Source: Flavobacterium faecale
Lineage (GTDB): Bacteria > Bacteroidota > Bacteroidia > Flavobacteriales > Flavobacteriaceae
Length of the DNA stretch: 64,000 nt
Direction: 5' to 3'
Assembly: GCF_003076455.1 (NCBI RefSeq)
Contig: NZ_CP020918.1
Coordinates: forward strand, 2,433,501 to 2,497,500
Positions within the stretch are counted from its first letter, which is position 1. Each line of letters begins with the position of its first letter. Below the pieces are notes generated by a model. The model did not search any database, had not been told where the DNA came from, and saw only the letters and a program-made list of their open reading frames with translations. Of the stretch, positions 1-64,000 are shown piece after piece. A program made the translations under genes and the position numbers.

Positions 1-1043
1 TGGTAGCCTTGACAGTAGCCATTGTTTTGATATTACCGCGTTTTACAAAAGCTATTCCAGCCTCTTTGGTAGCTATTTTGGTTGTATTCGGAATCGTTTT
101 AGGTTTTGGAATTGAAACTAAAACAGTAGCCGATATTGCCTCTGTGAGTGGTGGATTACCACCTTTTCATATTCCGAATATCGATTGGACTTGGGGTACG
201 CTGCAAGTAATTTTCCCTTACGCTTTAATCATGGGTTCAGTAGGTTTGACCGAAGGATTGTTGACACTGAATTTGGTTGACGAAATCACCGGTACTAAAG
301 GAAGCGGAAACAGAGAATGTATCGCTCAAGGTGGTGCCAATATCTTGAACGGATTTTTCTTCGGGATGGGTGGTTGTCCAATGATTGCGCAAACCTTAGT
401 GAACTTGTCAGCTGGATCTAGAGCTCGTTTGTCTGGAATCGTTGCTGCTTTGACCATTTTGGTTATCGTGCTCGTAGGAGCGCCTGTAATTGAGCTATTG
501 CCTATGGCAGCGCTTGTGGGTGTGATGATCATGGTTGCGATTGGAACTTTTGAATGGATTAGTTTTCGAATCATAAACAAAATGCCAAAACAAGATATTT
601 TTGTTGGAGTCCTAGTTGCGGTCATAACTATTTTGATGCACAACTTAGCTCTTGCAGTTTTGATCGGAGTAATTATTTCAGCTTTAGTTTTCGCTTGGGA
701 AAGTGCAAAACGTATCCGTGCCAAAAAGTATGTGGACGAAAATGGAGTGAAGCACTACGAAATTTATGGACCGCTTTTCTTCGCTTCTACTACAGCTTTT
801 TTAGAAAAATTTGATGTTGCCAACGATCCAGTCGAAGTGATCATTGATTTTAAAGAAAGTAAAATAGCCGATATGAGTGCCATCGATGCAGTAAATAAAC
901 TTACGGAGCGTTATGCCAAAATAGGCAAAAAAGTACATCTTCGCCACCTTAGCACTGATTGTCGACAATTGCTACACAATGCAAACGAAATCATAGACGT
1001 AAATATACTCGAAGATCCAACCTACAAAGTAGCGATCGACTAA
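1..1043 (+). CDS. SulP-family anion transporter, C-terminal part (5' end outside window)
   Basis: The reading frame is open to the window's left edge, so the gene starts upstream and only the C-terminal ~347 residues are visible. They hold a run of hydrophobic segments (a glycine-rich stretch around GGANILNGFFFG, then helices to about residue 235) and a cytoplasmic C-terminal STAS domain (about residues 250-344, with the IIDFKES and MSAIDAV strands and helices). This order of transmembrane core then STAS is that of SulP/SLC26 permeases, which move sulfate, bicarbonate or other anions across the inner membrane. The substrate cannot be read from this part. A hairpin terminator follows at 1067. 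Confidence 0.9.
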   Translation, partial: VALTVAIVLILPRFTKAIPASLVAILVVFGIVLGFGIETKTVADIASVSGGLPPFHIPNIDWTWGTLQVIFPYALIMGSVGLTEGLLTLNLVDEITGTKGSGNRECIAQGGANILNGFFFGMGGCPMIAQTLVNLSAGSRARLSGIVAALTILVIVLVGAPVIELLPMAALVGVMIMVAIGTFEWISFRIINKMPKQDIFVGVLVAVITILMHNLALAVLIGVIISALVFAWESAKRIRAKKYVDENGVKHYEIYGPLFFASTTAFLEKFDVANDPVEVIIDFKESKIADMSAIDAVNKLTERYAKIGKKVHLRHLSTDCRQLLHNANEIIDVNILEDPTYKVAID

Positions 1044-1066
1044 TATAAGTATAAATCAAACTTAGA

Positions 1067-1102
1067 AACCACCATTTTCAATAAGAGAATGGTGGTTTTT
1101 TA
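1067..1102 (+). terminator. Rho-independent terminator after the SulP gene
   Basis: A 10-bp stem (1067-1076 pairing with 1088-1097) is followed by a T-run, 24 bp after the SulP stop codon. Confidence 0.8.
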
Positions 1103-1105
1103 TTT

Positions 1106-1206
1106 GGGCACGCCCCGCAGAAAAAGCGGGTCCGGGCTATTCACTATATCTTTTGTGCCGCTACCGCTTTACAAAAGGATGCCGTTGCTATCCCTCGTGC
1201 GCATAG
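1106..1206 (+). repeat. Dispersed structured repeat, copy 1
   Basis: Member of a family found six times in this window. It begins GGGCACGCC, has a first hairpin (CCCGC/GCGGG), then CGGGCTAT, then a second hairpin whose arms are roughly TCTTTTGT and ACAAAAGGA, and ends CTATCCCTCGTGCG. It fills most of the gene-free stretch 1044-1357; nothing else is evident there. Other copies: 11793 (minus), 16117, 32399, 48646 (plus) and 60558 (minus). Confidence 0.75.
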
Positions 1207-1357
1207 AGTGAAAATAGTGTATATTTAGGAAATTACCTTTTGTAAAGTTGTTTCACTTGTAATTAAATAGAGAACATGTTCATCAAGTTACTCCTGCCAA
1301 GTTACTATTTTAAGGAAAGGGAAATAGTTGTCTTTGTTCCGTTGTGATTTAGTATTT

Positions 1358-2095
1358 TTAATTTTTATAAATAAACTTAAAAATAATTTTCACAATAATC
1401 ATTAGTAGCGCAAGTAATAAATATCTTTTCCATTCAAACGTAGACGATTTAGTGTCTTGATTCTTATTTAAATGCTGCAATTGATAAACTCTAAAAGGAG
1501 TGTTTTTAAATAAATCGTCTCCCTCGTCATTGTCAATTTGTACTCCAAGTCTACGTTTCGCAATTTTAAAGGTAAAATCTTCCATTAACTGATCTTCTGT
1601 GAATGACTCCTCAATGTCATCATCGTATTTCCACAATAGTTGTTCGTTTTCAATATGGGAGTCCTTGTAAATTTCAACTTCCTCTTCAAAGCGGTTTCCC
1701 CATTCTTGTTTTATTTCAGAATCAACATATTTCAAGCGTTTCCTTTCTCCTTTTTGGATTAACGAATACCCGTGAAAATTTACTGAACTTGCACAGCTAA
1801 CGGTTACTATTTCTGAGTCAGGAAATATTTTAACTAAACTTTTTTCATATTCTACCAAGTTTAAATTTTCACTTCCTTCAAGTGACTTACTGGTCAAAAT
1901 ATATCCGTCACAAAGTATAATGTTACCGTTGTAGTATCCAATTCCAATTTGATTCTCTTTTGGATTCAATATGGCATCAAAAGATGTATCCTCTTTATAT
2001 TCAAAATTTTTAAAACCTAAAATTTTTAAAAGTTCAACTTCATCAGAAAAGTGTTCTCTATTTTCAATAATAATTAAAGACGTATTCCAACCCAT
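1358..2095 (-). CDS. Hypothetical protein with C-terminal membrane anchor, downstream of HigBA
   Basis: I do not recognise the family. The frame stays open to a TTG at 2140, but the first ATG, at 2095, gives a natural start (MGWNTSLIIIEN), 245 residues. The body is hydrophilic and acidic, with an EEDD-rich middle part. The last ~25 residues form one hydrophobic segment (LLLALLMIIVKIIFKFIY) ending in a short basic tail, as in a tail-anchored protein facing the cytoplasm. It begins 58 bp after the antitoxin stop on the same strand and is probably cotranscribed with the toxin-antitoxin pair. Whether it is part of that system is unknown. Confidence 0.6.
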   Translation of the reverse strand: MGWNTSLIIIENREHFSDEVELLKILGFKNFEYKEDTSFDAILNPKENQIGIGYYNGNIILCDGYILTSKSLEGSENLNLVEYEKSLVKIFPDSEIVTVSCASSVNFHGYSLIQKGERKRLKYVDSEIKQEWGNRFEEEVEIYKDSHIENEQLLWKYDDDIEESFTEDQLMEDFTFKIAKRRLGVQIDNDEGDDLFKNTPFRVYQLQHLNKNQDTKSSTFEWKRYLLLALLMIIVKIIFKFIYKN

Positions 2096-2152
2096 ATATT
2101 CAGTTTTATAATTCAATCGCTTGCAAGAAACCAGAAACAAAAGTAAATGTTT

Positions 2153-2458
2153 TTATAACTTAATAGAGAGTTCCAAATGCCCGCCTAAACCAAGTTCAAC
2201 AATTTTTTGCAAAGTTGAGAATCGAGCTTCTTTAATATTATTTTCGATTTTTGAAATATAAGATTTGGTAGTTCCTGTTTTTTCGGCGAGTTGTTCCTGG
2301 GTTAAACCTCTTTCGAGTCTTGCTTCTTGAATCATTGCTCCAATTTTAAAATTTTCATAATTAGCATCAAGTTCGTCTCGTTTCGGGCTACCAACTTCAC
2401 CATAATGTTTGTCCTTGAATTGGTCTAATGTTCTTGTATTACTATTTTTCGCTTTCAT
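2153..2458 (-). CDS. higA: HigA-like XRE-family antitoxin
   Basis: 101 residues with a helix-turn-helix of the Xre/Cro type at about residues 40-75 (MIQEARLERGLTQEQLAEK followed by TGTTKSYISKIEN). The N-terminal ~35 residues are polar and the last ~20 hydrophobic. The start overlaps the end of the toxin frame by 17 nt, and the toxin gene comes first, the HigBA order. Known role of the family: it binds and neutralises the toxin and represses the shared promoter. Assignment as an antitoxin rests on the domain and on this arrangement. Confidence 0.85.
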   Translation of the reverse strand: MKAKNSNTRTLDQFKDKHYGEVGSPKRDELDANYENFKIGAMIQEARLERGLTQEQLAEKTGTTKSYISKIENNIKEARFSTLQKIVELGLGGHLELSIKL

Positions 2459-2789
2459 AGTCCTGTTTTATTTTAATTGCTTTCTCAATTTCTTTTTTAG
2501 GAGTCTTTTGTGTTTTCTTCAGAAATCCGTTAGCTAAGATTATTAATTTCCCTTGATCAAAAAAACAAAATATTCTAAAAATATCACTTCCTTGCTTCAC
2601 TCTAATTTCATAAAGCCCATTAGTGTTTTCAATATGTTTAAGATAATTTTCTGGAACTCTTTCTAACTCTTCAATTAGTTCTAATGTCCAGATAATTTTG
2701 TCTTTAACTTTGGTACGTTGCTTTACAAAGAAGTCTTCAAAGTAATCCTTGTAAAATAGAATTGTACGTATCTTGGGTTTGCTACTCAT
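2442..2789 (-). CDS. higB: HigB/RelE-type toxin (phage Gp49-like family)
   Basis: 115 residues from the ATG at 2789; the frame runs up to a TTG at 2804 that I consider unlikely. The fold is recognisable by the helix KVKDKIIWTLELIEEL, the strand GLYEIRVKQGSDIFRIFCFFD and LIILANGFLKKTQKTPKKEI. These are features of the Gp49-like branch of RelE/HigB toxins, which cut mRNA, usually on the ribosome. A TAnnTTTG -7 box (TATATTTG) lies at 2801-2794 on the minus strand, leaving almost no leader before the ATG. The gene overlaps the antitoxin gene downstream. Confidence 0.85.
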   Translation of the reverse strand: MSSKPKIRTILFYKDYFEDFFVKQRTKVKDKIIWTLELIEELERVPENYLKHIENTNGLYEIRVKQGSDIFRIFCFFDQGKLIILANGFLKKTQKTPKKEIEKAIKIKQDYESEK

Positions 2790-3094
2790 TTTACAAATAT
2801 ACAAAAGTTGTCCTTAAGTGAAACTTTTGTCAAAGTAAATTGTGTAATTTGTTTGTAATTAGGAAAGTACATGGTATTTTAATTTTTCATAAGAACATTA
2901 AGGTGGCCATTTTCAAATTTAAATAGTAATAATAGGTAGTGTAATATAAAAAGGACTAGCGTTATTTTGTTCAAATTAACATTTCAAACCTAAAGTAAAA
3001 ATATCTCTCTAAATAAGTGTTAACGGGTATTAAAATAGCGTTAAACCCAAATTTTGGTGATTACTGCTCATAGTATTTTTTGTAATTTTAGGAT
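2790..3094. other. Intergenic region between higB and the NmrA-like gene
   Basis: 305 bp between divergent genes. It holds the minus-strand -7 box for higB (2801-2794) and, at about 3083-3090, TAATTTTA, a near match to a -7 box for the plus-strand gene. No other feature is apparent. Confidence 0.5.
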
Positions 3095-3727
3095 ATGGAA
3101 AATATATTAGTAGCAGGTGCAAACGGCACCACCGGAAAAAAAATCATAGCCCTTTTACATACATCAGACAATTTTAACCCAATTGCAATGGTGAGAAAAG
3201 AGGAGCAACAAACCTATTTTAAAGATCAAAATATAGAGACCGTTTTAGGCGATCTTACGGATAATGTTGACTCCGTCTTCAACACTAAAATTGATCGCGT
3301 AATTTTTGCTGCCGGTTCAGGCGGTAAAAATGTGGTTGGTGTAGACCAAGAAGGAGCAAAGAAAATGATAGATGCTTCTAAGAAAGCGAATGTCAAAAAA
3401 TTTGTAATGCTTAGCTCTATGGGTGCTGACAAACCTGAGGAAGCAACACAATTGGTCGATTATTTAAAGGCCAAACACAACGCCGACGAATATTTGAAAT
3501 CAAGTGGACTAGAATATAGCATTGTTAGACCTGGAACGTTGACCAATGACGATCAGCTAGCAACAATTGAATTAGCCCTAAAATTAAACAAAAGAGGAGA
3601 AATCAGTCGTGCTGATGTGGCGCAAACGTTAGTACAAAGTTTAGCAGATAAAACAGCTACAAATGCCACATTTGAAATCATCAAAGGAGAAAAAAATATC
3701 ACAGAAGCACTAGCTCAAATGAACTAG
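3095..3727 (+). CDS. NAD(P)-binding NmrA-like/SDR oxidoreductase family protein
   Basis: 210 residues. The N-terminus ILVAGANGTTGKKI carries the glycine-rich dinucleotide-binding motif GxxGxxG of a Rossmann fold. Later parts match atypical short-chain dehydrogenases of the NmrA/YwnB type: VLGDLTD, VIFAAGSGG, FVMLSSMGAD and YSIVRPGTL. The classical SDR YxxxK dyad is replaced by the looser YLKAKHNADEYLK stretch, as usual in atypical SDRs, which often act as NAD(P)H-sensing or isomerase proteins rather than plain dehydrogenases. It stands alone, divergent from higBA. The substrate is not predictable. Confidence 0.85.
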   Translation: MENILVAGANGTTGKKIIALLHTSDNFNPIAMVRKEEQQTYFKDQNIETVLGDLTDNVDSVFNTKIDRVIFAAGSGGKNVVGVDQEGAKKMIDASKKANVKKFVMLSSMGADKPEEATQLVDYLKAKHNADEYLKSSGLEYSIVRPGTLTNDDQLATIELALKLNKRGEISRADVAQTLVQSLADKTATNATFEIIKGEKNITEALAQMN

Positions 3728-4172
3728 TATTATAAAGGCGAAGCGACAGCTTTTGTTTGTCGTCAATTGATAATTTGGGCCGAAATAGTTAAATTGACAC
3801 CCATTTAGCGTTCCCTAGGTTAGCAACTGTAATGGTTATATTGCTCATCTACGGAACGCTATTTTGATTTATTGGCAGTTCCAACCAACTTTTAGTTCCA
3901 AACGTCGCAGAGGTAGAGTGCAGATACTTACTTTACATTGATAGTGATTATAAAATTTACCAAAAAAACCGAAAGGGCGCTAGTAAAATAACGTTCTTTC
4001 GGTCTTTTTAGTAAAGCAATACAAACGAATAAACATTGCTTTGATACGGTTTAAAATTTAATTAGCATATAAAACGACTAAGAATCATAGCTTGTTTGAT
4101 ATCTATTTTGATCAAATGATTTTACGATTTTGTAATATTTTGTTTAAGGCTTCAGACTAGAAGAATGTTTTG
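3728..4172. other. Gene-free stretch with one terminator-like hairpin
   Basis: No credible ORF. At 3969-4002 there is an 11-bp stem (CCGAAAG pairing with CTTTCGG, extended by two G-U and two G-C pairs) followed by TCTTTTTA. It would work as a plus-strand terminator but lies about 240 bp after the previous stop codon. Nothing else is clear. Confidence 0.5.
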
Positions 4173-4763
4173 TTATTTTCTATAAATGAAGCATCCCGCT
4201 TCAGATGGGTGATCTAATACCAAAGAATTCATGTCTTCTTTACGCAAGAGATTAATAATCATGAAGTCTCCAATTGCAACAACTGTGAACAAAATGGCAA
4301 ATAGTAAAACAAAAATATTTCCAAATAATATCGCATAAATAGCGGGTAGAAAACCTAGTATGATGGCAGGCATTATGGCTCCCGTAATATATTCTTTAAC
4401 TCGTAAGGGTTCGGTGCAATGGCAATAGGGTGTTAGCATTTTCCAAAGGAATCCAAATTTGATTGATTTAAATCGTTTTTTAGTATATTTTGCCCAAGTA
4501 ATTCCATGAATCAGTTCGTGCACAACAATGCCCAAAGTTATCACCAACATAATTATAGCAAGAACTTCAAATCTAGTATAAGAAAGAGCAGCTTCTTTAA
4601 TTGAGGTTCTAAACGCATGCGGGTTTAATTTGTCTTTCCAGAGTAGTAAAAACGGAAACAAATACACAATCACGATTGGAATCGCGCCGAAAATCCCATA
4701 AATATTTGCTTTCACTATATTAATCGTCAATTTATCTTTTTTGTAATGATCTAAATTTTGCAT
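4173..4763 (-). CDS. DUF3267-type membrane zinc metalloprotease
   Basis: 196 residues with four to five predicted membrane segments. The motif HELIHG at about residues 83-88 is the HExxH zinc-binding signature, sitting at the end of a hydrophobic helix (EVLAIIMLVITLGIVVHEL), as in DUF3267 and site-2-protease-like proteins. PYCHCTEPL follows about 25 residues later and then two long hydrophobic stretches. A minus-strand TATATTTG -7 box lies at 4819-4812. The gene stands alone. Proteolytic activity is inferred from the motif; the substrate is unknown. Confidence 0.75.
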   Translation of the reverse strand: MQNLDHYKKDKLTINIVKANIYGIFGAIPIVIVYLFPFLLLWKDKLNPHAFRTSIKEAALSYTRFEVLAIIMLVITLGIVVHELIHGITWAKYTKKRFKSIKFGFLWKMLTPYCHCTEPLRVKEYITGAIMPAIILGFLPAIYAILFGNIFVLLFAILFTVVAIGDFMIINLLRKEDMNSLVLDHPSEAGCFIYRK

Positions 4764-5101
4764 TTGAATGTGTGTTGGAGAATAGATTAATAAAATAAGT
4801 TACTAAAGGAACAAATATAACAAAGTTTATCTTTGATTTTCTATAAATTACGTTATTTTACTTACAAATTCCGATGCAAATAAGCGAGTATTATACTAAT
4901 TGATTTTCTTTTGAGGATAGCGCAAGTATATTTTTTTTTACTTGCTATAGATCAATCAACTGCAAAATCATTAACGGTACAACATGGTTAACAAGGTTGC
5001 TATAATTTATTTTGATTGTCAAAAATTAGATTCTGAAATCTGCTAAGGTAGGTAGTTGTGCTTCGTTTAGTAATGACGCTTTCAGATTAGTATTGTAGAA
5101 A
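4764..5101. other. Intergenic region, 338 bp
   Basis: Contains the -7 box for the metalloprotease gene (4819-4812, minus). Otherwise AT-rich sequence with no ORF, repeat or hairpin that I can support. Confidence 0.5.
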
Positions 5102-5383
5102 TTAACTCAAGACCTCAAAAGATCCGTCATTGCCAATAAATAGTTCTTTGTGTAATGAATCTGGTTTTGAGTTTCCTTCAAAACAGGAACAAGAAGCAGG
5201 ATAGTCACAGCTGTAAAGTATCGATACTTTTATCTGATTGCCATTTGTGTTTTCTACATCACTCAAGATAACAATCTCTAGTTCATCAAAATTAGGCCAA
5301 CCGCCATTATTACAAAAATCTAATGGGTTGAAAAGTTTAATATTCTTTTTTATTTGAGAGGTGACGAAGTCCTTATCGAGCAT
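5102..5383 (-). CDS. Small hypothetical protein
   Basis: 93 residues from the ATG at 5383; the frame is open to a TTG at 5410. No signal peptide or membrane segment. It has four cysteines, three of them close together (YSCDYPASCSCFEG), perhaps a metal or disulfide site. The start LDKDFVTSQIKKNI and the even composition look like a real protein, but I recognise no family. It is isolated, with repeat-rich DNA upstream. Confidence 0.5.
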   Translation of the reverse strand: MLDKDFVTSQIKKNIKLFNPLDFCNNGGWPNFDELEIVILSDVENTNGNQIKVSILYSCDYPASCSCFEGNSKPDSLHKELFIGNDGSFEVLS

Positions 5384-6064
5384 AGTTTGATTTGTTGGTT
5401 GAGTGCCCAAATTTAATCAATTTATCTCAGAGTGTAAAGTGTACTTTTTCCTGCGGTTTTGCTCGCAACAGCGGGGTAAATTGAAGTTTTATAAGCACAA
5501 GAACACAAAGTGCATCTTCAAAAGTCTTTGCGAGCGTAGCGCGGCAATCACGTATGCTAGATCTACAAAGCTTTTTAAACCATATAAGAGATTGAAGCTC
5601 ATGTAAGTCCAGCAACACAAATTGCGTCTTAATAAGTCATTGCAACGAAGAGGCTGTCCCGATTTTTCGGGCAACGTATGCGCTGATGTGAAGGAAAACA
5701 CAATGAAACCAGCCTATTTATGGCTTAAAAAAAAAGAGGACGCTTTGTCCTCTTAAATTACCTAAACTTGTTTATCGAGATCCCCATAGTGGCGGAAGTA
5801 GAGCGGTGAGCATGTCCTGAGCGATAGCCGAAGGGTTCAACCGCGGTTTATTTGTTGGCTTTTCAAGCCCAACGAAATCTTTGCTGTTAGGCATAGGCTA
5901 TTTTTGATTATCTGCTTGCTTAAAATGTAAATACATGGAATGAAAGCTACAAAATTTTCATCAAATTAGAAAAATACTTTATTCAAAATCTATCCAACTT
6001 AAAAAATGAGCAGACTATATTTTAAATCTTATCCTTACGACTCTCGCGCACTAGGTAAAATATT
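5384..6064. other. Repeat-rich gene-free stretch
   Basis: Short ORFs on both strands here are incompatible with one another and follow repeat sequence. The stretch holds a REP-like unit (5522-5556), a degenerate second one near 5633-5690, a hairpin AAGAGGAC/GTCCTCTT at 5734-5754 preceded by an A-run (a minus-strand terminator, possibly of the sulfatase gene), and at about 5814-5840 a copy of a CTGAGCG-GCCGAAGG repeat of a kind common between flavobacterial genes. Confidence 0.6.
5522..5556 (+). repeat. REP-like repeat unit
   Basis: Shares TTGCGAGCGTAGCG and GCAATCACGTATG with the unit at 7878-7913 and, in inverted form, with that at 7804-7834. The ends are self-complementary in part. Confidence 0.6.
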
Positions 6065-7543
6065 TTAGTTATTTCCTTTGAGAGCAGCCTCTGCCCAAGG
6101 TTCACGAGTCTCTTTCTCGCGCGCTTCATAATCAATATTCCTCCCTTGTGATTTGTGTGTTTTTTTTATACTACCATTGGCAGATGAAGCTTTTTCATCA
6201 ACAGTTCGTCTGGTTGGAACATTGGGCAGAGCCGCAAGCACGGTCTCTAGGCGAGTTAGAATTTCGGGCTTTACTTGTGCTAGATTTTCTTTTTCATAAG
6301 GATCTTCTAAAACATTGTATAGTTGATGCTCACCATCGTCTCCCTCACGTACAAGTTTCCATGGCCAGTCAAATACCGCTTTACCAGAAGCTGAACCGAT
6401 AATCAATGGGTTTCGTTCGATTTTGATACCACTGTTTATTGCCGACCACATAGTTTGTCCACTTTGGATCTCTAAAGGTGATGATTCACCTCCAACAGCA
6501 TCAAGTAAAGTTGGTAACCAATCCTGAATAGCGATTTGCTGATCTAGTACCTGACCTGCAGTGATGTGATTTGACCACATAATAAGACCTGGCACTCGCA
6601 TACCACCTTCCCAAGGTGAGCCTTTGCCACCTCGTAACTCACCATTATTAGAACCTAGAGATAACAATCCTCCATTGTCACTAGAGAAAACCACAATGGT
6701 GTTTTCTAGAATACCTTGATTCTCTAACGCCTCAATTATTTGGCCAATGCCATCATCTACTTGAGTAACCATCTCAGCATAAACATATCTATTGCCAGGG
6801 GTAACATCTTTATTTAGGCCACTGTTTTTTGGTGTAGTTTGTAAAGGTGTATGAGGAGCATTATATGCTAAGTAGAGAAAGAAAGGGTTATTGGGATCAC
6901 GATCGTTAATTATCTTTTTTGCTTCAGCTGTGAATAGATCGGTAGCATGTCCTTCTTCTCTAAGGGATACACCTTCCCTTTGCCAATCAAGACCGCCAGA
7001 ATAAACATGAGTGTAATAATCTATAGAACCACCTAAAAAACCATAGTGTGAATCAAAACCCCTAGAAATCGGCCAGTAGTCGGTATTGCCAATACCTAAG
7101 TGCCATTTCCCAACCATAAAGGTTTGATAGCCCAAATCTTTAAAATATTCAGGCATTATTTTTAGGTCAATTGGCAAGCCATTGTCATCTGATATAGGAC
7201 CATCAATGCCATAATACAGAGGATTTTGTCCGGTTAGAAGACTGGCTCTAGTAGGACTGCAAATAGGATAAACATAGTTTCTATTTAGTGTCATGCCCTT
7301 GCGTGCCATTTTATCTAAGTTAGGCGTAGCAATTTCGCTGCCGTTGTAGCCCACGTCACCAAATCCCATATCATCAACTAATATAAAAATCACATTGGGT
7401 TGACTTTTAGAGTCCTTTTGAGCGACGGTGTTGGTAGTTGACCGATCTGTATCCTTCTTTGCTAGTAGAGAGCAGGACACTGAAAAAATGGTCATGGCAA
7501 TTATTAGTAAAAGATTTCTTTTTTTCATAATCAATTTATTCAT
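6065..7543 (-). CDS. Lipoprotein arylsulfatase (formylglycine-dependent, family S1)
   Basis: 492 residues. The N-terminus is a lipoprotein signal ending SVSC, with the acylated cysteine at residue 24. The sulfatase core has metal-binding DD at residues 57-58, the signature CSPTRASLLTG with the cysteine at 95 that must be oxidised to formylglycine, GKWHLG, and a late block with SSDNGG and LRGGKGSPWEGG. It removes sulfate esters, probably from algal or animal polysaccharides, at the cell surface or periplasm. A formylglycine-generating enzyme is encoded at 38477. The gene stands alone between repeat-rich stretches, with no sugar-uptake (SusC/D) neighbours, so the substrate cannot be inferred from context. 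Confidence 0.9.
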   Translation of the reverse strand: MNKLIMKKRNLLLIIAMTIFSVSCSLLAKKDTDRSTTNTVAQKDSKSQPNVIFILVDDMGFGDVGYNGSEIATPNLDKMARKGMTLNRNYVYPICSPTRASLLTGQNPLYYGIDGPISDDNGLPIDLKIMPEYFKDLGYQTFMVGKWHLGIGNTDYWPISRGFDSHYGFLGGSIDYYTHVYSGGLDWQREGVSLREEGHATDLFTAEAKKIINDRDPNNPFFLYLAYNAPHTPLQTTPKNSGLNKDVTPGNRYVYAEMVTQVDDGIGQIIEALENQGILENTIVVFSSDNGGLLSLGSNNGELRGGKGSPWEGGMRVPGLIMWSNHITAGQVLDQQIAIQDWLPTLLDAVGGESSPLEIQSGQTMWSAINSGIKIERNPLIIGSASGKAVFDWPWKLVREGDDGEHQLYNVLEDPYEKENLAQVKPEILTRLETVLAALPNVPTRRTVDEKASSANGSIKKTHKSQGRNIDYEAREKETREPWAEAALKGNN

Positions 7544-7803
7544 TGTAATTGTTAAATAAAATACGGCACCATTTTCGATCTGGATTCTTGCTTAAAAATA
7601 ATTATCCAAAGATAATTAGCAATATTGTAAAATCAGAGTGATACTTACTTTATTATAAAATGAGCTACGTTAATGTAAGGAAAAATGTGTTGTTGTGCAT
7701 TGAATCGCATTGCAATTGCGACGTTTCATTTTTAAAGTAAGAAGGTTCACGTTGCAAACGAGCACCAGATAGATAAACTGTATGGTCCTGGGTTTACTTG
7801 CTT

Positions 7804-7914
7804 CTCATTACGTGATTGCTTCGTTCCTCGCAATGACAATCGTGGGGAGTTGTAGTTACACAATTAAACTCGACAAAGTCATTGCCAGCGTAGCGTGGCA
7901 ATCACGTATGCTAC
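7804..7914. repeat. Inverted pair of REP-like units
   Basis: A unit reading GTGATTGCTTCGTTCCTCGC then AATGAC (about 7809-7834) faces a unit reading GTCATTGCCAGCG then GGCAATCACGTATG (about 7878-7913). The two are inverted relative to each other and can pair across about 40 bp. Otherwise the gene-free stretch 7544-7956 shows nothing I can name. Confidence 0.6.
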
Positions 7915-8000
7915 ATCATACCTTATTATTCCATTCTTTGATTTTGTAATGATTCTTAGATTCAAGTGATAAATGCAACACTCCTTATTTGTTTAAATAA

Positions 8001-8052
8001 AGCCTACTGATAAGTCTTGAAGATCTAGATCTTCAAGACTTATCAGTAGGCT
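8001..8052. repeat. Perfect 52-bp palindrome inside the IS30 left end
   Basis: Positions 8001-8026 are the exact reverse complement of 8027-8052: two 26-bp arms with no spacer and no mismatch. It ends 47 bp before the transposase ATG. Confidence 0.95.
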
Positions 8053-8099
8053 ACGAAAAAAATTTCTCTTATTTTTGGGTTACTAAGCACAAAAAAAAG

Positions 8100-9062
8100 A
8101 TGTCACATTTAACGATTGAACAAAGATACGAAATTGCTACACTTCGTTCACAAGGATTTTCAATGAGTAAAATTGGAGGGTTTATAGGTAGAGATAAATC
8201 TGTAATTTCAAGAGAGCTATCCAGAAATTCCGATCAAAGAAATAATGTTTATAAAGCTAAATTAGCCCAAAGTAAGGCCAGTATTCGACAGCATGAAAAA
8301 GCTAAGAAAATACGCTTTACTGAACAGATAAAAGCACGTGTTATTCATCTTTTAGAAGAAGATTTCAGTCCTGAACAAATAGTAGGATATTGCAGTGATA
8401 AAAACTTTGAATGTGTTTCGATTGAAACAATTTATCAATTCATTTGGAGCGACAAAAAGAAAGGCGGACAACATTATAAGCACCTACGCACAAAAGGAAA
8501 GCGATATGCTAAAAGAGGGGCTTTAAAAGGCTCAAGAGGTATTATTAAAGATAGAGTTGGTATTGAAAACAGGCCGTTGGTTGTAGAAGAAAAGCAAAGA
8601 ATTGGGGATTTAGAAATTGATTTGGTAATAGGTAAAAATCACAAAGGAGCTTTGTTAACAATAAATGACAGAGCATCAGGTGTGCTTAAAATGGCTAAAA
8701 TAAACAGTAAGGAATCACAAGAAATTCAGGAGAAATTAATTGAATTATTAATGGATTGGAAGCCCATTTTGCACACCATTACATCTGATAATGGGAAAGA
8801 GTTCGCTAACCATAAAAAAGTATCTGAAATATTAGAAATCTCATACTTCTTTGCCAACCCATATTGTAGTTGGGAAAGAGGTGCTAATGAAAATTTAAAT
8901 GGTTTAGTAAGACAATATTTTCCAAAAAAATATAACTTTGATTTAATAACAGAAGAAGAGGTTTTAAGAGTAACAAATAAATTAAATAACAGACCCAGAA
9001 AAAGATTTGGTTTTAAAAGTCCAAATGAAATTTTTGAGCAAAAACTTAAACAATGTGCATAA
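8100..9062 (+). CDS. IS30-family transposase
   Basis: 320 residues. The N-terminus (LTIEQRYEIATLRSQGFSMS, then a helix-turn-helix and DKSVISRELSRN) is the IS30 DNA-binding region. The catalytic part carries the DDE residues: D in GDLEIDLVIG, D in ITSDNGKEFANH, and E in WERGANENLNGLVRQYFPK. The end, RPRKRFGFKSPNEIFE, is typical of IS30. Length and motifs are complete. It is the only gene of the element, and cuts and joins the IS ends during transposition. Confidence 0.97.
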   Translation: MSHLTIEQRYEIATLRSQGFSMSKIGGFIGRDKSVISRELSRNSDQRNNVYKAKLAQSKASIRQHEKAKKIRFTEQIKARVIHLLEEDFSPEQIVGYCSDKNFECVSIETIYQFIWSDKKKGGQHYKHLRTKGKRYAKRGALKGSRGIIKDRVGIENRPLVVEEKQRIGDLEIDLVIGKNHKGALLTINDRASGVLKMAKINSKESQEIQEKLIELLMDWKPILHTITSDNGKEFANHKKVSEILEISYFFANPYCSWERGANENLNGLVRQYFPKKYNFDLITEEEVLRVTNKLNNRPRKRFGFKSPNEIFEQKLKQCA

Positions 9063-9249
9063 GGTTGCATTTGTTAATTGAATCCACCATTTATTTGACT
9101 TAGTGTTTATGGATTTTAATTGTGTTCGAAGGTATCTCGAAGTGTCGGGACTTCGCTAACTATTGTCTGTATGTCTGCGCGATCGGGTTGCGCTAATATT
9201 ATCTGTAAGTCTGCGCAATGAGGGTAGGTGCTGTTGCAAGCTACCCTTT

Positions 9250-10236
9250 TTATGTATTAGTGTGGTTTCCATTTCGTCTTGCCAACAAATTAGGAATTAC
9301 CAAACTTAAAATTGTCCCGAAAATTGCGATAAGAACCCCAAGCATCCAGGTATTTTGAACTTCCATTTCTTTTTGTATAACATCTAGTTTGCTTTGGGTA
9401 AGTTCTTTGGAATAGTCGTCAGCCTTTTTTAGCAACTCTATTTCCTGTCTAACTTGCAGTAGTGATAAGGTCTTTTCAGGGTTATCTGATATGCCTGTTT
9501 CAATAATTTTAACTCTTTTTTCTAAAAATGATAAGTTTGAATTTCTAAAAATGGTGTCGGTCTTGTTATTTGATTTTGCAATATTATTCAGCTGTCTTTC
9601 TAAGACTAAAACTTTGTCTTGAAGGTTTTTAAATTGATTTTCTAAACTGTCACAGCATAAATCTGGTTGTTTTGATTGCTTGTCGAAACCTTTCTGCTGA
9701 AAAAACACAGCAATTAATGAAGCTGAAATTCCTACAATTAAACTCAATAAAGCAAGATATGAACTTTGTTTGTTTCGTCTTTTTTTGTCTTCAAGTTCAG
9801 CACACTTTTTTTTATATAATTCCCTTTGTTTAATCTTTTCTTCAGTTATTCTTTTGGCAGATAGAGTTTTAAAATTAGGAAAGTCATCTTTTGATATTGG
9901 TTCAAATGAATTGTCTTTTGTCAATCCAAATATTTGGAAATCTTGTTCATCAATAGGAATTACAAGGTAGGCTGGAATATTCTTTGTTCCTAAATAGCTG
10001 AACAACTTGTAAAACTGACCTAAAGTTATTTCTTCAATTCTTTCGTCAATTCTGTTTTTAAATTCAATTAGTCCAATGTATTCCTTATTAACTGTATCAA
10101 TGATAAGTAGGTCCGGTCGAAATAGTGTTTTTTCCTGGTCAATCCTAATGGCAAATTGTGATAACAAATTGTCCCTAGAATAACCTCTATTAAGCAAAAA
10201 TTCAATAAATAGATTTTCAAGTTCTCTTTCTGACAT
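9250..10236 (-). CDS. Putative membrane-anchored PD-(D/E)XK nuclease-like protein with coiled coil
   Basis: 328 residues, family not recognised. The first ~120 residues look like a restriction-type nuclease fold: an N-terminal helix (ERELENLFIEFLLNRGYS), PD at 41-42 in FRPDLLIID, and EFK at 58-60 after the strand YIGLIEF, the spacing of the PD-(D/E)XK active site seen in HsdR N-terminal domains. A hydrophobic segment follows (about 160-179), then a ~115-residue region with heptad-like helices (195-295), then a second hydrophobic segment (297-317) and a short basic tail. With two membrane passes, nuclease domain and tail would be cytoplasmic and the coiled coil outside. It sits between an IS30 and an IS4-type element. 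Nuclease activity is inference. Confidence 0.6.
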   Translation of the reverse strand: MSERELENLFIEFLLNRGYSRDNLLSQFAIRIDQEKTLFRPDLLIIDTVNKEYIGLIEFKNRIDERIEEITLGQFYKLFSYLGTKNIPAYLVIPIDEQDFQIFGLTKDNSFEPISKDDFPNFKTLSAKRITEEKIKQRELYKKKCAELEDKKRRNKQSSYLALLSLIVGISASLIAVFFQQKGFDKQSKQPDLCCDSLENQFKNLQDKVLVLERQLNNIAKSNNKTDTIFRNSNLSFLEKRVKIIETGISDNPEKTLSLLQVRQEIELLKKADDYSKELTQSKLDVIQKEMEVQNTWMLGVLIAIFGTILSLVIPNLLARRNGNHTNT

Positions 10237-10286
10237 TATGTCGTTTGTTTAGGGTTGATTGTAATTAATATATAAATATGTGATAT

Positions 10287-10295
10287 AGCCAGTAT
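10287..10295. repeat. Target-site duplication, left copy (AGCCAGTAT)
   Basis: Nine bases directly outside the IS4-type left inverted repeat, repeated exactly at 11678-11686 outside the right one. Confidence 0.93.
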
Positions 10296-11677
10296 CACTA
10301 CTATCCGAAAGTTTTAAATAAAACTCACAAAACCTTCGCTAAGTATTGTATTTATTGAATTTGTTTTTATTTATTGAGAAAATAAGTCAGGTTTAAATAC
10401 TATTTTATTTTGGTTTATCACTTTTTTAGCCCCTTCATTTACTTGATTGCAAACATATTCTAAACTTAAATAAAAAGCCAAACACACCCTTATCTTTTCA
10501 ACAAAGTTAGAAAATGTTTTTACTTTCTTGGCAATTGTTCTGTTTATGAGTTCTAATAACAAGTAACTGATTAAGGCTACGTATATTTGAGATTTAACTG
10601 CATTTTCACTAGTTCCTAAAAAAGTTTTTATTTGTAGATTTTGCTTCATTGCTTTGAAAAATAATTCAATATCCCATCTCTTCTTATACAAATCAGCTAT
10701 TGTTCTAGCTGTCCAATCTAAATTATTGGTTATAATATGGATTACCTTGTTATCTTCTTCTCTATAAACTGTTACAAGCCTTAAATTATGCTCATTTATC
10801 GTGGTTTCAACAGCCTTTTTTCCTGATAGAGTTATAATCTCATCCTTTAAGATATCTTGATCTTTATCAAGTGGTAATTCTAATTCATTGACTATTATGT
10901 AGTCGGTATTAGTTTTTATTCTTGTTACAAATATATTTTGGGCAAATATTCTGTTGAGCATCAAAACAAAATCAAAATAAGCTCTATCCTCAACAATGAT
11001 TGTATTTTTTGGGAAGATATTTTGTCCTAAGCCTTTACTGTCGTGTGTTTTTGCCTCTGTAATATTTATTAAATCAGGAATTTGCAAAGCATCATCAAAA
11101 CAGGTATGTATTTTAATACCTCCTTTTGCTGTCCGAAACTTTGCCCAATCAAACATCGACAAACACAGACTAATTGTGGTACTGTCTATCAATTTGATAC
11201 TATGGTCTTTGATTTCTTGAATAATGGTTCGATGATTGTCGTTTTTCAAAACTTTATCATAGTGACTTAATAGCTTTACATACAAGGCCTCATACACTTT
11301 CCAAGTTCGTTTTTTATTGCCATCACTCATTGTGGAACGAGCAGGAGATTGGTTTAATCCCAAATCGGTTATAAAACTCTCACAAACCCCGATTCCAGTA
11401 GAAATATCACTTAAAGTATAGCATTTATTGAGCTGTCCGAAAGTTAAAGCTACGAATTGGTCGTAGGTCTTGTATTTACTACATCCTTTATCACTTTGAT
11501 GCTTTTTGACACACGATTCTAAAATCCAACGTGGAACTAGATCTAAAATTTGCCTCAGTAAAGGTTTATTGTTATTTTTGTTTCGCTTGAAGAGTCCCAT
11601 AAAATTATTTTATTTTTCGCAAAACAAAAATAAGGGATTCTCAGGCTCTTTTAATTTATGACTTTCGGATAGCAGTG
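10296..11677 (-). mobile_element. IS4-type insertion sequence, 1382 bp, with 9-bp target duplication
   Basis: The ends are inverted repeats of about 26 bp: from 10296 and, on the complement, from 11677, both read CACT-R-CTATCCGAAAGT and continue with few mismatches. A perfect 9-bp direct repeat, AGCCAGTAT, flanks the element (10287-10295 and 11678-11686). One full-length transposase gene lies inside. Intact ends, gene and target duplication suggest a recent insertion. Confidence 0.93.
10371..11600 (-). CDS. IS4-family transposase
   Basis: 409 residues. The N-terminal helical region (LLRQILDLVPRWIL, then KYKTYDQFVALTFGQLN) and the catalytic DDE parts are all present: D in HSIKLIDSTTISLCL, D in TIIVEDRAYFDFVLM, and the YREK-like block YKKRWDIELFFKAMKQNLQIKTFLG with the last acidic residue. 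These are the marks of IS4-family elements common in Bacteroidota. The frame has no interruption. It lies on the same strand as the nuclease-like gene at 9250, so readthrough from the transposase could reach that gene. Confidence 0.95.
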   Translation of the reverse strand: MGLFKRNKNNNKPLLRQILDLVPRWILESCVKKHQSDKGCSKYKTYDQFVALTFGQLNKCYTLSDISTGIGVCESFITDLGLNQSPARSTMSDGNKKRTWKVYEALYVKLLSHYDKVLKNDNHRTIIQEIKDHSIKLIDSTTISLCLSMFDWAKFRTAKGGIKIHTCFDDALQIPDLINITEAKTHDSKGLGQNIFPKNTIIVEDRAYFDFVLMLNRIFAQNIFVTRIKTNTDYIIVNELELPLDKDQDILKDEIITLSGKKAVETTINEHNLRLVTVYREEDNKVIHIITNNLDWTARTIADLYKKRWDIELFFKAMKQNLQIKTFLGTSENAVKSQIYVALISYLLLELINRTIAKKVKTFSNFVEKIRVCLAFYLSLEYVCNQVNEGAKKVINQNKIVFKPDLFSQ

Positions 11678-11686
11678 AGCCAGTAT
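11678..11686. repeat. Target-site duplication, right copy (AGCCAGTAT)
   Basis: Exact copy of 10287-10295, directly outside the right inverted repeat. The rejoined target lies between two arms, 10263-10274 and 11684-11695, that are complementary over 12 bp, so the element seems to have entered the loop of an AT-rich inverted repeat. Confidence 0.93.
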
Positions 11687-11792
11687 ATATTAATTTATTT
11701 CCAAATTTATTATTTTTTTCTTACAAATGATCAAAAGGAGTTTTTATTTGTTGCAAACTTCTTGTACTAAAATGTAAGTGTACTGTGGGTGG

Positions 11793-11946
11793 TTTTGCGT
11801 GAGGGATAGGAATGGAAAGCCCGCAAACAAGTGTAGCGATAGCGAAACTTGTTGAGAACTTGCAATGGATAGCCCGACAGCACTGAGCTAAGGGGCTTAA
11901 TCTAGCATAAGTAGAGTAAGCCCCTTTGCTTGGTGTTGGCACGCCC
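11793..11946 (-). repeat. Dispersed structured repeat, copy 2
   Basis: Read on the minus strand it begins GGGCGTGCC, has hairpin 1 with arms AAGGGGCTTA/TAAGCCCCTT, then TCGGGCTATCC, hairpin 2 with arms AACAAGT/ACTTGTT, then GCGGGCTTTCC and the ending CTATCCCTCACGCAAA. An 85-codon ORF read through it is an artefact. The flanks in 11687-12031 hold a putative -7 box at 11709-11702 (minus) and the terminator at 11977. Confidence 0.75.
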
Positions 11947-11976
11947 AAATACTTATCATGAAACCTCCCAAAACCC

Positions 11977-12010
11977 ATAAAAAAACCACTTAGATTGCGC
12001 TAAGTGGTTT
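11977..12010 (-). terminator. Terminator of the TPR gene
   Basis: An 11-bp stem, 11983-11993 pairing with 12000-12010, with a T-run on the minus strand just after it. It begins 22 bp after the stop of the gene at 12032. Confidence 0.85.
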
Positions 12011-12031
12011 GGTGTATATAAGGAATGGTGC

Positions 12032-12547
12032 TTACATTTTTTTCATTTGATCTTTCATCATTTTGATTTGATCGGTTAGCATACCTTGTTTGTCAAGCTT
12101 TTTGGCTTCGTTCAATAGGTTGGTAGCTTCAAGTTTACGTCTGCGGGTCATGGCTACACCGGCAAGGTTTAGTTTTGCTACTGCAAGGTCCATATCCATT
12201 GATAATCCTAGTTCGATTGCTTTTTTGAAATATTTTTCGGCTTGTGTCAAGTTGGTTTGTGACAACATGATACCGTGTAGGTAATTAAAGTATCCTTGTT
12301 GTTTTTGTACTAAGGCAGCTTCTGGATTTCTTATGAAGGCTAACATTTTGGTAGCGCCTGGAAAATCTTGTTTTCTAAGTTTAAGGAAAGCCAATAAGAT
12401 GAACTCGTTCTTGAAGTAAAAGAAAATAGGGAAGACTGTGAGTAAAATCAAGAAGATTCCGTTACCTATATTGTGTTCTGTAAATTGCCAAATGCTTGCG
12501 ATTACTAGTAATCCAGCGATGATTAGTTTGATATTTTTGTGAAACAT
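12032..12547 (-). CDS. Membrane-anchored TPR-like protein
   Basis: 171 residues. Two hydrophobic segments at the N-terminus (about 7-21 and 29-46) are followed by a soluble helical part with TPR-like pairs: FNYLHGIMLSQTNLTQAEKYFKKAIELG and LAVAKLNLAGVAMTRRRKLEATNLLNEAKKLD. The protein is probably held in the inner membrane with the helical repeats in the cytoplasm. No enzymatic motif. It is transcribed alone, divergent from rpmH-carB, and ends in a clear terminator. Its partner is unknown. Confidence 0.7.
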   Translation of the reverse strand: MFHKNIKLIIAGLLVIASIWQFTEHNIGNGIFLILLTVFPIFFYFKNEFILLAFLKLRKQDFPGATKMLAFIRNPEAALVQKQQGYFNYLHGIMLSQTNLTQAEKYFKKAIELGLSMDMDLAVAKLNLAGVAMTRRRKLEATNLLNEAKKLDKQGMLTDQIKMMKDQMKKM

Positions 12548-12764
12548 AAGTATTTTTGTTTTTTAAGTTCGCAAAGATAGTAAAATCAATAGGATAGTAG
12601 CAATAGAATAGTCAAATGTGTAGAGTTGTTGAAAATCAGTACATTTGCGTGGATTAAGATGAAATAACGGCAATTAAGCGGTCGTATTTAAGGATAATTC
12701 GGGGGTAATTTGGGTGCTGAAATAGGAAGGTTGCAACTTTATTAAAATATTTTTAAAAAAGCGC

Positions 12765-12794
12765 TTGGTAGAAAAAAAAGACTTTGTATATTTG
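12765..12794 (+). promoter_or_regulatory. Bacteroidota-type promoter of rpmH
   Basis: TTGG at 12765-12768, an 18-bp spacer, and TATATTTG at 12787-12794: the -33/-7 pair of the housekeeping sigma factor of Bacteroidota. The start of transcription would be near 12800, giving a leader of about 50 nt. The rest of 12548-12850 shows nothing more. Confidence 0.8.
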
Positions 12795-12850
12795 CACTCG
12801 GTTTCAAAAGAACAATAAGACATATAAATAAGATTTAAAGATACAAAGCA

Positions 12851-13012
12851 ATGAGCAAAAGAACGTTTCAACCATCGAAAAGAAAAAGAAGAAATAAGCA
12901 CGGATTTATGGACAGAATGGCTTCTGCGAATGGAAGAAAAGTTCTTGCTAGAAGAAGAGCTAAAGGAAGACATAAATTGACTGTTTCTTGTGACCCAAGA
13001 CACAAAAAATAA
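12851..13012 (+). CDS. rpmH: Ribosomal protein bL34
   Basis: 53 residues, too short for routine ORF lists. It reads [19 protein letters not shown], then [19 protein letters not shown], and ends CDPRHKK. This is the arginine- and lysine-rich bL34 signature with the RTFQPS start and the HGFMDRM-type box; the usual length is 44-53. It is part of the large ribosomal subunit, near the exit of the peptide tunnel. A strong promoter precedes it and a terminator follows at 13032. A longer minus-strand frame covering this gene is a shadow. Confidence 0.98.
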
Positions 13013-13031
13013 TGTTTTAATTAACATACGT

Positions 13032-13066
13032 AAGGCGTTACTTTTTTTAGTATCGCCTTTTTTTAT
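13032..13066 (+). terminator. Terminator of rpmH
   Basis: Stem AAGGCG/CGCCTT (13032-13037 with 13054-13059), extended by TAC/GTA, followed by a T-run, 20 bp after the rpmH stop. Confidence 0.85.
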
Positions 13067-13154
13067 ACCTAGTCGGTAAAAACATTGAGAACTTCTTAGT
13101 TTTTAATGCTTTAACCGAGAATATTTTATCAAAAACACCTTTAATTATATCAAA

Positions 13155-16007
13155 ATGCCGAAAGACACATCAATTAAATCCGTTTTAATAATAGGTTCAG
13201 GTCCAATTGTAATTGGTCAAGCTTGTGAATTTGATTATGCAGGATCGCAATCTGCACGATCTATTCGTGAGGAAGGAATAGAAGTTATCTTGATAAACTC
13301 TAATCCTGCAACGATTATGACTGACCCTTCTATGGCAGATCATATTTATTTGAAGCCTCTAACTACCAAATCAATCATTGAAATCCTTAAGGAACATCCT
13401 CAAATTGATTCTGTTTTGCCTACAATGGGAGGACAAACGGCTCTAAACTTATGTTTGGAAGCTGATGAAAAAGGGATTTGGAAAGATTTTGGTGTTAAAA
13501 TGATTGGTGTTGATGTTAACGCCATTAATATTACTGAAGACAGAGAGCAGTTTAAACAATTGCTTCAAAAAATTGGTGTTCCTACTGCACCGGCAGAAAT
13601 TTGTACTTCGTACCTAAGAGGTAAAGAAATTGCTCAGGAATATGGTTTTCCATTGGTAATTCGTCCTTCTTTTACACTTGGAGGAACAGGTGGAGCTGTG
13701 GTATACAAACCAGAAGATTTTGATAAGTTATTGACACAAGGTTTGGAGGCTTCTCCAATTCACGAAGTCTTGATTGACAAAGCTTTGATGGGATGGAAAG
13801 AATATGAATTAGAGTTATTAAGAGATAAAAATGACAACGTAGTAATCATTTGTTCGATCGAAAATATGGACCCAATGGGGATTCATACTGGAGATTCGAT
13901 CACGGTTGCACCTGCGATGACATTGTCTGATACTACTTTCCAAAAATTACGTGATTATGCGATCTTAATGATGCGTAGTATTGGTAATTTTGCTGGAGGT
14001 TGTAATGTACAGTTCGCTGTGTCACCAGACGAAAAAGAAGATATTGTAGCGATTGAAATTAATCCTCGTGTCTCTCGTTCTTCTGCATTGGCGTCTAAAG
14101 CTACTGGTTACCCGATTGCAAAAATCGCAACCAAATTGGCATTAGGATACAACTTGGACGAATTGCAAAACCAAATTACAAAATCGACTTCGGCTTTGTT
14201 CGAACCGACTTTGGATTATGTGATTGTAAAAATTCCACGTTGGAACTTTGATAAATTCGAAGGTTCAGACAGAACTTTGGGAATCCAAATGAAATCGGTA
14301 GGAGAGGTAATGGGAATTGGACGTTCGTTCCAAGAAGCTTTACACAAAGCTACGCAATCCTTAGAGATCAAACGAAATGGTTTGGGTGCTGACGGAAAAG
14401 GATATACCAACTACGAGCAAGTAATCGAGAAATTAACCAATGCAAGTTGGGATCGTGTATTTGTAATTTATGATGCAATTGCAATGGGAATTCCGTTGAG
14501 CCGTATTCACGAGATCACCAAAATCGACATGTGGTTCTTGAAACAATACGAAGAACTTTATACATTAGAAAAAGAAATTTCTAAATATACTGTAGCCAAT
14601 TTGCCAAAAGAATTGTTGTTGGAAGCGAAACAAAAAGGTTTTGCCGACAGACAAATCGCGCACATGATGAAATGTCTAGAAAGCGAAGTACACACTTTGC
14701 GTATGGACAAGAACATCAACCGTGTGTTTAAATTGGTAGATACTTGTGCTGCAGAGTTTGAAGCTAAAACACCATATTACTATTCTACTTTTGAGGCAGA
14801 AATCGAAAAAGCAGATGGTACCCGTTATGTAGACAACGAAAGCATTGTTACAGACAAAAAGAAAATCGTAGTACTTGGTTCTGGACCAAACAGAATTGGG
14901 CAAGGAATCGAATTTGATTACTCTTGTGTACACGGAGTTTTGGCTGCCAAAGAATGTGGATACGAAACAATCATGATCAACTGTAACCCAGAAACGGTTT
15001 CGACTGATTTTGATACAGCAGACAAATTGTATTTCGAACCTGTTTATTGGGAGCATATATACGACATCATCCAACACGAAAAACCAGAAGGTGTAATCGT
15101 GCAGTTAGGTGGTCAAACGGCTCTTAAATTGGCTGAAAAACTATCTAAATACGGCGTAAAAATCATTGGAACTAGTTTTGATGCTTTGGATTTAGCCGAA
15201 GATAGAGGACGTTTCTCTGACTTGTTAACCGAGTTAGACATTCCGTTCCCACAATTTGGAATCGCAGAAACTGCTGACGAAGCTTCGGCTTTGGCAGATA
15301 CTTTAGACTTTCCATTATTGATTCGTCCTTCTTATGTTTTGGGTGGTCAAGGAATGAAAATTGTAATCAACAAACAAGAATTGGAAGAGCACGTTGTGAA
15401 CTTGCTTAAAACGATTCCTGGAAATAAATTACTGTTAGACCATTATCTTGATGGTGCGATCGAAGCAGAAGCAGATGCAATTTGCGACGGTGAAAACGTA
15501 TACATCATCGGAATCATGGAGCATATCGAGCCTTGTGGAGTGCACTCTGGAGACAGTAACGCTACTTTGCCTCCTTTTAATCTAGGAGAGTTTGTAATGC
15601 AACAAATTAAAGACCATACTAAGAAAATCGCTTTGGGATTAAAGACTGTTGGTTTAATCAACATTCAGTTTGCAATAAAAGATGAAACAGTTTACATCAT
15701 CGAAGCCAACCCAAGAGCATCTCGTACGGTTCCGTTTATTGCAAAAGCGTACGGTGAGCCTTATGTGAACTACGCTACCAAAGTAATGTTGGGTCACAAT
15801 AAAGTAACCGATTTTACTTTCAACCCACAATTAAAAGGATTCGCAATCAAGCAACCGGTTTTCTCTTTCAGCAAGTTCCCGAATGTAAACAAAGCACTAG
15901 GACCAGAGATGAAATCAACAGGAGAAAGCATCTTGTTTATTGATGACCTAAAAGACGACCAGTTCTACGAATTGTACTCTAGAAGAAAAATGTACTTGAG
16001 TAAATAA
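13155..16007 (+). CDS. carB: Carbamoyl-phosphate synthase large subunit
   Basis: 950 residues. Two homologous halves are present: the first begins SVLIIGSGPIVIGQACEFDY and the second, at about residue 573, KIVVLGSGPNRIGQGIEFDY. Each has an ATP-grasp domain with IRPSFTLGGTGG and IRPSYVLGGQGM. The protein makes carbamoyl phosphate from ammonia (supplied by CarA), bicarbonate and two ATP, for pyrimidines and arginine. The usual length is ~1070. Here it ends at LYSRRKMYLSK, just where the C-terminal MGS-like regulatory domain would begin, so binding of UMP and ornithine there should be absent. Proteins of this length occur in flavobacteria, so this is probably not a truncation. carA is not in the window. 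Confidence 0.97.
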   Translation: MPKDTSIKSVLIIGSGPIVIGQACEFDYAGSQSARSIREEGIEVILINSNPATIMTDPSMADHIYLKPLTTKSIIEILKEHPQIDSVLPTMGGQTALNLCLEADEKGIWKDFGVKMIGVDVNAINITEDREQFKQLLQKIGVPTAPAEICTSYLRGKEIAQEYGFPLVIRPSFTLGGTGGAVVYKPEDFDKLLTQGLEASPIHEVLIDKALMGWKEYELELLRDKNDNVVIICSIENMDPMGIHTGDSITVAPAMTLSDTTFQKLRDYAILMMRSIGNFAGGCNVQFAVSPDEKEDIVAIEINPRVSRSSALASKATGYPIAKIATKLALGYNLDELQNQITKSTSALFEPTLDYVIVKIPRWNFDKFEGSDRTLGIQMKSVGEVMGIGRSFQEALHKATQSLEIKRNGLGADGKGYTNYEQVIEKLTNASWDRVFVIYDAIAMGIPLSRIHEITKIDMWFLKQYEELYTLEKEISKYTVANLPKELLLEAKQKGFADRQIAHMMKCLESEVHTLRMDKNINRVFKLVDTCAAEFEAKTPYYYSTFEAEIEKADGTRYVDNESIVTDKKKIVVLGSGPNRIGQGIEFDYSCVHGVLAAKECGYETIMINCNPETVSTDFDTADKLYFEPVYWEHIYDIIQHEKPEGVIVQLGGQTALKLAEKLSKYGVKIIGTSFDALDLAEDRGRFSDLLTELDIPFPQFGIAETADEASALADTLDFPLLIRPSYVLGGQGMKIVINKQELEEHVVNLLKTIPGNKLLLDHYLDGAIEAEADAICDGENVYIIGIMEHIEPCGVHSGDSNATLPPFNLGEFVMQQIKDHTKKIALGLKTVGLINIQFAIKDETVYIIEANPRASRTVPFIAKAYGEPYVNYATKVMLGHNKVTDFTFNPQLKGFAIKQPVFSFSKFPNVNKALGPEMKSTGESILFIDDLKDDQFYELYSRRKMYLSK

Positions 16008-16026
16008 TCTCAAATCATATTATACC

Positions 16027-16063
16027 AAAATAGGCTGTCTCACAAGGACAGCCTATTTTTTTG
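16027..16063 (+). terminator. Terminator of carB
   Basis: A 13-bp perfect stem, 16027-16039 pairing with 16047-16059, loop of 7, then a T-run. It begins 19 bp after the carB stop. Confidence 0.9.
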
Positions 16064-16116
16064 TGCTTATTTTAAAGATTAGGAGCGAATGATTTGGCTT
16101 TTTTAGGAGACATTGT

Positions 16117-16194
16117 TCCCGCTTTCCGCTCCAATCTTGTGGCGGCATAAATGCCAGCCGCCACAAGGATTTCCACTTCAATCGGGGCTAAGGG
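16117..16194 (+). repeat. Dispersed structured repeat, copy 3 (lacks the first hairpin)
   Basis: Starts CCCGCTTTCCGCT, then a second-type hairpin with arms CTTGTGGCGGC/GCCGCCACAAGG, and ends CAATCGGGGCTAAGGG. The ending differs from copies 1, 2, 5 and 6 but matches the copy at 32399. Confidence 0.75.
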
Positions 16195-16237
16195 AGGAAG
16201 ATGGTTTCTTTTTTGGAAGATATAGTAAAATGTTTTT

Positions 16238-16415
16238 AACCGCAAAGACCGCAAAATACTACGCAAAGTTTGCAAAGCTTTGCGTTCCTAGCGATTTTAT
16301 TGAAAGGGTAAATAACCGCAAAGGACGCAAAGTACTACGCAAAGTTCGCAAAGCTTTGCGTTCCTAGCGTTTTATAGAAAGAGTAAAATCAACCTTTGCG
16401 AACTTTGCGGTTAAA
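16238..16415. repeat. Tandem CGCAAAG-rich repeat with inverted third copy
   Basis: Two copies of a 76-bp unit, beginning AACCGCAAAG at 16238 and 16314, share CTACGCAAAGTT and GCAAAGCTTTGCGTTCCTAG. A partial inverted copy (AACCTTTGCGAACTTTGCGG then TT) lies at about 16390-16412. Short frames through this region are artefacts. Confidence 0.75.
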
Positions 16416-16517
16416 CCTCACCAGCTATTTCTCAAAATCTATGGCGAAAATGATTTGAACCTTAATGCTAAAAAAGGTATTTTTGACATTCTTAATAATA
16501 CAAAAACTAAAAACAAC

Positions 16518-16964
16518 ATGAACATAGTTTGGCTAATAAAACCGTTTGAAGCATTAACCGTAAACGAACTTTATGACATGCTGCAATTGCGTTCTGAAGT
16601 ATTTGTAGTGGAGCAAAACTGTGTCTACTTGGACCTTGATGGAAAAGACAAAAAAGGATTGCATTTAATTGGAACCTATGATGGGAAAATAGTGGCTTGC
16701 ACGCGCTTGTTCAAACCCGGAATCTCCTATGAGTACGCCTCGATCGGGCGCGTGGTTGTTGCGCAAGCCTACCGCGACAAAAAATGGGGACACGATTTAA
16801 TGCGAGAATCCATTGCCGGAATCAAAGAGCATTATGGAGAAACGAATATAACGATTGGAGCACAACTCTACTTAAAGAAATTTTATGAGAGCCATGGTTT
16901 TGTTCAATCAACCGAGATGTATTTGGAAGATGGGATTCCACATATCGAAATGAAAAGGGAGTAA
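16518..16964 (+). CDS. GNAT acetyltransferase, ElaA-like
   Basis: 148 residues from the ATG at 16518. The open frame extends 21 codons further, into repeat-flanking DNA with no homology-like content. The start IVWLIKPFEALTVNELYDML then QLRSEVFVVEQNCVYLDLD is the ElaA N-terminus. The acetyl-CoA loop is at about 75-95 (SIGRVVVAQAYRDKKWGHDL), and LYLKKFYESHGFVQ is the usual C-terminal strand-helix. It transfers an acetyl group from acetyl-CoA to an unknown amine. Standing alone between repeats and a toxin-antitoxin module. Confidence 0.88.
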   Translation: MNIVWLIKPFEALTVNELYDMLQLRSEVFVVEQNCVYLDLDGKDKKGLHLIGTYDGKIVACTRLFKPGISYEYASIGRVVVAQAYRDKKWGHDLMRESIAGIKEHYGETNITIGAQLYLKKFYESHGFVQSTEMYLEDGIPHIEMKRE

Positions 16965-16977
16965 TTTTTGTGTAATA

Positions 16978-17277
16978 CTAAATTCTAGGTTGCTTTTCAG
17001 GATCTTGATACGTGTTAAAAATGGCATTTATGAATACCGTTTTATTCTTTTCGTCAACTATGAAAAAAGCGATATATTTAAATTTTTTGAAAGGTATAAA
17101 TCTGTAATTAGTATCATGAAATTGATAAAAAGGATTTTTTTGTAAAGCTTTGTATGTCTTTCGATAATCCTTCAAGAATTCTAAGGCTACTTTTGTACTA
17201 ACTTGTTTTACATAATAATCCACGGCGTCCTCGATATTTTGTTTTGCTATCGGAGAAACTACAATTTTATAATTCAT
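16978..17277 (-). CDS. ParE/RelE-family toxin, module A
   Basis: 99 residues. VVSPIAKQNIEDAVDYYVKQ is the ParE/RelE first helix, followed by FLKDYRKTYKALQKNPFYQ and the strands YRFIPFKKFKYIAFFIVDE and VFINAIFNTYQDPEK. The last block is usual in Bacteroidota ParE-like toxins. Its start lies inside the end of the gene upstream (11-nt overlap), so the two are translated together. Known targets in the family are gyrase (ParE) or mRNA (RelE); sequence alone does not decide. Confidence 0.85.
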   Translation of the reverse strand: MNYKIVVSPIAKQNIEDAVDYYVKQVSTKVALEFLKDYRKTYKALQKNPFYQFHDTNYRFIPFKKFKYIAFFIVDEKNKTVFINAIFNTYQDPEKQPRI

Positions 17278-17500
17278 GTTTAGCTTTTAGATCACTATAA
17301 ATCTTGTCTGCATCGGTATATAAAGTAGGGTCAAGACCTAATTGTTTGTCCAAAATCTTTTGCTGTTCTGTGGTTAAAGTATATTTTTTGACAGATGAAC
17401 CCATCAAAGCTTTAACCTTTTCAACTACGGACACATCTTCCAATTGACTGATCCAATTGATAATGTTTAATTTATCTTTTTGTAATTGCTGTGTATTCAT
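17267..17500 (-). CDS. Antitoxin of module A
   Basis: 77 residues, acidic and lysine-rich, with no DNA-binding motif that I can recognise. LNIINWISQLEDVSVVEKVK and the end TDADKIYSDLKAKHEL resemble the addiction-module component found with ParE toxins in Bacteroidota. It precedes and overlaps the toxin gene by 11 nt. The promoter probably lies in the repeat at 17569-17697, where TATCTTTG (a -7 box) reads on the minus strand near 17576-17583. Confidence 0.75.
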   Translation of the reverse strand: MNTQQLQKDKLNIINWISQLEDVSVVEKVKALMGSSVKKYTLTTEQQKILDKQLGLDPTLYTDADKIYSDLKAKHEL

Positions 17501-17568
17501 TAGACTTCTATTTAAGGCAACTTTATATTTAGTGAAAAGTAAAATTTCTAAGTATAAGAGTTAATTAA

Positions 17569-17697
17569 TGATTCACACAAAGATACAAACCTTTTTGCCA
17601 TAAAAGAGAATGAGCTAAATTTTTCGAAGAGATAGAGTTTGGCCGCACATTACATGCACGGATGCTACGGGTTGAAAACTATGTTAATTATTTTTTT
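17569..17697. repeat. Duplicated leader block, copy R1
   Basis: About 129 bp nearly identical to 18541-18670: both begin TGATTCACACAAAGATACAA and end CTATGTTAATTATTTTTTT. Each copy lies directly upstream of a minus-strand toxin-antitoxin module and upstream of plus-strand alginate-lyase sequence. The left end carries a minus-strand TATCTTTG box. Confidence 0.9.
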
Positions 17698-17698
17698 G

Positions 17699-17859
17699 CT
17701 GCCAAAGCCAATAAAGAGCCAGAATTAACAATGTTGATTCGTGATGCAGACAAGAAACTTACGCAGCAACTCACGACGGTTGTAGACAAAGAAATGATAG
17801 CATCGAATGATGCCAAATTAAAATACAATTTTGATGGAATCAGAACAGACAAAATATAA
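17699..17859 (+). pseudogene. Truncated copy of the alginate lyase N-terminus
   Basis: The stretch encodes AKANKEPELTMLIRDADKK and LTQQLTTVVDKEM, almost the same as residues 31-67 of the intact protein at 18754. The signal peptide and start codon are missing and the similarity ends after about 110 bp, with a stop at 17859. The join to block R1 occurs at CTGCC, a string present at both parental positions (18671 and 18842). It cannot make a functional enzyme. Confidence 0.85.
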
Positions 17860-17988
17860 TTTAATGGTCTGGCCCTCGAACGAATTGACAATAGGATTAT
17901 TTAGAAAGATCATTGGTGTTAACTTAAATAACATTACTAGATAAATTGATACAAATCACATAAGAAATGAACAGTTTTTAAAACAAAA

Positions 17989-18291
17989 TTATAGTCTTTT
18001 AGTCCATTTTTCAGGGTGTATTGAGGTATGAAAAACACCTAAAATGATAATGGTGTTCTCAGATTTTAGAAATTGATAATGAATTGTATACGGGAAAATT
18101 TTGATAACTGCTACATGAATAGTTTCATATCGTATTTGAAAGCATTCTGGTTGGTTGGCGATGAAATTGATTTCTTCTTTTATATTTTTAAAAAATCTAG
18201 TTCCTAAACCTTTCTGAGCTTGATTGTACCATGTTGTAGCCTGCTTGATGTCTTGTTTTACATGCAATGCAAATTTAACTTTAGCCCTCAT
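17989..18291 (-). CDS. ParE/RelE-family toxin, module B
   Basis: 100 residues: VKFALHVKQDIKQATTWYNQ and GLGTRFFKNIKEEINFIANQ form the helical hairpin, then IRYETIHVAVIKIFPYTIHYQ and IILGVFHTSIHPEKW, the typical ParE end. It overlaps its antitoxin gene by 11 nt, as in module A, but the protein is only distantly similar to toxin A, so the two modules are not a recent duplication of each other. Confidence 0.85.
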   Translation of the reverse strand: MRAKVKFALHVKQDIKQATTWYNQAQKGLGTRFFKNIKEEINFIANQPECFQIRYETIHVAVIKIFPYTIHYQFLKSENTIIILGVFHTSIHPEKWTKRL

Positions 18292-18520
18292 TTTCTAAAT
18301 CATTCCAAAATTGATCTTCTTCCAAAACTAAATCAGGATTTTGTTTAATGGCTTCAATTCGTTCTGAAACTAAATCCATTTGCCAATTTGGAATTTCATT
18401 CTCATTACTGAGTTCTGATGGCAAAATAATAACTTCAACTCTTGTAGCAGTAAAACCTTCGGGTAAATTAACCTGAAAGGATTTGCCTTTAACATCTATA
18501 AACTGTCTGATTGCATCCAT
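18281..18520 (-). CDS. Antitoxin of module B
   Basis: 79 residues. An N-terminal strand region (IRQFIDVKGKSFQVNLPEGF then VEVIILPS) could be a swapped-hairpin DNA-binding domain. It is followed by an acidic tail ending EEDQFWNDLENEG, the likely toxin-wrapping part. First gene of the pair. Its promoter would lie in block R2 just upstream, where the same -7 box as in R1 is found. Confidence 0.75.
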   Translation of the reverse strand: MDAIRQFIDVKGKSFQVNLPEGFTATRVEVIILPSELSNENEIPNWQMDLVSERIEAIKQNPDLVLEEDQFWNDLENEG

Positions 18521-18540
18521 AGTTTTAAAATTGATTATTT

Positions 18541-18670
18541 TGATTCACACAAAGATACAAACCTTTTTGCCATAAAAGGGAACGAGCTAAATTTTTTGAA
18601 GATATAGGGTTTTGCCGAAAATTACATGTACGGAAGCTACGGGCCGAAAACTATGTTAATTATTTTTTTT
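18541..18670. repeat. Duplicated leader block, copy R2
   Basis: About 130 bp nearly identical to 17569-17697. Here it is followed by about 80 bp that are absent after R1 and then by the intact alginate lyase gene, so R2 is probably the original arrangement. Confidence 0.9.
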
Positions 18671-18753
18671 CTGCCCAAATTACACCTATTTTTGAGAATA
18701 CTAATTGGTTTACCAATCAATTAACTACCAAAAAGTAACCTTATATAAAGTGT

Positions 18754-19920
18754 ATGAAAAAAATAGTAATTATGCTCACATTTGTAGCATGTACCGGTAT
18801 GCAGGCGCAAGTAGCTGTGTGGAATATGAAAAGTTTGGATACTGCCAAAGCCAATAAAGAGCCAGAAATAGCAATGTTGATTCGTGATGCAGACAAGAAA
18901 CTTACGCAGCAATTGACGACGGTTGTGGACAAAGAAATGACGCCATCGAGTGGTGATAAGCACGATTATATGAGCATGGGACGCTATTGGTGGCCAGATC
19001 CAATCAAAGCTGATGGCTTGCCATACATCCGTAAAGATGGAGTGTCTAATCCTGAGATCGAAAAATTAGATCGGTATCCGTTGGGAGCTTTCGCCAAGAG
19101 TATCGAAACTCTTTCCCTTGCTTATTACGTAACGGGGAACGAAAAGTACGCTCAAAAAGCAGTTGATAATCTAAAAATTTGGTTTGTGAATCCCGATACC
19201 AGAATGAATCCAAATATGAATTACGGTCAAACGATTCCGGGAATCAGAAACGGTTTGGGTAGAGGAGAAGGTGTCTTAGATACTTATTCTTTTCTAGAAA
19301 TGCTAGACGGTGTTGAATTACTCAAAAAGTCTAAGTCATTTTTGATTAATGACCAAGAAGCCGTTAAACAATGGTTTACAGCTTATGTCAATTGGTTGCT
19401 AACAGCGCCTGTGGCTAAAGAAGAGCAAGAAGCAAAAAACAATCACGGTACAGCATTTGATGTTCAGCTAGCCCGTTACGCACTATTTATAGGCAACGAA
19501 GATCTAACAAGAAAAATAGTCTCAGATTTTCCGCAAAATAGATTGTTTAGTCAAATTCAGCCCGATGGCTCACAGCCATTAGAGTTAGAGAGAACGACCG
19601 CTTTGGGGTATTCTACCTTTAACCTAACACACTTTTTGGACATGACCAAAATCGGAAAAGTGATGGGAATTGATTTGCTACAAGCTAAATCGCAAGATGG
19701 AAGAAGCATTCAAAAAGCAATTGATTTTTTGATTCCGTTTCTTAATATGTCGGTAAGTTCTTTTCCGTACAAACAAATAAAAGATTGGGATGAAGTTCGA
19801 GAAAAGCTGCTTTGGCAAATGTACCGACTAGACAAAATGGTAGAAAAACCATTATACAAAGAAGTTTATCAAAAGAAATTGAAAAAGTCTAAAAAAGATA
19901 TAGGTATCTTATTATTTTAA
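18754..19920 (+). CDS. Alginate lyase family protein (PL5-like)
   Basis: 388 residues with a signal peptide of about 19 residues (MKKIVIMLTFVACTGMQAQ). The protein has the alpha-toroid features of the PL5-type alginate lyase family: MGRYWWPDP, LSLAYYVTGNEKYA, and the motif KNNHGTAFDVQ with Asn-Asn-His, plausibly the catalytic site, then ELERTTALGYSTFNL. It would cleave mannuronate-type linkages in alginate or a similar polyuronate, in the periplasm. No other polysaccharide genes stand next to it. A truncated copy of its N-terminus lies at 17699. A terminator follows. Confidence 0.88.
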   Translation: MKKIVIMLTFVACTGMQAQVAVWNMKSLDTAKANKEPEIAMLIRDADKKLTQQLTTVVDKEMTPSSGDKHDYMSMGRYWWPDPIKADGLPYIRKDGVSNPEIEKLDRYPLGAFAKSIETLSLAYYVTGNEKYAQKAVDNLKIWFVNPDTRMNPNMNYGQTIPGIRNGLGRGEGVLDTYSFLEMLDGVELLKKSKSFLINDQEAVKQWFTAYVNWLLTAPVAKEEQEAKNNHGTAFDVQLARYALFIGNEDLTRKIVSDFPQNRLFSQIQPDGSQPLELERTTALGYSTFNLTHFLDMTKIGKVMGIDLLQAKSQDGRSIQKAIDFLIPFLNMSVSSFPYKQIKDWDEVREKLLWQMYRLDKMVEKPLYKEVYQKKLKKSKKDIGILLF

Positions 19921-19929
19921 AAAAGAAAT

Positions 19930-19962
19930 AGCCCCGGAATATAAATTTCGAGGCTGTTTTTT
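19930..19962 (+). terminator. Terminator of the alginate lyase gene
   Basis: Stem AGCC-CGGAAT with ATTTCG-GGCT (19930-19940 with 19945-19955, one mismatch), then a T-run. The rest of 19963-20296 shows no further feature. Confidence 0.8.
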
Positions 19963-20296
19963 TAGGTTTATTTTGAGTTGGTATACCTATCAAGTGTAAA
20001 TCGAAAATTATTTTTAGAGAATGATTTTTCAAAATAGTATAAATTTACTTAGTCCTTCTTTAAGTGCTATCCTCCCTATATCACTGTTACCTTGTTAGAG
20101 GAAGTAGGATCGTTCTAGAACAAATAGTTAAAGCGTCCCAAAACTTCGAGGGCAGAAGAGCTATTTGATTTGGATATGGAATCGTGCTGTTACAAATACT
20201 GCTCTTAGGTTTTGTTGCCTGATATTTATCATATTTTGTATGGAGTTCTTTATCGAATTTTGTCCTGCTTTAATCAATAATATAAATACAGAACAA

Positions 20297-22102
20297 ATGA
20301 TAAAAACTAATTCTCCCCACAGTTTTCACATTCCCGTTATGGGTTTGGGTTACACGATTGATAGCCCGATTCGCGTGGCGCATTACGGAATTTCGTCAGT
20401 GGTTTCGATTGTAGATGATGATTTGATCGAAAAAATGAACCGCTATTACAGTCAAAAATTTAATTTTAAGTACCAAGAAATTACACAAAAAATGCATGAT
20501 TATCGTGCTGAACGTGTAACGGCTTATCTGAATTTGATGGACACGGTTGTCAAACAAAAATTCAACGACTTTAAAGAAGAATTGGCTGCCAGTAAAACGG
20601 TTTTAACCAACTATTTGGCAATGCTACCTCAAACTTCTGATTTGAAGAAAGGCTTGCAAAATCGCATGGAAGAAGGTAAAGAGGCCATTTTGAATTACCT
20701 TGATAGCCATTTGAGTCCGGGTGCGATTGATGTGAATATCATGACCAAGGTAGACAAAGATAATTTTGACAAAGACCAGCAATTGCCAATTGAATTTAAT
20801 GATGCACATGCTTCTTTGCGCGGATTTGCAAATAGTAATTTGAGATCTTCGGTGGTTTTGTCAGCGGGAATGAATCCGAGATTGTACAGTTATTTTGAGA
20901 ATTTTGACTGCTTTTTTCCAAATACAGAAGACCAATTGGAGAAGAAAATTATCTTGAAGGTTAGTGACTTTAGATCAGCGATGATACAAGGGAATTTCTT
21001 AGCAAAAAAAGGACTTTGGGTATCAGAATACCGCATTGAATCAGGACTGAATTGTGGAGGACATGCTTTTGCTACTGAAGGTTTATTGCTTGGACCAATC
21101 TTGGAAGAATTTAAAGAAAAGAAAGATCAACTAATTCAGTCTGCACACGATTTGATGGTGAAAGCTTTGACCATAAAGGGGAAACACATTCCTGAACAAC
21201 CATTGGAACTGATTATTACAGCTCAAGGTGGTGTAGGTACGGCGCAGGAACATGATTTTTTATTAGAGCATTATCAATTGGATTCGATTGGTTGGGGTTC
21301 TCCGTTTTTGTTGGTTCCAGAAGCTACTTCTGTAGATCCTGAAACCCGAAAATTATTAGCGAAAGCGAAAGAAGAAGACTTTTATTTGAGCGCTATTTCG
21401 CCACTTGGGATTCCGTTTAATGCTGTGAAAGGAACAACAAATGAAGCTTTTAAACAAAAGCGTATTGACGATGAAGTACCAGGAAGCTCCTGCCCTAAGA
21501 AGTTTTTGGCTTTGAGCAAGGAGTACGGCGCAAAAGGGATGTGCTCTGCGTCCAAAAAATACCAAGACTTGAAATTGGAGGAATTAGCGACACAAAAAGA
21601 CAGCTTTTCACCAGAGGCATATTCAAAACGTAAAAATGTAATTACAGACAAATCGTGCTTGTGTGTTGGCCTTGCCAATGCTTCGTACCTAGAGAACGAT
21701 ATTGCAATCAAAGGACAAAAACAAGGTGTTGTGGTGTGTCCTGGACCAAATTTGGCTTACTTTGACCACGAGGTTTCATTATTGGATATGGTAGAGCATA
21801 TTTACGGCACAACCTCAATTTTGACAGTTCCTAATCGTCCAAATTTATTTGTAAACGAATTAAAGATGTACGTGGATTATTTGAGAAACGAAATCGCCAA
21901 TTTTTCTGAGACGATTGCAGCGGGGCAAATTAAAAAATGGAAGACATTTAGAGATAACTTATTAAGCGGCATCCAATATTACAATGATATGTTTGCTAAT
22001 GCTGCTGTTTTGCCCGAAAATAATGAAAATACAAAAGGACAGTTAGCGTTTTATAAACAAGAAATTGAAGCGATAATGATTCCAGAATTGGCAGTGGCCT
22101 AG
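20297..22102 (+). CDS. Uncharacterised cysteine-rich protein, perhaps flavin or Fe-S oxidoreductase
   Basis: 601 residues from the ATG at 20297; the frame runs further up to 20165, but that part looks like non-coding DNA. The start FHIPVMGLGYTIDSPIRVAH then YGISSVVSI resembles the first strand of nitronate monooxygenase-like TIM barrels, and ELIITAQGGVGTAQEHDFLL and SIGWGSPFLLVPEAT would fit later barrel strands. Cysteines occur in short conserved-looking motifs: NCGGHAF, GSSCPKK, GMCSASKK, SCLCVG, VVCPGP. They could hold an Fe-S cluster or form disulfides. No signal peptide. The function is not known to me. It is followed by the FNR-type regulator and cbb3 genes, but the regulator is on the other strand. 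Confidence 0.7.
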   Translation: MIKTNSPHSFHIPVMGLGYTIDSPIRVAHYGISSVVSIVDDDLIEKMNRYYSQKFNFKYQEITQKMHDYRAERVTAYLNLMDTVVKQKFNDFKEELAASKTVLTNYLAMLPQTSDLKKGLQNRMEEGKEAILNYLDSHLSPGAIDVNIMTKVDKDNFDKDQQLPIEFNDAHASLRGFANSNLRSSVVLSAGMNPRLYSYFENFDCFFPNTEDQLEKKIILKVSDFRSAMIQGNFLAKKGLWVSEYRIESGLNCGGHAFATEGLLLGPILEEFKEKKDQLIQSAHDLMVKALTIKGKHIPEQPLELIITAQGGVGTAQEHDFLLEHYQLDSIGWGSPFLLVPEATSVDPETRKLLAKAKEEDFYLSAISPLGIPFNAVKGTTNEAFKQKRIDDEVPGSSCPKKFLALSKEYGAKGMCSASKKYQDLKLEELATQKDSFSPEAYSKRKNVITDKSCLCVGLANASYLENDIAIKGQKQGVVVCPGPNLAYFDHEVSLLDMVEHIYGTTSILTVPNRPNLFVNELKMYVDYLRNEIANFSETIAAGQIKKWKTFRDNLLSGIQYYNDMFANAAVLPENNENTKGQLAFYKQEIEAIMIPELAVA

Positions 22103-22270
22103 TTGTGATTTTTTTTAAATTGGATAAGTCATTAGAATTTTGAACTTTTTATCTTTTGTAAAAGTTCGAAAAATATAAAGATATATATATCCCTATAAGT
22201 TAGTTGCCAAAGCTACTGTTACGAATATGGCTTGAATTTTAGTATTCGAAATAAAATAGTTTAAAATAGA

Positions 22271-22314
22271 ATGGTTGAATGATCTTTATGTAGATTATTC
22301 AGCCATTTTTTTTA
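22271..22314 (+). terminator. Terminator between the 20297 gene and the FNR gene
   Basis: A 15-bp stem, 22271-22285 pairing with 22292-22306 (two G-U pairs), then eight T on the plus strand. It overlaps the stop codon region of the minus-strand regulator gene and may serve both directions. Confidence 0.85.
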
Positions 22315-22975
22315 GGCTAGAATGATCTTTTATTGTGGTTTTTTTACCGTCTAATTCGATGTATCCTAGTTTTTTAAATTCAGATAATAATCGAATACAG
22401 CTTTCTGTAGCGGTACCAATCATGCCCGAAAGTTCTTCTCTAGTCAGTTGAATGTGTAAAGATCCGTCTGGATTATTACCAAAATTAGTTTCCAAATACA
22501 ATAATGTTTCTGCTAGTCTTGATTTTACATTTTTTTGAGCCATAGAGATAATATGATCATCTGACGTTTTCAAGTCACCACACACAGATTTCATCATATT
22601 CATAGAAAACTGATTGTTATCATCAAAGAAACCAAGAATTTCAGTTTTAGGAATAAAACAGATCTCCATGTCTTCAAGTGCAATTGCGCTTAAGTTAGCC
22701 GACTCATCACTAATCATGGAGCGCTGTCCTAATAATTCGCCTCGTTTGCTAATTTTTACAATCTGATCTTTTCCGCTTGAGGTGAGTTTCGACAACTTGC
22801 AAACGCCATCTTTTATACAGAAAACCCCATTCATAGGATCGCCTTCGCTAAAAATAATATCTCCTTTTTTTACCGTGTAGGATGTTTTGCAATTGGCAAG
22901 TTTAATTACTTCGTCTTTATTCAAAGCTTTCATGGAGGTATATTGTCTTACGATACATTGGTCGCATTTACCCAT
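22295..22975 (-). CDS. CRP/FNR-family transcriptional regulator, probable FNR of the cbb3 cluster
   Basis: 226 residues. An N-terminal CDQC (cysteines 4 and 7) precedes a cyclic-nucleotide-type beta-roll (about 30-110), a dimer helix (about 120-160) and a winged helix-turn-helix (TREELSGMIGTATESCIRLL, 178-197). Eight cysteines (4, 7, 29, 53, 59, 106, 132, 193) include enough candidates for an oxygen-sensitive [4Fe-4S] cluster. The recognition helix keeps E and R of the FNR E-xx-S-R pattern but has I in place of S, which fits the ATGA half-sites found here instead of TTGA. It is divergent from ccoI, with a motif between them that could also repress its own promoter (TATTTTTG at 23008-23001). 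Confidence 0.88.
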   Translation of the reverse strand: MGKCDQCIVRQYTSMKALNKDEVIKLANCKTSYTVKKGDIIFSEGDPMNGVFCIKDGVCKLSKLTSSGKDQIVKISKRGELLGQRSMISDESANLSAIALEDMEICFIPKTEILGFFDDNNQFSMNMMKSVCGDLKTSDDHIISMAQKNVKSRLAETLLYLETNFGNNPDGSLHIQLTREELSGMIGTATESCIRLLSEFKKLGYIELDGKKTTIKDHSSLKKMAE

Positions 22976-23017
22976 AATATATTTTTGTTTAGTGATTTAA
23001 CAAAAATACTATTTTCT

Positions 23018-23061
23018 ATGACATATATCATACTTTATGGTGTAATCATTACAGAACTTTG
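23018..23061 (+). promoter_or_regulatory. FNR-type site and promoter of ccoI
   Basis: ATGACATATATCAT at 23018-23031 (ATGA-N6-TCAT) and a -7 box GAACTTTG at 23054-23061. The centre of the site is 29.5 bp from the first base of the box, the same as at 25538 and 35796. A 13-nt palindrome, TGTAATCATTACA, lies at 23041-23053. On the minus strand the site lies 16.5 bp before TATTTTTG (23008-23001), a position expected to block the regulator's own promoter. Confidence 0.8.
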
Positions 23062-23082
23062 CCTCAGGTAAATGAGTAAATT

Positions 23083-25470
23083 ATGGATGCATCAAAATGT
23101 TTCCATTGTGGGTTAGATATTGTAGAAGCAGAAGAGATTGTTTTTGACGAGAAAAGTTTTTGTTGTAATGGTTGCAAAACCGTTTACGAAATATTTTCGG
23201 TCAATGATATGACCTGCTATTATGATTTTGAAAATTCCCCTGGAGCAACCCCTTTGGATATTCAAGGCAAGTACGATTTTTTGGATAATGACCAAATTGT
23301 CGCCAAACTATTAGAATTTGAGGAAGAAAAAACAGCGATCGTTTCGCTAAGTATTCCGCATATTCATTGTAGTTCTTGTATTTGGATTTTAGAAAACTTA
23401 CAAAAATTAGAGTCTGGTATCAGTACTTCTCAAGTAAATTTTAGTCAAAAAAAAGTTCGTATTGTCTATGATCAAACGGCTGTGAGTTTAAAATCAATTG
23501 TACTTTTATTGAGTAGAATTGGTTATGAGCCTTATATCACCTTAGAGAATTATGAAACAGGATCCAAAAATGTGGACCGTTCTTTAACGTACAAACTGGG
23601 AGTAGCTTTTTTCTGCTTTGGAAATATAATGCTGCTTTCTTTTCCTGAATATTTTGAAGTTGGCGAATATTGGCTGGATACATACAAACCTTTTTTTAGG
23701 GGATTAATTTTAATATTGTCTCTTCCTGCTTTCTTGTATTCTGCGAGTGGCTATTATGTTTCTGCTTTCAAAAGTATCAAATCAGGTTTACTGAATATTG
23801 ATGTGCCTATTGCATTAGGAATCATTGTCATGTTTGTGCGTAGTTTGGTAGATATCACTTTCAATTACGGTTCTGGCTTTTTTGACAGCTTAACAGGATT
23901 GATCTTTTTTATGCTTTTGGGGAAATCATTTCAGATGAAGACCTATAATTTTTTGAACTTTGAGCGTGATTTTAAATCTTATTTTCCAATTGCAATCACC
24001 CGCTTGATGGACGGAAATAAAGAAGAAAGTATTCCTGTTTACGAAATAGAAAAAGGTGATAGACTGTTAATTCGAAATCAAGAATTGATTCCGGTAGACG
24101 GAATTTTAATGAGTGAAACAGCCTCAATTGATTATAGTTTTGTAACAGGCGAGGCAGATCCTGTGACCAAGAAATCGGGTGATAAAATCTTCGCAGGAGG
24201 TAAACAGATGGGAAAAGTAATCGAAATGCAGGTCTTACATTCGGTTTCACAAAGTTATTTAACCCAATTGTGGAGCAATGATATTTTCCAAAAAACGGTC
24301 GATCAAAAACACAAAAGTATCACCGATACTGTAAGCCGTTATTTTACCCCAATATTATTAGTGATTGCTTTTGTCTCTTTTGCTTTTTGGCTTTTTATCG
24401 ATACCAAAACGGCTTTCAATGTATTTACAGCCATTTTAATCGTGGCTTGCCCATGTGCACTGGCATTGACAGCTCCTTTCACACTTGGGAATATACTACG
24501 TATTGTGGGAAAACAAAAGTTCTATCTCAAAAATGCTTTGGTAATCGAACAATTAGCAGCGGTGGATACCATAGTTTTTGATAAAACAGGAACAATTACT
24601 ACCAATAAAAAAGCGGCCATTGAATATAAAGGAAAAACGTTAGTGCACCATCAATTGGCATTTGTGAAAAATAGTTTGCGTGCATCTAATCATCCCTTAA
24701 GTCGAATGCTATATGATTTTCTACCTGAAACTCAATCTGTAAAATTGGATGATTTTGTCGAAATAACAGGTAAAGGCATTCAGGCTACCATTGACGGAAT
24801 TGTAGTTCAATTAGGATCGGCCTCTTTTTGTGGGCTCGAAAGTCAGGATTCTACCGAAATCAAAAACACATCGGTACATATTAAAATTGATGGGCACTAT
24901 TTAGGAGCCTATGAGTTTAAAAATCAATACAGAGATGGCTTAGAGCATTTGTTTCAAGATTTAAGTAAAAAATACGAATTGAAAGTACTCTCAGGTGATA
25001 ATGAAGGTGAAAGAGCAACCTTGGAAACTATTTTGCCAAGAGGTACCGAATTGGTATTCAATCAAAAGCCAGACGAAAAACTTGAATTCATTAAGCGATT
25101 ACAAGAATCGGGTAAAAACGTGATGATGGTAGGAGATGGTCTTAATGATGCTGGAGCACTGGCGCAAAGTAATATCGGAATCTCAATTTCTGAGAACGTT
25201 AACGTTTTTTCACCCGCTTGCGACGGAATACTCGAAGCTAATGAGTTTGAAAAACTAAATTACTTTTTACAACTGGCAAAAAAATCAATGTTAGTAATCA
25301 AAATGAGTTTCGGTTTGTCATTACTCTATAATATAGTAGGACTATCATTTGCTATTACGGGTAATTTGCTACCCTTAGTAGCCGCTATATTGATGCCATT
25401 AAGCACAATAACTATTGTTAGCTTTGTTACTATAATGAGTAATTATTACGGTCGAAAAGTAGTCAAATAG
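23083..25470 (+). CDS. ccoI: Copper-transporting P1B-type ATPase for cbb3 oxidase assembly
   Basis: 795 residues. An N-terminal cysteine cluster (C6, C9, C27, C28, C31: CFHCG and CCNGC) precedes a heavy-metal-associated domain with HCSSC (C96, C99). The P-type core has the membrane motif CPC at about 456, the phosphorylated aspartate in DKTGTIT at about 500, and GDGLNDAGAL. This is the CcoI/FixI type, which exports copper from the cytoplasm for the oxidase's CuB centre. It has its own FNR-type promoter, stands first in the cco cluster and is followed by a second FNR-type promoter before ccoS. Confidence 0.95.
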   Translation: MDASKCFHCGLDIVEAEEIVFDEKSFCCNGCKTVYEIFSVNDMTCYYDFENSPGATPLDIQGKYDFLDNDQIVAKLLEFEEEKTAIVSLSIPHIHCSSCIWILENLQKLESGISTSQVNFSQKKVRIVYDQTAVSLKSIVLLLSRIGYEPYITLENYETGSKNVDRSLTYKLGVAFFCFGNIMLLSFPEYFEVGEYWLDTYKPFFRGLILILSLPAFLYSASGYYVSAFKSIKSGLLNIDVPIALGIIVMFVRSLVDITFNYGSGFFDSLTGLIFFMLLGKSFQMKTYNFLNFERDFKSYFPIAITRLMDGNKEESIPVYEIEKGDRLLIRNQELIPVDGILMSETASIDYSFVTGEADPVTKKSGDKIFAGGKQMGKVIEMQVLHSVSQSYLTQLWSNDIFQKTVDQKHKSITDTVSRYFTPILLVIAFVSFAFWLFIDTKTAFNVFTAILIVACPCALALTAPFTLGNILRIVGKQKFYLKNALVIEQLAAVDTIVFDKTGTITTNKKAAIEYKGKTLVHHQLAFVKNSLRASNHPLSRMLYDFLPETQSVKLDDFVEITGKGIQATIDGIVVQLGSASFCGLESQDSTEIKNTSVHIKIDGHYLGAYEFKNQYRDGLEHLFQDLSKKYELKVLSGDNEGERATLETILPRGTELVFNQKPDEKLEFIKRLQESGKNVMMVGDGLNDAGALAQSNIGISISENVNVFSPACDGILEANEFEKLNYFLQLAKKSMLVIKMSFGLSLLYNIVGLSFAITGNLLPLVAAILMPLSTITIVSFVTIMSNYYGRKVVK

Positions 25471-25537
25471 TGCTTTATGACTATTTCACGAATTGAAACA
25501 TATTAAAACAATAAAATAGTACTTCTTTTTTCAAATC

Positions 25538-25581
25538 ATGATAAATGTCATGGTTTAGCCCAAGTACAAAGCATAATTTTG
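25538..25581 (+). promoter_or_regulatory. FNR-type site and promoter of ccoS-ccoNOQPGH
   Basis: ATGATAAATGTCAT at 25538-25551, with symmetric C and G just outside, and a perfect -7 box TAATTTTG at 25574-25581. The centre lies 29.5 bp before the box, the class II activator position. The start of transcription would fall near 25588. Confidence 0.85.
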
Positions 25582-25599
25582 TTAACACAAATTTAAGGT

Positions 25600-25791
25600 A
25601 TGAGTGTCATTTATTTATTAATTCCCATCAGCATCATTATTGCGATTGGTTTCTTTATTGCTTTTATCAGAGCGGTAAAAACTGGTCAGTATGATGATGA
25701 CTACACGCCATCTGTCAGAATGCTTTTTGACGATGAGCTAAAAGTTGAAAATCCAAACCCAAAACAAATAACAGAAGAAAAACAAAATTAA
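25600..25791 (+). CDS. ccoS: cbb3 oxidase maturation protein CcoS
   Basis: 63 residues: one N-terminal membrane helix (IYLLIPISIIIAIGFFIAFI) and a short polar tail with DDDYTPSVRMLFDDE, the CcoS/FixS signature. It is needed for insertion of cofactors into the cbb3 catalytic subunit. It ends 2 bp before ccoNO and is first in the operon after the FNR-type promoter. Confidence 0.93.
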   Translation: MSVIYLLIPISIIIAIGFFIAFIRAVKTGQYDDDYTPSVRMLFDDELKVENPNPKQITEEKQN

Positions 25792-25793
25792 TT

Positions 25794-27971
25794 ATGGAAA
25801 TGCAACAATTTTATTACGATAACAAAATTGTAAAGAAATTCATCTATGCCACTATCATTTTTGGTGTAGTTGGAATGTCGGTAGGGCTTTTGGTAGCCTT
25901 CTTTTATCTTTTCCCAAACTTGACCGATGGTATTGCATGGTTGAGTTATGGTAGATTGAGACCTTTACATACAAATGCGGTTATTTTTGCCTTTGTAGGA
26001 AACGCTTTTTTTGCAGGAATGTATTATTCTATGCAGCGTTTACTAAAAGCCAGAATGTATAGCGATTTTTTAAGTAATCTTCATTTCTGGGGATGGCAAG
26101 CAATAATTGTAGCTGCGGCAATCACACTGCCACTTGGATATAGCAGTTCAAAAGAGTATGCCGAACTAGAATGGCCAATTGATATTGCTATTACCATTAT
26201 TTGGGTAGTGATGGGTATTAACATGATTGGTACCATGATCAAAAGGAGAGAGCGTCACTTATATGTTGCGATTTGGTTTTACTTGGCAACTTTTGTAACT
26301 ATTGCAGTACTACATATTTTTAATAATCTAGAGTTACCAGTATCTGCTTGGAAAAGTTATTCTGTATATGCAGGTGTTCAGGATGCTTTGGTACAATGGT
26401 GGTACGGTCACAATGCAGTTGCCTTTTTCTTGACTACTCCATTTTTAGGTTTAATGTATTACTACGTTCCTAAGGCGGCTAACCGTCCAGTGTATTCTTA
26501 TAGACTTTCAATTGTACACTTTTGGTCTTTGATTTTTATTTATATCTGGGCAGGGCCACACCATTTATTGTATTCTGCTTTGCCAAACTGGGCTCAGAAT
26601 TTAGGTGTTGTTTTCTCAATTATGTTAATTGCTCCATCTTGGGGAGGTATGATTAATGGATTGTTAACCTTGCGTGGTGCTTGGGATAAGGTACGTGTAG
26701 ACCCTGTATTAAAATTTATGGTGGTGGCGATTACCGGTTATGGTATGGCGACTTTTGAAGGGCCAATGTTATCACTTAAAAATGTAAATGCTATTGCGCA
26801 CTTTACCGACTGGATTATTGCACACGTACATGTAGGTACATTAGCATGGAACGGATTTATGACTTTTGGTATGATTTATTGGTTGATACCAAGAATGACG
26901 AAATCAAAATTATATTCTTTGAAACTAGCCAATTTCCATTTCTGGATTGGAACCTTAGGTATTATTTTATACTGTCTTCCAATGTATGTTGCAGGTTTCT
27001 TGCAAGCATCTATGTGGAAACAATTTAATCCTGATGGAACTTTAACTTATGGTAACTTCTTAGAAACAGTAACCCAAATTATGCCCATGTATATCATGCG
27101 TGCTATTGGAGGATCCCTTTACTTGATCGGAATGCTTGTTTTAGTGTATAACATTGCCATGACGGTTAAAAATGGTGAAGAAATTGAAGATGAATTGGCA
27201 GAAGCTCCAGCCTTAGTTAAAATTAGCAAAGGAAGAGTTAAAGGTGAAAAATTCCACCCATGGTTAGAAAGAAAACCTATTCAGTTAACAATTCTTGCTA
27301 CTGTTGCCATTTTAATTGGAGGTGTTATTCAAATTGTACCAACATTGATGGTGAAATCTAATATTCCAACCATATCAAGTGTTAAACCATATTCACCACT
27401 AGAACTAGAAGGACGTGATTTATACATCCGTGAAGGTTGTGTGGGTTGTCACTCACAGTCGGTACGTCCATTCCGTTCAGAGGTAGAGCGCTACGGGCCA
27501 CAGTCAAAAGCGGGAGAATATGTGTATGATCACCCATTTTTATGGGGTTCAAAACGTACAGGTCCAGATTTGATGAGAGTAGGAGGTAAGTACAATGATA
27601 ACTGGCATTTCAACCACTTCTGGAGTCCACAAAGTATATCTGCAGGTTCTATTATGCCAGGATACAAATGGTTGTTTGATAATAAACCAATGGATATTTC
27701 ACTTACACAAAAGAAAATGGAAGCCATGGTAACTCTTGGGGTACCATATACAGATGCTGAGGTTGCAAATGGTCTTAAAAATTTAAGAGCGCAAGCTATC
27801 ACAATCGAAAATAACTTGAAGAATGATCCAGATTTCGTTAAGAGTTATGAAGAAAGTAGAAAGAAAGCAGCAGCTAAAGGTGAAAAATTTGTTCCAATGA
27901 ATGAGAGAGAGATTGTAGCGCTTATTGCTTATATCCAAAGATTAGGAACAGATATCAAAGTAAAAAAATAG
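25794..27971 (+). CDS. ccoNO: cbb3-type cytochrome c oxidase, fused subunits I and II
   Basis: 725 residues. The first ~470 are CcoN, with about 12 membrane helices and the haem and copper ligands in RPLHTNAVIF, WWYGHNAVAFFLT, WAGPHHLLY and DWIIAHVHVGTLAWNG. A linker leads to a CcoO part with one membrane helix and one haem-c site, EGCVGCH (C549, C552, H553). CcoN reduces oxygen with high affinity and pumps protons; CcoO brings electrons from cytochrome c. The fusion is usual in Bacteroidota. It is translated directly after ccoS. Confidence 0.97.
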   Translation: MEMQQFYYDNKIVKKFIYATIIFGVVGMSVGLLVAFFYLFPNLTDGIAWLSYGRLRPLHTNAVIFAFVGNAFFAGMYYSMQRLLKARMYSDFLSNLHFWGWQAIIVAAAITLPLGYSSSKEYAELEWPIDIAITIIWVVMGINMIGTMIKRRERHLYVAIWFYLATFVTIAVLHIFNNLELPVSAWKSYSVYAGVQDALVQWWYGHNAVAFFLTTPFLGLMYYYVPKAANRPVYSYRLSIVHFWSLIFIYIWAGPHHLLYSALPNWAQNLGVVFSIMLIAPSWGGMINGLLTLRGAWDKVRVDPVLKFMVVAITGYGMATFEGPMLSLKNVNAIAHFTDWIIAHVHVGTLAWNGFMTFGMIYWLIPRMTKSKLYSLKLANFHFWIGTLGIILYCLPMYVAGFLQASMWKQFNPDGTLTYGNFLETVTQIMPMYIMRAIGGSLYLIGMLVLVYNIAMTVKNGEEIEDELAEAPALVKISKGRVKGEKFHPWLERKPIQLTILATVAILIGGVIQIVPTLMVKSNIPTISSVKPYSPLELEGRDLYIREGCVGCHSQSVRPFRSEVERYGPQSKAGEYVYDHPFLWGSKRTGPDLMRVGGKYNDNWHFNHFWSPQSISAGSIMPGYKWLFDNKPMDISLTQKKMEAMVTLGVPYTDAEVANGLKNLRAQAITIENNLKNDPDFVKSYEESRKKAAAKGEKFVPMNEREIVALIAYIQRLGTDIKVKK

Positions 27972-27973
27972 AG

Positions 27974-28070
27974 AGTTTCTAAGTTTTGAGATTCTAAGTC
28001 GCTAAGTAAAAATAACTTATCGAACAAACTTAGAATCTCTTAAACTTAGGGTCTTCGAAACTTAAAAAAA
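27974..28070. repeat. Inverted repeat in the ccoNO-ccoQ gap
   Basis: GAGATTCTAAG at 27988-27998 is exactly complementary to 28029-28039. Further out, GTTTCTAAG-type and CTTAGGGTCTTCGAAAC-type stretches extend the pairing imperfectly. It lies inside an otherwise tightly packed operon. Confidence 0.75.
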
Positions 28071-28076
28071 ATAGAT

Positions 28077-28256
28077 ATGTTCGAACAAATCAAACACAAT
28101 ATGGAAACGATAGAAGGGGTTTCAATTTACCCTATTCTATCCCTTCTAATTTTCTTTTTGTTCTTTGTGGGTCTAGCTGTTTGGGTAGTCTCGTACAAAA
28201 AGGAAAAGATTGAGGAGCTGAGTCAAATTCCTTTAGAGGATAACGTAAAAATATAA
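28077..28256 (+). CDS. ccoQ: cbb3 oxidase small subunit IV, CcoQ-like
   Basis: 59 residues, below the usual length cut-off. The sequence begins MFEQIKHNMETIEGVSIYPI, has one membrane helix (LSLLIFFLFFVGLAVWVV) and ends in a charged tail (SYKKEKIEELSQIPLED). Size, single helix and position between ccoNO and ccoP are those of CcoQ/FixQ, which helps stabilise the oxidase complex. The next gene starts 18 bp later. Confidence 0.9.
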   Translation: MFEQIKHNMETIEGVSIYPILSLLIFFLFFVGLAVWVVSYKKEKIEELSQIPLEDNVKI

Positions 28257-28274
28257 TTTCAAAAATTAAATCTA

Positions 28275-29180
28275 ATGAAAAAAATAATTCCTAATTATCT
28301 AAGAGTACTAATCATTTTCTTTTTGATTTTTGGTGCAATGGAATTTTTTATAGACTCTGGTGATCGTCCAGCGTTTATTAAATATCCAATGGTATCGGTG
28401 TTTTTATTTGTGTTTTTGTTTCTTTTAATAGCTATAGAAATCACAGTAAAAGCAATTGATAATATAACTTACAACTTGCTTAGTGAGGAAGAGAAAGCAA
28501 AATTACTTACAGAAGTTGAATTACCATACACAGAAAAAGAATGGTATAAAAATTTAATGCAAAAATTGACCCGTACAGAGTCAATTGAAAATGAAGATGC
28601 CATTATTTTGGACCATGATTATGATGGTATTCATGAATTGGATAACAATTTACCACCGTGGTGGGTGTATTTGTTTTATGCTTGTATTGTTTTTGCAGTA
28701 GTATACTTTGTTCGATTTGAAGTAATGGGAGGCGATAATCAAGAAATGGAATTGCAGAAGGAGCTGGCTCAAGCCAAAATTGATGTTGCAGAGTACATGA
28801 AAACTGCACCTGATATGATGGACGAAAAGACAGTAACCTTATTGACAGATCCAGCAGATTTAGCGATAGGTAAAACTATTTTTACAACCAACTGTGCGGC
28901 TTGCCATAGAGCAGATGCAGGAGGACAAATCGGACCTAACTTAACCGATGATCACTGGATTCTAGGTGGCGGAATAAAAAATATCTTTCACACACTTGTA
29001 AATGGTGGTAGAGATGGTAAAGGGATGATATCTTGGAAAGGTACCTTAAAACCAAAAGAAATGCAGAAAGTTGCAAGTTACGTTCTTTCGCTTAGAGGTA
29101 GTAATCCTGTTGATCCAAAAGCTCCAGACGGAGAAATTTGGGTTGAAGATGCTGCAGCAGCTGCACCAGCAGCAAAATAA
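28275..29180 (+). CDS. ccoP: cbb3-type oxidase subunit III, monohaem CcoP
   Basis: 301 residues. Two N-terminal hydrophobic segments (about 8-25 and 36-57) and a third (about 135-154, PPWWVYLFYACIVFAVVYFV) anchor it. A single cytochrome-c domain follows with CAACH at about 207-211. Proteobacterial CcoP usually carries two haem-c sites; here only one CxxCH is found. The end is alanine- and proline-rich (DAAAAAPAAK). It passes electrons to CcoO in the periplasm. Operon member between ccoQ and ccoG. Confidence 0.93.
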   Translation: MKKIIPNYLRVLIIFFLIFGAMEFFIDSGDRPAFIKYPMVSVFLFVFLFLLIAIEITVKAIDNITYNLLSEEEKAKLLTEVELPYTEKEWYKNLMQKLTRTESIENEDAIILDHDYDGIHELDNNLPPWWVYLFYACIVFAVVYFVRFEVMGGDNQEMELQKELAQAKIDVAEYMKTAPDMMDEKTVTLLTDPADLAIGKTIFTTNCAACHRADAGGQIGPNLTDDHWILGGGIKNIFHTLVNGGRDGKGMISWKGTLKPKEMQKVASYVLSLRGSNPVDPKAPDGEIWVEDAAAAAPAAK

Positions 29181-29203
29181 TATTGAAATAAAGACCATAA
29201 ACC

Positions 29204-30622
29204 ATGTCAAACTTACCCAACGAAGCATTTAGAGATACCATCGGAACTATTGATGACGACGGAAAAAGAAAATTTATTTTTCCTAAAAAGCCGTCGGGTA
29301 AGTTTTACGATTACCGTAAATGGGTTAGCTATTTTTTGTTACTAATTCTAGTTGCCAATCCATTTATCAAAATCAACGGCAATCAGTTTATGATGTTCAA
29401 TGTTTTAGAACGTCGTTTTAATATTTTTGGATATCCTTTTTGGCCACAAGATTTTTACATATTCGTATTGTTTATGATTGTCGGAGTGGTATTTGTAATT
29501 TTGTTTACGGTTATTTTCGGTCGTATATTTTGTGGTTGGGTCTGTCCACAAACTATTTTTCTCGAAATGGTTTTCAGACGCATCGAATATTGGATTGAAG
29601 GTGACAGAGGAGCTCAAATTCGACTTCAAAAACAAGATTGGAATGCCGAAAAAATCAGAAAAAAAGGCCTCAAGTGGACTATATTTCTAATTATTTCGTT
29701 TGCCATTGCCAATGTATTTTTGGCCTATATTATAGGTAGCGATGAATTGTTTCAAATGATTGAAGATGGTCCAATGGTGCACGTTAGTACTTTGATATCA
29801 TTATCAATTTTTACAGGTGTATTTTATTTTATTTTCGTTTGGTTTAGAGAACAAGTTTGTATTATAGCATGTCCTTATGGTCGTTTACAAGGTGTGTTAT
29901 TAGATAATAAATCTATCAATGTTGCGTACGATTTTGTACGTGGTGAAAAAGAGGCTGGTAGAGCCAAATTTAATAAGCAGGAAAATAGAGAAGAAACAGG
30001 AAAAGGAGACTGCATTGATTGCAAACAATGCGTGAATGTGTGCCCAACCGGAATCGATATTAGAAACGGTACTCAACTAGAATGTGTTAACTGTACTGCT
30101 TGTATTGATGAGTGCGATACTATTATGGATAGCGTAGGATTGCCAAAAGGCTTAATTCGATATGCATCTGAAGATGAGATCGAAAAAAAGGAACCATTTA
30201 AATTTACAGCAAGAATGAAGGGATACACTGCTATCCTCGGAATCTTGATAGGGGTTTTAGTGGGACTATTGTTTCTTCGTAATGATGTTGAAGCTACTGT
30301 TTTAAGACTTCCAGGGCAGTTATTTCAACATAAAGGGGAAAATATCAGTAACATTTATACGTTTAAAATTATTAATAAAACCAATAATGACTTCAAAAAT
30401 ATTCATTTTGAATTAGTTGGAATCAAGGGTAAGCTAAACGTAGTAGGTAAAAGTGCTTTTGAAGTGCCAAAACAAGGTATGAGTAGCGGAACCTTATTTA
30501 TAGAAATTAATCAGTTTTTACTTGAAAGTGATAAAACTAAACTTCAGATCGAAGTTTATGAAGGAAAACGTAAAATCGAATCTACAACGACTAACTTTTT
30601 AAGTCCGAGGAGTTTTGATTAA
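29204..30622 (+). CDS. ccoG: CcoG/RdxA/FixG Fe-S protein for cbb3 assembly
   Basis: 472 residues. Membrane helices lie at about 43-58, 86-108, 159-178, 195-215 and 341-359. CGWVCPQTIFLEMVFRRIE and CIIACPYGRLQGVLLD are family motifs. Two four-cysteine clusters begin at about 270: CIDCKQCVNVCP and CVNCTACIDECD, ligands for two [4Fe-4S] clusters. The C-terminal ~110 residues form an Ig-like beta domain. CcoG reduces Cu(II) to Cu(I) for the oxidase. Operon with ccoP and ccoH. Confidence 0.96.
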   Translation: MSNLPNEAFRDTIGTIDDDGKRKFIFPKKPSGKFYDYRKWVSYFLLLILVANPFIKINGNQFMMFNVLERRFNIFGYPFWPQDFYIFVLFMIVGVVFVILFTVIFGRIFCGWVCPQTIFLEMVFRRIEYWIEGDRGAQIRLQKQDWNAEKIRKKGLKWTIFLIISFAIANVFLAYIIGSDELFQMIEDGPMVHVSTLISLSIFTGVFYFIFVWFREQVCIIACPYGRLQGVLLDNKSINVAYDFVRGEKEAGRAKFNKQENREETGKGDCIDCKQCVNVCPTGIDIRNGTQLECVNCTACIDECDTIMDSVGLPKGLIRYASEDEIEKKEPFKFTARMKGYTAILGILIGVLVGLLFLRNDVEATVLRLPGQLFQHKGENISNIYTFKIINKTNNDFKNIHFELVGIKGKLNVVGKSAFEVPKQGMSSGTLFIEINQFLLESDKTKLQIEVYEGKRKIESTTTNFLSPRSFD

Positions 30623-30646
30623 TCCCCCTAGTCCCCGAAGGGGGAA
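30623..30646. repeat. Short GC-rich hairpin repeat between ccoG and ccoH
   Basis: TCCCCC pairs with GGGGGA (30623-30628 with 30640-30645) around TAGTCCCCGAA. This is the flavobacterial CCCCCTAGNCCCCGAAGGGGG type of intergenic repeat. The gap 30623-30730 holds nothing else clear. Confidence 0.6.
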
Positions 30647-30730
30647 TATATAGAGGAGTCCTACGACTGTAAAATGCTAAGGAGAAAAATGGAGATTGGT
30701 TACAAGTAAAATTATTAAATTTAAAAGACA

Positions 30731-31240
30731 ATGAAAAAAGACAATACAACGACAACAGAGAGAGTTCCCACTTCGGAGGCTAGGGGGATGCGCATCAACT
30801 GGGGAACCGGTATTGTAATTGCCATTGCCTTGTTCATGAGTTTTATCTTGTATTTTGTAATCAAAGTACAATCTAATTCTAAATACGATAACGAATTGGT
30901 AGTCGAAGAGTATTACAAACATGATTCCAAATATCAAACCGAAATAAACCAACTTCAAAGCGCCCAAAATTTAGCTCATAAACCAACTTTTACCACTACT
31001 GAGAAAGGAGTGTTGGTTGCTTTTCCAGCAGAATATGAAGCTACAAAAATAAAAGGAAAAGTGTCTCTCTACAGACCGTCTAACAAGAAATTTGACTTCG
31101 AAATTCCCATTTCGTTTTCAGATTCTAATCCAACTTTACTCATACCTAAATTAAATTTGGTAGACGGTCGCTGGGACATTACTATGGAATGGCAATATGA
31201 TGGCAAGTCGTATATGTCTAAAGAAACCTTGTATTTGTAA
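30731..31240 (+). CDS. ccoH: FixH/CcoH family protein
   Basis: 169 residues. One membrane helix at about 24-46 (NWGTGIVIAIALFMSFILYF) and then YYKHDSKYQTEINQLQSAQN, the FixH signature, followed by a beta-rich periplasmic domain (VSLYRPSNKKFDFEIPIS, DGRWDITMEWQYDGKSY). It stabilises the cbb3 oxidase and its copper pathway. Last typical gene of the operon, with the 82-bp tandem repeat separating it from the TauE/SafE-like gene. Confidence 0.92.
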   Translation: MKKDNTTTTERVPTSEARGMRINWGTGIVIAIALFMSFILYFVIKVQSNSKYDNELVVEEYYKHDSKYQTEINQLQSAQNLAHKPTFTTTEKGVLVAFPAEYEATKIKGKVSLYRPSNKKFDFEIPISFSDSNPTLLIPKLNLVDGRWDITMEWQYDGKSYMSKETLYL

Positions 31241-31306
31241 AAGAAGTTATTAGTTAAGAGTTTTGGATTAACGATTGTTGATTAACGATTTCTGATTTTT
31301 GATATG

Positions 31307-31634
31307 TTGGAGTAGATGTACAAAACGTTGAATTTTATTTTTGCTTTTTGAAACTGACTTTTGACTTTTGAATTAGATTTTTGATTTGTTGGAGTGGATG
31401 TATAAGACGTTGAATTTGATTTTTGACTTTTGAAATTGACATTTGACTTTTGAATTATATTTTTGATTTATTGGAGTAGATTTACAAAACGTTGAATTTG
31501 ATTTTTGACTTTTGAAATTGACATTTGACTTTTGAATTAGATTTTTGATTTGTTGGAGTAGATGTACAAAACGTTGAATTTGCTTTTTTTTTTTTGAAAT
31601 TGACATTTGACTTTTGACTTTTGAGATTGATATT
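31307..31634. repeat. Four tandem copies of an 82-bp unit
   Basis: Units begin with TTGGAGTRGAT at 31307, 31389, 31471 and 31553, a constant period of 82. Each contains ACGTTGAATTT and several TTTTGAC-type heptamers. Unit boundaries are exact in phase while the sequence has point changes. 82 is not divisible by three, and the minus-strand frame across it is an artefact. Confidence 0.92.
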
Positions 31635-31647
31635 TGATTTTTGAAAA

Positions 31648-32349
31648 ATGATTTATACAGCATTTATATTCGGATTAATAAGTAGCTTTCATTGCATTGG
31701 GATGTGCGGTCCTATAGCAATGATGCTTCCTGTTGACCGAAAAAATCCTGTCAAAAAAACAACACAAATTTTAACCTATCATCTAGGACGATTAACGGCT
31801 TATGCTACCATTGGTTTGCTATTTGGTGTTCTTGGTAGAGGATTATTTATTGCTGGCTTTCAACAAAAGCTATCCATATTTATAGGTATTGCCATGATAT
31901 TGGTAGTGGTAATTCCAGAGCGAAAATTAGCCCAATACAATTTTTCCAAACCAGTGTTTCGAGCTATATCAACAATAAAATCAAAACTAGGTCAACAATT
32001 CAAAAACAAAAGCTATAGTTCATTATTTACTATAGGACTGCTCAACGGCTTTCTACCATGCGGAATGGTTTATGTAGCCTTGTTTGGCGCTATAGCCATG
32101 CAATCTGCCAGTCTTGGAGTAGCTTACATGTTACTTTTTGGTCTAGGTACAGTACCTATGATGAGCGCAGTTGTCTACATCAATTCGTTTTTAACAATCT
32201 CTATTCGCAATAAGATTCAAAAAGTAATTCCCTACGTAGCCATAGTGATTGCTATCCTTTTTATTCTACGCGGTCTCGGTCTCGGGATTCCATATGTATC
32301 GCCTACCAACATGAGCTTGTTTGTACAAGCAGAGGCCAATTGTCATTAA
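31648..32349 (+). CDS. TauE/SafE (DsbD-like) membrane protein of the cbb3 cluster
   Basis: 233 residues with six hydrophobic segments. The N-terminal motif SSFHCIGMCGPIAMMLP and the repeated NGFLPCGMVYVALF, each with a cysteine next to a proline or glycine pair, mark the DsbD_2 branch of sulfite exporter TauE/SafE-like proteins. Members encoded beside ccoGH in Bacteroidota and Proteobacteria are thought to serve copper handling or thiol transfer during oxidase assembly, not sulfite export. It follows ccoH across the tandem repeat and may be in the same transcript. Confidence 0.85.
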   Translation: MIYTAFIFGLISSFHCIGMCGPIAMMLPVDRKNPVKKTTQILTYHLGRLTAYATIGLLFGVLGRGLFIAGFQQKLSIFIGIAMILVVVIPERKLAQYNFSKPVFRAISTIKSKLGQQFKNKSYSSLFTIGLLNGFLPCGMVYVALFGAIAMQSASLGVAYMLLFGLGTVPMMSAVVYINSFLTISIRNKIQKVIPYVAIVIAILFILRGLGLGIPYVSPTNMSLFVQAEANCH

Positions 32350-32398
32350 TTATCATTTTTTTCGAAGCAGATAAACAATTTTCTATCTGCCAATATCG

Positions 32399-32470
32399 TC
32401 CCGCTATCCGCTATATCTTTGTTTTTTAAAAGAAAAAAACAAAGGATACCGCTCCTATCGGGGCTAAGGG
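32399..32470 (+). repeat. Dispersed structured repeat, copy 4 (lacks the first hairpin)
   Basis: TCCCGCTATCCGCT, then hairpin arms CTTTGTTTTTT/AAAAAACAAAGG with a short loop, and the end CTATCGGGGCTAAGGG as in copy 3. It fills much of the 302-bp gap 32350-32651; nothing else is clear there. Confidence 0.75.
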
Positions 32471-32651
32471 CTTTTTCTTCGCGTTTTTGTACCTATTAGC
32501 AAAACTAGTATACTTCGATAGGGTAAAAATGAAATAATACGTGGTAATATGAAGCAATAAACTTATCCAAAATTTTCACTACTTTGTAAATTCAAGGATA
32601 TTCCTGTTTGATATTGGTATAGTATTCAAAATCAATTAAAATTTACTTTAA

Positions 32652-34301
32652 ATGAAAAATAGCATTTTTATCAGCTTTCTTTTGGCGACTGCTGTATTCT
32701 CAACCACTGCTCATGCACAAAAAAAGAAACAACCTAATATTCTTTTTATAGCCGTAGATGATTTACGTGCAGACTTAGGCTGTTATGGCTCAGAGATAGT
32801 CAAATCGCCAAATATCGATGCTTTGGCCAAATCAGGAATTCAATTTAATCGTGCTTATTGCCAAGAAGCAATCTGTGGGCCTTCACGAGCAAGCCTTATG
32901 ACGGGTGCGCGTCCAGAGACTATAAATGTTATTGATTTGTTTCAAGATTTTAGATTGAACGTGCCAAGTATCAAAACTATTCCTCAGCACTTTCGTGAAA
33001 ATGGTTATGAAACGGTATATTCAGGAAAAGTTTTTCACGGAAAATATACCGATGATGCGCTCTCATGGAGTCGTAAACAAGTACGCGTAAAAGCTAGCGG
33101 AGAATCAGAGGAAGTTAGTGGAGGATATGCTTTGCCTGAAAGTCAATTGATGTACTTAAAAAATAAAATCGCTTTAGAGTCCAAGTATGGCGAAAAAATG
33201 ATTCGTGATAATTGGTTAGCAAAAGGTCCCGTTACCGAATGTGCTGATGTTCCAGACGACGCATACGAAGATGGTGAGAATACCAATAATGCTATTGCAA
33301 CCTTAAAAGACTTAGTTAAAAATGACCAAAAACCTTGGTTCTTAGGATTAGGTTTTCATAAACCGCATTTAGATTGGATAGCACCAAAAAAATATTGGGA
33401 CTTATACGATGAAACCAAAATTCCTATTGCAACGCAAGTAAACCCACCATCAAATGGGGCTGCCATGGGATTATCAGAATCTATGGAAGTAAGAGTGTAT
33501 GCAGATGTACCGAAAACTGACCCGTTCTCTCCAGAGCTTCAACGTAAATTGCGCCACGGTTATTATGCATGTGTAAGTTATGTAGATGCACAAGTAGGTA
33601 AAATGGTAGAAGCCTTAAAAGAATCTGGTGAATATGATAACACCATTATTGTACTTTGGTCAGATCATGGCTTTAACCTTGGAGAAATGGGGTATTGGGG
33701 TAAAGCCAATAATTATGAGCTAGCTACTCGAGTACCGTTTATTATTGTTGCACCAGGAATTACAGATAAAGTAAAAGGACAAAAATCGGATGCTTTGGTT
33801 GAATTGGTAGATATTTTTCCAACTTTAAGTGATTTAGCAGGGCTTAAGCGTCCTGAGCATCTGGAAGGTCATAGTCTAGTGCCCGTTTTGAAAAACCCAT
33901 CTATAAAATGGCAAGAAGCCGCTTTTAGTTTGTTCCCCAATCCAGCTATGCGCGAGTGGGCTGCAATACCATTTACTCCTCCTTTTAGAAATTCGTTTTT
34001 TGCACCACTTATTAAAAAAATAGAAAATAGAATCGAAGACCAAATGGGAGACAAATGGGATCGTAAAGTTTTTGAGGATTTTGTAATGGGTTATGCTATG
34101 CGAACAGATCGTTATCGTATGGTAGTCTGGAAAGACAGACGTTTTCCCGAAAAAGATCCTTTGTTTGTAGAGTTATTTGATCATGAGAAAGATCCAACAG
34201 AAACTACAAATATTGCGATGCAAAATCCACAATTAATAAAGAAATTAATGGTTACTTTCAATGGTGGATGGCAATCTAGCTTGAAAGGATATAAAAATTG
34301 A
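32652..34301 (+). CDS. Secreted sulfatase, iduronate-2-sulfatase-like (family S1)
   Basis: 549 residues with a cleavable signal peptide ending about AHAQ (residue 23). Metal-binding DD is at 36-37 (FIAVDDLRADLGCYG). The catalytic motif CGPSRASLMTGARP has the cysteine at 75 that is converted to formylglycine. GFHKPHLDWIAPKKYWDLYD and LWSDHGFNLGEMGYWGKA are typical of the iduronate-2-sulfatase-like group. It cuts sulfate from a polysaccharide in the periplasm. It lies between the cbb3 genes and hemN without obvious functional link and ends at a bidirectional terminator. Confidence 0.92.
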   Translation: MKNSIFISFLLATAVFSTTAHAQKKKQPNILFIAVDDLRADLGCYGSEIVKSPNIDALAKSGIQFNRAYCQEAICGPSRASLMTGARPETINVIDLFQDFRLNVPSIKTIPQHFRENGYETVYSGKVFHGKYTDDALSWSRKQVRVKASGESEEVSGGYALPESQLMYLKNKIALESKYGEKMIRDNWLAKGPVTECADVPDDAYEDGENTNNAIATLKDLVKNDQKPWFLGLGFHKPHLDWIAPKKYWDLYDETKIPIATQVNPPSNGAAMGLSESMEVRVYADVPKTDPFSPELQRKLRHGYYACVSYVDAQVGKMVEALKESGEYDNTIIVLWSDHGFNLGEMGYWGKANNYELATRVPFIIVAPGITDKVKGQKSDALVELVDIFPTLSDLAGLKRPEHLEGHSLVPVLKNPSIKWQEAAFSLFPNPAMREWAAIPFTPPFRNSFFAPLIKKIENRIEDQMGDKWDRKVFEDFVMGYAMRTDRYRMVVWKDRRFPEKDPLFVELFDHEKDPTETTNIAMQNPQLIKKLMVTFNGGWQSSLKGYKN

Positions 34302-34326
34302 TATGTTGGTTTTTTGGTTAGAGTTG

Positions 34327-34364
34327 AAATGGGAGAGATTTTTTTAATCTCTCCCATTTTTTTT
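34327..34364. terminator. Bidirectional terminator between sulfatase and hemN
   Basis: A 14-bp stem, 34327-34340 with 34346-34359, with T-runs on both strands. It separates two convergent genes whose stops lie at 34301 and 34366. Confidence 0.9.
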
Positions 34365-34365
34365 G

Positions 34366-35730
34366 CTATATAGTCATCGAGAACAACTGTGTTTGCGGTG
34401 CTTTTCGTTTTAGTCTTAGATCGAAGGCCATGCAAATGTTACGTACATAAGGTTTTCCTTTTTCGGTAACCGTTAAGTTTGAATCACCAATTTCAATTAA
34501 ACCATCCTTTTCCATCTCTGCAAGCTGTTCAATAATTTCTGGAATTTCGTTAAAATAATATTCCTTCTCTTCCCAACTAGTTTTAAATTGACACATCAAA
34601 TTGAGTATGTGCTTGCGAACAATCAAATCTTCCGTAGATAATAGGTGACCACGATAAATAGGCAATTCATTCTGCTCAAGTTTTTGATAATATTCTTCAA
34701 TAGTTTTTACATTTTGAGCAAAACTGTACCAACTATCACTAATAGATGATACACCAAGTCCAATCATCAATTGTGTTTTTGACGAACTGTATCCCATAAA
34801 ATTTCTATGCAGTTTGCCGTCGGTATAAGAATCATATAAGCTGTCTTGCTCCAAAGAAAAATGATCCATTCCTATTTCGTGATAACCATTTTTTGCCAAA
34901 AGTGTTTTTCCTACTTCATACAATTGTCGCTTTTCTTCGTCTTGAGGTAAATCTTGGTCCTTAAAGCCGCGTTGGCCATTTCCTTTTATCCAAGGCACAT
35001 GCGCATAGCTGTAAAAGGCCAGACGATCAGGCTGCAATGATTTGGTTTTTTCAATGGTGTCAATTACATTTTCAATAGTTTGAAAAGGCAGTCCAAAAAT
35101 TAGGTCATGACCAATTGAGCTATAACCAATCTCCTTCGCCCATAGCGTTACCTTGGCAACATTATGAAAAGGCTGCTCGCGATGAATGGCAGTCTGTACT
35201 TTTTTATTGTAGTCTTGCACACCAAAACTCACGCGTCTAAACCCTAAATCAAACAAGGTTTGCAAATGTTGTCGACTAGTGTTGTTTGGGTGCCCCTCAA
35301 AACTAAACTCGTGTTGCTGTGCTATATCAGCAGTTTCAAAAAGACCATTGATAAGTAGTGCTAAGTTTTCTATCGAAAAAAAGGTAGGTGTCCCGCCTCC
35401 CAAATGAATTTCTTTAATCAAAGGACGCTCAGAAAGTAAATCGCAATACATTTTCCATTCTTTTAAAACAGCAAGTATATAAGGACTTTCAAGTTGATGG
35501 TTCTTGGTGATTCGTTTGTTGCAACCACAAAAAGTGCATAAACTTTCACAAAACGGTAAATGAATGTATAAGCTCACGCCTTCACTGCTATTACTTTCTA
35601 CAAAAGATTTTTGCAAGGTTGTAATCCAATCAGTAATTACAAAATTCGATTCGTCCCAGTAGGGCACAGTTGGATAGCTTGTGTATCTTGGACCAGGAAC
35701 GTTATATTTTTGTAGAAGGGACTTTTTCAT
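34366..35730 (-). CDS. hemN: Oxygen-independent coproporphyrinogen III oxidase
   Basis: 454 residues, the usual length. The radical-SAM motif is CESLCTFCGC (C61, C65, C68, with C70 as in HemN), preceded by SLYIHLPF. HLGGGTPTFF and the HemN C-terminal domain (LLSTEDLIVRKHILNLMC, EMEKDGLIEIGDSNLTVTEKG) follow. It converts coproporphyrinogen III to protoporphyrinogen IX without oxygen, supplying haem in low oxygen. It has an FNR-type site in its promoter, shared with the cbb3 cluster. Confidence 0.97.
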   Translation of the reverse strand: MKKSLLQKYNVPGPRYTSYPTVPYWDESNFVITDWITTLQKSFVESNSSEGVSLYIHLPFCESLCTFCGCNKRITKNHQLESPYILAVLKEWKMYCDLLSERPLIKEIHLGGGTPTFFSIENLALLINGLFETADIAQQHEFSFEGHPNNTSRQHLQTLFDLGFRRVSFGVQDYNKKVQTAIHREQPFHNVAKVTLWAKEIGYSSIGHDLIFGLPFQTIENVIDTIEKTKSLQPDRLAFYSYAHVPWIKGNGQRGFKDQDLPQDEEKRQLYEVGKTLLAKNGYHEIGMDHFSLEQDSLYDSYTDGKLHRNFMGYSSSKTQLMIGLGVSSISDSWYSFAQNVKTIEEYYQKLEQNELPIYRGHLLSTEDLIVRKHILNLMCQFKTSWEEKEYYFNEIPEIIEQLAEMEKDGLIEIGDSNLTVTEKGKPYVRNICMAFDLRLKRKAPQTQLFSMTI

Positions 35731-35752
35731 TTTTAACTCATTTTTCTAAAGT

Positions 35753-35796
35753 CAAAAATAGGGTAGTAGTTACAGACTAAAAATGATAATTGTCAT
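35753..35796 (-). promoter_or_regulatory. FNR-type site and promoter of hemN
   Basis: ATGACAATTATCAT on the minus strand at 35796-35783 and the -7 box TATTTTTG at 35760-35753. The centre of the site is 29.5 bp before the box, as for ccoI and ccoS. The hemN start codon is 22 bp further. Confidence 0.85.
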
Positions 35797-35797
35797 A

Positions 35798-36050
35798 TTC
35801 AAAAGTCAAAAATCAACAAGCAAAAGGCAACAAGCAAAAATCAAAAATCAACAAGCAAAAATCAACAAGCAAAAATCAACAAGCAAAAATCAAAAATCAA
35901 AAGTCAACAAGCAAAAATCAATTTTAAAAAAGGTAAATAAAAAAAATCAATTTCAAAAAATTTAATTTTTGAAATTGACCTTTGACCTTTGACCTTTGAC
36001 CTTTGACCTTTGACCTTTGAAATTGACCTTTGAAATTGACCTTTGAAAAA
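35798..36050. repeat. Low-complexity repeats between hemN and the DUF349 gene
   Basis: The left part is made of AAAAATCAACAAGC units (about 35800-35935) and the right part of TTTGACC heptamers in a row (about 35975-36020) followed by GAAATTGACCTTT units. The short words resemble those of the 82-bp tandem repeat at 31307. Confidence 0.85.
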
Positions 36051-37985
36051 TTATTCGTTATTCAAATTACGCAATTGCTCTAATTTTTCTTTCCAGGTAT
36101 CAAGTGTTTCTTTGTGTATTGCAATGTTTTTACGAACTTCAAGTACGATAGAATTCTCTTTTTTTGCATTTTTGGTATTAGTAAAAAATTGAATATTATT
36201 TTCTAATTGAAAGATTTCGTTTTGTACTTCATCTATTTTTCGAATAATAAAAATCTTTTCATTTTCAATTTTACGTGTATCGTTGGCATCAGATAAATTA
36301 TCCAAACGATTTGCAAAACGCATCATTTCACCTTCTTTCTTACTCAAACTTAATTTGTCAAATAAGGCATCTAGAATTTTATTGAATTTCCCTTCAATAT
36401 GTCTGCGCTGTTGTGGCACGCGACCAATAGCTTTCCAGTTTTCGATATGTGCTTTAATGGCGTCCAAATCTGTTTTATGATCACCTACTAATTCAAATTC
36501 TCTTAGCGATTCCAAATAGGCTTTCTTTTTTTCGAAAGCTTCAATTTCTTCTGCGTTTTCTTCGTTTTTGTGTTCTTTTAATTGATCGAAATAATGATTG
36601 CAAGCCGCTTTAAATTCTTTCCAAATCTTATCAGAATATTTTCTAGGCACATGACCAATTTGCTTCCACTCATTCTGAATTTGCTTCATAATAGGTGTCG
36701 TAGCAGCAAAATCAGTACTATCTTGCAATTCAATCGCTTTAGCAACCAATGCATTTTTCTTGGCCAAATTATCGTTTTGATCCTTTTTAATGTCTTTATA
36801 AAACGAATTTTTAAAAGCATTAAAATTTCGAACAGCAGTTTTAAAAGCAGCCCAAGTTTCTTCGTTAACGTCCGCAGGAACTTTTCCGGCATTGAAAAAT
36901 GCAGCACGTAGCGCTTCAACTTTTTCAATTTGTACCAACCACTGCGAGTGAGAACTCATTTTTTCAGTACCCAAAACTTCAATTTCGGCAATGATCAATT
37001 TTTTGTTGCTGAGGTTTTCAACTTCATTTCCTCTTTGTTTCTCAAAAAGTTGCTCACGTTTATCGTGAATTTGTTTGGTATAATCGCTAAACTGGTTCCA
37101 AATAGCATCACGATGTTCTCTTGATACAGGACCAATATCTTCTTTCCAGATACGGTGCAAATCTTGCAACTCTCTAAAAGCTTTATTGATATCAGCTTCT
37201 TCTGCCAAGATAGCAACACGTTCTATAATTTTTTGTTTTTGTTCTAAGTTGTGTTTAAAATCTACATCACGCGCTTCTCTGTCTAGGTGTAAGATGTCGT
37301 AAAAATTCTCAACATGAAAGTGGTAATTGTTCCAAACGTGGTTGTATTTGTCCTTCGGGATCGGACCTGCAGTTTTCCAACGTTCTCTTAATTCATTAAA
37401 ATGTTTTAAGGTGTCTTTGATATTTTCTTGCGGATTCAAAAGCTCTTTTAATTCCTCAACAATGGCAAGTCTATTTTCTAGATTTGATTTTAAGTTGGTT
37501 TCTAAACTTTTAAAATGAGCGTTCTTTTTATTTTTGTAAGCAGTATAGTGGTGATCAAATGTAGTTTTTAAAGGCAAATGATATTGAAAATCTTCGGTGC
37601 TATCAGGGTTTTCGGCATGAAACTCTTCCTTTTTCTCTTCGATAAAATGGTAGTATTTTGCTAAAAACGATTTTTTTATTTCGTCAATATGCTCTTTGAT
37701 CGACATTATTTTATCGGTAGCAATAAGTGACTGTAACTCGTCTACCAAGGCCTCCATTGATAAGGTGTCATAATCAAGTAGCGGAATATCGTGACGATCT
37801 CGCAAGCTAGCATCTTCTCCTTCTTCGGCATTTGACTCGTCAATGGCGTTCAACGCGCTTTGATTGACATTTTCATCAGCTGCCAGAGGAGCATCTGCCT
37901 CATTGGTGTTGGTAGTTGATTCCGTTGAGTCAGTACTTAATTTTCCATCTGCATCTTGCAGGTTATCATGTTGTTCTTCTAACAT
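36051..37985 (-). CDS. DUF349 repeat protein
   Basis: 644 residues, highly charged. After an acidic, low-complexity N-terminus (about 1-60, serine-, threonine- and glutamate-rich), it has several repeats of about 70-75 residues with W-x-x-G-P/H-V/I-P and D-x-x-W-x-x-F: RWKTAGPIPKDKYNHVWNNY, IWKEDIGPVSREHRDAIWNQ, EWKQIGHVPRKYSDKIWKEF, NWKAIGRVPQQRRHIEGKFN. This is DUF349, long coiled-coil-like cytoplasmic proteins of unknown molecular role. It ends in a coiled-coil segment. Single gene; the low-complexity repeats lie just after its stop. Confidence 0.9.
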   Translation of the reverse strand: MLEEQHDNLQDADGKLSTDSTESTTNTNEADAPLAADENVNQSALNAIDESNAEEGEDASLRDRHDIPLLDYDTLSMEALVDELQSLIATDKIMSIKEHIDEIKKSFLAKYYHFIEEKKEEFHAENPDSTEDFQYHLPLKTTFDHHYTAYKNKKNAHFKSLETNLKSNLENRLAIVEELKELLNPQENIKDTLKHFNELRERWKTAGPIPKDKYNHVWNNYHFHVENFYDILHLDREARDVDFKHNLEQKQKIIERVAILAEEADINKAFRELQDLHRIWKEDIGPVSREHRDAIWNQFSDYTKQIHDKREQLFEKQRGNEVENLSNKKLIIAEIEVLGTEKMSSHSQWLVQIEKVEALRAAFFNAGKVPADVNEETWAAFKTAVRNFNAFKNSFYKDIKKDQNDNLAKKNALVAKAIELQDSTDFAATTPIMKQIQNEWKQIGHVPRKYSDKIWKEFKAACNHYFDQLKEHKNEENAEEIEAFEKKKAYLESLREFELVGDHKTDLDAIKAHIENWKAIGRVPQQRRHIEGKFNKILDALFDKLSLSKKEGEMMRFANRLDNLSDANDTRKIENEKIFIIRKIDEVQNEIFQLENNIQFFTNTKNAKKENSIVLEVRKNIAIHKETLDTWKEKLEQLRNLNNE

Positions 37986-38476
37986 TGGTTCAATGTTTTA
38001 AGGTTTGTAATATTTGAACACGAAAGATAGTGAAGAGTGGTTAAAATACAAAACAATTCGTGCATTTCGATTGGTTTTATATCAAAACTAAAATTTTAAA
38101 TGGAATTGGCTGCCGTAGGATTAACATTCGAAAATAATAATTGTATTCAGTAGCGAGTCGTTAGAAGATTTATTTTCGAATTAAAAAAGGAGTTGGTTAA
38201 ACCATCAGCCGAATACAGAGTCTAAACTTTTAATTACTTAAAGTTATTCCTTAATTATTGGTTTAGAAGTAGGAACGGATAACTGAATTCGAAACTGAAT
38301 TCTGAAGTAAGTCTAGCACTCAAAAGTCCGTAAATAGGGATTGTAAGTGCTATGATTCTTTTACGATTATGTAAGTTAAAAATGTTAAAAACTGCCTAAA
38401 TCATAGTATATTAAAGTAGAAAAGTAGAACTTTGTTTGTTCTACATTATTAAATTATAAACCAAAAAAAAAGCATT
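37986..38476. other. Gene-free stretch before the formylglycine-generating enzyme
   Basis: About 490 bp without a credible ORF. At 38424-38444 there is an inverted repeat GTAGAAC/GTTCTAC with a 7-nt loop, overlapping GAACTTTG (38427-38434), a -7-like box also seen before ccoI. It is therefore a candidate promoter with an operator-like palindrome for the gene at 38477. Confidence 0.45.
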
Positions 38477-39622
38477 GTGAACCAACAACAAAAAAAGACC
38501 GGACTGATTGTGCTTGTAACCCTATCTGTTTTAGGCATTGCCTATGCAGGTTACAGTACTGTTGCAAATAAAACCACAAAAGAACTAGCGCAAGATTGCG
38601 AAGATGATCATACAGCAGATCGTAAAACTTTGTATTTGCCAACTATTGAAAATAAAAATAATAAACCTACTACGCCCGCTCCTGCAGGAATGGTTTGGGT
38701 TCCTGGTGGAGAATTCTCCATGGGTAGCGATATATCCGATGAGAGTTTGTGTAGCGTTAAAGGAATCACCAAAGACGCATCGCCTATACACCGTGTATAT
38801 GTAGATGGGTATTATATGGATGAGACAGAGGTTACAAACGATCAATTTGCAGCTTTTGTAAAAGCTACGGGTTACAAAACAGTGGCAGAAATAAAACCAA
38901 CTACGGCCGATTTACCAAATGTTCCAGAAGAGTATTTAATCGCTGGGTCAGCTATTTTTAAACCTACACCATCAAAGGTTGATTTGAATAATTTCTTGCA
39001 ATGGTGGGATTTCGTTGGCGGTACAGATTGGAAACATCCACTAGGTCCTTCAAGTGATTTAAAAGGAAAAGGGAATTACCCTGTTGTTCATGTTGCTTAT
39101 GAAGATGCCGTTGCTTATGCAAAATGGGCTGGAAAACGTTTACCAACCGAAGCAGAATGGGAGTTTGCTGCTCGTGGTGGAAATGCAGGAGATTTGTATG
39201 CATGGGGAAACACCTTGAAAGTAGATGGTAAATTTCAGGCTAATATCTATGAAGGAACTTTTCCTGTAGAGAAAGGCGATTCTGGCGAGGATGGATTTGT
39301 GGGTATTGCACCAGTTAAGCAATACAAACCTAATGCATATGGATTGTATGATGTAGGTGGAAACGTATGGGAGTGGGCGCAAGATTGGTACAGTGAAACC
39401 TATTATGCAGAGAGTAGCGCTGACGGAAAAGTGGTGCGCAATCCACAAGGTCCAGAAACAGCTCCTTATGATACCTCTGGAAATAATGAGTTAAAAAGAG
39501 TACACCGTGGTGGTTCATTTTTATGTACAAGCGACTATTGTAGCCGTTACATGGTAGGAACAAGAGGAAATGGCGAAATAAAATCGGGTGCCAATCACCT
39601 TGGTTTTAGATGTGCTAAGTAA
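38477..39622 (+). CDS. Formylglycine-generating enzyme (sulfatase maturase), membrane-anchored
   Basis: 381 residues, GTG start. An N-terminal hydrophobic segment (about 8-27) directs it to the membrane or periplasm. The FGE-sulfatase domain begins GMVWVPGGEFSMGSD and includes YYMDETEVTNDQFAAFV, PVVHVAYEDAVAYAKWAGKR and GNVWEWAQDWYS. The catalytic pair is kept: C350 and C355 in GGSFLCTSDYCSRYM, as in true aerobic FGE enzymes that use copper and oxygen. It oxidises the cysteine of the sulfatase signature to formylglycine. The likely substrates in this window are the sulfatases at 6065 (CSPTR) and 32652 (CGPSR). Confidence 0.9.
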   Translation: MNQQQKKTGLIVLVTLSVLGIAYAGYSTVANKTTKELAQDCEDDHTADRKTLYLPTIENKNNKPTTPAPAGMVWVPGGEFSMGSDISDESLCSVKGITKDASPIHRVYVDGYYMDETEVTNDQFAAFVKATGYKTVAEIKPTTADLPNVPEEYLIAGSAIFKPTPSKVDLNNFLQWWDFVGGTDWKHPLGPSSDLKGKGNYPVVHVAYEDAVAYAKWAGKRLPTEAEWEFAARGGNAGDLYAWGNTLKVDGKFQANIYEGTFPVEKGDSGEDGFVGIAPVKQYKPNAYGLYDVGGNVWEWAQDWYSETYYAESSADGKVVRNPQGPETAPYDTSGNNELKRVHRGGSFLCTSDYCSRYMVGTRGNGEIKSGANHLGFRCAK

Positions 39623-39647
39623 TTTTTAAGACAATATAAAAGTAAGA

Positions 39648-39682
39648 GTCTCAAGAACAATTTGTTTTTGAGGCTTTTTTTA
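39648..39682 (+). terminator. Terminator of the FGE gene
   Basis: A 12-bp stem with two G-U pairs (39648-39659 with 39663-39674), then seven T, 25 bp after the stop codon. Confidence 0.85.
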
Positions 39683-39763
39683 TGAAACTATAATTTTGAC
39701 TCCTTATTTTTATATTTTTCGAAAAGAATATAGACGACGCTATTATAAGTTTTGGTCGAAATT

Positions 39764-40324
39764 TTAATAATAAAGCCTAAAGTCCAGCAACTTACACATT
39801 GCGTACTGTTTGTGGTGTAGGTCTTCGACAATTGTTCTTAGGTCGTCTTCGTCTTGACATAGATTAAAGAAAACATTATCTAAAGTTTGACTAGAGAATT
39901 GCGTGTTGGTCGTGCCATATCCAGACACAGCGCTTGCGCCAGTAACATCCAAAAAGTATTGTGCTTCGTCTAAGGTTAAATCGACCAGTTTGGTGTTGGC
40001 AAAATGTAGAATCTTACCCTTTAATTTTCCCTCGAACAGTTCGGCTATTTCTTCAAAACTATAGTAGTAATTGTTGAGGCAGATGCTGTTGGCACCGCCG
40101 GGCATCACCAAATAAATAATCTCATAATCCTTAAAGTTGTGATCATCATATAATAAAGCTTGCAGACTTTCTTCAAGACCCTCGATGGTGTCACAGGTTT
40201 TATGTATGCTAGTTATCCCTTGATTGAATGCCAGTTCTTCAAGGTTTTCAAGGGTTTGTGTGGTTGTTTCTATTTCGACGTCTTCTACTGCTTCGAGACA
40301 GAATATAAATTTGTCTTGATCCAT
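39764..40324 (-). CDS. Uncharacterised flavobacterial protein
   Basis: 186 residues, acidic, without signal peptide or membrane segment. The pattern is alternating strands and helices: KFIFCLEAVEDVE, YEIIYLVMPGGANSICLNNY, KGKILHFANTKLVDL, ASAVSGYGTT. It resembles a CHAT- or caspase-like or Rossmann-like alpha/beta fold only in a general way, and I see no catalytic dyad. It may belong to a small family of unknown function found in Bacteroidota. Single gene. Confidence 0.6.
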   Translation of the reverse strand: MDQDKFIFCLEAVEDVEIETTTQTLENLEELAFNQGITSIHKTCDTIEGLEESLQALLYDDHNFKDYEIIYLVMPGGANSICLNNYYYSFEEIAELFEGKLKGKILHFANTKLVDLTLDEAQYFLDVTGASAVSGYGTTNTQFSSQTLDNVFFNLCQDEDDLRTIVEDLHHKQYAMCKLLDFRLYY

Positions 40325-40889
40325 ATTTTATTACTTTGCTGTGATTGGTGTTACAAAAATATGATTTCACGGAGAAATAGAGTGGAACAATTATCATAAA
40401 AAAATCTTATAACATTTGAGGTAAGAAGTTGATTGTGGTTGTCGCTTATGATTTTAATAATGGGGAAACCAAAGACATAATTTTCGAATCATGAATTAGA
40501 ACAGGTAAAGCTTTTAAACGGCATTTCAATTTCGAATTAAAAGCAAACGATAAATTTCGTCAAGGTCAAAATAGGTTTGCAAATAAAAGCGGCAAAGTAA
40601 GTCAAGCTATGATTTTCGGAAGCAATTTGACTGGTAAGATCTTCAATAGTTGACTACTAGAATGAAAAGAATCGTAACCTTTTGCCATATTTTTATAGGT
40701 AAATACACGATAAAACCTAAGTTCTCTAAAGTTAAATTATCTGTTTTTTCGTATAGTATCTTTGTGAGAAGATTAAAAATCTTTTAAAAATATTATAAAA
40801 AGAATAATTATCTGAATTTAATTTAAAACTAGAATAATTCATCTTTTATTTTCAATTTTGCAAGGTAAAAATACTAAATATTTTATCTC
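40325..40889. other. Upstream region of mesX
   Basis: 565 bp without a credible ORF. A -7 box TATCTTTG lies at 40757-40764, which would give a leader of about 120 nt before the ATG. The leader holds one small hairpin (AAGATT-AAA-AATCTT, near 40773) and otherwise AT-rich sequence. I find no sign of a SAM riboswitch. Confidence 0.5.
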
Positions 40890-41942
40890 ATGAAAGCGAT
40901 TACACAGGAAGATTTAAGAATAAAAGACAGGGAAAATATTGAAGAAACCTACAATACAATGGGGAATGATTTTGTGTTCGCTCTAAAAAGTACTTGTTTA
41001 GATGAAAACTATCACCCCTCAGGTAAAACCCGTCTTACTACCAATTTTGCAAATTTGGCTAGAGGAGAAAATCGCCAACAAAATTTGCGTAATGCCTTAA
41101 ATATGATTAACAATCGATTCAATGCATTGGCTCATTTGGATAATCCAAAAGGGGATCGGTACCTTGTAAAACTTGAAATCATCACCGTGACGATGAGTAT
41201 TGATGATAAGAATGGTAGTAACAACCTGCCGATGATTGAAGTTTTAAAAACGAATATTTTTGACCGTAAGACTAACCAGTATATCGATGGTATTGCCGGA
41301 AATAATTATTCTTCTTACGTACGAGATCATGATTTCAGTGTTTTATTGATAGAGCATAATAAAAACAAATCTAGCTTTAGTGTTCCTGAAAATTTTGGTG
41401 ATTTACACGGTAAACTTTATAAGTGCTTTGTGAGTTCAGATACTTACAAAGAGCACTTTAAAAAGTCACCGATCATTTGCCTAAGTGTATCGAGCAACAA
41501 AACCTATACTCGTACTGAATATCAGCATCCGGTTCTGGGTTTTGAGTACCAACAGGACCAATATTCTCTAACTGATGAATATTTCTCTAAAATGGGATTA
41601 AAGGTTCGTTTTTTTATGCCTTCGAACAGTGTGGCACCGATGGCTTTTTATCATGCAGGAGATTTACTTACTGATTATACTGATCTTGGACTAATCAGCT
41701 CAATCAGCACGATGGAGACGTTCCAAAAGATTTACCGACCTGAAATTTACAATGCAAATTCAGTAGCAGGTGAAATCTATCAACCAAGTCTTAAACACGA
41801 AGATTATTCGCTAACTCGCGTGGTTTATGATCGCGAAGAGCGCAACCGACTTGCTGTTGAACAGGGTAAGTATGCCGAAGAGCATTTTATTAAGCCTTAC
41901 AAAGATATTCTTGAGCAATGGTCTGCCAATTTTGCTGTCTAA
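40890..41942 (+). CDS. mesX: MesX, DUF1852 protein required by methionine synthase MesD
   Basis: 350 residues matching DUF1852: FVFALKSTCLDENYHPSGKT, TTNFANLARGENRQQNLRNA, MIEVLKTNIFDRKTNQYIDG and GLKVRFFMPSNSVAPMAFYH. No signal peptide. In known cases DUF1852 (MesX) is encoded next to, and needed by, the short folate-independent methionine synthase MesD, in an oxygen-dependent reaction whose methyl donor is not established. Here the mesD gene begins 29 bp downstream, the same arrangement. Confidence 0.88.
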   Translation: MKAITQEDLRIKDRENIEETYNTMGNDFVFALKSTCLDENYHPSGKTRLTTNFANLARGENRQQNLRNALNMINNRFNALAHLDNPKGDRYLVKLEIITVTMSIDDKNGSNNLPMIEVLKTNIFDRKTNQYIDGIAGNNYSSYVRDHDFSVLLIEHNKNKSSFSVPENFGDLHGKLYKCFVSSDTYKEHFKKSPIICLSVSSNKTYTRTEYQHPVLGFEYQQDQYSLTDEYFSKMGLKVRFFMPSNSVAPMAFYHAGDLLTDYTDLGLISSISTMETFQKIYRPEIYNANSVAGEIYQPSLKHEDYSLTRVVYDREERNRLAVEQGKYAEEHFIKPYKDILEQWSANFAV

Positions 41943-41971
41943 TTAATACAACATACTAAATTTATTCTATT

Positions 41972-43018
41972 ATGAAAAAATTATTACCAACGTCAATTGT
42001 TGGAAGTTTACCAAAACCTTCTTGGCTTGCACCACCCGAAAAACTTTGGTCCCCTTGGAAATTAGAAGGCGATCAATTAATTGAAGGAAAACAAGATGCT
42101 TTGCGCATTTCGTTCCAAGAACAGCAATTAGCAGGAGTTGATATAATTAGTGATGGTGAGCAAACCCGTCAACATTTTGTAACAACTTTTATTGAGCATT
42201 TAAGCGGTGTCGATTTTGAAAATCGTAAAATCGTAAAAATTCGAGATCGTTATGATGCGAGTGTGCCTATTGTTGTGGATCAAGTTAGACGTCAAAAAGC
42301 AGTTTTTGTAGATGATGCTAAATTTTTACGTACACTGACCAAAAAGCCTATAAAATGGGCATTACCAGGTCCGATGACAATGGTAGATACTTTATATGAT
42401 GACCATTACAAAAGCCGAGAAAAATTGGCATGGGAATTTGCAAAGGCACTTAATGAGGAGGCAAGAGAGCTTCAAGATGCAGGAGTAGATATTATCCAGT
42501 TTGACGAACCTGCATTTAACGTGTTCTTTGATGAGGTAAACGATTGGGGAATGGCAGTACTAGAAAAAGCCATTGAAGGTTTAAAATGTCAAACTGCTAT
42601 CCATATTTGTTACGGCTATGGGATAAAAGCGAATAATGATTGGAAAAAAACATTGGGATCAGAATGGCGCCAATATGAAGAAATTTTTCCTAAAATTCAA
42701 AAATCTAAAATTGATATTGTGTCATTAGAATGTCATAACTCACATGTACCTTATAACTTAATGGAACTAATACGCGGTAAAAAAGTAATGGTTGGTGCTA
42801 TTGATGTAGCAACGAATACTATCGAAACACCTGAAGAAATAGCGGACACCTTGCGTAAAGCGCTAGAGTTTGTAGATGCCGAAAACCTTTATCCTAGTAC
42901 AAATTGTGGTATGGCTCCATTATCTCGAAGCGTAGCTAGCGGTAAGTTAAGTGCTTTAAGCGCAGGAGCAGAGATTATACGCCAAGAACTTGGTATTTCG
43001 TCACAATGTATTGATTAG
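41972..43018 (+). CDS. mesD: MesD, folate-independent methionine synthase (MetE C-terminal type)
   Basis: 348 residues: only the C-terminal catalytic half of cobalamin-independent MetE (~750 residues). The start TSIVGSLPKPSWLAPP is the usual MetE barrel start. Zinc ligands are visible as H-x-C in AIHICYGYG (about 211 and 213), E in SLECHN and C in TNCGMAPLSR (about 312). GVDIIQFDEPAF is the family's Asp-Glu motif. The N-terminal folate-binding half is absent, so methyltetrahydrofolate is unlikely to be the donor. It makes methionine from homocysteine together with MesX. Confidence 0.9.
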   Translation: MKKLLPTSIVGSLPKPSWLAPPEKLWSPWKLEGDQLIEGKQDALRISFQEQQLAGVDIISDGEQTRQHFVTTFIEHLSGVDFENRKIVKIRDRYDASVPIVVDQVRRQKAVFVDDAKFLRTLTKKPIKWALPGPMTMVDTLYDDHYKSREKLAWEFAKALNEEARELQDAGVDIIQFDEPAFNVFFDEVNDWGMAVLEKAIEGLKCQTAIHICYGYGIKANNDWKKTLGSEWRQYEEIFPKIQKSKIDIVSLECHNSHVPYNLMELIRGKKVMVGAIDVATNTIETPEEIADTLRKALEFVDAENLYPSTNCGMAPLSRSVASGKLSALSAGAEIIRQELGISSQCID

Positions 43019-43534
43019 GCATCGTAGTTATACAAATGATTATGATTTTTACTCACTATTGATTTAGATACATGTCAATTTTAAGAAGACATTGGTTCTG
43101 TGAGTAACAACTGTTGTCCAATAAGTTTGATGCATATACATGATAAAAAAGGCAGTTTTCACTGCCTTTTTTTGTTGCCTTTTTTTAATGCTTTGTAGTT
43201 AAAGGAATCTACATATTTTTAGAATAAAAAGACCGATTTAAAGAGTTGTTTCTACTTTTTTTCTGAACCTATGATTTATAAGTTTCCTTTCAGCTTTCCA
43301 AAAATTGATTGTTTTGATTTTGTTGAGGTTGTATTATCATCTTTTATAGGGCTATCCGTTATTTGTACCAAGATTTAAACAGCATGCAGATTTAAGAGAT
43401 TTTGGCAAATCTGTTGCTATTAAAAGCAGCTGAATCTGTAAAATCTGCGAGCATTATTTTTAGACAACAAGGCAGATAGTCTTACTCTTTTAAATACTGA
43501 AAAACACCAGACGGTACTTTTTTAAATTTTCATA
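43019..43534. other. Gene-free stretch between mesD and the BASS transporter
   Basis: No credible ORF. It contains the terminator at 43147 and, near 43387-43455, two inverted GCAGATTTA and AAATCTGCGAG stretches, a common flavobacterial intergenic repeat. Confidence 0.5.
43147..43173 (+). terminator. Terminator, probably of mesXD
   Basis: Stem AAAAAGGCAG with CTGCCTTTTT (43146-43155 with 43162-43171), short loop, T-run on the plus strand. 130 bp after the mesD stop. Confidence 0.75.
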
Positions 43535-43576
43535 AATAAAAAAGAAGTTTACTGAAACGAATTTCAATAAACTTCT
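43535..43576 (-). terminator. Terminator of the BASS transporter gene
   Basis: AAGAAGTTTA (43542-43551) pairs with 43567-43576, continued by TGAAA/TTTCA. An A-run on the plus-strand left gives the T-run for the minus strand. Confidence 0.75.
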
Positions 43577-43644
43577 TCTAATATTCTATTCAATGACGTC
43601 TAAGTGCTTTTTATAAAACTAAAATAGCATAAGGCATAAAAACA

Positions 43645-44637
43645 TTATTCTTCGTCTCGTCGAGCCATCTTCTGTGCGATGATGCTGGCGGCCGTCAATT
43701 GCAAGGCATGGTACAGCATGAGCGGCAATAATATGATACCTGTTATGGTGCTGTGCGGAAAGAGCACTTTTGACATGACGGTACCATGTACTAGTGACTT
43801 TTTGGATCCGCAAAATAAAACGGTAATACGGTCTTTGATAGAAAAGCCAAACAAGGTACTGAGCAGTCCCACACAAAAGAAGACAACCAAAAATAAGGTC
43901 ATCATTGCCGCCGCAAGTCCGGCAAGTTCAAGAGCGGTGAAGCCTTCAAAAATATGTTCGGAGAATGACTTGCAAAAAGAGGTGTAAATGATGGTAAGAA
44001 TGATGGCTTGATCAAACTGTTTCAGTTGTTTCTTGTATTTTTCGGCTAGGGCACCAAAACGAGAATTGAGGCTGATACCAATGATGACTGGCAATATTAC
44101 TTGAATAATTAATTTAATGAAGATTTGAGTAACGTCAAAATCGCCTGTTGCAGAAGCTATGAACAGTCCAACCCAGAGCGGTGTAACGACTACTCCGATC
44201 AAACTAGAGATACTCGAATTGAAAATGGCTGCGGGAATATTACCCTTGGCTATAGAAACCATGACTACCGATGAGGAAACTGTACTCGGCAAAGCGGCTA
44301 GAAAAAATACTCCTAACCAAAGCAACTCGTACTCGGTATTGATGAACAAGGGGCGAAAGGCCAAAACGAGGAGCGGAAAAAATAAAAATGTTGTCAACTG
44401 TACGACAATGTGCATTCTCCAATTGACAAGTCCGGCTTTTAGTTTCTCAACACTTAGTCGTAAGCCATAAAACAAGAAAATGAAGGACACGCCTACATTG
44501 GCAATCTCCTCTAGAGAAACAGGTTCTTTTATCATGCCTGGCATCGGGAAAAAATAAGCTAATAGAATCATGGCGCCTATCAGTAACAGGAAACTGTCAA
44601 AACCTACTTTACTTAATGCTTTTAATAATTTCTTCAA
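43645..44637 (-). CDS. Bile acid:sodium symporter (BASS) family transporter
   Basis: 330 residues with nine or ten hydrophobic segments. LAALPSTVSSSVVMVSIAKGN then IPAAIFNSSISSLIGVVVTPLW is the BASS core repeat with its crossing helices, and CGSKKSLVHGTVMSKVLF is typical of the SLC10A7/YfeH branch. The start codon is TTG at 44637; there is no in-frame ATG nearby upstream, and the next Met lies inside the first helix. Substrate unknown; members carry organic anions with sodium. It is divergent from an Lrp-type regulator that probably controls it. Confidence 0.88.
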   Translation of the reverse strand: MKKLLKALSKVGFDSFLLLIGAMILLAYFFPMPGMIKEPVSLEEIANVGVSFIFLFYGLRLSVEKLKAGLVNWRMHIVVQLTTFLFFPLLVLAFRPLFINTEYELLWLGVFFLAALPSTVSSSVVMVSIAKGNIPAAIFNSSISSLIGVVVTPLWVGLFIASATGDFDVTQIFIKLIIQVILPVIIGISLNSRFGALAEKYKKQLKQFDQAIILTIIYTSFCKSFSEHIFEGFTALELAGLAAAMMTLFLVVFFCVGLLSTLFGFSIKDRITVLFCGSKKSLVHGTVMSKVLFPHSTITGIILLPLMLYHALQLTAASIIAQKMARRDEE

Positions 44638-44800
44638 GGTGATGTTGCTTTTTTAGATTTTTATACTGCAAAAGTAAGTTTTACAGGTCATAAAATCTTA
44701 TATTTAATTAAAATAAGGTTTTAGTGTTTGTTTTTAATATATTTGAAGATTATTATTCTTGATTTACCAATTAAATGAACCTTTTTAAGCAAAATATTCT

Positions 44801-45253
44801 ATGGAGCAGATAGACGAAATAGATCTTCAGTTATTAAATATTCTTCACAATAATTCTAAATATACTGTAAAGGAACTTGCCGCGATGGTAAACCTTTCGG
44901 CATCTCCTGTGTTTGAACGTATCAAAAGATTAGAAAAAAGTGGTTATATTAAAAAATATATAGCCCTGCTAGACGCAGAAAAACTAAATAGGGGATTCAT
45001 TGTCTTTTGTAACATCAAACTGAAACAGCACGATAAAAATATCGGAAATCAGTTTGTTGCTGATATTATGAAAATAGAAGAAATTGTCGAATGCTATAAT
45101 ATTGCAGGAGATTACGATTTTTTAATGAAAGTCTCTGCAAAGGATATGAAACATTATCAAGATTTTGTTTTTAATAAACTAGGGGCGGTTAAAAGTATTG
45201 GTAGCACCCATAGCACATTTGTCATGGCGGAGATAAAGAATATGTATGGATAG
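44801..45253 (+). CDS. Lrp/AsnC-family transcriptional regulator
   Basis: 150 residues: an N-terminal helix-turn-helix (DLQLLNILHNNSKYTVKELA then MVNLSASPVFERIKRLEKSGYI) and a RAM ligand-binding domain (FVADIMKIEEIVECYNIAGD then YDFLMKVSAKDMKHYQDFV). It binds DNA as an oligomer and responds to small molecules, often amino acids. A -7 box TATATTTG is at 44738-44745. It is divergent from the BASS transporter, so that gene is a likely target. Confidence 0.93.
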   Translation: MEQIDEIDLQLLNILHNNSKYTVKELAAMVNLSASPVFERIKRLEKSGYIKKYIALLDAEKLNRGFIVFCNIKLKQHDKNIGNQFVADIMKIEEIVECYNIAGDYDFLMKVSAKDMKHYQDFVFNKLGAVKSIGSTHSTFVMAEIKNMYG

Positions 45254-45428
45254 TTTGAATATGAACTGCCTACTTGAAATTGCTATTTGGAAATGAAAAT
45301 GAACATCAAAGATAGAATTAAGAATGGATTATTTAAACTGTCGTTTTGTGAAGCCAGCTTTCTAATCTTTAATTTCCTCCACTTTACAAATTCTAATCTC
45401 GAGCCTACCGTATCTGTGCTTGGTTTAA

Positions 45429-45460
45429 ATAAAAAAAGGTTGCTCGCAAAGCGAACAACC
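45429..45460 (-). terminator. Terminator of the tRNA cluster
   Basis: GGTTGCTCGC (45439-45448) pairs with GCGAACAACC (45451-45460), with a T-run on the minus strand just after. It lies right after the last tRNA-Lys. Confidence 0.85.
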
Positions 45461-45465
45461 TATTG

Positions 45466-45538
45466 TGACCCGACTGGGGCTCGAACCCAGGACCCCATCA
45501 TTAAAAGTGATGTGCTCTACCAACTGAGCTATCGAGTC
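45466..45538 (-). tRNA. tRNA-Lys (UUU), copy 1
   Basis: 73 nt, cloverleaf complete: acceptor GACTCGA/TCGGGTC, D-arm GCTCAGTTGGTAGAGC, anticodon stem CATCA/TGATG with loop CTTTTAA (anticodon TTT), T-arm CTGGGTTCGAGCCCCAG, discriminator A. CCA is not encoded. Identical in sequence to the two other copies. Confidence 0.97.
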
Positions 45539-45579
45539 AATATTTCAATGTAATCTACCTTTTCAACAGGTTGTTTATG

Positions 45580-45662
45580 TGACCACGGTGGGATTTGAAC
45601 CCACACGCCCTTACGAGCACCACCCCCTCAAGATGGCAAGTCTACCGTTTCTCCACGTGGCC
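45580..45662 (-). tRNA. tRNA-Leu (GAG)
   Basis: 83 nt with the long variable arm of class II tRNAs. Acceptor GGCCACG/CGTGGTC, anticodon stem CCATC/GGTGG with loop TTGAGGG (anticodon GAG), variable arm GTGCTCGTAAGGGCGT, T-arm TGTGGGTTCAAATCCCACC, discriminator A. CCA is not encoded. Confidence 0.95.
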
Positions 45663-45666
45663 GAAA

Positions 45667-45702
45667 AGAAAAAAAAAGGTTATTCGTAAAACGAACAACC
45701 TT
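45667..45702 (-). terminator. Terminator-like hairpin between tRNA-Lys copy 2 and tRNA-Leu
   Basis: GGTT-TTCG and CGAA-AACC pair around a short loop, with a T-run on the minus strand. Its sequence and the phase relative to tRNA-Lys match those of the hairpin at 45429, so hairpin and tRNA were probably duplicated together. It may end part of the transcripts before tRNA-Leu. Confidence 0.7.
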
Positions 45703-45705
45703 TTG

Positions 45706-45778
45706 TGACCCGACTGGGGCTCGAACCCAGGACCCCATCATTAAAAGTGATGTGCTCTACCAACTGAGCTATCGAGTC
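45706..45778 (-). tRNA. tRNA-Lys (UUU), copy 2
   Basis: 73 nt, identical to copy 1 (exactly 240 bp away). Anticodon TTT in loop CTTTTAA, discriminator A. Confidence 0.97.
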
Positions 45779-45817
45779 AATGCTAAAGGAAATAATTTAA
45801 TTTTGAATCACTATATG

Positions 45818-45890
45818 TGACCCGACTGGGGCTCGAACCCAGGACCCCATCATTAAAAGTGATGTGCTCTACCAACTGAGCTATCGAGTC
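45818..45890 (-). tRNA. tRNA-Lys (UUU), copy 3
   Basis: 73 nt, identical to copies 1 and 2; first of the cluster in transcription order (Lys, Lys, Leu, Lys). Confidence 0.97.
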
Positions 45891-46015
45891 AAGTTATTTC
45901 CTTGTTGCGGGTGCAAATATAAGGACTTTATTTAGAGTTTTCCAAGAAAAAATGTTTTAAATTTGTCTTTTTTTCAATGTTTTTTTTAAACACTTAATTT
46001 GCAATGCTTTAAAAT

Positions 46016-46531
46016 ATGAATAAAATTATACTACTGGGCTATATGGGCTCCGGAAAGTCAACAATAGCAAGGTCACTATCCAAAATCAAACAAATTCCGT
46101 TTGTGGATTTGGACAACTATATTGAGGAAAAAGAAAAAATGACCGTCAAAACTATTTTTGAGACCAAAGGAGAGATCTATTTTAGAAAAGTTGAACACAA
46201 TTATTTCAAAGAACTGCTAGCAAACGATCAAGAAATTATAATTGGTTTGGGCGGGGGTACACCATGCTATGCCAATAACCATACTTTATTAATAGGTGAG
46301 GGGCGAACTTCAATTTATCTCAAAGCTTCGATTGATACGTTATACAAACGTTTATTGGTAGGTAAAGCACAAAGGCCTTTGATAGCGTCAAAGTCTGATG
46401 AGGAGATGCGCGAGTTTATAGCTATTCATCTTTTTGAGCGCAGTTATTTTTATAATCAAGCACAATACACTATTTCGGTAGATCAATCGGTAGATCAAGT
46501 TGTAAGCGATATTATGAAGGTTATGGTTTAG
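46016..46531 (+). CDS. aroK: Shikimate kinase
   Basis: 171 residues, the usual length. The P-loop is GYMGSGKST (residues 7-15), followed by FVDLDNYIE (substrate-binding aspartate), IFETKGEIYFRKVE, and GLGGGTPCY, the Walker-B-like loop binding shikimate. The LID region contains AQRPLI. It phosphorylates shikimate with ATP on the way to chorismate and the aromatic amino acids. It is divergent from the tRNA cluster and ends at a terminator shared with the gene at 46621. Confidence 0.95.
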   Translation: MNKIILLGYMGSGKSTIARSLSKIKQIPFVDLDNYIEEKEKMTVKTIFETKGEIYFRKVEHNYFKELLANDQEIIIGLGGGTPCYANNHTLLIGEGRTSIYLKASIDTLYKRLLVGKAQRPLIASKSDEEMREFIAIHLFERSYFYNQAQYTISVDQSVDQVVSDIMKVMV

Positions 46532-46549
46532 ATATAGGGCATCAGTATC

Positions 46550-46599
46550 AAAAAAGGCACAAACTGTCGCTATTGTAGCGAACACTTTGTGCCTTTTTT
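46550..46599. terminator. Bidirectional terminator between aroK and the PyrR-like gene
   Basis: A 14-bp perfect stem, 46550-46563 with 46586-46599, A-run and T-run on the two sides. Confidence 0.9.
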
Positions 46600-46620
46600 G
46601 TATGCATAAATAGTGGTTGC

Positions 46621-47118
46621 TTAATTAAGATACGCACTATTGTCATCACCGTCCAAGATTACATGTACGTGCTCTAGCAAAGAGGTAGAGAGTGATATAC
46701 CTTTAAAATCGGCTTTTACAGGGTATTTTTTATGATTACGGTCAACTAGTACCGCAGTTTTGAACTTTGTTAAGGGTACGTCAAGAAAATGTCGCACAGC
46801 ATAGATCAAAGTGGTACCAGAGTTCAAGACATCATCTACTAAAATTAATCCCTTATTCGAATATTCTTCTTTGGTCAACGAGGTCTTTACTGCTTCTTTC
46901 GGATTTTGCTTGTCAATATGTACCTCACACAAACTTACTTTTAAACTGGATATTACTTGGAGTTCTTTGGCAATTTTTTCGGCAAAAATATAACCATTCG
47001 AAGCAATTCCGGCCAAAACTACTTCTTCACTATCTATGAAGGTTTCGTAAATTTGATACGCAATTCGTTTTATTTTATGTTGTATTTCTTGGTGGGTAAG
47101 TATAATATTTTTGCTCAT
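46621..47118 (-). CDS. Phosphoribosyltransferase-family protein, PyrR-like
   Basis: 165 residues. The PRPP-binding motif is LILVDDVLNSGTTL (about 91-104), preceded by VVLAGIASNGYIFAEKIAKE and followed by KTAVLVDRNHKKYPVKADFKG. This matches the PyrR/uracil phosphoribosyltransferase type. In Bacteroidota such proteins may act as phosphoribosyltransferases or as regulators of pyrimidine genes. It lies next to the S4 protein gene on the same strand (51-bp gap), so probably one operon. Confidence 0.85.
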   Translation of the reverse strand: MSKNIILTHQEIQHKIKRIAYQIYETFIDSEEVVLAGIASNGYIFAEKIAKELQVISSLKVSLCEVHIDKQNPKEAVKTSLTKEEYSNKGLILVDDVLNSGTTLIYAVRHFLDVPLTKFKTAVLVDRNHKKYPVKADFKGISLSTSLLEHVHVILDGDDNSAYLN

Positions 47119-47169
47119 TTTTTGATGTGAGTTTAGTAAAATTAATAACAGTAGGATGGAATAGATTCT

Positions 47170-47556
47170 TTAATCCTCGTCTTCATCAGGAATATCATTG
47201 CCAAATTCGTCAATATCTCTACGGTCTTTTTTGGTAGGTCTTCCTGTTCCTGTTTTTCTATAATGATCTTTCGATAGTTTTAATAGTTCAAGATGTTGGT
47301 ACACCTCGGGTGCTGTGTCATTGCGTCTGTATATATCAACCAGTTTGGCACCAACGCGGCTATCCGGAATATCGAGTACCGTAATAACTTGTATAATTTG
47401 GTCTTTTCGAAAGGTTATTTTATCTGTTGGAAACACCTCTTTGGAGGGTTTTGCAACTTGCCCATTTACAGTAACATGATTCTTTTTACAGGCTTCAGTT
47501 ACCATATTTCGGGTCTTATAATAACGTACGCACCACAAAAATTTGTCAATTCGCAT
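47170..47556 (-). CDS. S4-domain RNA-binding protein, Hsp15-like
   Basis: 128 residues. The S4 domain is at 1-60 (MRIDKFLWCVRYYKTRNMVT, HVTVNGQVAKPSKEV). A basic region follows (KLSKDHYRKTGTGRPTKKDR then RDIDEF) and an acidic tail (DIPDEDED). Hsp15 proteins bind stalled large ribosomal subunits carrying peptidyl-tRNA. First gene of a likely two-gene operon with the PyrR-like protein. Confidence 0.88.
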   Translation of the reverse strand: MRIDKFLWCVRYYKTRNMVTEACKKNHVTVNGQVAKPSKEVFPTDKITFRKDQIIQVITVLDIPDSRVGAKLVDIYRRNDTAPEVYQHLELLKLSKDHYRKTGTGRPTKKDRRDIDEFGNDIPDEDED

Positions 47557-47635
47557 AATAGTGTATAAAATCAGAGTTAAATAGTTTACAAAAATAAATC
47601 AATATTGTATCTTGCGCACTTAAAAATTAGTTATA

Positions 47636-48577
47636 ATGAACAAATTTAAGTTTTATTTTATTCTATCACTTACAACAGTACTTTTATTTTCCTGTTCGAA
47701 AAATGATAATAACATTACGATAACTCCACTAAGGGATTATCAAGAGCAGTTTACAGCAGAGAATGTAATGATCGAAGAGTATTTAAAAACCAATTACATT
47801 ACTATTACGCAAGCTCCTGGCGATCAAACCGACCAAGATGTAGTTTTTGCAAAAATTACTGCAGGACAACCTTCTATTTATAGTTATTTAAATAGTACTA
47901 CTTTTCCAAAATTACTAACGAGACCTGTGCAATTACACGGCATCACATACAAAATGTATTATCTTGTTTTGAGAGAAGGTACAGGGCAGTCACCAACTAA
48001 TGTGGATAATGTTTTAGTTTCATACAAAGGACAATATCTTTCAGAAACAACAGCATCTGATTTGACCACCTTAACTACCACCTTTTTTGAAGAGGTAAAG
48101 TTTCCACAGTCGATGTTTAATTTGTTTACTGATATAGTTAGAGGTAGAGCTGAAATATTGCCGAAATTCAAAACAGGTACTTCTTCTGAGGGAGTTAATG
48201 GAGCAGTAGTGCATAACAATTTTGGAGCAGGAATCATGTTTATTCCGTCTGGACTGGCGTATTACAATTCAGGAAGTTCAACAATTCCAGGCTATGCACC
48301 ACTTATATTTAGTTTTAAATTATATGCTCTCCAACGACTTGATCACGATGGAGATGGAATTTTATCTGTTGATGAGGATATTAACGGTGACGGTTATATG
48401 TACACTTATTTACAGTACCCGTCAGATTATCCTGTTGTACCAACAAATCTTGATGATACAGATGGAGATTTAGTACCCAACTTCTTAGATCTAGACGATG
48501 ATGGCGATGGTTATAGTACCAAAGTAGAAATCGCAGCAGGAAGTAATTACCTTGATAAAAATAGCATTCCAAAGTAA
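47636..48577 (+). CDS. FKBP-like lipoprotein with C-terminal calcium-binding repeats
   Basis: 313 residues. The lipoprotein signal ends LLFSCS, with the lipidated cysteine at residue 20. The middle (about 90-230) resembles FKBP-type peptidyl-prolyl isomerases: YYLVLREGTGQSP, NVLVSYKGQYL, PSGLAYYNSGSS and PLIFSFKLYAL. The C-terminal part has Asp-rich loops of the DxDxDG type (DHDGDGILSVDEDINGDGY; DTDGDLVPNFLDLDDDGDGY), likely binding calcium. It probably helps outer-membrane or secreted proteins fold. Single gene with its own terminator. Confidence 0.85.
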   Translation: MNKFKFYFILSLTTVLLFSCSKNDNNITITPLRDYQEQFTAENVMIEEYLKTNYITITQAPGDQTDQDVVFAKITAGQPSIYSYLNSTTFPKLLTRPVQLHGITYKMYYLVLREGTGQSPTNVDNVLVSYKGQYLSETTASDLTTLTTTFFEEVKFPQSMFNLFTDIVRGRAEILPKFKTGTSSEGVNGAVVHNNFGAGIMFIPSGLAYYNSGSSTIPGYAPLIFSFKLYALQRLDHDGDGILSVDEDINGDGYMYTYLQYPSDYPVVPTNLDDTDGDLVPNFLDLDDDGDGYSTKVEIAAGSNYLDKNSIPK

Positions 48578-48593
48578 TAATAAAATTTAAAAG

Positions 48594-48628
48594 AATCCCG
48601 TTTCAATCAGAAACGGGATTTTTTTTGC
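48594..48628 (+). terminator. Terminator of the FKBP-like gene
   Basis: A 10-bp perfect stem AATCCCGTTT/AAACGGGATT (48594-48603 with 48611-48620) plus one C-G pair, then eight T. Confidence 0.92.
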
Positions 48629-48645
48629 TCTTAGTTTTCTCTTGT

Positions 48646-48763
48646 GGGCGTGCCACCAAGCAAAGGCAAGGGCAAAGCAGTTTGCGCATATACGCCCTTG
48701 CCTTTGCTTGCTGTCGTGCTATCCGCGCTACTTTGGTAGCTGGCTCCTATCACTCACGCAAAA
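48646..48763 (+). repeat. Dispersed structured repeat, copy 5
   Basis: GGGCGTGCC, then a perfect 16-bp hairpin (arms AAGCAAAGGCAAGGGC and its complement), then GTCGTGCTATCCGC, a second hairpin GCTAC/GTAGC, and the end CTATCACTCACGCAAAA. The rest of 48764-49013 holds no feature that I can name. Confidence 0.8.
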
Positions 48764-49013
48764 TGTGTATATAGACAACAAATGTGCATAGCATAATATG
48801 AAGCGATATAAGGCATTATTTTTAAACCAAGCTTTGTTATCCTTATTTAGCCGTGAAGGTTTATCTAAAACTTTCTTTTAATGACTAAGGAGTTACTTTG
48901 TAAACCCTTCGATCATTTCAAGCTGATACTATTTCTACAACTCATTCAGTTTTTTAATAATCCGTCTAAGTTTGTATAAGGTGAAAAGGATCTTGTATTT
49001 GAAACTAAAAAAT

Positions 49014-49054
49014 AACAAAAAAAAAGCCACTACTTTCAAGAAGTAGCGGCTTTT
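49014..49054 (-). terminator. Terminator of the transketolase genes
   Basis: AAAAGCC-CTACTT (49022-49035) pairs with AAGTAG-GGCTTTT (49041-49054), one mismatch, with a T-run on the minus strand. Confidence 0.88.
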
Positions 49055-49072
49055 AAGCTATAAAAATAGTGG

Positions 49073-50026
49073 TTATTTTCTTGCAATTACTTTTTCAGCA
49101 GCTGCAAAAATAGCTTGATTGTTCAATTTATATTTTTCCATTAATTGCTCAGGAGTTCCAGACTCACCAAAACTATCTTGAACAGCAACAAACTCTTGTG
49201 GTTTAGGATTGTTTAAGGCTAGAACTCTAGCAACACTTTCTCCAAGACCTCCTAGTATGTTATGCTCTTCAGCAGTAACCATACAACCTGTTTTAGCAAC
49301 CGATTTTAAGATTGCTTCGTCATCTAATGGTTTAATCGTGTGAATGTTGATTACTTCAGCCGAAATACCTTTAGCTTCTAATGCTTCAGCAGCGATTAAA
49401 GCTTCCCAAACTAGGTGTCCAGTAGCAACGATAGTTACATCTGTTCCTTCATTAAGTACGATTGCTTTTCCAATTACGAAAGGCTCGTCTGCTGGCATAA
49501 AGTTAGGCACAACCGGACGTCCAAAACGCAAGTAAGCTGGACCATGGTGATCTGCTAATGCAATTGTAGCCGCTTTTGTTTGATTGTGGTCACAAGTATT
49601 GATAACAGTCATTCCTGGTAACATTTTCATCAAACCAATATCTTCAAGAATTTGGTGTGTAGCTCCATCTTCTCCCAATGTCAATCCTGCATGTGAGGCA
49701 CAGATTTTTACATTCTTGTCAGAGTAAGCTACCGATTGACGAATTTGGTCATAAACTCTACCTGTAGAAAAGTTAGCAAAAGTTCCTGTAAACGGAATTT
49801 TACCTCCAATTGTCAAACCAGCTGCAATTCCGATCATGTTTGCCTCAGCAATACCAATCTGGAAAAAACGCTCTGGGTGGTTCTTTTTGAAATCATCAAA
49901 TTTTAATGATCCAATTAAATCAGCACAAAGTGCAACTACATTTTCGTTTTTTTGACCTAATTCAGTCATTCCAACTCCAAAACCTGAGCGGGTATCTTTA
50001 CTTCCTGTATTTATATATTTTTTCAT
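49073..50026 (-). CDS. Transketolase, C-terminal subunit (split enzyme)
   Basis: 317 residues, with the pyrimidine-binding domain (GFGVGMTELGQKNENVVALC, FFQIGIAEANMIGIAAGLTI, PFTGTFANF) and the C-terminal transketolase domain (VTIVATGHLVWEALIAAEAL, EAKGISAEVINIHTIKPLD). Glu in QIGIAEANM is the residue that activates thiamine diphosphate. It needs the N-terminal subunit encoded 63 bp upstream. Together they move two-carbon units in the pentose phosphate pathway. Confidence 0.95.
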   Translation of the reverse strand: MKKYINTGSKDTRSGFGVGMTELGQKNENVVALCADLIGSLKFDDFKKNHPERFFQIGIAEANMIGIAAGLTIGGKIPFTGTFANFSTGRVYDQIRQSVAYSDKNVKICASHAGLTLGEDGATHQILEDIGLMKMLPGMTVINTCDHNQTKAATIALADHHGPAYLRFGRPVVPNFMPADEPFVIGKAIVLNEGTDVTIVATGHLVWEALIAAEALEAKGISAEVINIHTIKPLDDEAILKSVAKTGCMVTAEEHNILGGLGESVARVLALNNPKPQEFVAVQDSFGESGTPEQLMEKYKLNNQAIFAAAEKVIARK

Positions 50027-50089
50027 TTCTTATTTTAAAAAGGTGACGCATTCATCGCTGAATACTAAAATCTGGATACTGTTGACTAT

Positions 50090-50938
50090 TTAGTAGTCTC
50101 CTAAAGTTTCTGGGTTTTGTGCCAAAGCATTTTCTAGTTGTGCATCATTTGGTGCTTTACCATGCCAAGCATGACTGTACATCATATAATCTACTCCGTT
50201 ACCCATTTCAGTATGTAGTAAAACACAAACTGGTTTTCCTTTTCCAGTTCTAGATTTAGCATCATTCATACCTGCAATAATTGCTTCTAGGTTGTTACCT
50301 TCTTTAATTTCAAGAACATCCCAATCAAAAGCTTCAAATTTTGCACGAAGGCTACCCATTGCCAATACATCATCAGTTGTACCATCAATTTGTTTTCCGT
50401 TCAAATCTACTGTTGCGATCAAGTTGTCTACTTTTTTAGCAGAGGCGTACATAATTGCTTCCCAGTTTTGACCTTCTTGCAATTCACCATCTCCTGTTAA
50501 AGCGTAAACAATATGGTTGTCATTGTTTAATTTTTTTGCTTGTGCCGCACCAATTGAAACAGATAAACCTTGACCCAATGAACCAGCAGCTACGCGAATA
50601 CCAGGTAAGTGGTCATGTGTAGTTGGGTGTCCTTGTAATCTTGAGTTGATCAAACGGAAAGTCGCTAATTCTGATACTGGGAAATAGCCACTTCTTGCTA
50701 AAACGCTATAAAAAACAGGAGAAATATGTCCGTTTGAAAGGAAGAAAAGATCTTCTCCAATTCCGTCCATGTCAAATCCTTCCTTACGTTCCATAAGGTT
50801 TTGGTATAGGGCTACTAAAAATTCAGTACAGCCAAGAGATCCTCCTGGGTGTCCAGAGTTTACAGCATGTACCATTCTAAGAATGTCTCTTCTTACTTGG
50901 ATCGTTAAATCGCTTAATTGTTGTGTGTTAGGCTTCAT
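50090..50938 (-). CDS. Transketolase, N-terminal subunit (split enzyme)
   Basis: 282 residues from the ATG at 50938 (MKPNTQQLSDLTIQVRRDIL); 30 further codons are open upstream but look non-coding. HAVNSGHPGGSLGCTEFLVA is the phosphate and thiamine-diphosphate entry motif, and ALTGDGELQEGQNWEAIMYA then LIATVDLNGKQIDG is the thiamine-diphosphate GDG-N motif. First gene of the pair. Split transketolases are frequent in Bacteroidota. Confidence 0.95.
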   Translation of the reverse strand: MKPNTQQLSDLTIQVRRDILRMVHAVNSGHPGGSLGCTEFLVALYQNLMERKEGFDMDGIGEDLFFLSNGHISPVFYSVLARSGYFPVSELATFRLINSRLQGHPTTHDHLPGIRVAAGSLGQGLSVSIGAAQAKKLNNDNHIVYALTGDGELQEGQNWEAIMYASAKKVDNLIATVDLNGKQIDGTTDDVLAMGSLRAKFEAFDWDVLEIKEGNNLEAIIAGMNDAKSRTGKGKPVCVLLHTEMGNGVDYMMYSHAWHGKAPNDAQLENALAQNPETLGDY

Positions 50939-51030
50939 TGTGTGTGTAAAAGTTAAACTATTGCAAATGTAAATTTTATTTTCTCGTGAGGCAAATGATT
51001 TTGGAATTTGTTTCTTTTTATATATCAAAC

Positions 51031-51060
51031 AAAAAAAGCCCCATAATAGAGGCTTTTTGG
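51031..51060 (-). terminator. Terminator between the rhodanese and transketolase genes
   Basis: AAAAAGCC and GGCTTTTT pair (about 51032-51039 with 51050-51057), A-run on the left. It would end transcripts of the rhodanese pair. The rest of 50939-51292 shows no other feature. Confidence 0.75.
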
Positions 51061-51292
51061 TGTAAAAATGTAAATTTCAAGTACATTTTTTATCGAATTT
51101 TTAATAAGGAGTAATCTCAAGTAGGCACCTTTTTTCGTGTATATTTTTCGAATAAAAACTAACCAACTTTATGGTGGAAACCATTGAAAATGATTGTGTA
51201 ACAAGGTTTTGTTTTCCTGAAAATTATTTTCGAAATAAAAGAAAAAAATCACACAAAATATATCGGATACTCAAAGGAATTACTTGTCAAGC

Positions 51293-51604
51293 TTAAAGCT
51301 TGCTTTTTAAACTTGACCAACCACCACCATTGTAAACATTGGTAAATTGATTGGACTTCAAAATGCTTTTTGCAGAAGCACTTCGCATGCCCGATGCACA
51401 ACAAGTTATGATGGTACTGTCTTTTTTCATTTTCGAAAGATGAGAAGACAACTCATTCAACGGAATATTCTTTGAACCTTTGATGTGTCCGCCTTTGTAT
51501 TCCGCTGGACTGCGGACGTCGAGTATAAGCGCTCCATCTTTAACCAGTGTTGCAAAATCGACTGCAGGCCCTATTCCGAATATTTTTTTGATAAAATTGA
51601 TCAT
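51293..51604 (-). CDS. Rhodanese-domain protein, second of a tandem pair
   Basis: 103 residues, a single rhodanese domain: ALILDVRSPAEYKGGHIKGS, then KNIPLNEL, and the active-site loop TCCASGMRSASA with cysteine 69 as probable sulfur carrier. The first 20 residues (FIKKIFGIGPAVDFATLV) form a short extension. It starts 3 bp after the other rhodanese gene. It moves sulfane sulfur or binds thiols; acceptor unknown. Confidence 0.92.
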   Translation of the reverse strand: MINFIKKIFGIGPAVDFATLVKDGALILDVRSPAEYKGGHIKGSKNIPLNELSSHLSKMKKDSTIITCCASGMRSASAKSILKSNQFTNVYNGGGWSSLKSKL

Positions 51605-51607
51605 TTA

Positions 51608-51892
51608 TTATTTTTTTGATTGATAGTAGTTAACGTCCATCCAAGAACCGCCATTGTAGCATTCTATTCCTTGTTGGGCAAGGTATTGTTGTGCTTGTCC
51701 ACTTCTATTTCCAGAGGCACAACATAAAATCAAGGGCATTTTCAAAGCTTTAATTTCTTCCATTCGTGCAGGGATGTCATTTAAAACAATGTTGATTGAT
51801 CCTGCTACATGACCTCCTGAATATTCTGCAAAGGAGCGTACATCTACAATAGTTCCTTGATTGTCTTTTATTAAATTCTCTATTTCCATCAT
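51608..51892 (-). CDS. Rhodanese-domain protein, first of a tandem pair
   Basis: 94 residues: GTIVDVRSFAEYSGGHVAGS, then INIVLNDI, and the loop LCCASGNRSGQAQQYL with cysteine 58 as probable sulfur carrier. No signal peptide, so cytoplasmic. The two proteins share the CCASGxRS loop and a similar length and are diverged duplicates, cotranscribed. A start two codons later is possible (MM at the N-terminus). Confidence 0.92.
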   Translation of the reverse strand: MMEIENLIKDNQGTIVDVRSFAEYSGGHVAGSINIVLNDIPARMEEIKALKMPLILCCASGNRSGQAQQYLAQQGIECYNGGSWMDVNYYQSKK

Positions 51893-51995
51893 TGTTTTTA
51901 TTAGGTGTTGCGGATAGTGATATTCTTTCTAGAGCAAAAATACAACCTATGTAAGGATATTTTAGTAACATAAGTTACATTGATTTTTTTAAATC

Positions 51996-52025
51996 AAAAA
52001 GTCTTGCCAAGGCAAGACTTTTTGG
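51996..52025. terminator. Terminator after the polysaccharide deacetylase gene
   Basis: AAAAAGTCTTGCC and its complement GGCAAGACTTTTT (51996-52008 and 52011-52023) form a near-uninterrupted hairpin with T-runs on both strands. Confidence 0.88.
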
Positions 52026-52052
52026 TTAACAGTATTCAAAACTTAGGTTTTT

Positions 52053-53189
52053 CTATAGTTTATTTGAATCGATAAAATGTACTCCTGAGCCATTTAGTGA
52101 ATCTACTATAATTGGCAGGGCGTCACTAGCTTTTGAGTGCACATCATGAAAAAGAATAATTCCTTTACGCCATAAAAGCATTAAGGCAATTACCCTGTCC
52201 GAAACTTCAGAGGCTGTTATTTTGGAGTTCCAGTCTTGCGAGTCGATATTCCACAGCAGGATAGAGCCGTTACTTTTGCTTAGATATTTTGAAATTTCAA
52301 CAGTGCGTTGCCCATAAGGCGGACGGAAATAGTTGGTTTTATTGTTACCATTATTTAGTTTCTGTATAGCCGAAGTAGTAAAATCCAAAGATTCTTGCCA
52401 AGCCTTTAAATACTGATGGGATTTATGAATTTTTCCATGTGATCCAATTTTGTTACCTGAGTATAAAGTAGCGACTCTTTCTTTAGACGAAGCATTGATT
52501 CGGTTTTGTAAAGACTCTCCAAGAACAAAGAACACACCATTAAGCTTCTGTTTTTTTAAGGTCGACATTAATCTGTCTGTATTTCCATTTGCTGGAGTTG
52601 GTCCATCATCAAAAGTTAACAAAAATTCTTTGTCCTTATAGTTGTTTCCAGTAATTTCGTTTGGAGCTATTGTCAATACTTCGCTTGAAGGTCTTGGAAA
52701 CAAAAACGCCAATCGAGCCAATTCGTTTACATATTGTCGGTTAAAAACAATTGCGTCTGCATACCATGCTTTCAGATTAGTCGGAATATTTTTTTCGATA
52801 CTCACTATTGCTTTTGTAACCTCTTGCCAAGTGCAGTTTTTGTCGATAGCAACTGTTTTACTTAATATTGAGTTACTTTTTATAGCATGTAGGTTTTGTA
52901 AAATCAAATGAATTTGTTCCTTTCTCCAATTTTCAAACGAATTCAAATTAGCCGATTTAATGTTGTATTTGGACTTTATTGCTTCGATGTCTTTGAGGCT
53001 TTCTAATTCCATAAAACATTTTACATAAACCAAAATTTCCATTTTTGATGCGTAATCAAAATCATCCACTGAGTTATAATTTGCAGTCCATAAAGAACCG
53101 TCTATTTTTCCCACCTTGACTTGTGCAGTTGCATTCGAAAAAAAAAGTATATAAACCGCTAGAAAAGCAATTTGAACTTGCTGTTTCAT
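52053..53189 (-). CDS. Secreted polysaccharide deacetylase (NodB domain)
   Basis: 378 residues with a signal peptide (to about residue 22, NATA-Q). After a ~165-residue helical N-terminal region, the NodB domain has LLTFDDGPTPANG (catalytic Asp and metal Asp), IGSHGKIHKSH (metal His pair), YFRPPYGQRT and ILLWNIDSQDWN, and ILFHDVHSKASD with the last His. It removes N- or O-acetyl groups from an envelope or external polysaccharide. Last gene of the NfeD-flotillin-YfaP operon, starting 2 bp after the gene before it. Confidence 0.9.
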   Translation of the reverse strand: MKQQVQIAFLAVYILFFSNATAQVKVGKIDGSLWTANYNSVDDFDYASKMEILVYVKCFMELESLKDIEAIKSKYNIKSANLNSFENWRKEQIHLILQNLHAIKSNSILSKTVAIDKNCTWQEVTKAIVSIEKNIPTNLKAWYADAIVFNRQYVNELARLAFLFPRPSSEVLTIAPNEITGNNYKDKEFLLTFDDGPTPANGNTDRLMSTLKKQKLNGVFFVLGESLQNRINASSKERVATLYSGNKIGSHGKIHKSHQYLKAWQESLDFTTSAIQKLNNGNNKTNYFRPPYGQRTVEISKYLSKSNGSILLWNIDSQDWNSKITASEVSDRVIALMLLWRKGIILFHDVHSKASDALPIIVDSLNGSGVHFIDSNKL

Positions 53190-53191
53190 TA

Positions 53192-54382
53192 TTATCTCAA
53201 GTTTTGTTTCATTCGATTAATAGCATTATCATACGTTGGGTTTGCTTTGTTTTGGGAGGCTTTGGTGAAATTATCCATAGCATCTTGCCACTGTCCTTTT
53301 TTTTCATAAATTCTACCAATATTGTAATACGAGCTTGCTTTTACCACATTTGCAGATGGGCCATTAGCTAAACTTACTGCTTTTCGGTTGGCCCAAATTG
53401 CTTCTGCAACCCGATTTAATTTTTGAAAAGAAAGGCCTAGGTTACTATATGCTTGACCGTTATTTTGATTGAGATTAATAGCTTGTTGGTAGTAAGCAAC
53501 AGACTGTTCTAGTTGTTTAGCATGATACGCATTTTCACCTCTTTTATTTACATCATTCGATTTCGAAATGTCTGTTTGACTTATAGCTGAGCGCTCAGTT
53601 ATGTTACTTTTTCCTCTTAAGACTTCTAGTTCTGAGCGAACACCTTCCCATTGATTAGCGTCATAGAATTTATTAACGTCTTGAAACGAGCCATTTTCAT
53701 CAACCATAAATACAACCCATATATTACCGCTTTGTCTTTTAGGTACTTTGTAAGAACGAATAAGAGTGTTACCGATATAGACATAAACACGAGCATCACT
53801 TACATCTGAAAGGCGATTTCCATAATTAGTATCTTTGTCGCTATAATCATGAACGGCATAAATATATTTTTGGCCAGGTTGTTTTCTTTCAATTGTAATG
53901 GTTTCTGGTCCATAACTATCGGTATCATCAACATCAAGATTTGCCATGGCACCCGTTTTATGATAGTAGCAAATGTGGTTACCAGGATATGAAATATGCG
54001 AATCCAAATCCAATGGTTGTGCCCCCCAACTAAGTACAATTCTCATTCCGTCAAGTTGCTCCATTATTGGACTAAGGGCATATGTTAAATTGTTGACAGG
54101 ACCTTTGGTTACTAGTGTAGAGTAGCCCGATTTTTTTATAATTAAAGTAACGTTGCTATCATCTACACCATCAAATATTCTAGGAATGCTAACCATTCCG
54201 TTTCCATCTGTAATGGTTTTGATAGAGGTTTCACCATTTTTCTGAAAAATAACTTCAGCTCCTTGAATTTTTTGGTTTTTGACTACTGCACTCAGAATTT
54301 GTACTTGTGTTTTTTCTTGTGAATAGACATTAACTGTTGTAAGTATAGCAATGAATAATGCTTTGATAACTGTTGATTTCAT
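53192..54382 (-). CDS. YfaP-like (DUF2135) protein with TPR repeats, secreted
   Basis: 396 residues with a signal peptide (to about residue 21). Next are an Ig-like or carboxypeptidase-regulatory-like domain (about 28-105: VKNQKIQGAEVIFQKNGETS), a DUF2135/YfaP-type domain (about 110-225: MRIVLSWGAQPLDLDSHISY, then DTDSYGPETITI), and TPR units at about 280-396 (AYHAKQLEQSVAYYQQAINL, AYSNLGLSFQKLNRVAEAIW). It is a periplasmic or surface protein of unknown role. It lies between the flotillin and the deacetylase, 24 and 2 bp apart. Confidence 0.8.
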   Translation of the reverse strand: MKSTVIKALFIAILTTVNVYSQEKTQVQILSAVVKNQKIQGAEVIFQKNGETSIKTITDGNGMVSIPRIFDGVDDSNVTLIIKKSGYSTLVTKGPVNNLTYALSPIMEQLDGMRIVLSWGAQPLDLDSHISYPGNHICYYHKTGAMANLDVDDTDSYGPETITIERKQPGQKYIYAVHDYSDKDTNYGNRLSDVSDARVYVYIGNTLIRSYKVPKRQSGNIWVVFMVDENGSFQDVNKFYDANQWEGVRSELEVLRGKSNITERSAISQTDISKSNDVNKRGENAYHAKQLEQSVAYYQQAINLNQNNGQAYSNLGLSFQKLNRVAEAIWANRKAVSLANGPSANVVKASSYYNIGRIYEKKGQWQDAMDNFTKASQNKANPTYDNAINRMKQNLR

Positions 54383-54405
54383 GATTTTTTATAACAATGA
54401 TTTAA

Positions 54406-55923
54406 TTACTCTTTGATTTCATTATCCTTCTTAGGAGCTGTAACTTCAGTATTTGTTACATCATCACCTTTTAAGATAGTTGGTAAATTAAGACCAGCCA
54501 TATTGAATAAATCATTCAAAGGCGGAACAGATTTCATCATACCAGATACAAAGTTGGCTGTAGACCCATTTCCATCTGCATTATTTCCAGAATCCCAAAC
54601 AGTGATTTTGTCAATTTTGATGTTTTTAACAGCTTCTACTTGTGTGCGAACCAATTCAGGTAATTTTTCGATCAACAATAATTGAAAGGCTTGAGATGGG
54701 TCGCCACCAGCAGCAGCAATTACTTGTTTGTAACCTTCGGCTTGCTTGGTTAGTATTTCATAAAGTCCTTTTGCTTCGGCTTCCATTTTTGCAAAAATTG
54801 CATCTGCTTCTCCTTTTGCATTTTCACGAATACGTTCAGCATCTGCTTGTGCTTCAATAATGGCGCGTTGTTTGGCAATTTCTGCCGGAATTACAACGTT
54901 GGCAATTTGGGTAGAGCGTTCTCTTTCTGAACGCGCCAATTCGGCTTTTTGTTCTGCTAAATAGGATTCCTCCAACGCTTTTGCACTTTGCACTTTCTCT
55001 GCAGACATGGCAATACGCAACGATTCGGCTTCTTTTTCTCTACGCAATGCCTCAGAGTTAGCAATGGCAATTTTGGCTGTATTCTCTCCTTGAATAGCGA
55101 TCGAATTGGCTTCGGATGTTTTTACACGGGTATCTCTTTGTGCTTCGGCTTTACCAATAGCTTCATCTTTGGCAGCCGAGGCAATACTAATTTCACGATC
55201 TTTTTGAGTGATTGCGATTTTTACATCACGATCTCTGTGGGTTTCGGCAATTTGAGTATCTTTTTCTCTATCTGCAAGTGCTTTTCCAGTTTCACCAATC
55301 TTTTCTTGTTCAGCAACGCTAATTTTGGCTTCGTTAATTGCTTTTGCAGCCGCTTCTTTACCAAGTGCTTCAATGTATCCTGACTCATCTTTAATATCGG
55401 TAACGTTAACGTTGATCAATTTTAGACCAATTTTACGCAATTCGCTATCTACGTTTTTCGAAATATTCTCCAAAAATTTATCACGGTCAGAGTTGATTTC
55501 TTCAATGGTCATAGTTGCAATAACCAAACGCAATTGTCCAAAAAGAATGTCTTTGGCTAGTTCTTGAATTTGCTCGTGTGATAGACCCAAAAGTCTTTCG
55601 GCAGCCGTATTCATGCTTTCTTTTTCTGTCGAAATGGCAATTGTAAAACGACAAGGCACATCCACACGGATATTTTGTCTACTCAAAGCATTGGTTAAGT
55701 TAGCCTCAATAGATAACGGTTTAAGGTCTAAATAGGCGAAATCTTGGATAACGGGCCAGATAAAGGCTCCACCACCATGCACACATTTTGCAGATGTACC
55801 GCCAGTGCGGCCATAGATTACTAAAATTTTGTCAGAAGGGCATCTTTTGTACCTTGAAATAAGAGCCGAAATTGTGGCAAAAAAGACCACTGCGGCCACT
55901 ACAATAAGAATAATAGGTGTCAT
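54406..55923 (-). CDS. Flotillin-family protein
   Basis: 505 residues. One N-terminal hydrophobic segment (about 3-22), an SPFH/band-7 domain (about 25-200, FLQDFAYLDLK-type strands) and a long flotillin coiled coil (about 210-400) with repeated Ala-Glu-Lys stretches such as EANSIAIQGENTAKIAIANS and QADAERIRENAKGEAD. The C-terminal ~100 residues contain AGGDPSQAFQLLLIEKLPEL, as in FloT/YuaG. Flotillins organise membrane microdomains and tune fluidity. The gene lies 11 bp after the NfeD-like gene, the usual pairing. Confidence 0.93.
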   Translation of the reverse strand: MTPIILIVVAAVVFFATISALISRYKRCPSDKILVIYGRTGGTSAKCVHGGGAFIWPVIQDFAYLDLKPLSIEANLTNALSRQNIRVDVPCRFTIAISTEKESMNTAAERLLGLSHEQIQELAKDILFGQLRLVIATMTIEEINSDRDKFLENISKNVDSELRKIGLKLINVNVTDIKDESGYIEALGKEAAAKAINEAKISVAEQEKIGETGKALADREKDTQIAETHRDRDVKIAITQKDREISIASAAKDEAIGKAEAQRDTRVKTSEANSIAIQGENTAKIAIANSEALRREKEAESLRIAMSAEKVQSAKALEESYLAEQKAELARSERERSTQIANVVIPAEIAKQRAIIEAQADAERIRENAKGEADAIFAKMEAEAKGLYEILTKQAEGYKQVIAAAGGDPSQAFQLLLIEKLPELVRTQVEAVKNIKIDKITVWDSGNNADGNGSTANFVSGMMKSVPPLNDLFNMAGLNLPTILKGDDVTNTEVTAPKKDNEIKE

Positions 55924-55934
55924 TTATTTTGGTT

Positions 55935-56501
55935 TTAAAACGGGATTACAAATAATAAGGATTCATTTTCAATTTTGACTACTTTGACGGTACTGCCCGT
56001 TGGGATCGCGTCTGCCTCAGACATGGCATCAAGCTCATGGAAAGCACCATTGATACTAATCAGGATTTTACCTTTACCTGTTCTTTGCGCAGGTATTTTT
56101 AGATACACTTCTGCGGTTTTGTTCAATGTATTTTCGATTTTGAAGGAGTTGTTTTCTTCTAGTTTTTGTACTTGTTGAATGATCATAAAAAATATAAATA
56201 CAAACAAACAACCCACTGCCACAGATAATGCGATGAGTAATTTTTCATTTTCGATCAAAGTAAAAAAAGAGATTCCTGTCCAGCTGAAACCGAGTAGAAA
56301 GTGAATCAAGTTGCGCAATGAAAACAACTGAAACGGATGGTCGGCTCCGTCAAAATCGCCATCAAAATCAGGATCAATACCATCAGATCCGTCTGCTCCT
56401 GTGAAGGTCATGATGGTTTGAATGATAAAAATAACACTAATTGGAATGGCTACATACCAAAATGTTGCCAGTAATGGTGGTAAAGTATCGAATATTTCCA
56501 T
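55935..56501 (-). CDS. NfeD-like membrane protein with OB fold
   Basis: 188 residues from the ATG at 56501. Three hydrophobic segments (about 12-34, 69-88 and 91-114) precede a soluble beta-barrel OB domain (about 122-188: VYLKIPAQRTGKGKILISIN, TGSTVKVVKIENESLLFVIPF). A -7 box TATGTTTG at 56568-56561 lies just upstream, so the longer frame starting at 56585 cannot be right. NfeD proteins partner with SPFH proteins in the membrane. First gene of a four-gene operon. Confidence 0.85.
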   Translation of the reverse strand: MEIFDTLPPLLATFWYVAIPISVIFIIQTIMTFTGADGSDGIDPDFDGDFDGADHPFQLFSLRNLIHFLLGFSWTGISFFTLIENEKLLIALSVAVGCLFVFIFFMIIQQVQKLEENNSFKIENTLNKTAEVYLKIPAQRTGKGKILISINGAFHELDAMSEADAIPTGSTVKVVKIENESLLFVIPF

Positions 56502-56560
56502 AAAATTTAAATTAAATTGGGGGTAATTATAATTTATAAAAAGGAGGGTTGGTCGAAATA

Positions 56561-56568
56561 CAAACATA
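56561..56568 (-). promoter_or_regulatory. -7 box of the NfeD-flotillin operon
   Basis: TATGTTTG on the minus strand, about 60 bp before the ATG at 56501. TTTTTTTGG some 13-20 bp upstream may serve as the -33 element. Confidence 0.65.
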
Positions 56569-56654
56569 CTGAAAATACGTACCAAAAAAATTATTTCTAA
56601 GTAATTATTTATTTTTCAATATCTAAAACGAGATGCCAATGATGTGTACACAAA

Positions 56655-57290
56655 TTAAGTCAGTAATTGATCTAGTTGCTCCATGTTGTCAAAAACTGGA
56701 ATTTTCATCTCTTCAAAAGCTACTTTATTGTGTGCATTTATATAACCAAAAACTGCAAATCCACCTGCCAATGCGGCTTGTACACCAGCCGGACTATCCT
56801 CTATAACCACGCAATCGGCAATAGAATATCCCATTTTTTTGGCGGCATGTAGGTATAACTCAGGGTTTGGTTTCCAGCTGTTAATGTCATAGGCACTAAA
56901 TATCTTACCTTCAAATTTATCTAGCAAATGCACCGTGGTGAGGTTTACAATAATTTTTTCTCTCGGACCATTTGAGGCAACACAGTAATCAATATCAATT
57001 TTATTTAAAAGGGCATGAATACCGGGTATAGGTTGTAAACGGGTTTTAAAGGCATGAAAAGTACGATCTCGAAACTCAGTTTCAAAGTTCGCAGGGAGTT
57101 TTTGATTGGCCTGGTCTTGAATATATTTAAAACAAAAGGCCAACGATTTCCCTAGAAAATGATCCATAACAAATTCTTCTGTCAGGGTTACGCCAACGGT
57201 TTGCGCCATTTCGATCAATGTCAAGTTGGAGATGCTTTCGCTGTCGACAATTACGCCATCACAATCAAAGAGGATGCATTTGTATTTCAT
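56655..57290 (-). CDS. HAD-family hydrolase, beta-phosphoglucomutase-like
   Basis: 211 residues. ILFDCDGVIVDSE is HAD motif I (nucleophile Asp at 9), CVASNGPREKI is motif II, KPNPELYLHAAKKMGY has the motif III lysine, and CVVIEDSPAGVQAALAGG is motif IV. The helical cap is inserted after motif I, as in beta-phosphoglucomutase and phosphoglycolate-phosphatase-like enzymes. It removes phosphate from, or isomerises, a small phosphorylated sugar; which one is not certain. It follows the T9SS gene by 5 bp on the same strand. Confidence 0.88.
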   Translation of the reverse strand: MKYKCILFDCDGVIVDSESISNLTLIEMAQTVGVTLTEEFVMDHFLGKSLAFCFKYIQDQANQKLPANFETEFRDRTFHAFKTRLQPIPGIHALLNKIDIDYCVASNGPREKIIVNLTTVHLLDKFEGKIFSAYDINSWKPNPELYLHAAKKMGYSIADCVVIEDSPAGVQAALAGGFAVFGYINAHNKVAFEEMKIPVFDNMEQLDQLLT

Positions 57291-57295
57291 TATTT

Positions 57296-58738
57296 TTATT
57301 CTTTTATGATTTTGAAAGTTTGTGGGTACGGATTGTTATAAATTTTCAGAATATAAAAACCGGAAGGTAAAGCGCTAGTATTTATTTCGCCATCAATACT
57401 GCGACCATGTAAGACAGAGATGGATTGGTAATCAAAAAACTCAAAATCAAAAGTTTTGAATTCGTAATTCATGATAGTTAGATTATTTTGTACAGGGTTT
57501 GGAAAAACAAAAGGCTGTTTAGAAACACTTGCTTGACTTGCACTATTTTTACCGTTGCAAGCGGCTAGTAGCAGTGGCTCAAAATCCTTATCGTCATACA
57601 ACTTTACGTAGTCAAGTGCTTTAGCTTTTTGAAATAAGGTACAAGCTTCTTGATACTTTTCTTGATCGAGGTAGATAATACCTAAGTTTTTCATGGCGTA
57701 GCTATTGTTTTGCGCTCTATTCAAAACCTCTGTAAGATCTGCGATTCCTTTTTCCGTTTCGCCTAGTTTGTGGTAAGCCAATCCTCGAATTGCTTTGATG
57801 CATGGCCCATTGTCATAATTGCCGCCTTCTCTTTTTATAATATTTGCCTCTTTTTCTAAAGCCAAATTGGCATAGTACAAAGCTTTTTCATAATCCTGTA
57901 AAAGTAAGTATAGGTACGATATTCCCCATCTTGCATGTCCGTGTTGTGGGCTTTTTGCTAGTATTTTCTTTAAATAGGTTTCAGATAAGCGATAGGATTT
58001 AATCTTGGTTAGATAATTTGTGAAATTATACAATACCCTATAATCATTTGGAGAAGTTTTTATGGCTTTGGTGTAATAATGAAGCGCTGTGTTTTGCACT
58101 TCAAACATTGAATAAATGTTTGCCAGCGCATCATAAACAACAGTTTGTTTTACTATTAATTTTGCTCTTATCGAATCGGGAGCCTTTTTCTTCAGATCAT
58201 TTAAAGACAGGTCTAGTACTTTCTCTAGTTTTTTAAAATCCAAAATAGCAAGCGTGTAATTATTTAATTTCTTATATAGGTGCGCTCTTGCGTAAATGTC
58301 TTTTAAAGAAGTTGGGTTGAAATTGGTTCTTTTATTTATTTCCACCAAATTTTCTAAGGCCTTCTTTCTAGTATCTTCCTGTCTGGTATTTTCATAAGGA
58401 ATTTTATAATCGATTCTACCGCTTATTTTTCCATATAAAAATGTAGTGGAAACCATTTTTTCTCCTTCGATATTAAACTGGTCCGCAGCACCATCCATTA
58501 ATCCCATGGCGTCAAAGTAAAAAACTTCATTTTTTTTGCCATTTGCATGATACGTTTTGATACTGTCCATTTTCTTATCAACCCCCATGAAAAGTTGCAT
58601 AGATACAATACTGTCACGGTAGTAGTATGCCTTAGTTACTTCCTTCGAACTCGTTTTAAGATTTTTATTTGGGGTTGTTATTTGTCCCGTAGCTATAAAC
58701 GATAGGAGAAAGATGAAATAATGTAGTTTTGTATTCAT
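57296..58738 (-). CDS. Secreted TPR protein with T9SS type A sorting domain
   Basis: 480 residues with a signal peptide (to about residue 19). The N-terminal ~140 residues have MORN-like wording (SIKTYHANGKKNEVFYFDAM). TPR-like repeats run from about 145 to 400 (ALHYYTKAIKTSPNDYRVLY, ARWGISYLYLLLQDYEKALY, YAMKNLGIIYLDQEKYQEAC). The C-terminal ~70 residues (FVFPNPVQNNLTI, LPSGFYILKIYN, QTFKIIKE) are the type A sorting domain that directs secretion by the type IX system of Bacteroidota. Its function outside the cell is unknown. Likely cotranscribed with the HAD hydrolase gene. Confidence 0.85.
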   Translation of the reverse strand: MNTKLHYFIFLLSFIATGQITTPNKNLKTSSKEVTKAYYYRDSIVSMQLFMGVDKKMDSIKTYHANGKKNEVFYFDAMGLMDGAADQFNIEGEKMVSTTFLYGKISGRIDYKIPYENTRQEDTRKKALENLVEINKRTNFNPTSLKDIYARAHLYKKLNNYTLAILDFKKLEKVLDLSLNDLKKKAPDSIRAKLIVKQTVVYDALANIYSMFEVQNTALHYYTKAIKTSPNDYRVLYNFTNYLTKIKSYRLSETYLKKILAKSPQHGHARWGISYLYLLLQDYEKALYYANLALEKEANIIKREGGNYDNGPCIKAIRGLAYHKLGETEKGIADLTEVLNRAQNNSYAMKNLGIIYLDQEKYQEACTLFQKAKALDYVKLYDDKDFEPLLLAACNGKNSASQASVSKQPFVFPNPVQNNLTIMNYEFKTFDFEFFDYQSISVLHGRSIDGEINTSALPSGFYILKIYNNPYPQTFKIIKE

Positions 58739-58836
58739 AGGAAGAAGTTCTTGGTTAAGGAAATACTATTTTGCCGTTGAAATATACTACTTAATTAAAT
58801 TTTAGCAGACATTGATTTGCTTCTTTTTTTCGAAAA

Positions 58837-60399
58837 TTAAGAACTACATGACAACATGGAACAACCTACCTTATCACGAGCCCAATCAGGGCGCTTAGCA
58901 AACCATTTTTGCTGTTCCGGTTGTTCAGCATACGGATTTTTAAGCAGTTGAAACAATTCGTCAATCAAACTATAATCTTCTTTGTCGGCTGCGTCAATAG
59001 CAAGTTGCGACATATAGTTGCGTAAAACATATTTAGGATTTACCGCATTCATTTTTTCGCTACGTTCTGAGTTTGTTTCGTTTTCGAAAACCAATCTTTG
59101 GTTGTATTGTTCAAACCAAAGCGTCCATGTTGCTGTCACTTCAGGATATTCTTCTACCGACTGATAAAATGCATCTTGAATAATCGCAATTCCATTTTCA
59201 GGCTTTCCATTTTCGAACTGACTTAGATTTCGATAAAAAATGGTCATATCTGTTTCTATCAAATGCAAGTTTTCTTCGAGTAACTGAATAAATTTGTCAT
59301 CGCCTTCTTGATCCGTATACAAACCAATTTTGGAACGCATCATGTTCAAATATTTTACGTCATACTGTGTTCTGTAACTTTCTAAAACAGCTTCGAGTCC
59401 GGCTGCTTCATCAATAAGTGGGTAGAGCGCATTGGCAAGCTGGTAGAGATTCCACAAAACCATTTCGGGTTGTTTGCCATAACGGTAGCGCTTGTTTTGC
59501 GCATCGGTCGTATTGGGAGTCCATCCATAATCATAACCTTCGAGCCAGCCGTATGGGCCATAATCGATTGTGAGTCCAAGAATTGACATATTATCGGTAT
59601 TCATGACGCCGTGTACAAAACCAACGCGTTGCCAATGCAAAACCATATCTAAACTTCTGTTTGTTACTTCTTGAAAAAACTTCAAATAGGTCTCTTTTGA
59701 AGGGCTTCCTAAATCACTGTAAAAATGGTTAATTGTATAGTCTACCAAAGTTTTTAAAGTTTCATAATCCTGTCGAGCAGCAAAGATTTGGTAGTTACCA
59801 AAACGCAAAAAACTAGGAGCAAGGCGACTAACAATAGCTCCTTTTTCATAAGCTGGATTTCCGTTGTACAACATATCACGTAGCACTTGATCACCTGATA
59901 AGGAGAGAGACAAGGCACGGGTAGTGGGTACACCTAGGTGAAACATGGCCTCGCTACACAAGTACTCCCGTACAGAGGAGCGTAAAACGGCTAATCCATC
60001 TGCGGTTCTAGAATAAGGTGTTTTACCAGCGCCTTTGAGTTGTATTGCCCAGCGTTGGTTGTTATGCAACAGTTCGGTCAAATTAATTGCGCGTCCATCA
60101 CCAAGTTGACCTGCCCAGTTACCAAATTGAAAACCACCGTAGCACATAGCATAGGGTTGGGTGTTGGGTAGGATTTCGTTACCAGTAACAATATTTTTGA
60201 AATAGTCAGATTGCGTGTTTTCGATTGTGATTCCGATATTTTCTGCCATTTCGGGCGAAACATGTAGCACTTTTGGATTTGCAGTTTTGGTAGGGGTAAC
60301 AAAAGAGAAGCAAGCTTTTTCTACCTGTCTGATGCTATTGGTCATTATTGGGTCTGCTGGTAATTCTTTATTGAAGGTATCTTGTATGTTGAGTTTCAT
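58837..60399 (-). CDS. selO: Protein adenylyltransferase SelO (YdiU/UPF0061)
   Basis: 520 residues, the full length of the family. Signature parts are CYGGFQFGNWAGQLGDGRAI, IQLKGAGKTPYSRTADGLAV, then LRSSVREYLCSEAMFHLGVP, and FVHGVMNTDNMSILG, holding the pseudokinase-like active site, which AMPylates proteins with inverted ATP binding. The C-terminus ends in C513-SMLS-C518-SS, where eukaryotic SelO has its selenocysteine. The Cys pair may be redox-active and form a disulfide with an internal Cys. The family is linked to redox homeostasis. Single gene. Confidence 0.95.
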   Translation of the reverse strand: MKLNIQDTFNKELPADPIMTNSIRQVEKACFSFVTPTKTANPKVLHVSPEMAENIGITIENTQSDYFKNIVTGNEILPNTQPYAMCYGGFQFGNWAGQLGDGRAINLTELLHNNQRWAIQLKGAGKTPYSRTADGLAVLRSSVREYLCSEAMFHLGVPTTRALSLSLSGDQVLRDMLYNGNPAYEKGAIVSRLAPSFLRFGNYQIFAARQDYETLKTLVDYTINHFYSDLGSPSKETYLKFFQEVTNRSLDMVLHWQRVGFVHGVMNTDNMSILGLTIDYGPYGWLEGYDYGWTPNTTDAQNKRYRYGKQPEMVLWNLYQLANALYPLIDEAAGLEAVLESYRTQYDVKYLNMMRSKIGLYTDQEGDDKFIQLLEENLHLIETDMTIFYRNLSQFENGKPENGIAIIQDAFYQSVEEYPEVTATWTLWFEQYNQRLVFENETNSERSEKMNAVNPKYVLRNYMSQLAIDAADKEDYSLIDELFQLLKNPYAEQPEQQKWFAKRPDWARDKVGCSMLSCSS

Positions 60400-60557
60400 G
60401 AGCGTTTTATTTAATACAAAGATACGAATACTAATGTAGTGCTGTGCTTGGATAAGGTTTTTAAAAATTATCGAATTGTAAAAGTTGAGAAGAATAATTT
60501 AGTAGCTAATGTAAACTGACAACAATGAAAAATAGGACTTTAATATGTTTCTAGTGT

Positions 60558-60667
60558 TTTGCATGAGGGATTGCAGTGAAATCCTTTTTTGAGGCTTTTT
60601 TGCCTTAAAAAAGATTGGAACGAAAAGCCCGACGCTGGTGAAACGGAGTGGAAGCAGGGGCATGCCC
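60558..60667 (-). repeat. Dispersed structured repeat, copy 6
   Basis: Read on the minus strand: GGGCATGCCC, then a weakly paired region, TCGGGCTTTTCGTTCC, a second hairpin of 12 bp with arms GCCTCAAAAAAG and its partner, and the end CAATCCCTCATGCAAAA. It fills most of the gene-free 60400-60740. Confidence 0.78.
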
Positions 60668-60740
60668 AAATAATTTTTGAAGTGTATTATTTTATATACG
60701 ACTTTAGAATTTAAAATACGGGTACTTTTCGAAATTAAAC

Positions 60741-60748
60741 TATCTTTG
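60741..60748 (+). promoter_or_regulatory. -7 box of tgt
   Basis: TATCTTTG, a perfect TAnnTTTG, 45 bp before the tgt ATG at 60793. It supports that ATG as the start: the nine codons that remain open upstream would lie in the leader. Confidence 0.7.
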
Positions 60749-60792
60749 CGCTCCCGAATGGTCGGGTGAACAATCGGTACAAAAAACGAAGT

Positions 60793-61923
60793 ATGAAGTT
60801 TGATTTATTAAAAAAAGATCCGCAGTCTAAGGCTAGAGCAGGAAGTATAACGACAGATCACGGTGTGATTGAAACCCCTATTTTTATGCCAGTTGGTACG
60901 GTAGCATCTGTTAAAGGTGTGCACCAGAGAGAATTGCGTGAAGATATTAATCCAGATATTATTTTAGGGAATACCTACCATTTATACCTTAGACCCAAAA
61001 CTGAAATTTTGGAAAAGGCAGGTGGATTGCATAAATTTATGAATTGGGATCGTCCTATTTTGACTGATTCTGGTGGGTATCAAGTATATTCACTTTCATC
61101 GAATAGAAAAATTAAGGAAGACGGTGTGAAGTTTAAATCACATATTGATGGATCTTACCACGTTTTTACGCCCGAGAATGTAATGGAAATTCAGCGTACC
61201 ATTGGGGCTGATATTATCATGGCATTTGATGAATGTACGCCTTATCCATGTGATTATCACTACGCACGTCGCTCAATGAATATGACGCACCGTTGGTTGG
61301 AAAGATGTATTACACATTTGGATAAATTACCCATGAAATATGGTTATAACCAACACTTTTTCCCGATTATACAAGGAAGTGTTTATAAAGATTTGAGAGA
61401 AAAATCGGCAGAATATATCGCCAACACAAACCAAGTTGGTAATGCTATTGGTGGTCTATCTGTTGGAGAACCTGCAGAAGAAATGTATGCTATGACAGAG
61501 GTTGTAACAGCAATTTTGCCTGAGGACAAACCTCGTTATTTAATGGGTGTTGGTACTCCGATTAATATTTTGGAAAATATCGCACTAGGTATCGATATGT
61601 TTGACTGTGTGATGCCTACCCGTAATGCTAGAAACGGAATGTTGTTTACAGCAAATGGTACGATCAATATTAAAAATAAAAAATGGGAAGCAGACTTTTC
61701 TCCTATTGATGACATGGCAATTACTTGGGTAGATACAGAATATACAAAAGCCTATTTGCGCCATCTTTTTGCAGCTAATGAGTATTTGGGGAAACAAATT
61801 GCTACGATACATAACCTAGGTTTCTATATGTGGTTGGTACGTGAGGCTAGAAAACACATCATTGCAGGTGATTTTAGAACTTGGAAAGACATGATGGTCA
61901 AAAATATGAGCCAACGTTTGTAA
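60793..61923 (+). CDS. tgt: tRNA-guanine transglycosylase (queuosine)
   Basis: 376 residues. MKFDLLKKDPQSKARAGSIT is the family start, DSGGYQVYSLSSNRKIKEDG holds the general base Asp, IMAFDECTPYP, GGLSVGEPAEEM, and MFDCVMPTRNARNG with the nucleophile Asp. It exchanges guanine 34 for preQ1 in Asp, Asn, His and Tyr tRNAs. Odd: the zinc-binding CxCxxC of the bacterial enzyme is missing. The aligned stretch, about 306-316, reads DMAITWVDTEY; the zinc His near 339 (ATIHN) is kept. The gene precedes an LptF/LptG permease. Confidence 0.93.
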   Translation: MKFDLLKKDPQSKARAGSITTDHGVIETPIFMPVGTVASVKGVHQRELREDINPDIILGNTYHLYLRPKTEILEKAGGLHKFMNWDRPILTDSGGYQVYSLSSNRKIKEDGVKFKSHIDGSYHVFTPENVMEIQRTIGADIIMAFDECTPYPCDYHYARRSMNMTHRWLERCITHLDKLPMKYGYNQHFFPIIQGSVYKDLREKSAEYIANTNQVGNAIGGLSVGEPAEEMYAMTEVVTAILPEDKPRYLMGVGTPINILENIALGIDMFDCVMPTRNARNGMLFTANGTINIKNKKWEADFSPIDDMAITWVDTEYTKAYLRHLFAANEYLGKQIATIHNLGFYMWLVREARKHIIAGDFRTWKDMMVKNMSQRL

Positions 61924-62028
61924 AAAAATGTTTGAAGTTTTTTTGTTTAAAGTTGCTAATTTGTACTAAGAATTAGCAACAGTTTTAAAACGAAGACTTT
62001 TAAACTTTTTTAACCTTAAACTTTTTGT

Positions 62029-63117
62029 ATGTTAACAATATTAGATAAGTACATTTTAAAGAGATATTTGGCCACTTTTGTGACCATGTTGGCGATGTTC
62101 GTTCCTATTGGGATCATCGTTGACGTGTCTGAAAAGATCAACTTCATGATCGAAAATAAGGTGCCGTTTCTTAAAATTGCAGTCTACTATTACCATTTTA
62201 CGATTTACTTTGCCAACAATTTATTCCCTATATTTCTGTTTTTGTCTATTATTTGGTTTACCTCCAAACTAGCTAATAATACAGAGATTATAGCCATTTT
62301 GAGTTCGGGAATTTCATTTACACGGTTCTTGAGACCCTATATTATTGGTGCTACATTGGTATCGATTTTTGTGTTGATTATGGGCTTCTTTGTAGTGCCC
62401 GTTTCTAGTGAGGGTTTTAATAATTTCAGGTATACTTATCTACGTACAAATGGGCAACAAGCCATGCGGGGTGATAACACAGACGTATACAGGCAGATTA
62501 ATGATACCGATTTTTTGTATGTGAACAGCTATAATGCGAGTTCGAAAACGGCTTTTAATTTTTCGTTAGAAAAATTCGATAAGGATAAAATGGTTTCGAA
62601 AATCACTGCTAGTAGAATACAGTGGAACCCAGCAGATAGTACCTACACCATGTATGATTACAAAAAAAGAACAGTGGGTGCTTTGGGGGACGTTATTGTA
62701 AGAGAGCCTGAAAAGAAAACAAAGTTCGGCTTTGAGCTTGAAGATTTGACGCCGGTGATTTACATTGCAGAAACGTTGACCTTGGATAAACTGACGGCTT
62801 TTATTGATAAAGAAAGAGCCAGAGGTTCTTCTAATATCAATATTTATATGGTGGTTTTATACAAGAAATTTAGTGTACCTATTTCTGCATTTATACTTAC
62901 GATCATAGCCGTTTCTGTATCTGCTATGAAGCGTAGGGGAGGAATGGGAATGAACCTAACCATCGGAATCGCAATTGCTTTTGGCTTTGTGTTTTTTGAT
63001 AAAGTCTTTGGGGTTATCGCAGAGAAAACAACATTTTCTCCGTTTATAGCCGTTTGGTTTCCTAATTTTATTTTTGGAATTTTAGCAATATTTTTACTTC
63101 GAAATGCAAAACGATAG
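62029..63117 (+). CDS. LptF/LptG-family permease (YjgP/YjgQ)
   Basis: 362 residues. Three hydrophobic segments near the N-terminus (LKRYLATFVTMLAMFVPIGI, KIAVYYYHFTIYFANNLFPI, FLRPYIIGATLVSIFVLIMG), a central soluble beta-jellyroll region (about 130-260) and three at the C-terminus (about 290-360). This is the LptF/LptG layout, part of the LptBFGC transporter that lifts lipopolysaccharide from the inner membrane. Only one of the two subunits is in the window; it could be either. Its end overlaps the EamA gene by 14 nt. Confidence 0.92.
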   Translation: MLTILDKYILKRYLATFVTMLAMFVPIGIIVDVSEKINFMIENKVPFLKIAVYYYHFTIYFANNLFPIFLFLSIIWFTSKLANNTEIIAILSSGISFTRFLRPYIIGATLVSIFVLIMGFFVVPVSSEGFNNFRYTYLRTNGQQAMRGDNTDVYRQINDTDFLYVNSYNASSKTAFNFSLEKFDKDKMVSKITASRIQWNPADSTYTMYDYKKRTVGALGDVIVREPEKKTKFGFELEDLTPVIYIAETLTLDKLTAFIDKERARGSSNINIYMVVLYKKFSVPISAFILTIIAVSVSAMKRRGGMGMNLTIGIAIAFGFVFFDKVFGVIAEKTTFSPFIAVWFPNFIFGILAIFLLRNAKR

Positions 63118-64000
63118 TCTCAAAAGTTACTTAACCCTTCATTTTATAGTTTTTATTTGGGGGTTCACAGCCGTTTTAGGTGCGCTTTTAACAATTGAAT
63201 CAAGTGCAATTGTTTGGTACAGAATGCTAATGGCATCTTGCTTTTTGGGACTATATATTCTTTATAAAAAAAAGTCATTCAAAGTAGGTCTAAACTTCTT
63301 TATGAAGCTAGTCTTTGTAGGTTTATTAATTGCCCTGCATTGGATATTATTCTTCAAAGCAATTCAAGTTTCAAACGTATCCATTACGCTCTCCATATTT
63401 TCGTTAGGAGCATTTTTAGCCTCGTTGATGGAGCCACTTTTTTATGGTAGAAAAATAATTGCCTACGAAGTATTTTTTGGCCTCATAACAATCCTTGGTT
63501 TAGGATTGATTATGCAGGTTGAGGTCCATTATCTCGAGGGTATGATGTATGCCTTTATCTCTATATTAATTGGTGTTTTGTTCACTATTTTTAACGGAAA
63601 ATTGATTCAGAAGCATGATGCTACTGTAATCACATTTTATGAGTTTTTGTCGGGTGTATTTTTTATTAGTATCTATTATATAAGCCAACAACGCTTCACA
63701 GCAGACTTTTTTGTCTTAAGTACTAATGATTGGATGGTTTTACTGGCATTGTCCTCTGTTTGCACTGCCTATGCATTTACAGCAGGGGTTAAGGTAATGG
63801 AAAAGCTTTCGCCTTATACCGTAATGCTAACGACGAATCTTGAGCCTGTTTACGGGATTGTACTAGCCTATTTAATTTTAGGCGATAAAGAAAAAATGAG
63901 TTTTGGATTCTACATCGGTGCCTTGCTTATTTTGGTGATGGTAATTATGAATGGCGTGTACAAAAACAAACGAAAATGGAGTAAAAAAGCAGTAAGAGAA
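63104..64000 (+). CDS. EamA-family transporter, N-terminal part (cut by window end)
   Basis: The ATG at 63104 opens a frame of 299 codons with no stop up to the window end. It begins MQNDSLKSYLTLHFIVFIWG and has about ten hydrophobic segments with the two EamA repeats (FTAVLGALLTIESSAIVWYR, then AYAFTAGVKVMEKLSPYTVM, LEPVYGIVLAYLILGDK). Members export or import small metabolites. It overlaps the LptF/LptG gene by 14 nt, so translation is probably coupled. The last residues seen, KNKRKWSKKAVRE, are a basic tail, so the true end is near. Confidence 0.88.
   Translation, partial: MQNDSLKSYLTLHFIVFIWGFTAVLGALLTIESSAIVWYRMLMASCFLGLYILYKKKSFKVGLNFFMKLVFVGLLIALHWILFFKAIQVSNVSITLSIFSLGAFLASLMEPLFYGRKIIAYEVFFGLITILGLGLIMQVEVHYLEGMMYAFISILIGVLFTIFNGKLIQKHDATVITFYEFLSGVFFISIYYISQQRFTADFFVLSTNDWMVLLALSSVCTAYAFTAGVKVMEKLSPYTVMLTTNLEPVYGIVLAYLILGDKEKMSFGFYIGALLILVMVIMNGVYKNKRKWSKKAVRE

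Follow-up and report, generated by a model that had tools for sequence, protein, structure and literature searches.

Six dispersed structured repeats of Flavobacterium faecale belong to, or closely resemble, the Flavo-1 family and may be small mobile elements

The six intergenic repeats of the window, a 64-kb stretch of Flavobacterium faecale DNA (64,000 nucleotides, positions 2,433,501 to 2,497,500 of contig NZ_CP020918.1), belong to, or closely resemble, the Rfam family Flavo-1 (RF01705), as copies plus core variants, and evolution has kept their shape more than their letters. Tentatively, and with a chance of being right that we put just short of even, we regard Flavo-1 as a small non-autonomous mobile element of the REP/MITE kind that is recognized as a folded single strand. 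The observations in favor are the family itself, covariation, intergenic placement free of orientation, an absent -7 box, a near-identical pair of copies and element-free sites. A mismatch bias towards one strand adds supported but weaker evidence.

All six elements were confirmed at the positions and on the strands given in a preliminary description of the window, including their occurrence in both orientations (Table 1); the strand used there is the opposite of the Rfam RF01705 strand. The blocks take two main forms. Type A ends in GGGCRTG..CACGC or variants thereof (1106, 11793, 48646 and 60558), type B/C in GGAGC or GAAGC..GGGGCTA (16117 and 32399). Four of the six elements reach the RF01705 gathering score (42 bits), element 11793 stays below it and element 48646 is missed, with no match up to an E value of 1 in the covariance-model search. 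The core form of element 11793 is that of the copies at loci L197 and L203, and the compact core of element 48646 resembles the L110/L111 core, which lies at a site occupied by Flavo-1 in relatives. The element starting at 16082 has a counterpart at the same position in F. sufflavum (locus L040). At element 60558 the first hairpin is not clearly visible. Core sequence and fold are alike in Flavo-1 and the window elements, but the Rfam model, with 76 positions on the opposite strand, covers neither the outer arm of P1 nor the type-A hairpin A.

Table 1. Elements of the window and the gene used for the comparison of orthologous sites (hp, hairpin)
Feature	Position	Strand	Characteristics	RF01705 match
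Element 1106, type A	1106-1200	+	P1 GGGCACG/CGTGC, hpA CCCGC/GCGGG, P2 CGGG/CCCT, P3 AC/GT, hpB CTTTTGT..ACAAAAG	1126-1208 (-), 44.3 bits
Element 11793, type A	11797-11946	-	large hpA AAGGGGCTTA/TAAGCCCCTT, core variant AAGT..GGGCTT	11792-11883 (+), 33.7 bits (< gathering 42)
carB, carbamoyl-phosphate synthase large chain	13155-16007	+	Pfam PF02786, PF25596; orthologous-site comparison gene	
Element 16117, type B/C	16082-16190	+	3' of carB terminator; hpB CTTGTGGCGGC/GCCGCCACAAG	16111-16193 (-), 74.5 bits
Element 32399, type B/C	32364-32466	+	hpB CTTTGTTTTTT/AAAAAACAAAG, P2 CCCG/CGGG	32393-32469 (-), 76.0 bits
Element 48646, type A	48646-48759	+	long hpA stem CAAGCAAAGGCAAGGGC/GCCCTTGCCTTTGCTTG, compact core CCGCGCTAC..GTAGCTGGC, P2 CGTG/CACT	
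Element 60558, type A	60561-60667	-	between divergent genes; P1 GGGCATG/CATGC, hpB CTTTTTTAAGGC..GCCTCAAAAAAG	60556-60638 (+), 57.9 bits

The genome containing the window (4.62 Mb) has 92 matches to RF01705. Among 197 Bacteroidia genomes the distribution is patchy and the copy number very uneven: matches were found in 82 genomes (49 of 118 genera) and none in the other 115, nor in any of 14 control genomes. Flavo-1 appears in the motif list of Weinberg et al. 2010 (PMC2864571), and a review counts it among the Rfam sRNA families of highest abundance, the passages concerned naming no function (PMC9029176). The earlier remark that such repeats have no described function thus stands insofar as the literature passages naming Flavo-1 and sRNA give none, but the repeats themselves are a described family.

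The elements would be insertions of roughly 90-150 bp, and their plan may be written as P1, a variable hairpin A (type A), P2, a conserved loop, the 2-bp P3, a loop, and AT[C hairpin B G]GAT, and back. Covariation was assessed in 160 parsed copies from this and other genomes, with 32 left unparsed; the unparsed copies, here and in the mismatch count described below, are mostly core variants or carry nested palindromes. In type B, Watson-Crick pairs were present at P2.3 in 113 of 119 copies (shuffle mean 49.4, maximum 62), at P3.2 in 110 (mean 60.0, maximum 75) and at hpB.6 likewise in 110 (mean 43.6, maximum 58). In type A, pairing at P2.2 and P2.3 merely equals the shuffle maximum, and P2.1 is paired in none of 41 copies. 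P1 of type A is Watson-Crick in 189 of 190 cells from 38 copies, but the 5' arm was chosen as the one best matching the 3' arm, a choice that favors pairing. The proposal that the arms vary yet stay paired is therefore borne out, in type B far above shuffles, and the suggested selection for structure is supported by this covariation and by paired changes at one orthologous site.

This site lies between rpmH and carB; for carB, the comparison gene, 80 related loci were kept. P2.3 is Watson-Crick in all 11 parsed elements, and on the carB tree both of its partners changed in at least four instances. In a supported clade the element is retained at one site with intact pairing in 12 of 16 rows, and the L110 and L111 elements are identical at 53 of 53 positions, as compared to 88% carB identity. 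Retention with intact pairing and this identity suggest host-level selection, which is unexpected for a dead insertion. In relatives, element-free sites (L087, L090, L091, L097, L106 and L108) stand against filled ones (L089, L094, L095, L096, L104 and L112); L093 was left out of the empty sites, as rpmH does not lie upstream there. Furthermore, the copies at L172 and L175 are 97.7% identical over 87 bp ending near P1, with unrelated flanks. The near-identical pair with unrelated flanks and the element-free sites argue that copies come and go. A candidate for a recent mobile unit of more than 1.6 kb, the L019 family, turned out to be the upstream flanks of ribosomal RNA operons, the rRNA being confirmed by Rfam in L258 only.

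The copies are intergenic and occur in either orientation. Relative to the non-Rfam strand, the gene contexts of 90 copies are ++ in 30, -- in 23, +- in 18, -+ in 12 and other in 7 cases, and the preference for convergent genes that had been put forward as a check was not seen in them. As a sign of an own promoter the TANNTTTG box was searched for within 90 bases 5' of the Rfam 5' end, and this one box was present in 9 of 182 flanks, compared to a shuffled mean of 12.2; an sRNA gene with its own promoter is thus unsupported. On the same strand beyond the Rfam 3' end the box was found in 45 of 182 flanks (shuffled mean 14.2), an excess that we attribute to the promoters of the genes that follow. 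Between an element and the gene downstream of it such boxes were found in 17 of 43 and 15 of 36 copies, as against 3 of 43 and 3 of 36 on the opposite side of the element, with differing search lengths and no shuffle control. Judged by whether a T-run comes directly after the stem on the strand that is transcribed, the elements are not intrinsic terminators, and they seem to occupy the stretch between a terminator and a promoter. T-runs and A-runs are enriched in both element flanks. On the non-Rfam strand T-rich bases precede the element (59 aligned 5' ends) and mostly purines follow its 3' end (112 aligned ends).

The mismatches within the hairpins are distributed unequally between the strands. 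In 163 distinct hairpins, identical ones being counted once and 18 copies remaining unparsed, 35 A-C and 8 G-T mismatches were counted on the non-Rfam strand, which corresponds to a lean to G-U on the Rfam strand; P3 shows the same lean (11 vs 1). In a control of 274 terminator-like hairpins, G-T mismatches numbered 104 and A-C 38. The lean may be inflated, since many or most copies from other genomes are best-scoring Rfam hits, and it is weaker in the window-genome copies alone, at 14:8 (p 0.29, looser count) or 12:4 (p 0.08). The 14:8 count covers 79 of 92 rows, which comprised 90 copies and two of the window elements; the rows dropped were 8 that had been misparsed and 5 rRNA-flank duplicates.

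This lean, together with the paired P2.3 changes on the carB tree and the L110/L111 identity, would be expected of a host-functional RNA, the kind implied by the Rfam label 'sRNA', in which the Rfam strand is transcribed, the fold acts in cis or trans and each copy is selected in place. The missing TANNTTTG box upstream, the near-random orientation to genes and the position of the next gene's boxes past the element argue against it, and we consider such an RNA rather unlikely, although it keeps an appreciable share of the probability. Host function at some sites could exist alongside mobility.

A host element acting at the level of DNA, e.g. a hairpin or cruciform insulating adjacent transcription units from each other or serving as binding site of a structural protein, would account for the spacer placement in either orientation, the conservation at the orthologous L110/L111 site and the non-significant strand bias among window-genome copies. 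However, a cruciform treats both strands alike, whereas the mismatches over all copies are strand-biased, and neither the very uneven copy number nor the lack of a match in 115 of 197 genomes fits it well; we regard it as improbable.

The preliminary description also considered a process that generates palindromes. CCCGA..TCGGG palindromes occur 20 times in 13.5 kb of elements and 4 times in 44.6 kb of intergenic DNA outside the elements at the same loci, an enrichment of about 16-fold in raw densities uncorrected for base composition. These small palindromes sit in the element loops, and the enrichment argues that some of the variety among hairpins stems from insertion. At L210, moreover, both arms of the second hairpin were swapped together between units of about 92% identity. 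The variable hairpins would thus combine compensatory change with the capture of small palindromes in loops, so that the proposed process explains a part of their variety only. As the whole explanation, hairpins arising from template switches or from the insertion of unrelated sequence, without structural selection, are very unlikely. Covariation extends to the conserved short stems P2 and P3, which lie outside the hairpins, and to P1 (with its 5' arm chosen by fit). Such an origin is mostly excluded for P2 and P3, and it contributes in part to the variety of hairpin B and of the loops.

A long shot is that Flavo-1 is what SINEs are in eukaryotes: a short structured RNA that lacks an enzyme of its own and is copied back into the chromosome by a reverse transcriptase starting at T-rich sites, with element loops as landing sites for even smaller palindromes. 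This reading fits a fold under selection on one strand and T-rich bases directly preceding the element on the opposite strand, as well as the absence of visible target duplication, the missing link to the tested Y1 genes and the lack of a steady replication-strand bias.

For the small mobile element that we favor, the folded Rfam strand would serve as the recognition form, a putative enzyme would act on this fold, which mobility would require, and the elements would settle in spacers, past the terminator of one gene and ahead of the promoter of the following one. An orientation bias with respect to replication, as expected of single-strand transposition of the IS200/IS605 type, gave p 0.021 by permutation in the window genome and p 0.002-0.13 with fixed boundaries; the absence of replichore bias in G036 (p 0.76) and G045 (p 0.50) weighs against the mobile reading. 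A cognate Y1 transposase was sought among two kinds present in the window genome. Copies adjoined none of 29 loci with subclass-2.6-like genes and none of the 20 loci scanned, of 29, with subclass-1.2-like genes; one weak copy (36.4 bits) lies near L031, a Y1 gene of the window genome. The 2.6-like gene is present in 56 of the 82 genomes that have Flavo-1 and in 47 of the 115 that do not, a co-occurrence with p 1.7e-4. It is missing, however, from 4 of the 20 genomes with ten or more matches, one of which (G455) shows no 1.2-like gene either, and a cognate Y1 transposase of these two kinds was rejected. Y1 subclass 2.6 is said to lack the GT[AG]G tetranucleotide that marks the stem foot in REP/RAYT systems (PMC6006769).

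The Rfam label 'sRNA', to which placement and promoter boxes give no support here, is doubtful because many copies seem to lie outside transcripts and because copies come and go; the passages on Flavo-1 in a study of F. psychrophilum likewise report no consistent relation to transcripts (PMC9723704). The evidence suggests that the label is probably incorrect or does not tell the whole story. In that case a large family now annotated as 'sRNA' would consist of mobile or structural elements whose covariation reflects a fold that a putative machine recognizes. Sites of the rpmH-carB type, empty or filled by species, allow both views to be compared directly.

Among known systems, REP sequences with their RAYT/TnpA_REP Y1 genes resemble Flavo-1 in being short, palindromic, intergenic, variable and present in high copy number, but Flavo-1 copies do not flank the tested Y1 genes of subclasses 2.6-like and 1.2-like. 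MITEs and enterobacterial repeats of the RUP/ERIC type are also non-coding, dispersed and foldable, about 100-150 bp long and with complementary ends; in contrast to these, Flavo-1 has short stems that covary and no target-site duplication as judged by eye. By structural analogy the element may also be likened to the integron attC site, with its folded single strand, conserved boxes, unpaired spacer, extra-helical base and variable terminal hairpin, the Flavo-1 copies being dispersed where attC sites lie in cassette arrays.

All six dispersed elements of the preliminary description were confirmed as real in the window, and four of them match Flavo-1 (Rfam RF01705), which is an already known family, above the cut-off, in every case on the strand opposite to the one originally read. 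A compact core like that of element 48646 is also present in L110 and L111 (L numbers denote single loci or copies, G numbers other genomes), whose relatives have an ordinary Flavo-1 element at the same site. Scoring of the best 150 of 1227 first-look candidates in the F. faecale genome yielded at least 92 RF01705 matches (E ≤1e-3), and 90 of these 92 copies were examined together with their flanks.

Features of the window (positions in nucleotides)
Feature	Position	Strand	Remark
Element 1106	1106		
Element 11793	11793		33.7 bits against RF01705, below the cut-off of 42
Element 16117	16117		
Element 32399	32399		
Element 48646	48646		Type A ends; no RF01705 match
Element 60558	60558		
carB	13155-16007	+	
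Direct repeats	16240-16420		3' of element 16117; with ACCGCAAAG, TACTACGCAAAGTT, GCAAAGCTTTGCGTTCCTAGCG
tRNA gene cluster	45465-45890		Three tRNA-Lys(ttt), one tRNA-Leu(gag)

On the originally read strand, the element consists of a P1 arm, hairpin A (in type A), a P2 arm, a CTWTCC loop and a two-base P3 arm, followed by a short loop, AT, hairpin B, a bulged G, AT and a short loop, and finally the second P3 arm, a loop of approximately CTNCTAT and the second P2 and P1 arms. The stem arms vary jointly between copies. P1 of type A occurs as GCGTG/CACGC, GCATG/CATGC, GCATT/AATGC, GCGTT/AACGC, GCGTA/TACGC, GCACG/CGTGC and GTGTG/CACAC, P2 as CGGG/CCCT, CAGG/CCTT, CGTG/CACT, CCCG/CGGG, CCTG/CAGG, CCAG/CTGG and CCGG/CCGG, and P3 as GC/GC, GT/AC, AC/GT and AT/AT. 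The proposal of a covariance analysis proved sound. Several stem pairs exceeded all 1000 shuffles (160 copies parsed, 32 unparsed). In type B, the third P2 pair (P2.3) was paired in 113/119 copies (shuffle maximum 62); the corresponding values were 116/119 (93) for P3.1, 110/119 (75) for P3.2, 110/119 (58) for pair 6 of hairpin B and 40/41 (30) for P3.2 of type A. For P2.2 and P2.3 of type A the shuffle maximum was equalled, not exceeded, and P2.1 of type A was paired in none; invariant positions carry no covariation information.

Since the shuffles ignore relatedness, one site was compared across species. An element is located upstream of carB and after rpmH (identified by eye from the sequence) in 14 of 80 named loci. 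It starts 74-88 bases behind the rpmH stop in 13 of them; in the remaining one, L083, the contig start falls inside the element. Element-free relatives with rpmH upstream of carB include L087, L090, L091, L097, L106 and L108. In a carB tree of 79 rows (the window and 78 loci, excluding L039 and L042, where the match is interrupted), 16 rows form a clade with support 98. It comprises 12 filled and three empty loci (L079, L090, L108) as well as L093, where the gene upstream of carB is not rpmH; a sub-clade of seven (support 100) is filled throughout. Element presence requires five changes on this tree when L093 is scored as empty. The third P2 pair at this site is C-G, T-A or G-C and Watson-Crick in all 11 parsed elements (L083, L110 and L111 unparsed; L112 outside the clade of 16), with at least four changes on the tree, equal in number on either side. 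This pattern may also stem from repeated insertions at a hot spot, since similar hairpins are found at other places (L265, L276). Element identity is 53/53 positions in the sister pair L110/L111 (carB 88.1%, spacer 83%) and 86% between L096 and L104 (carB 84%, spacer 70%). In F. sufflavum, locus L040 contains a counterpart of element 16117 in which P2 CCCG/CGGG is replaced by CCTG/CAGG. In the stretch from the rpmH terminator to carB, several loci (L085-L115) contain a block near CTGTTTATAAATTTTGATAAGTTTT 5' of the element. This block, possibly a regulatory site, was also found in several loci without the element.

Two processes behind the hairpin variety are visible: paired change in short stems and capture of small palindromes. 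Element DNA (13.5 kb) contains 20 occurrences of CCCGA..TCGGG and the remaining intergenic DNA of these loci (44.6 kb) four, a roughly 16-fold difference in raw densities unadjusted for base composition. The motif lies in hairpin loops or replaces an internal loop, and one such palindrome distinguishes L014 from L189 (88.5% identity over 227 bp). It is contained in 15 of 85 F. faecale copies (L010, L163, L170, L180, L181, L184, L188, L189, L191, L192, L194, L199, L204, L205, L206). In L208, L209 and L210, from two other Bacteroidia genomes, a repeated unit of about 310 bp comprises Flavo-1 and a second hairpin; between L210 units of about 92% identity both arms of the latter are swapped (GTAAAGC/GCTTTAC versus GCCCCGC/GCGGGGC).

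Furthermore, mismatches were counted in 163 distinct copies with a scoring that gives G-T and A-C equal weight. On the originally read strand, hairpin B showed 35 A-C versus 8 G-T beside 1938 Watson-Crick pairs (p 4e-5), i.e. 35 G-U versus 8 A-C on Rfam's strand. The same comparison gave 11 versus 1 for P3 (p 0.006) and 2 versus 4 for P2; terminator-like hairpins from the same DNA, the RNA-level control, had 104 G-T and 38 A-C. The mismatch bias thus suggests that Rfam's strand is the one that folds, either as RNA or as single-stranded DNA. F. faecale copies alone gave 14:8 (p 0.29) in a looser and 12:4 (p 0.08) in a stricter count, and the copies from other genomes are mostly top Rfam scorers, which counts against the bias. 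Wobble is scarce in the hairpins (1.7% of pairs versus 3.7% in the terminator-like control).

RF01705 matches were present in 82 of 197 sampled Bacteroidia genomes, with one to at least 22 per genome (22 candidates scored in each). Between L172 and L175 an 87-bp stretch shows 97.7% identity, with both ends near P1 and unrelated flanks; further, older-looking pairs in G060 and G215 are 88-94% identical. Six long near-identical units of the F. faecale genome were rejected as mobile units, as they flank ribosomal operons on the upstream side (shown for L258). Their homology (L258-L263) starts almost exactly at the Flavo-1 left end; TATG runs follow Flavo-1, and four of the six contain tandem repeats of 117-233 bp. 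No steady replication-strand bias of the copies was seen. No mobilising enzyme was found among the two kinds of Y1 transposase genes examined, named by motif resemblance to subclasses of a survey (PMC6006769): Flavo-1 lay within 1.5 kb of none of 29 subclass-2.6-like and none of 20 subclass-1.2-like loci, and neither kind was found in G455, with 21 matches among 22 candidates scored. One weak copy lies about 150 bases from the F. faecale Y1 gene L031. Other small repeats (CCCGTAGGGAT; GGCTAAAGCC) adjoin L031 and L032, Y1 genes of the YIxNQEEHH kind, in contrast to the survey, where subclass 1.2 is without a reported REP. The YIHNNP-kind Y1 genes L033 and L034 of this genome have their own hairpin repeats with CCGCTANCGC on their flanks, a sequence resembling loops in some Flavo-1 hairpins.

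By simple open-frame calls, 89 of the 90 F. faecale copies are intergenic, the exception being L161, within a predicted open frame; the surrounding genes are oriented ++ (30), -- (23), +- (18), -+ (12) or otherwise (7). A -7 box 5' of the Rfam 5' end showed no excess (9/182 versus 12.2 in shuffled sequences). In raw counts over unequal search lengths, the box lay between element and following gene in 17/43 (originally read direction) and 15/36 (Rfam direction) cases, and on the far side in 3/43 and 3/36. From this distribution, many Flavo-1 copies seem to lie outside transcripts. Overall, the evidence shifts Flavo-1 away from an 'sRNA gene' and closer to a folded-strand mobile element with occasional retention and a possible host role at some sites. 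The placement agrees with the F. psychrophilum transcriptome (PMC9723704), whose authors describe no consistent relation to transcripts and some transcribed 5' regions that overlap hits.
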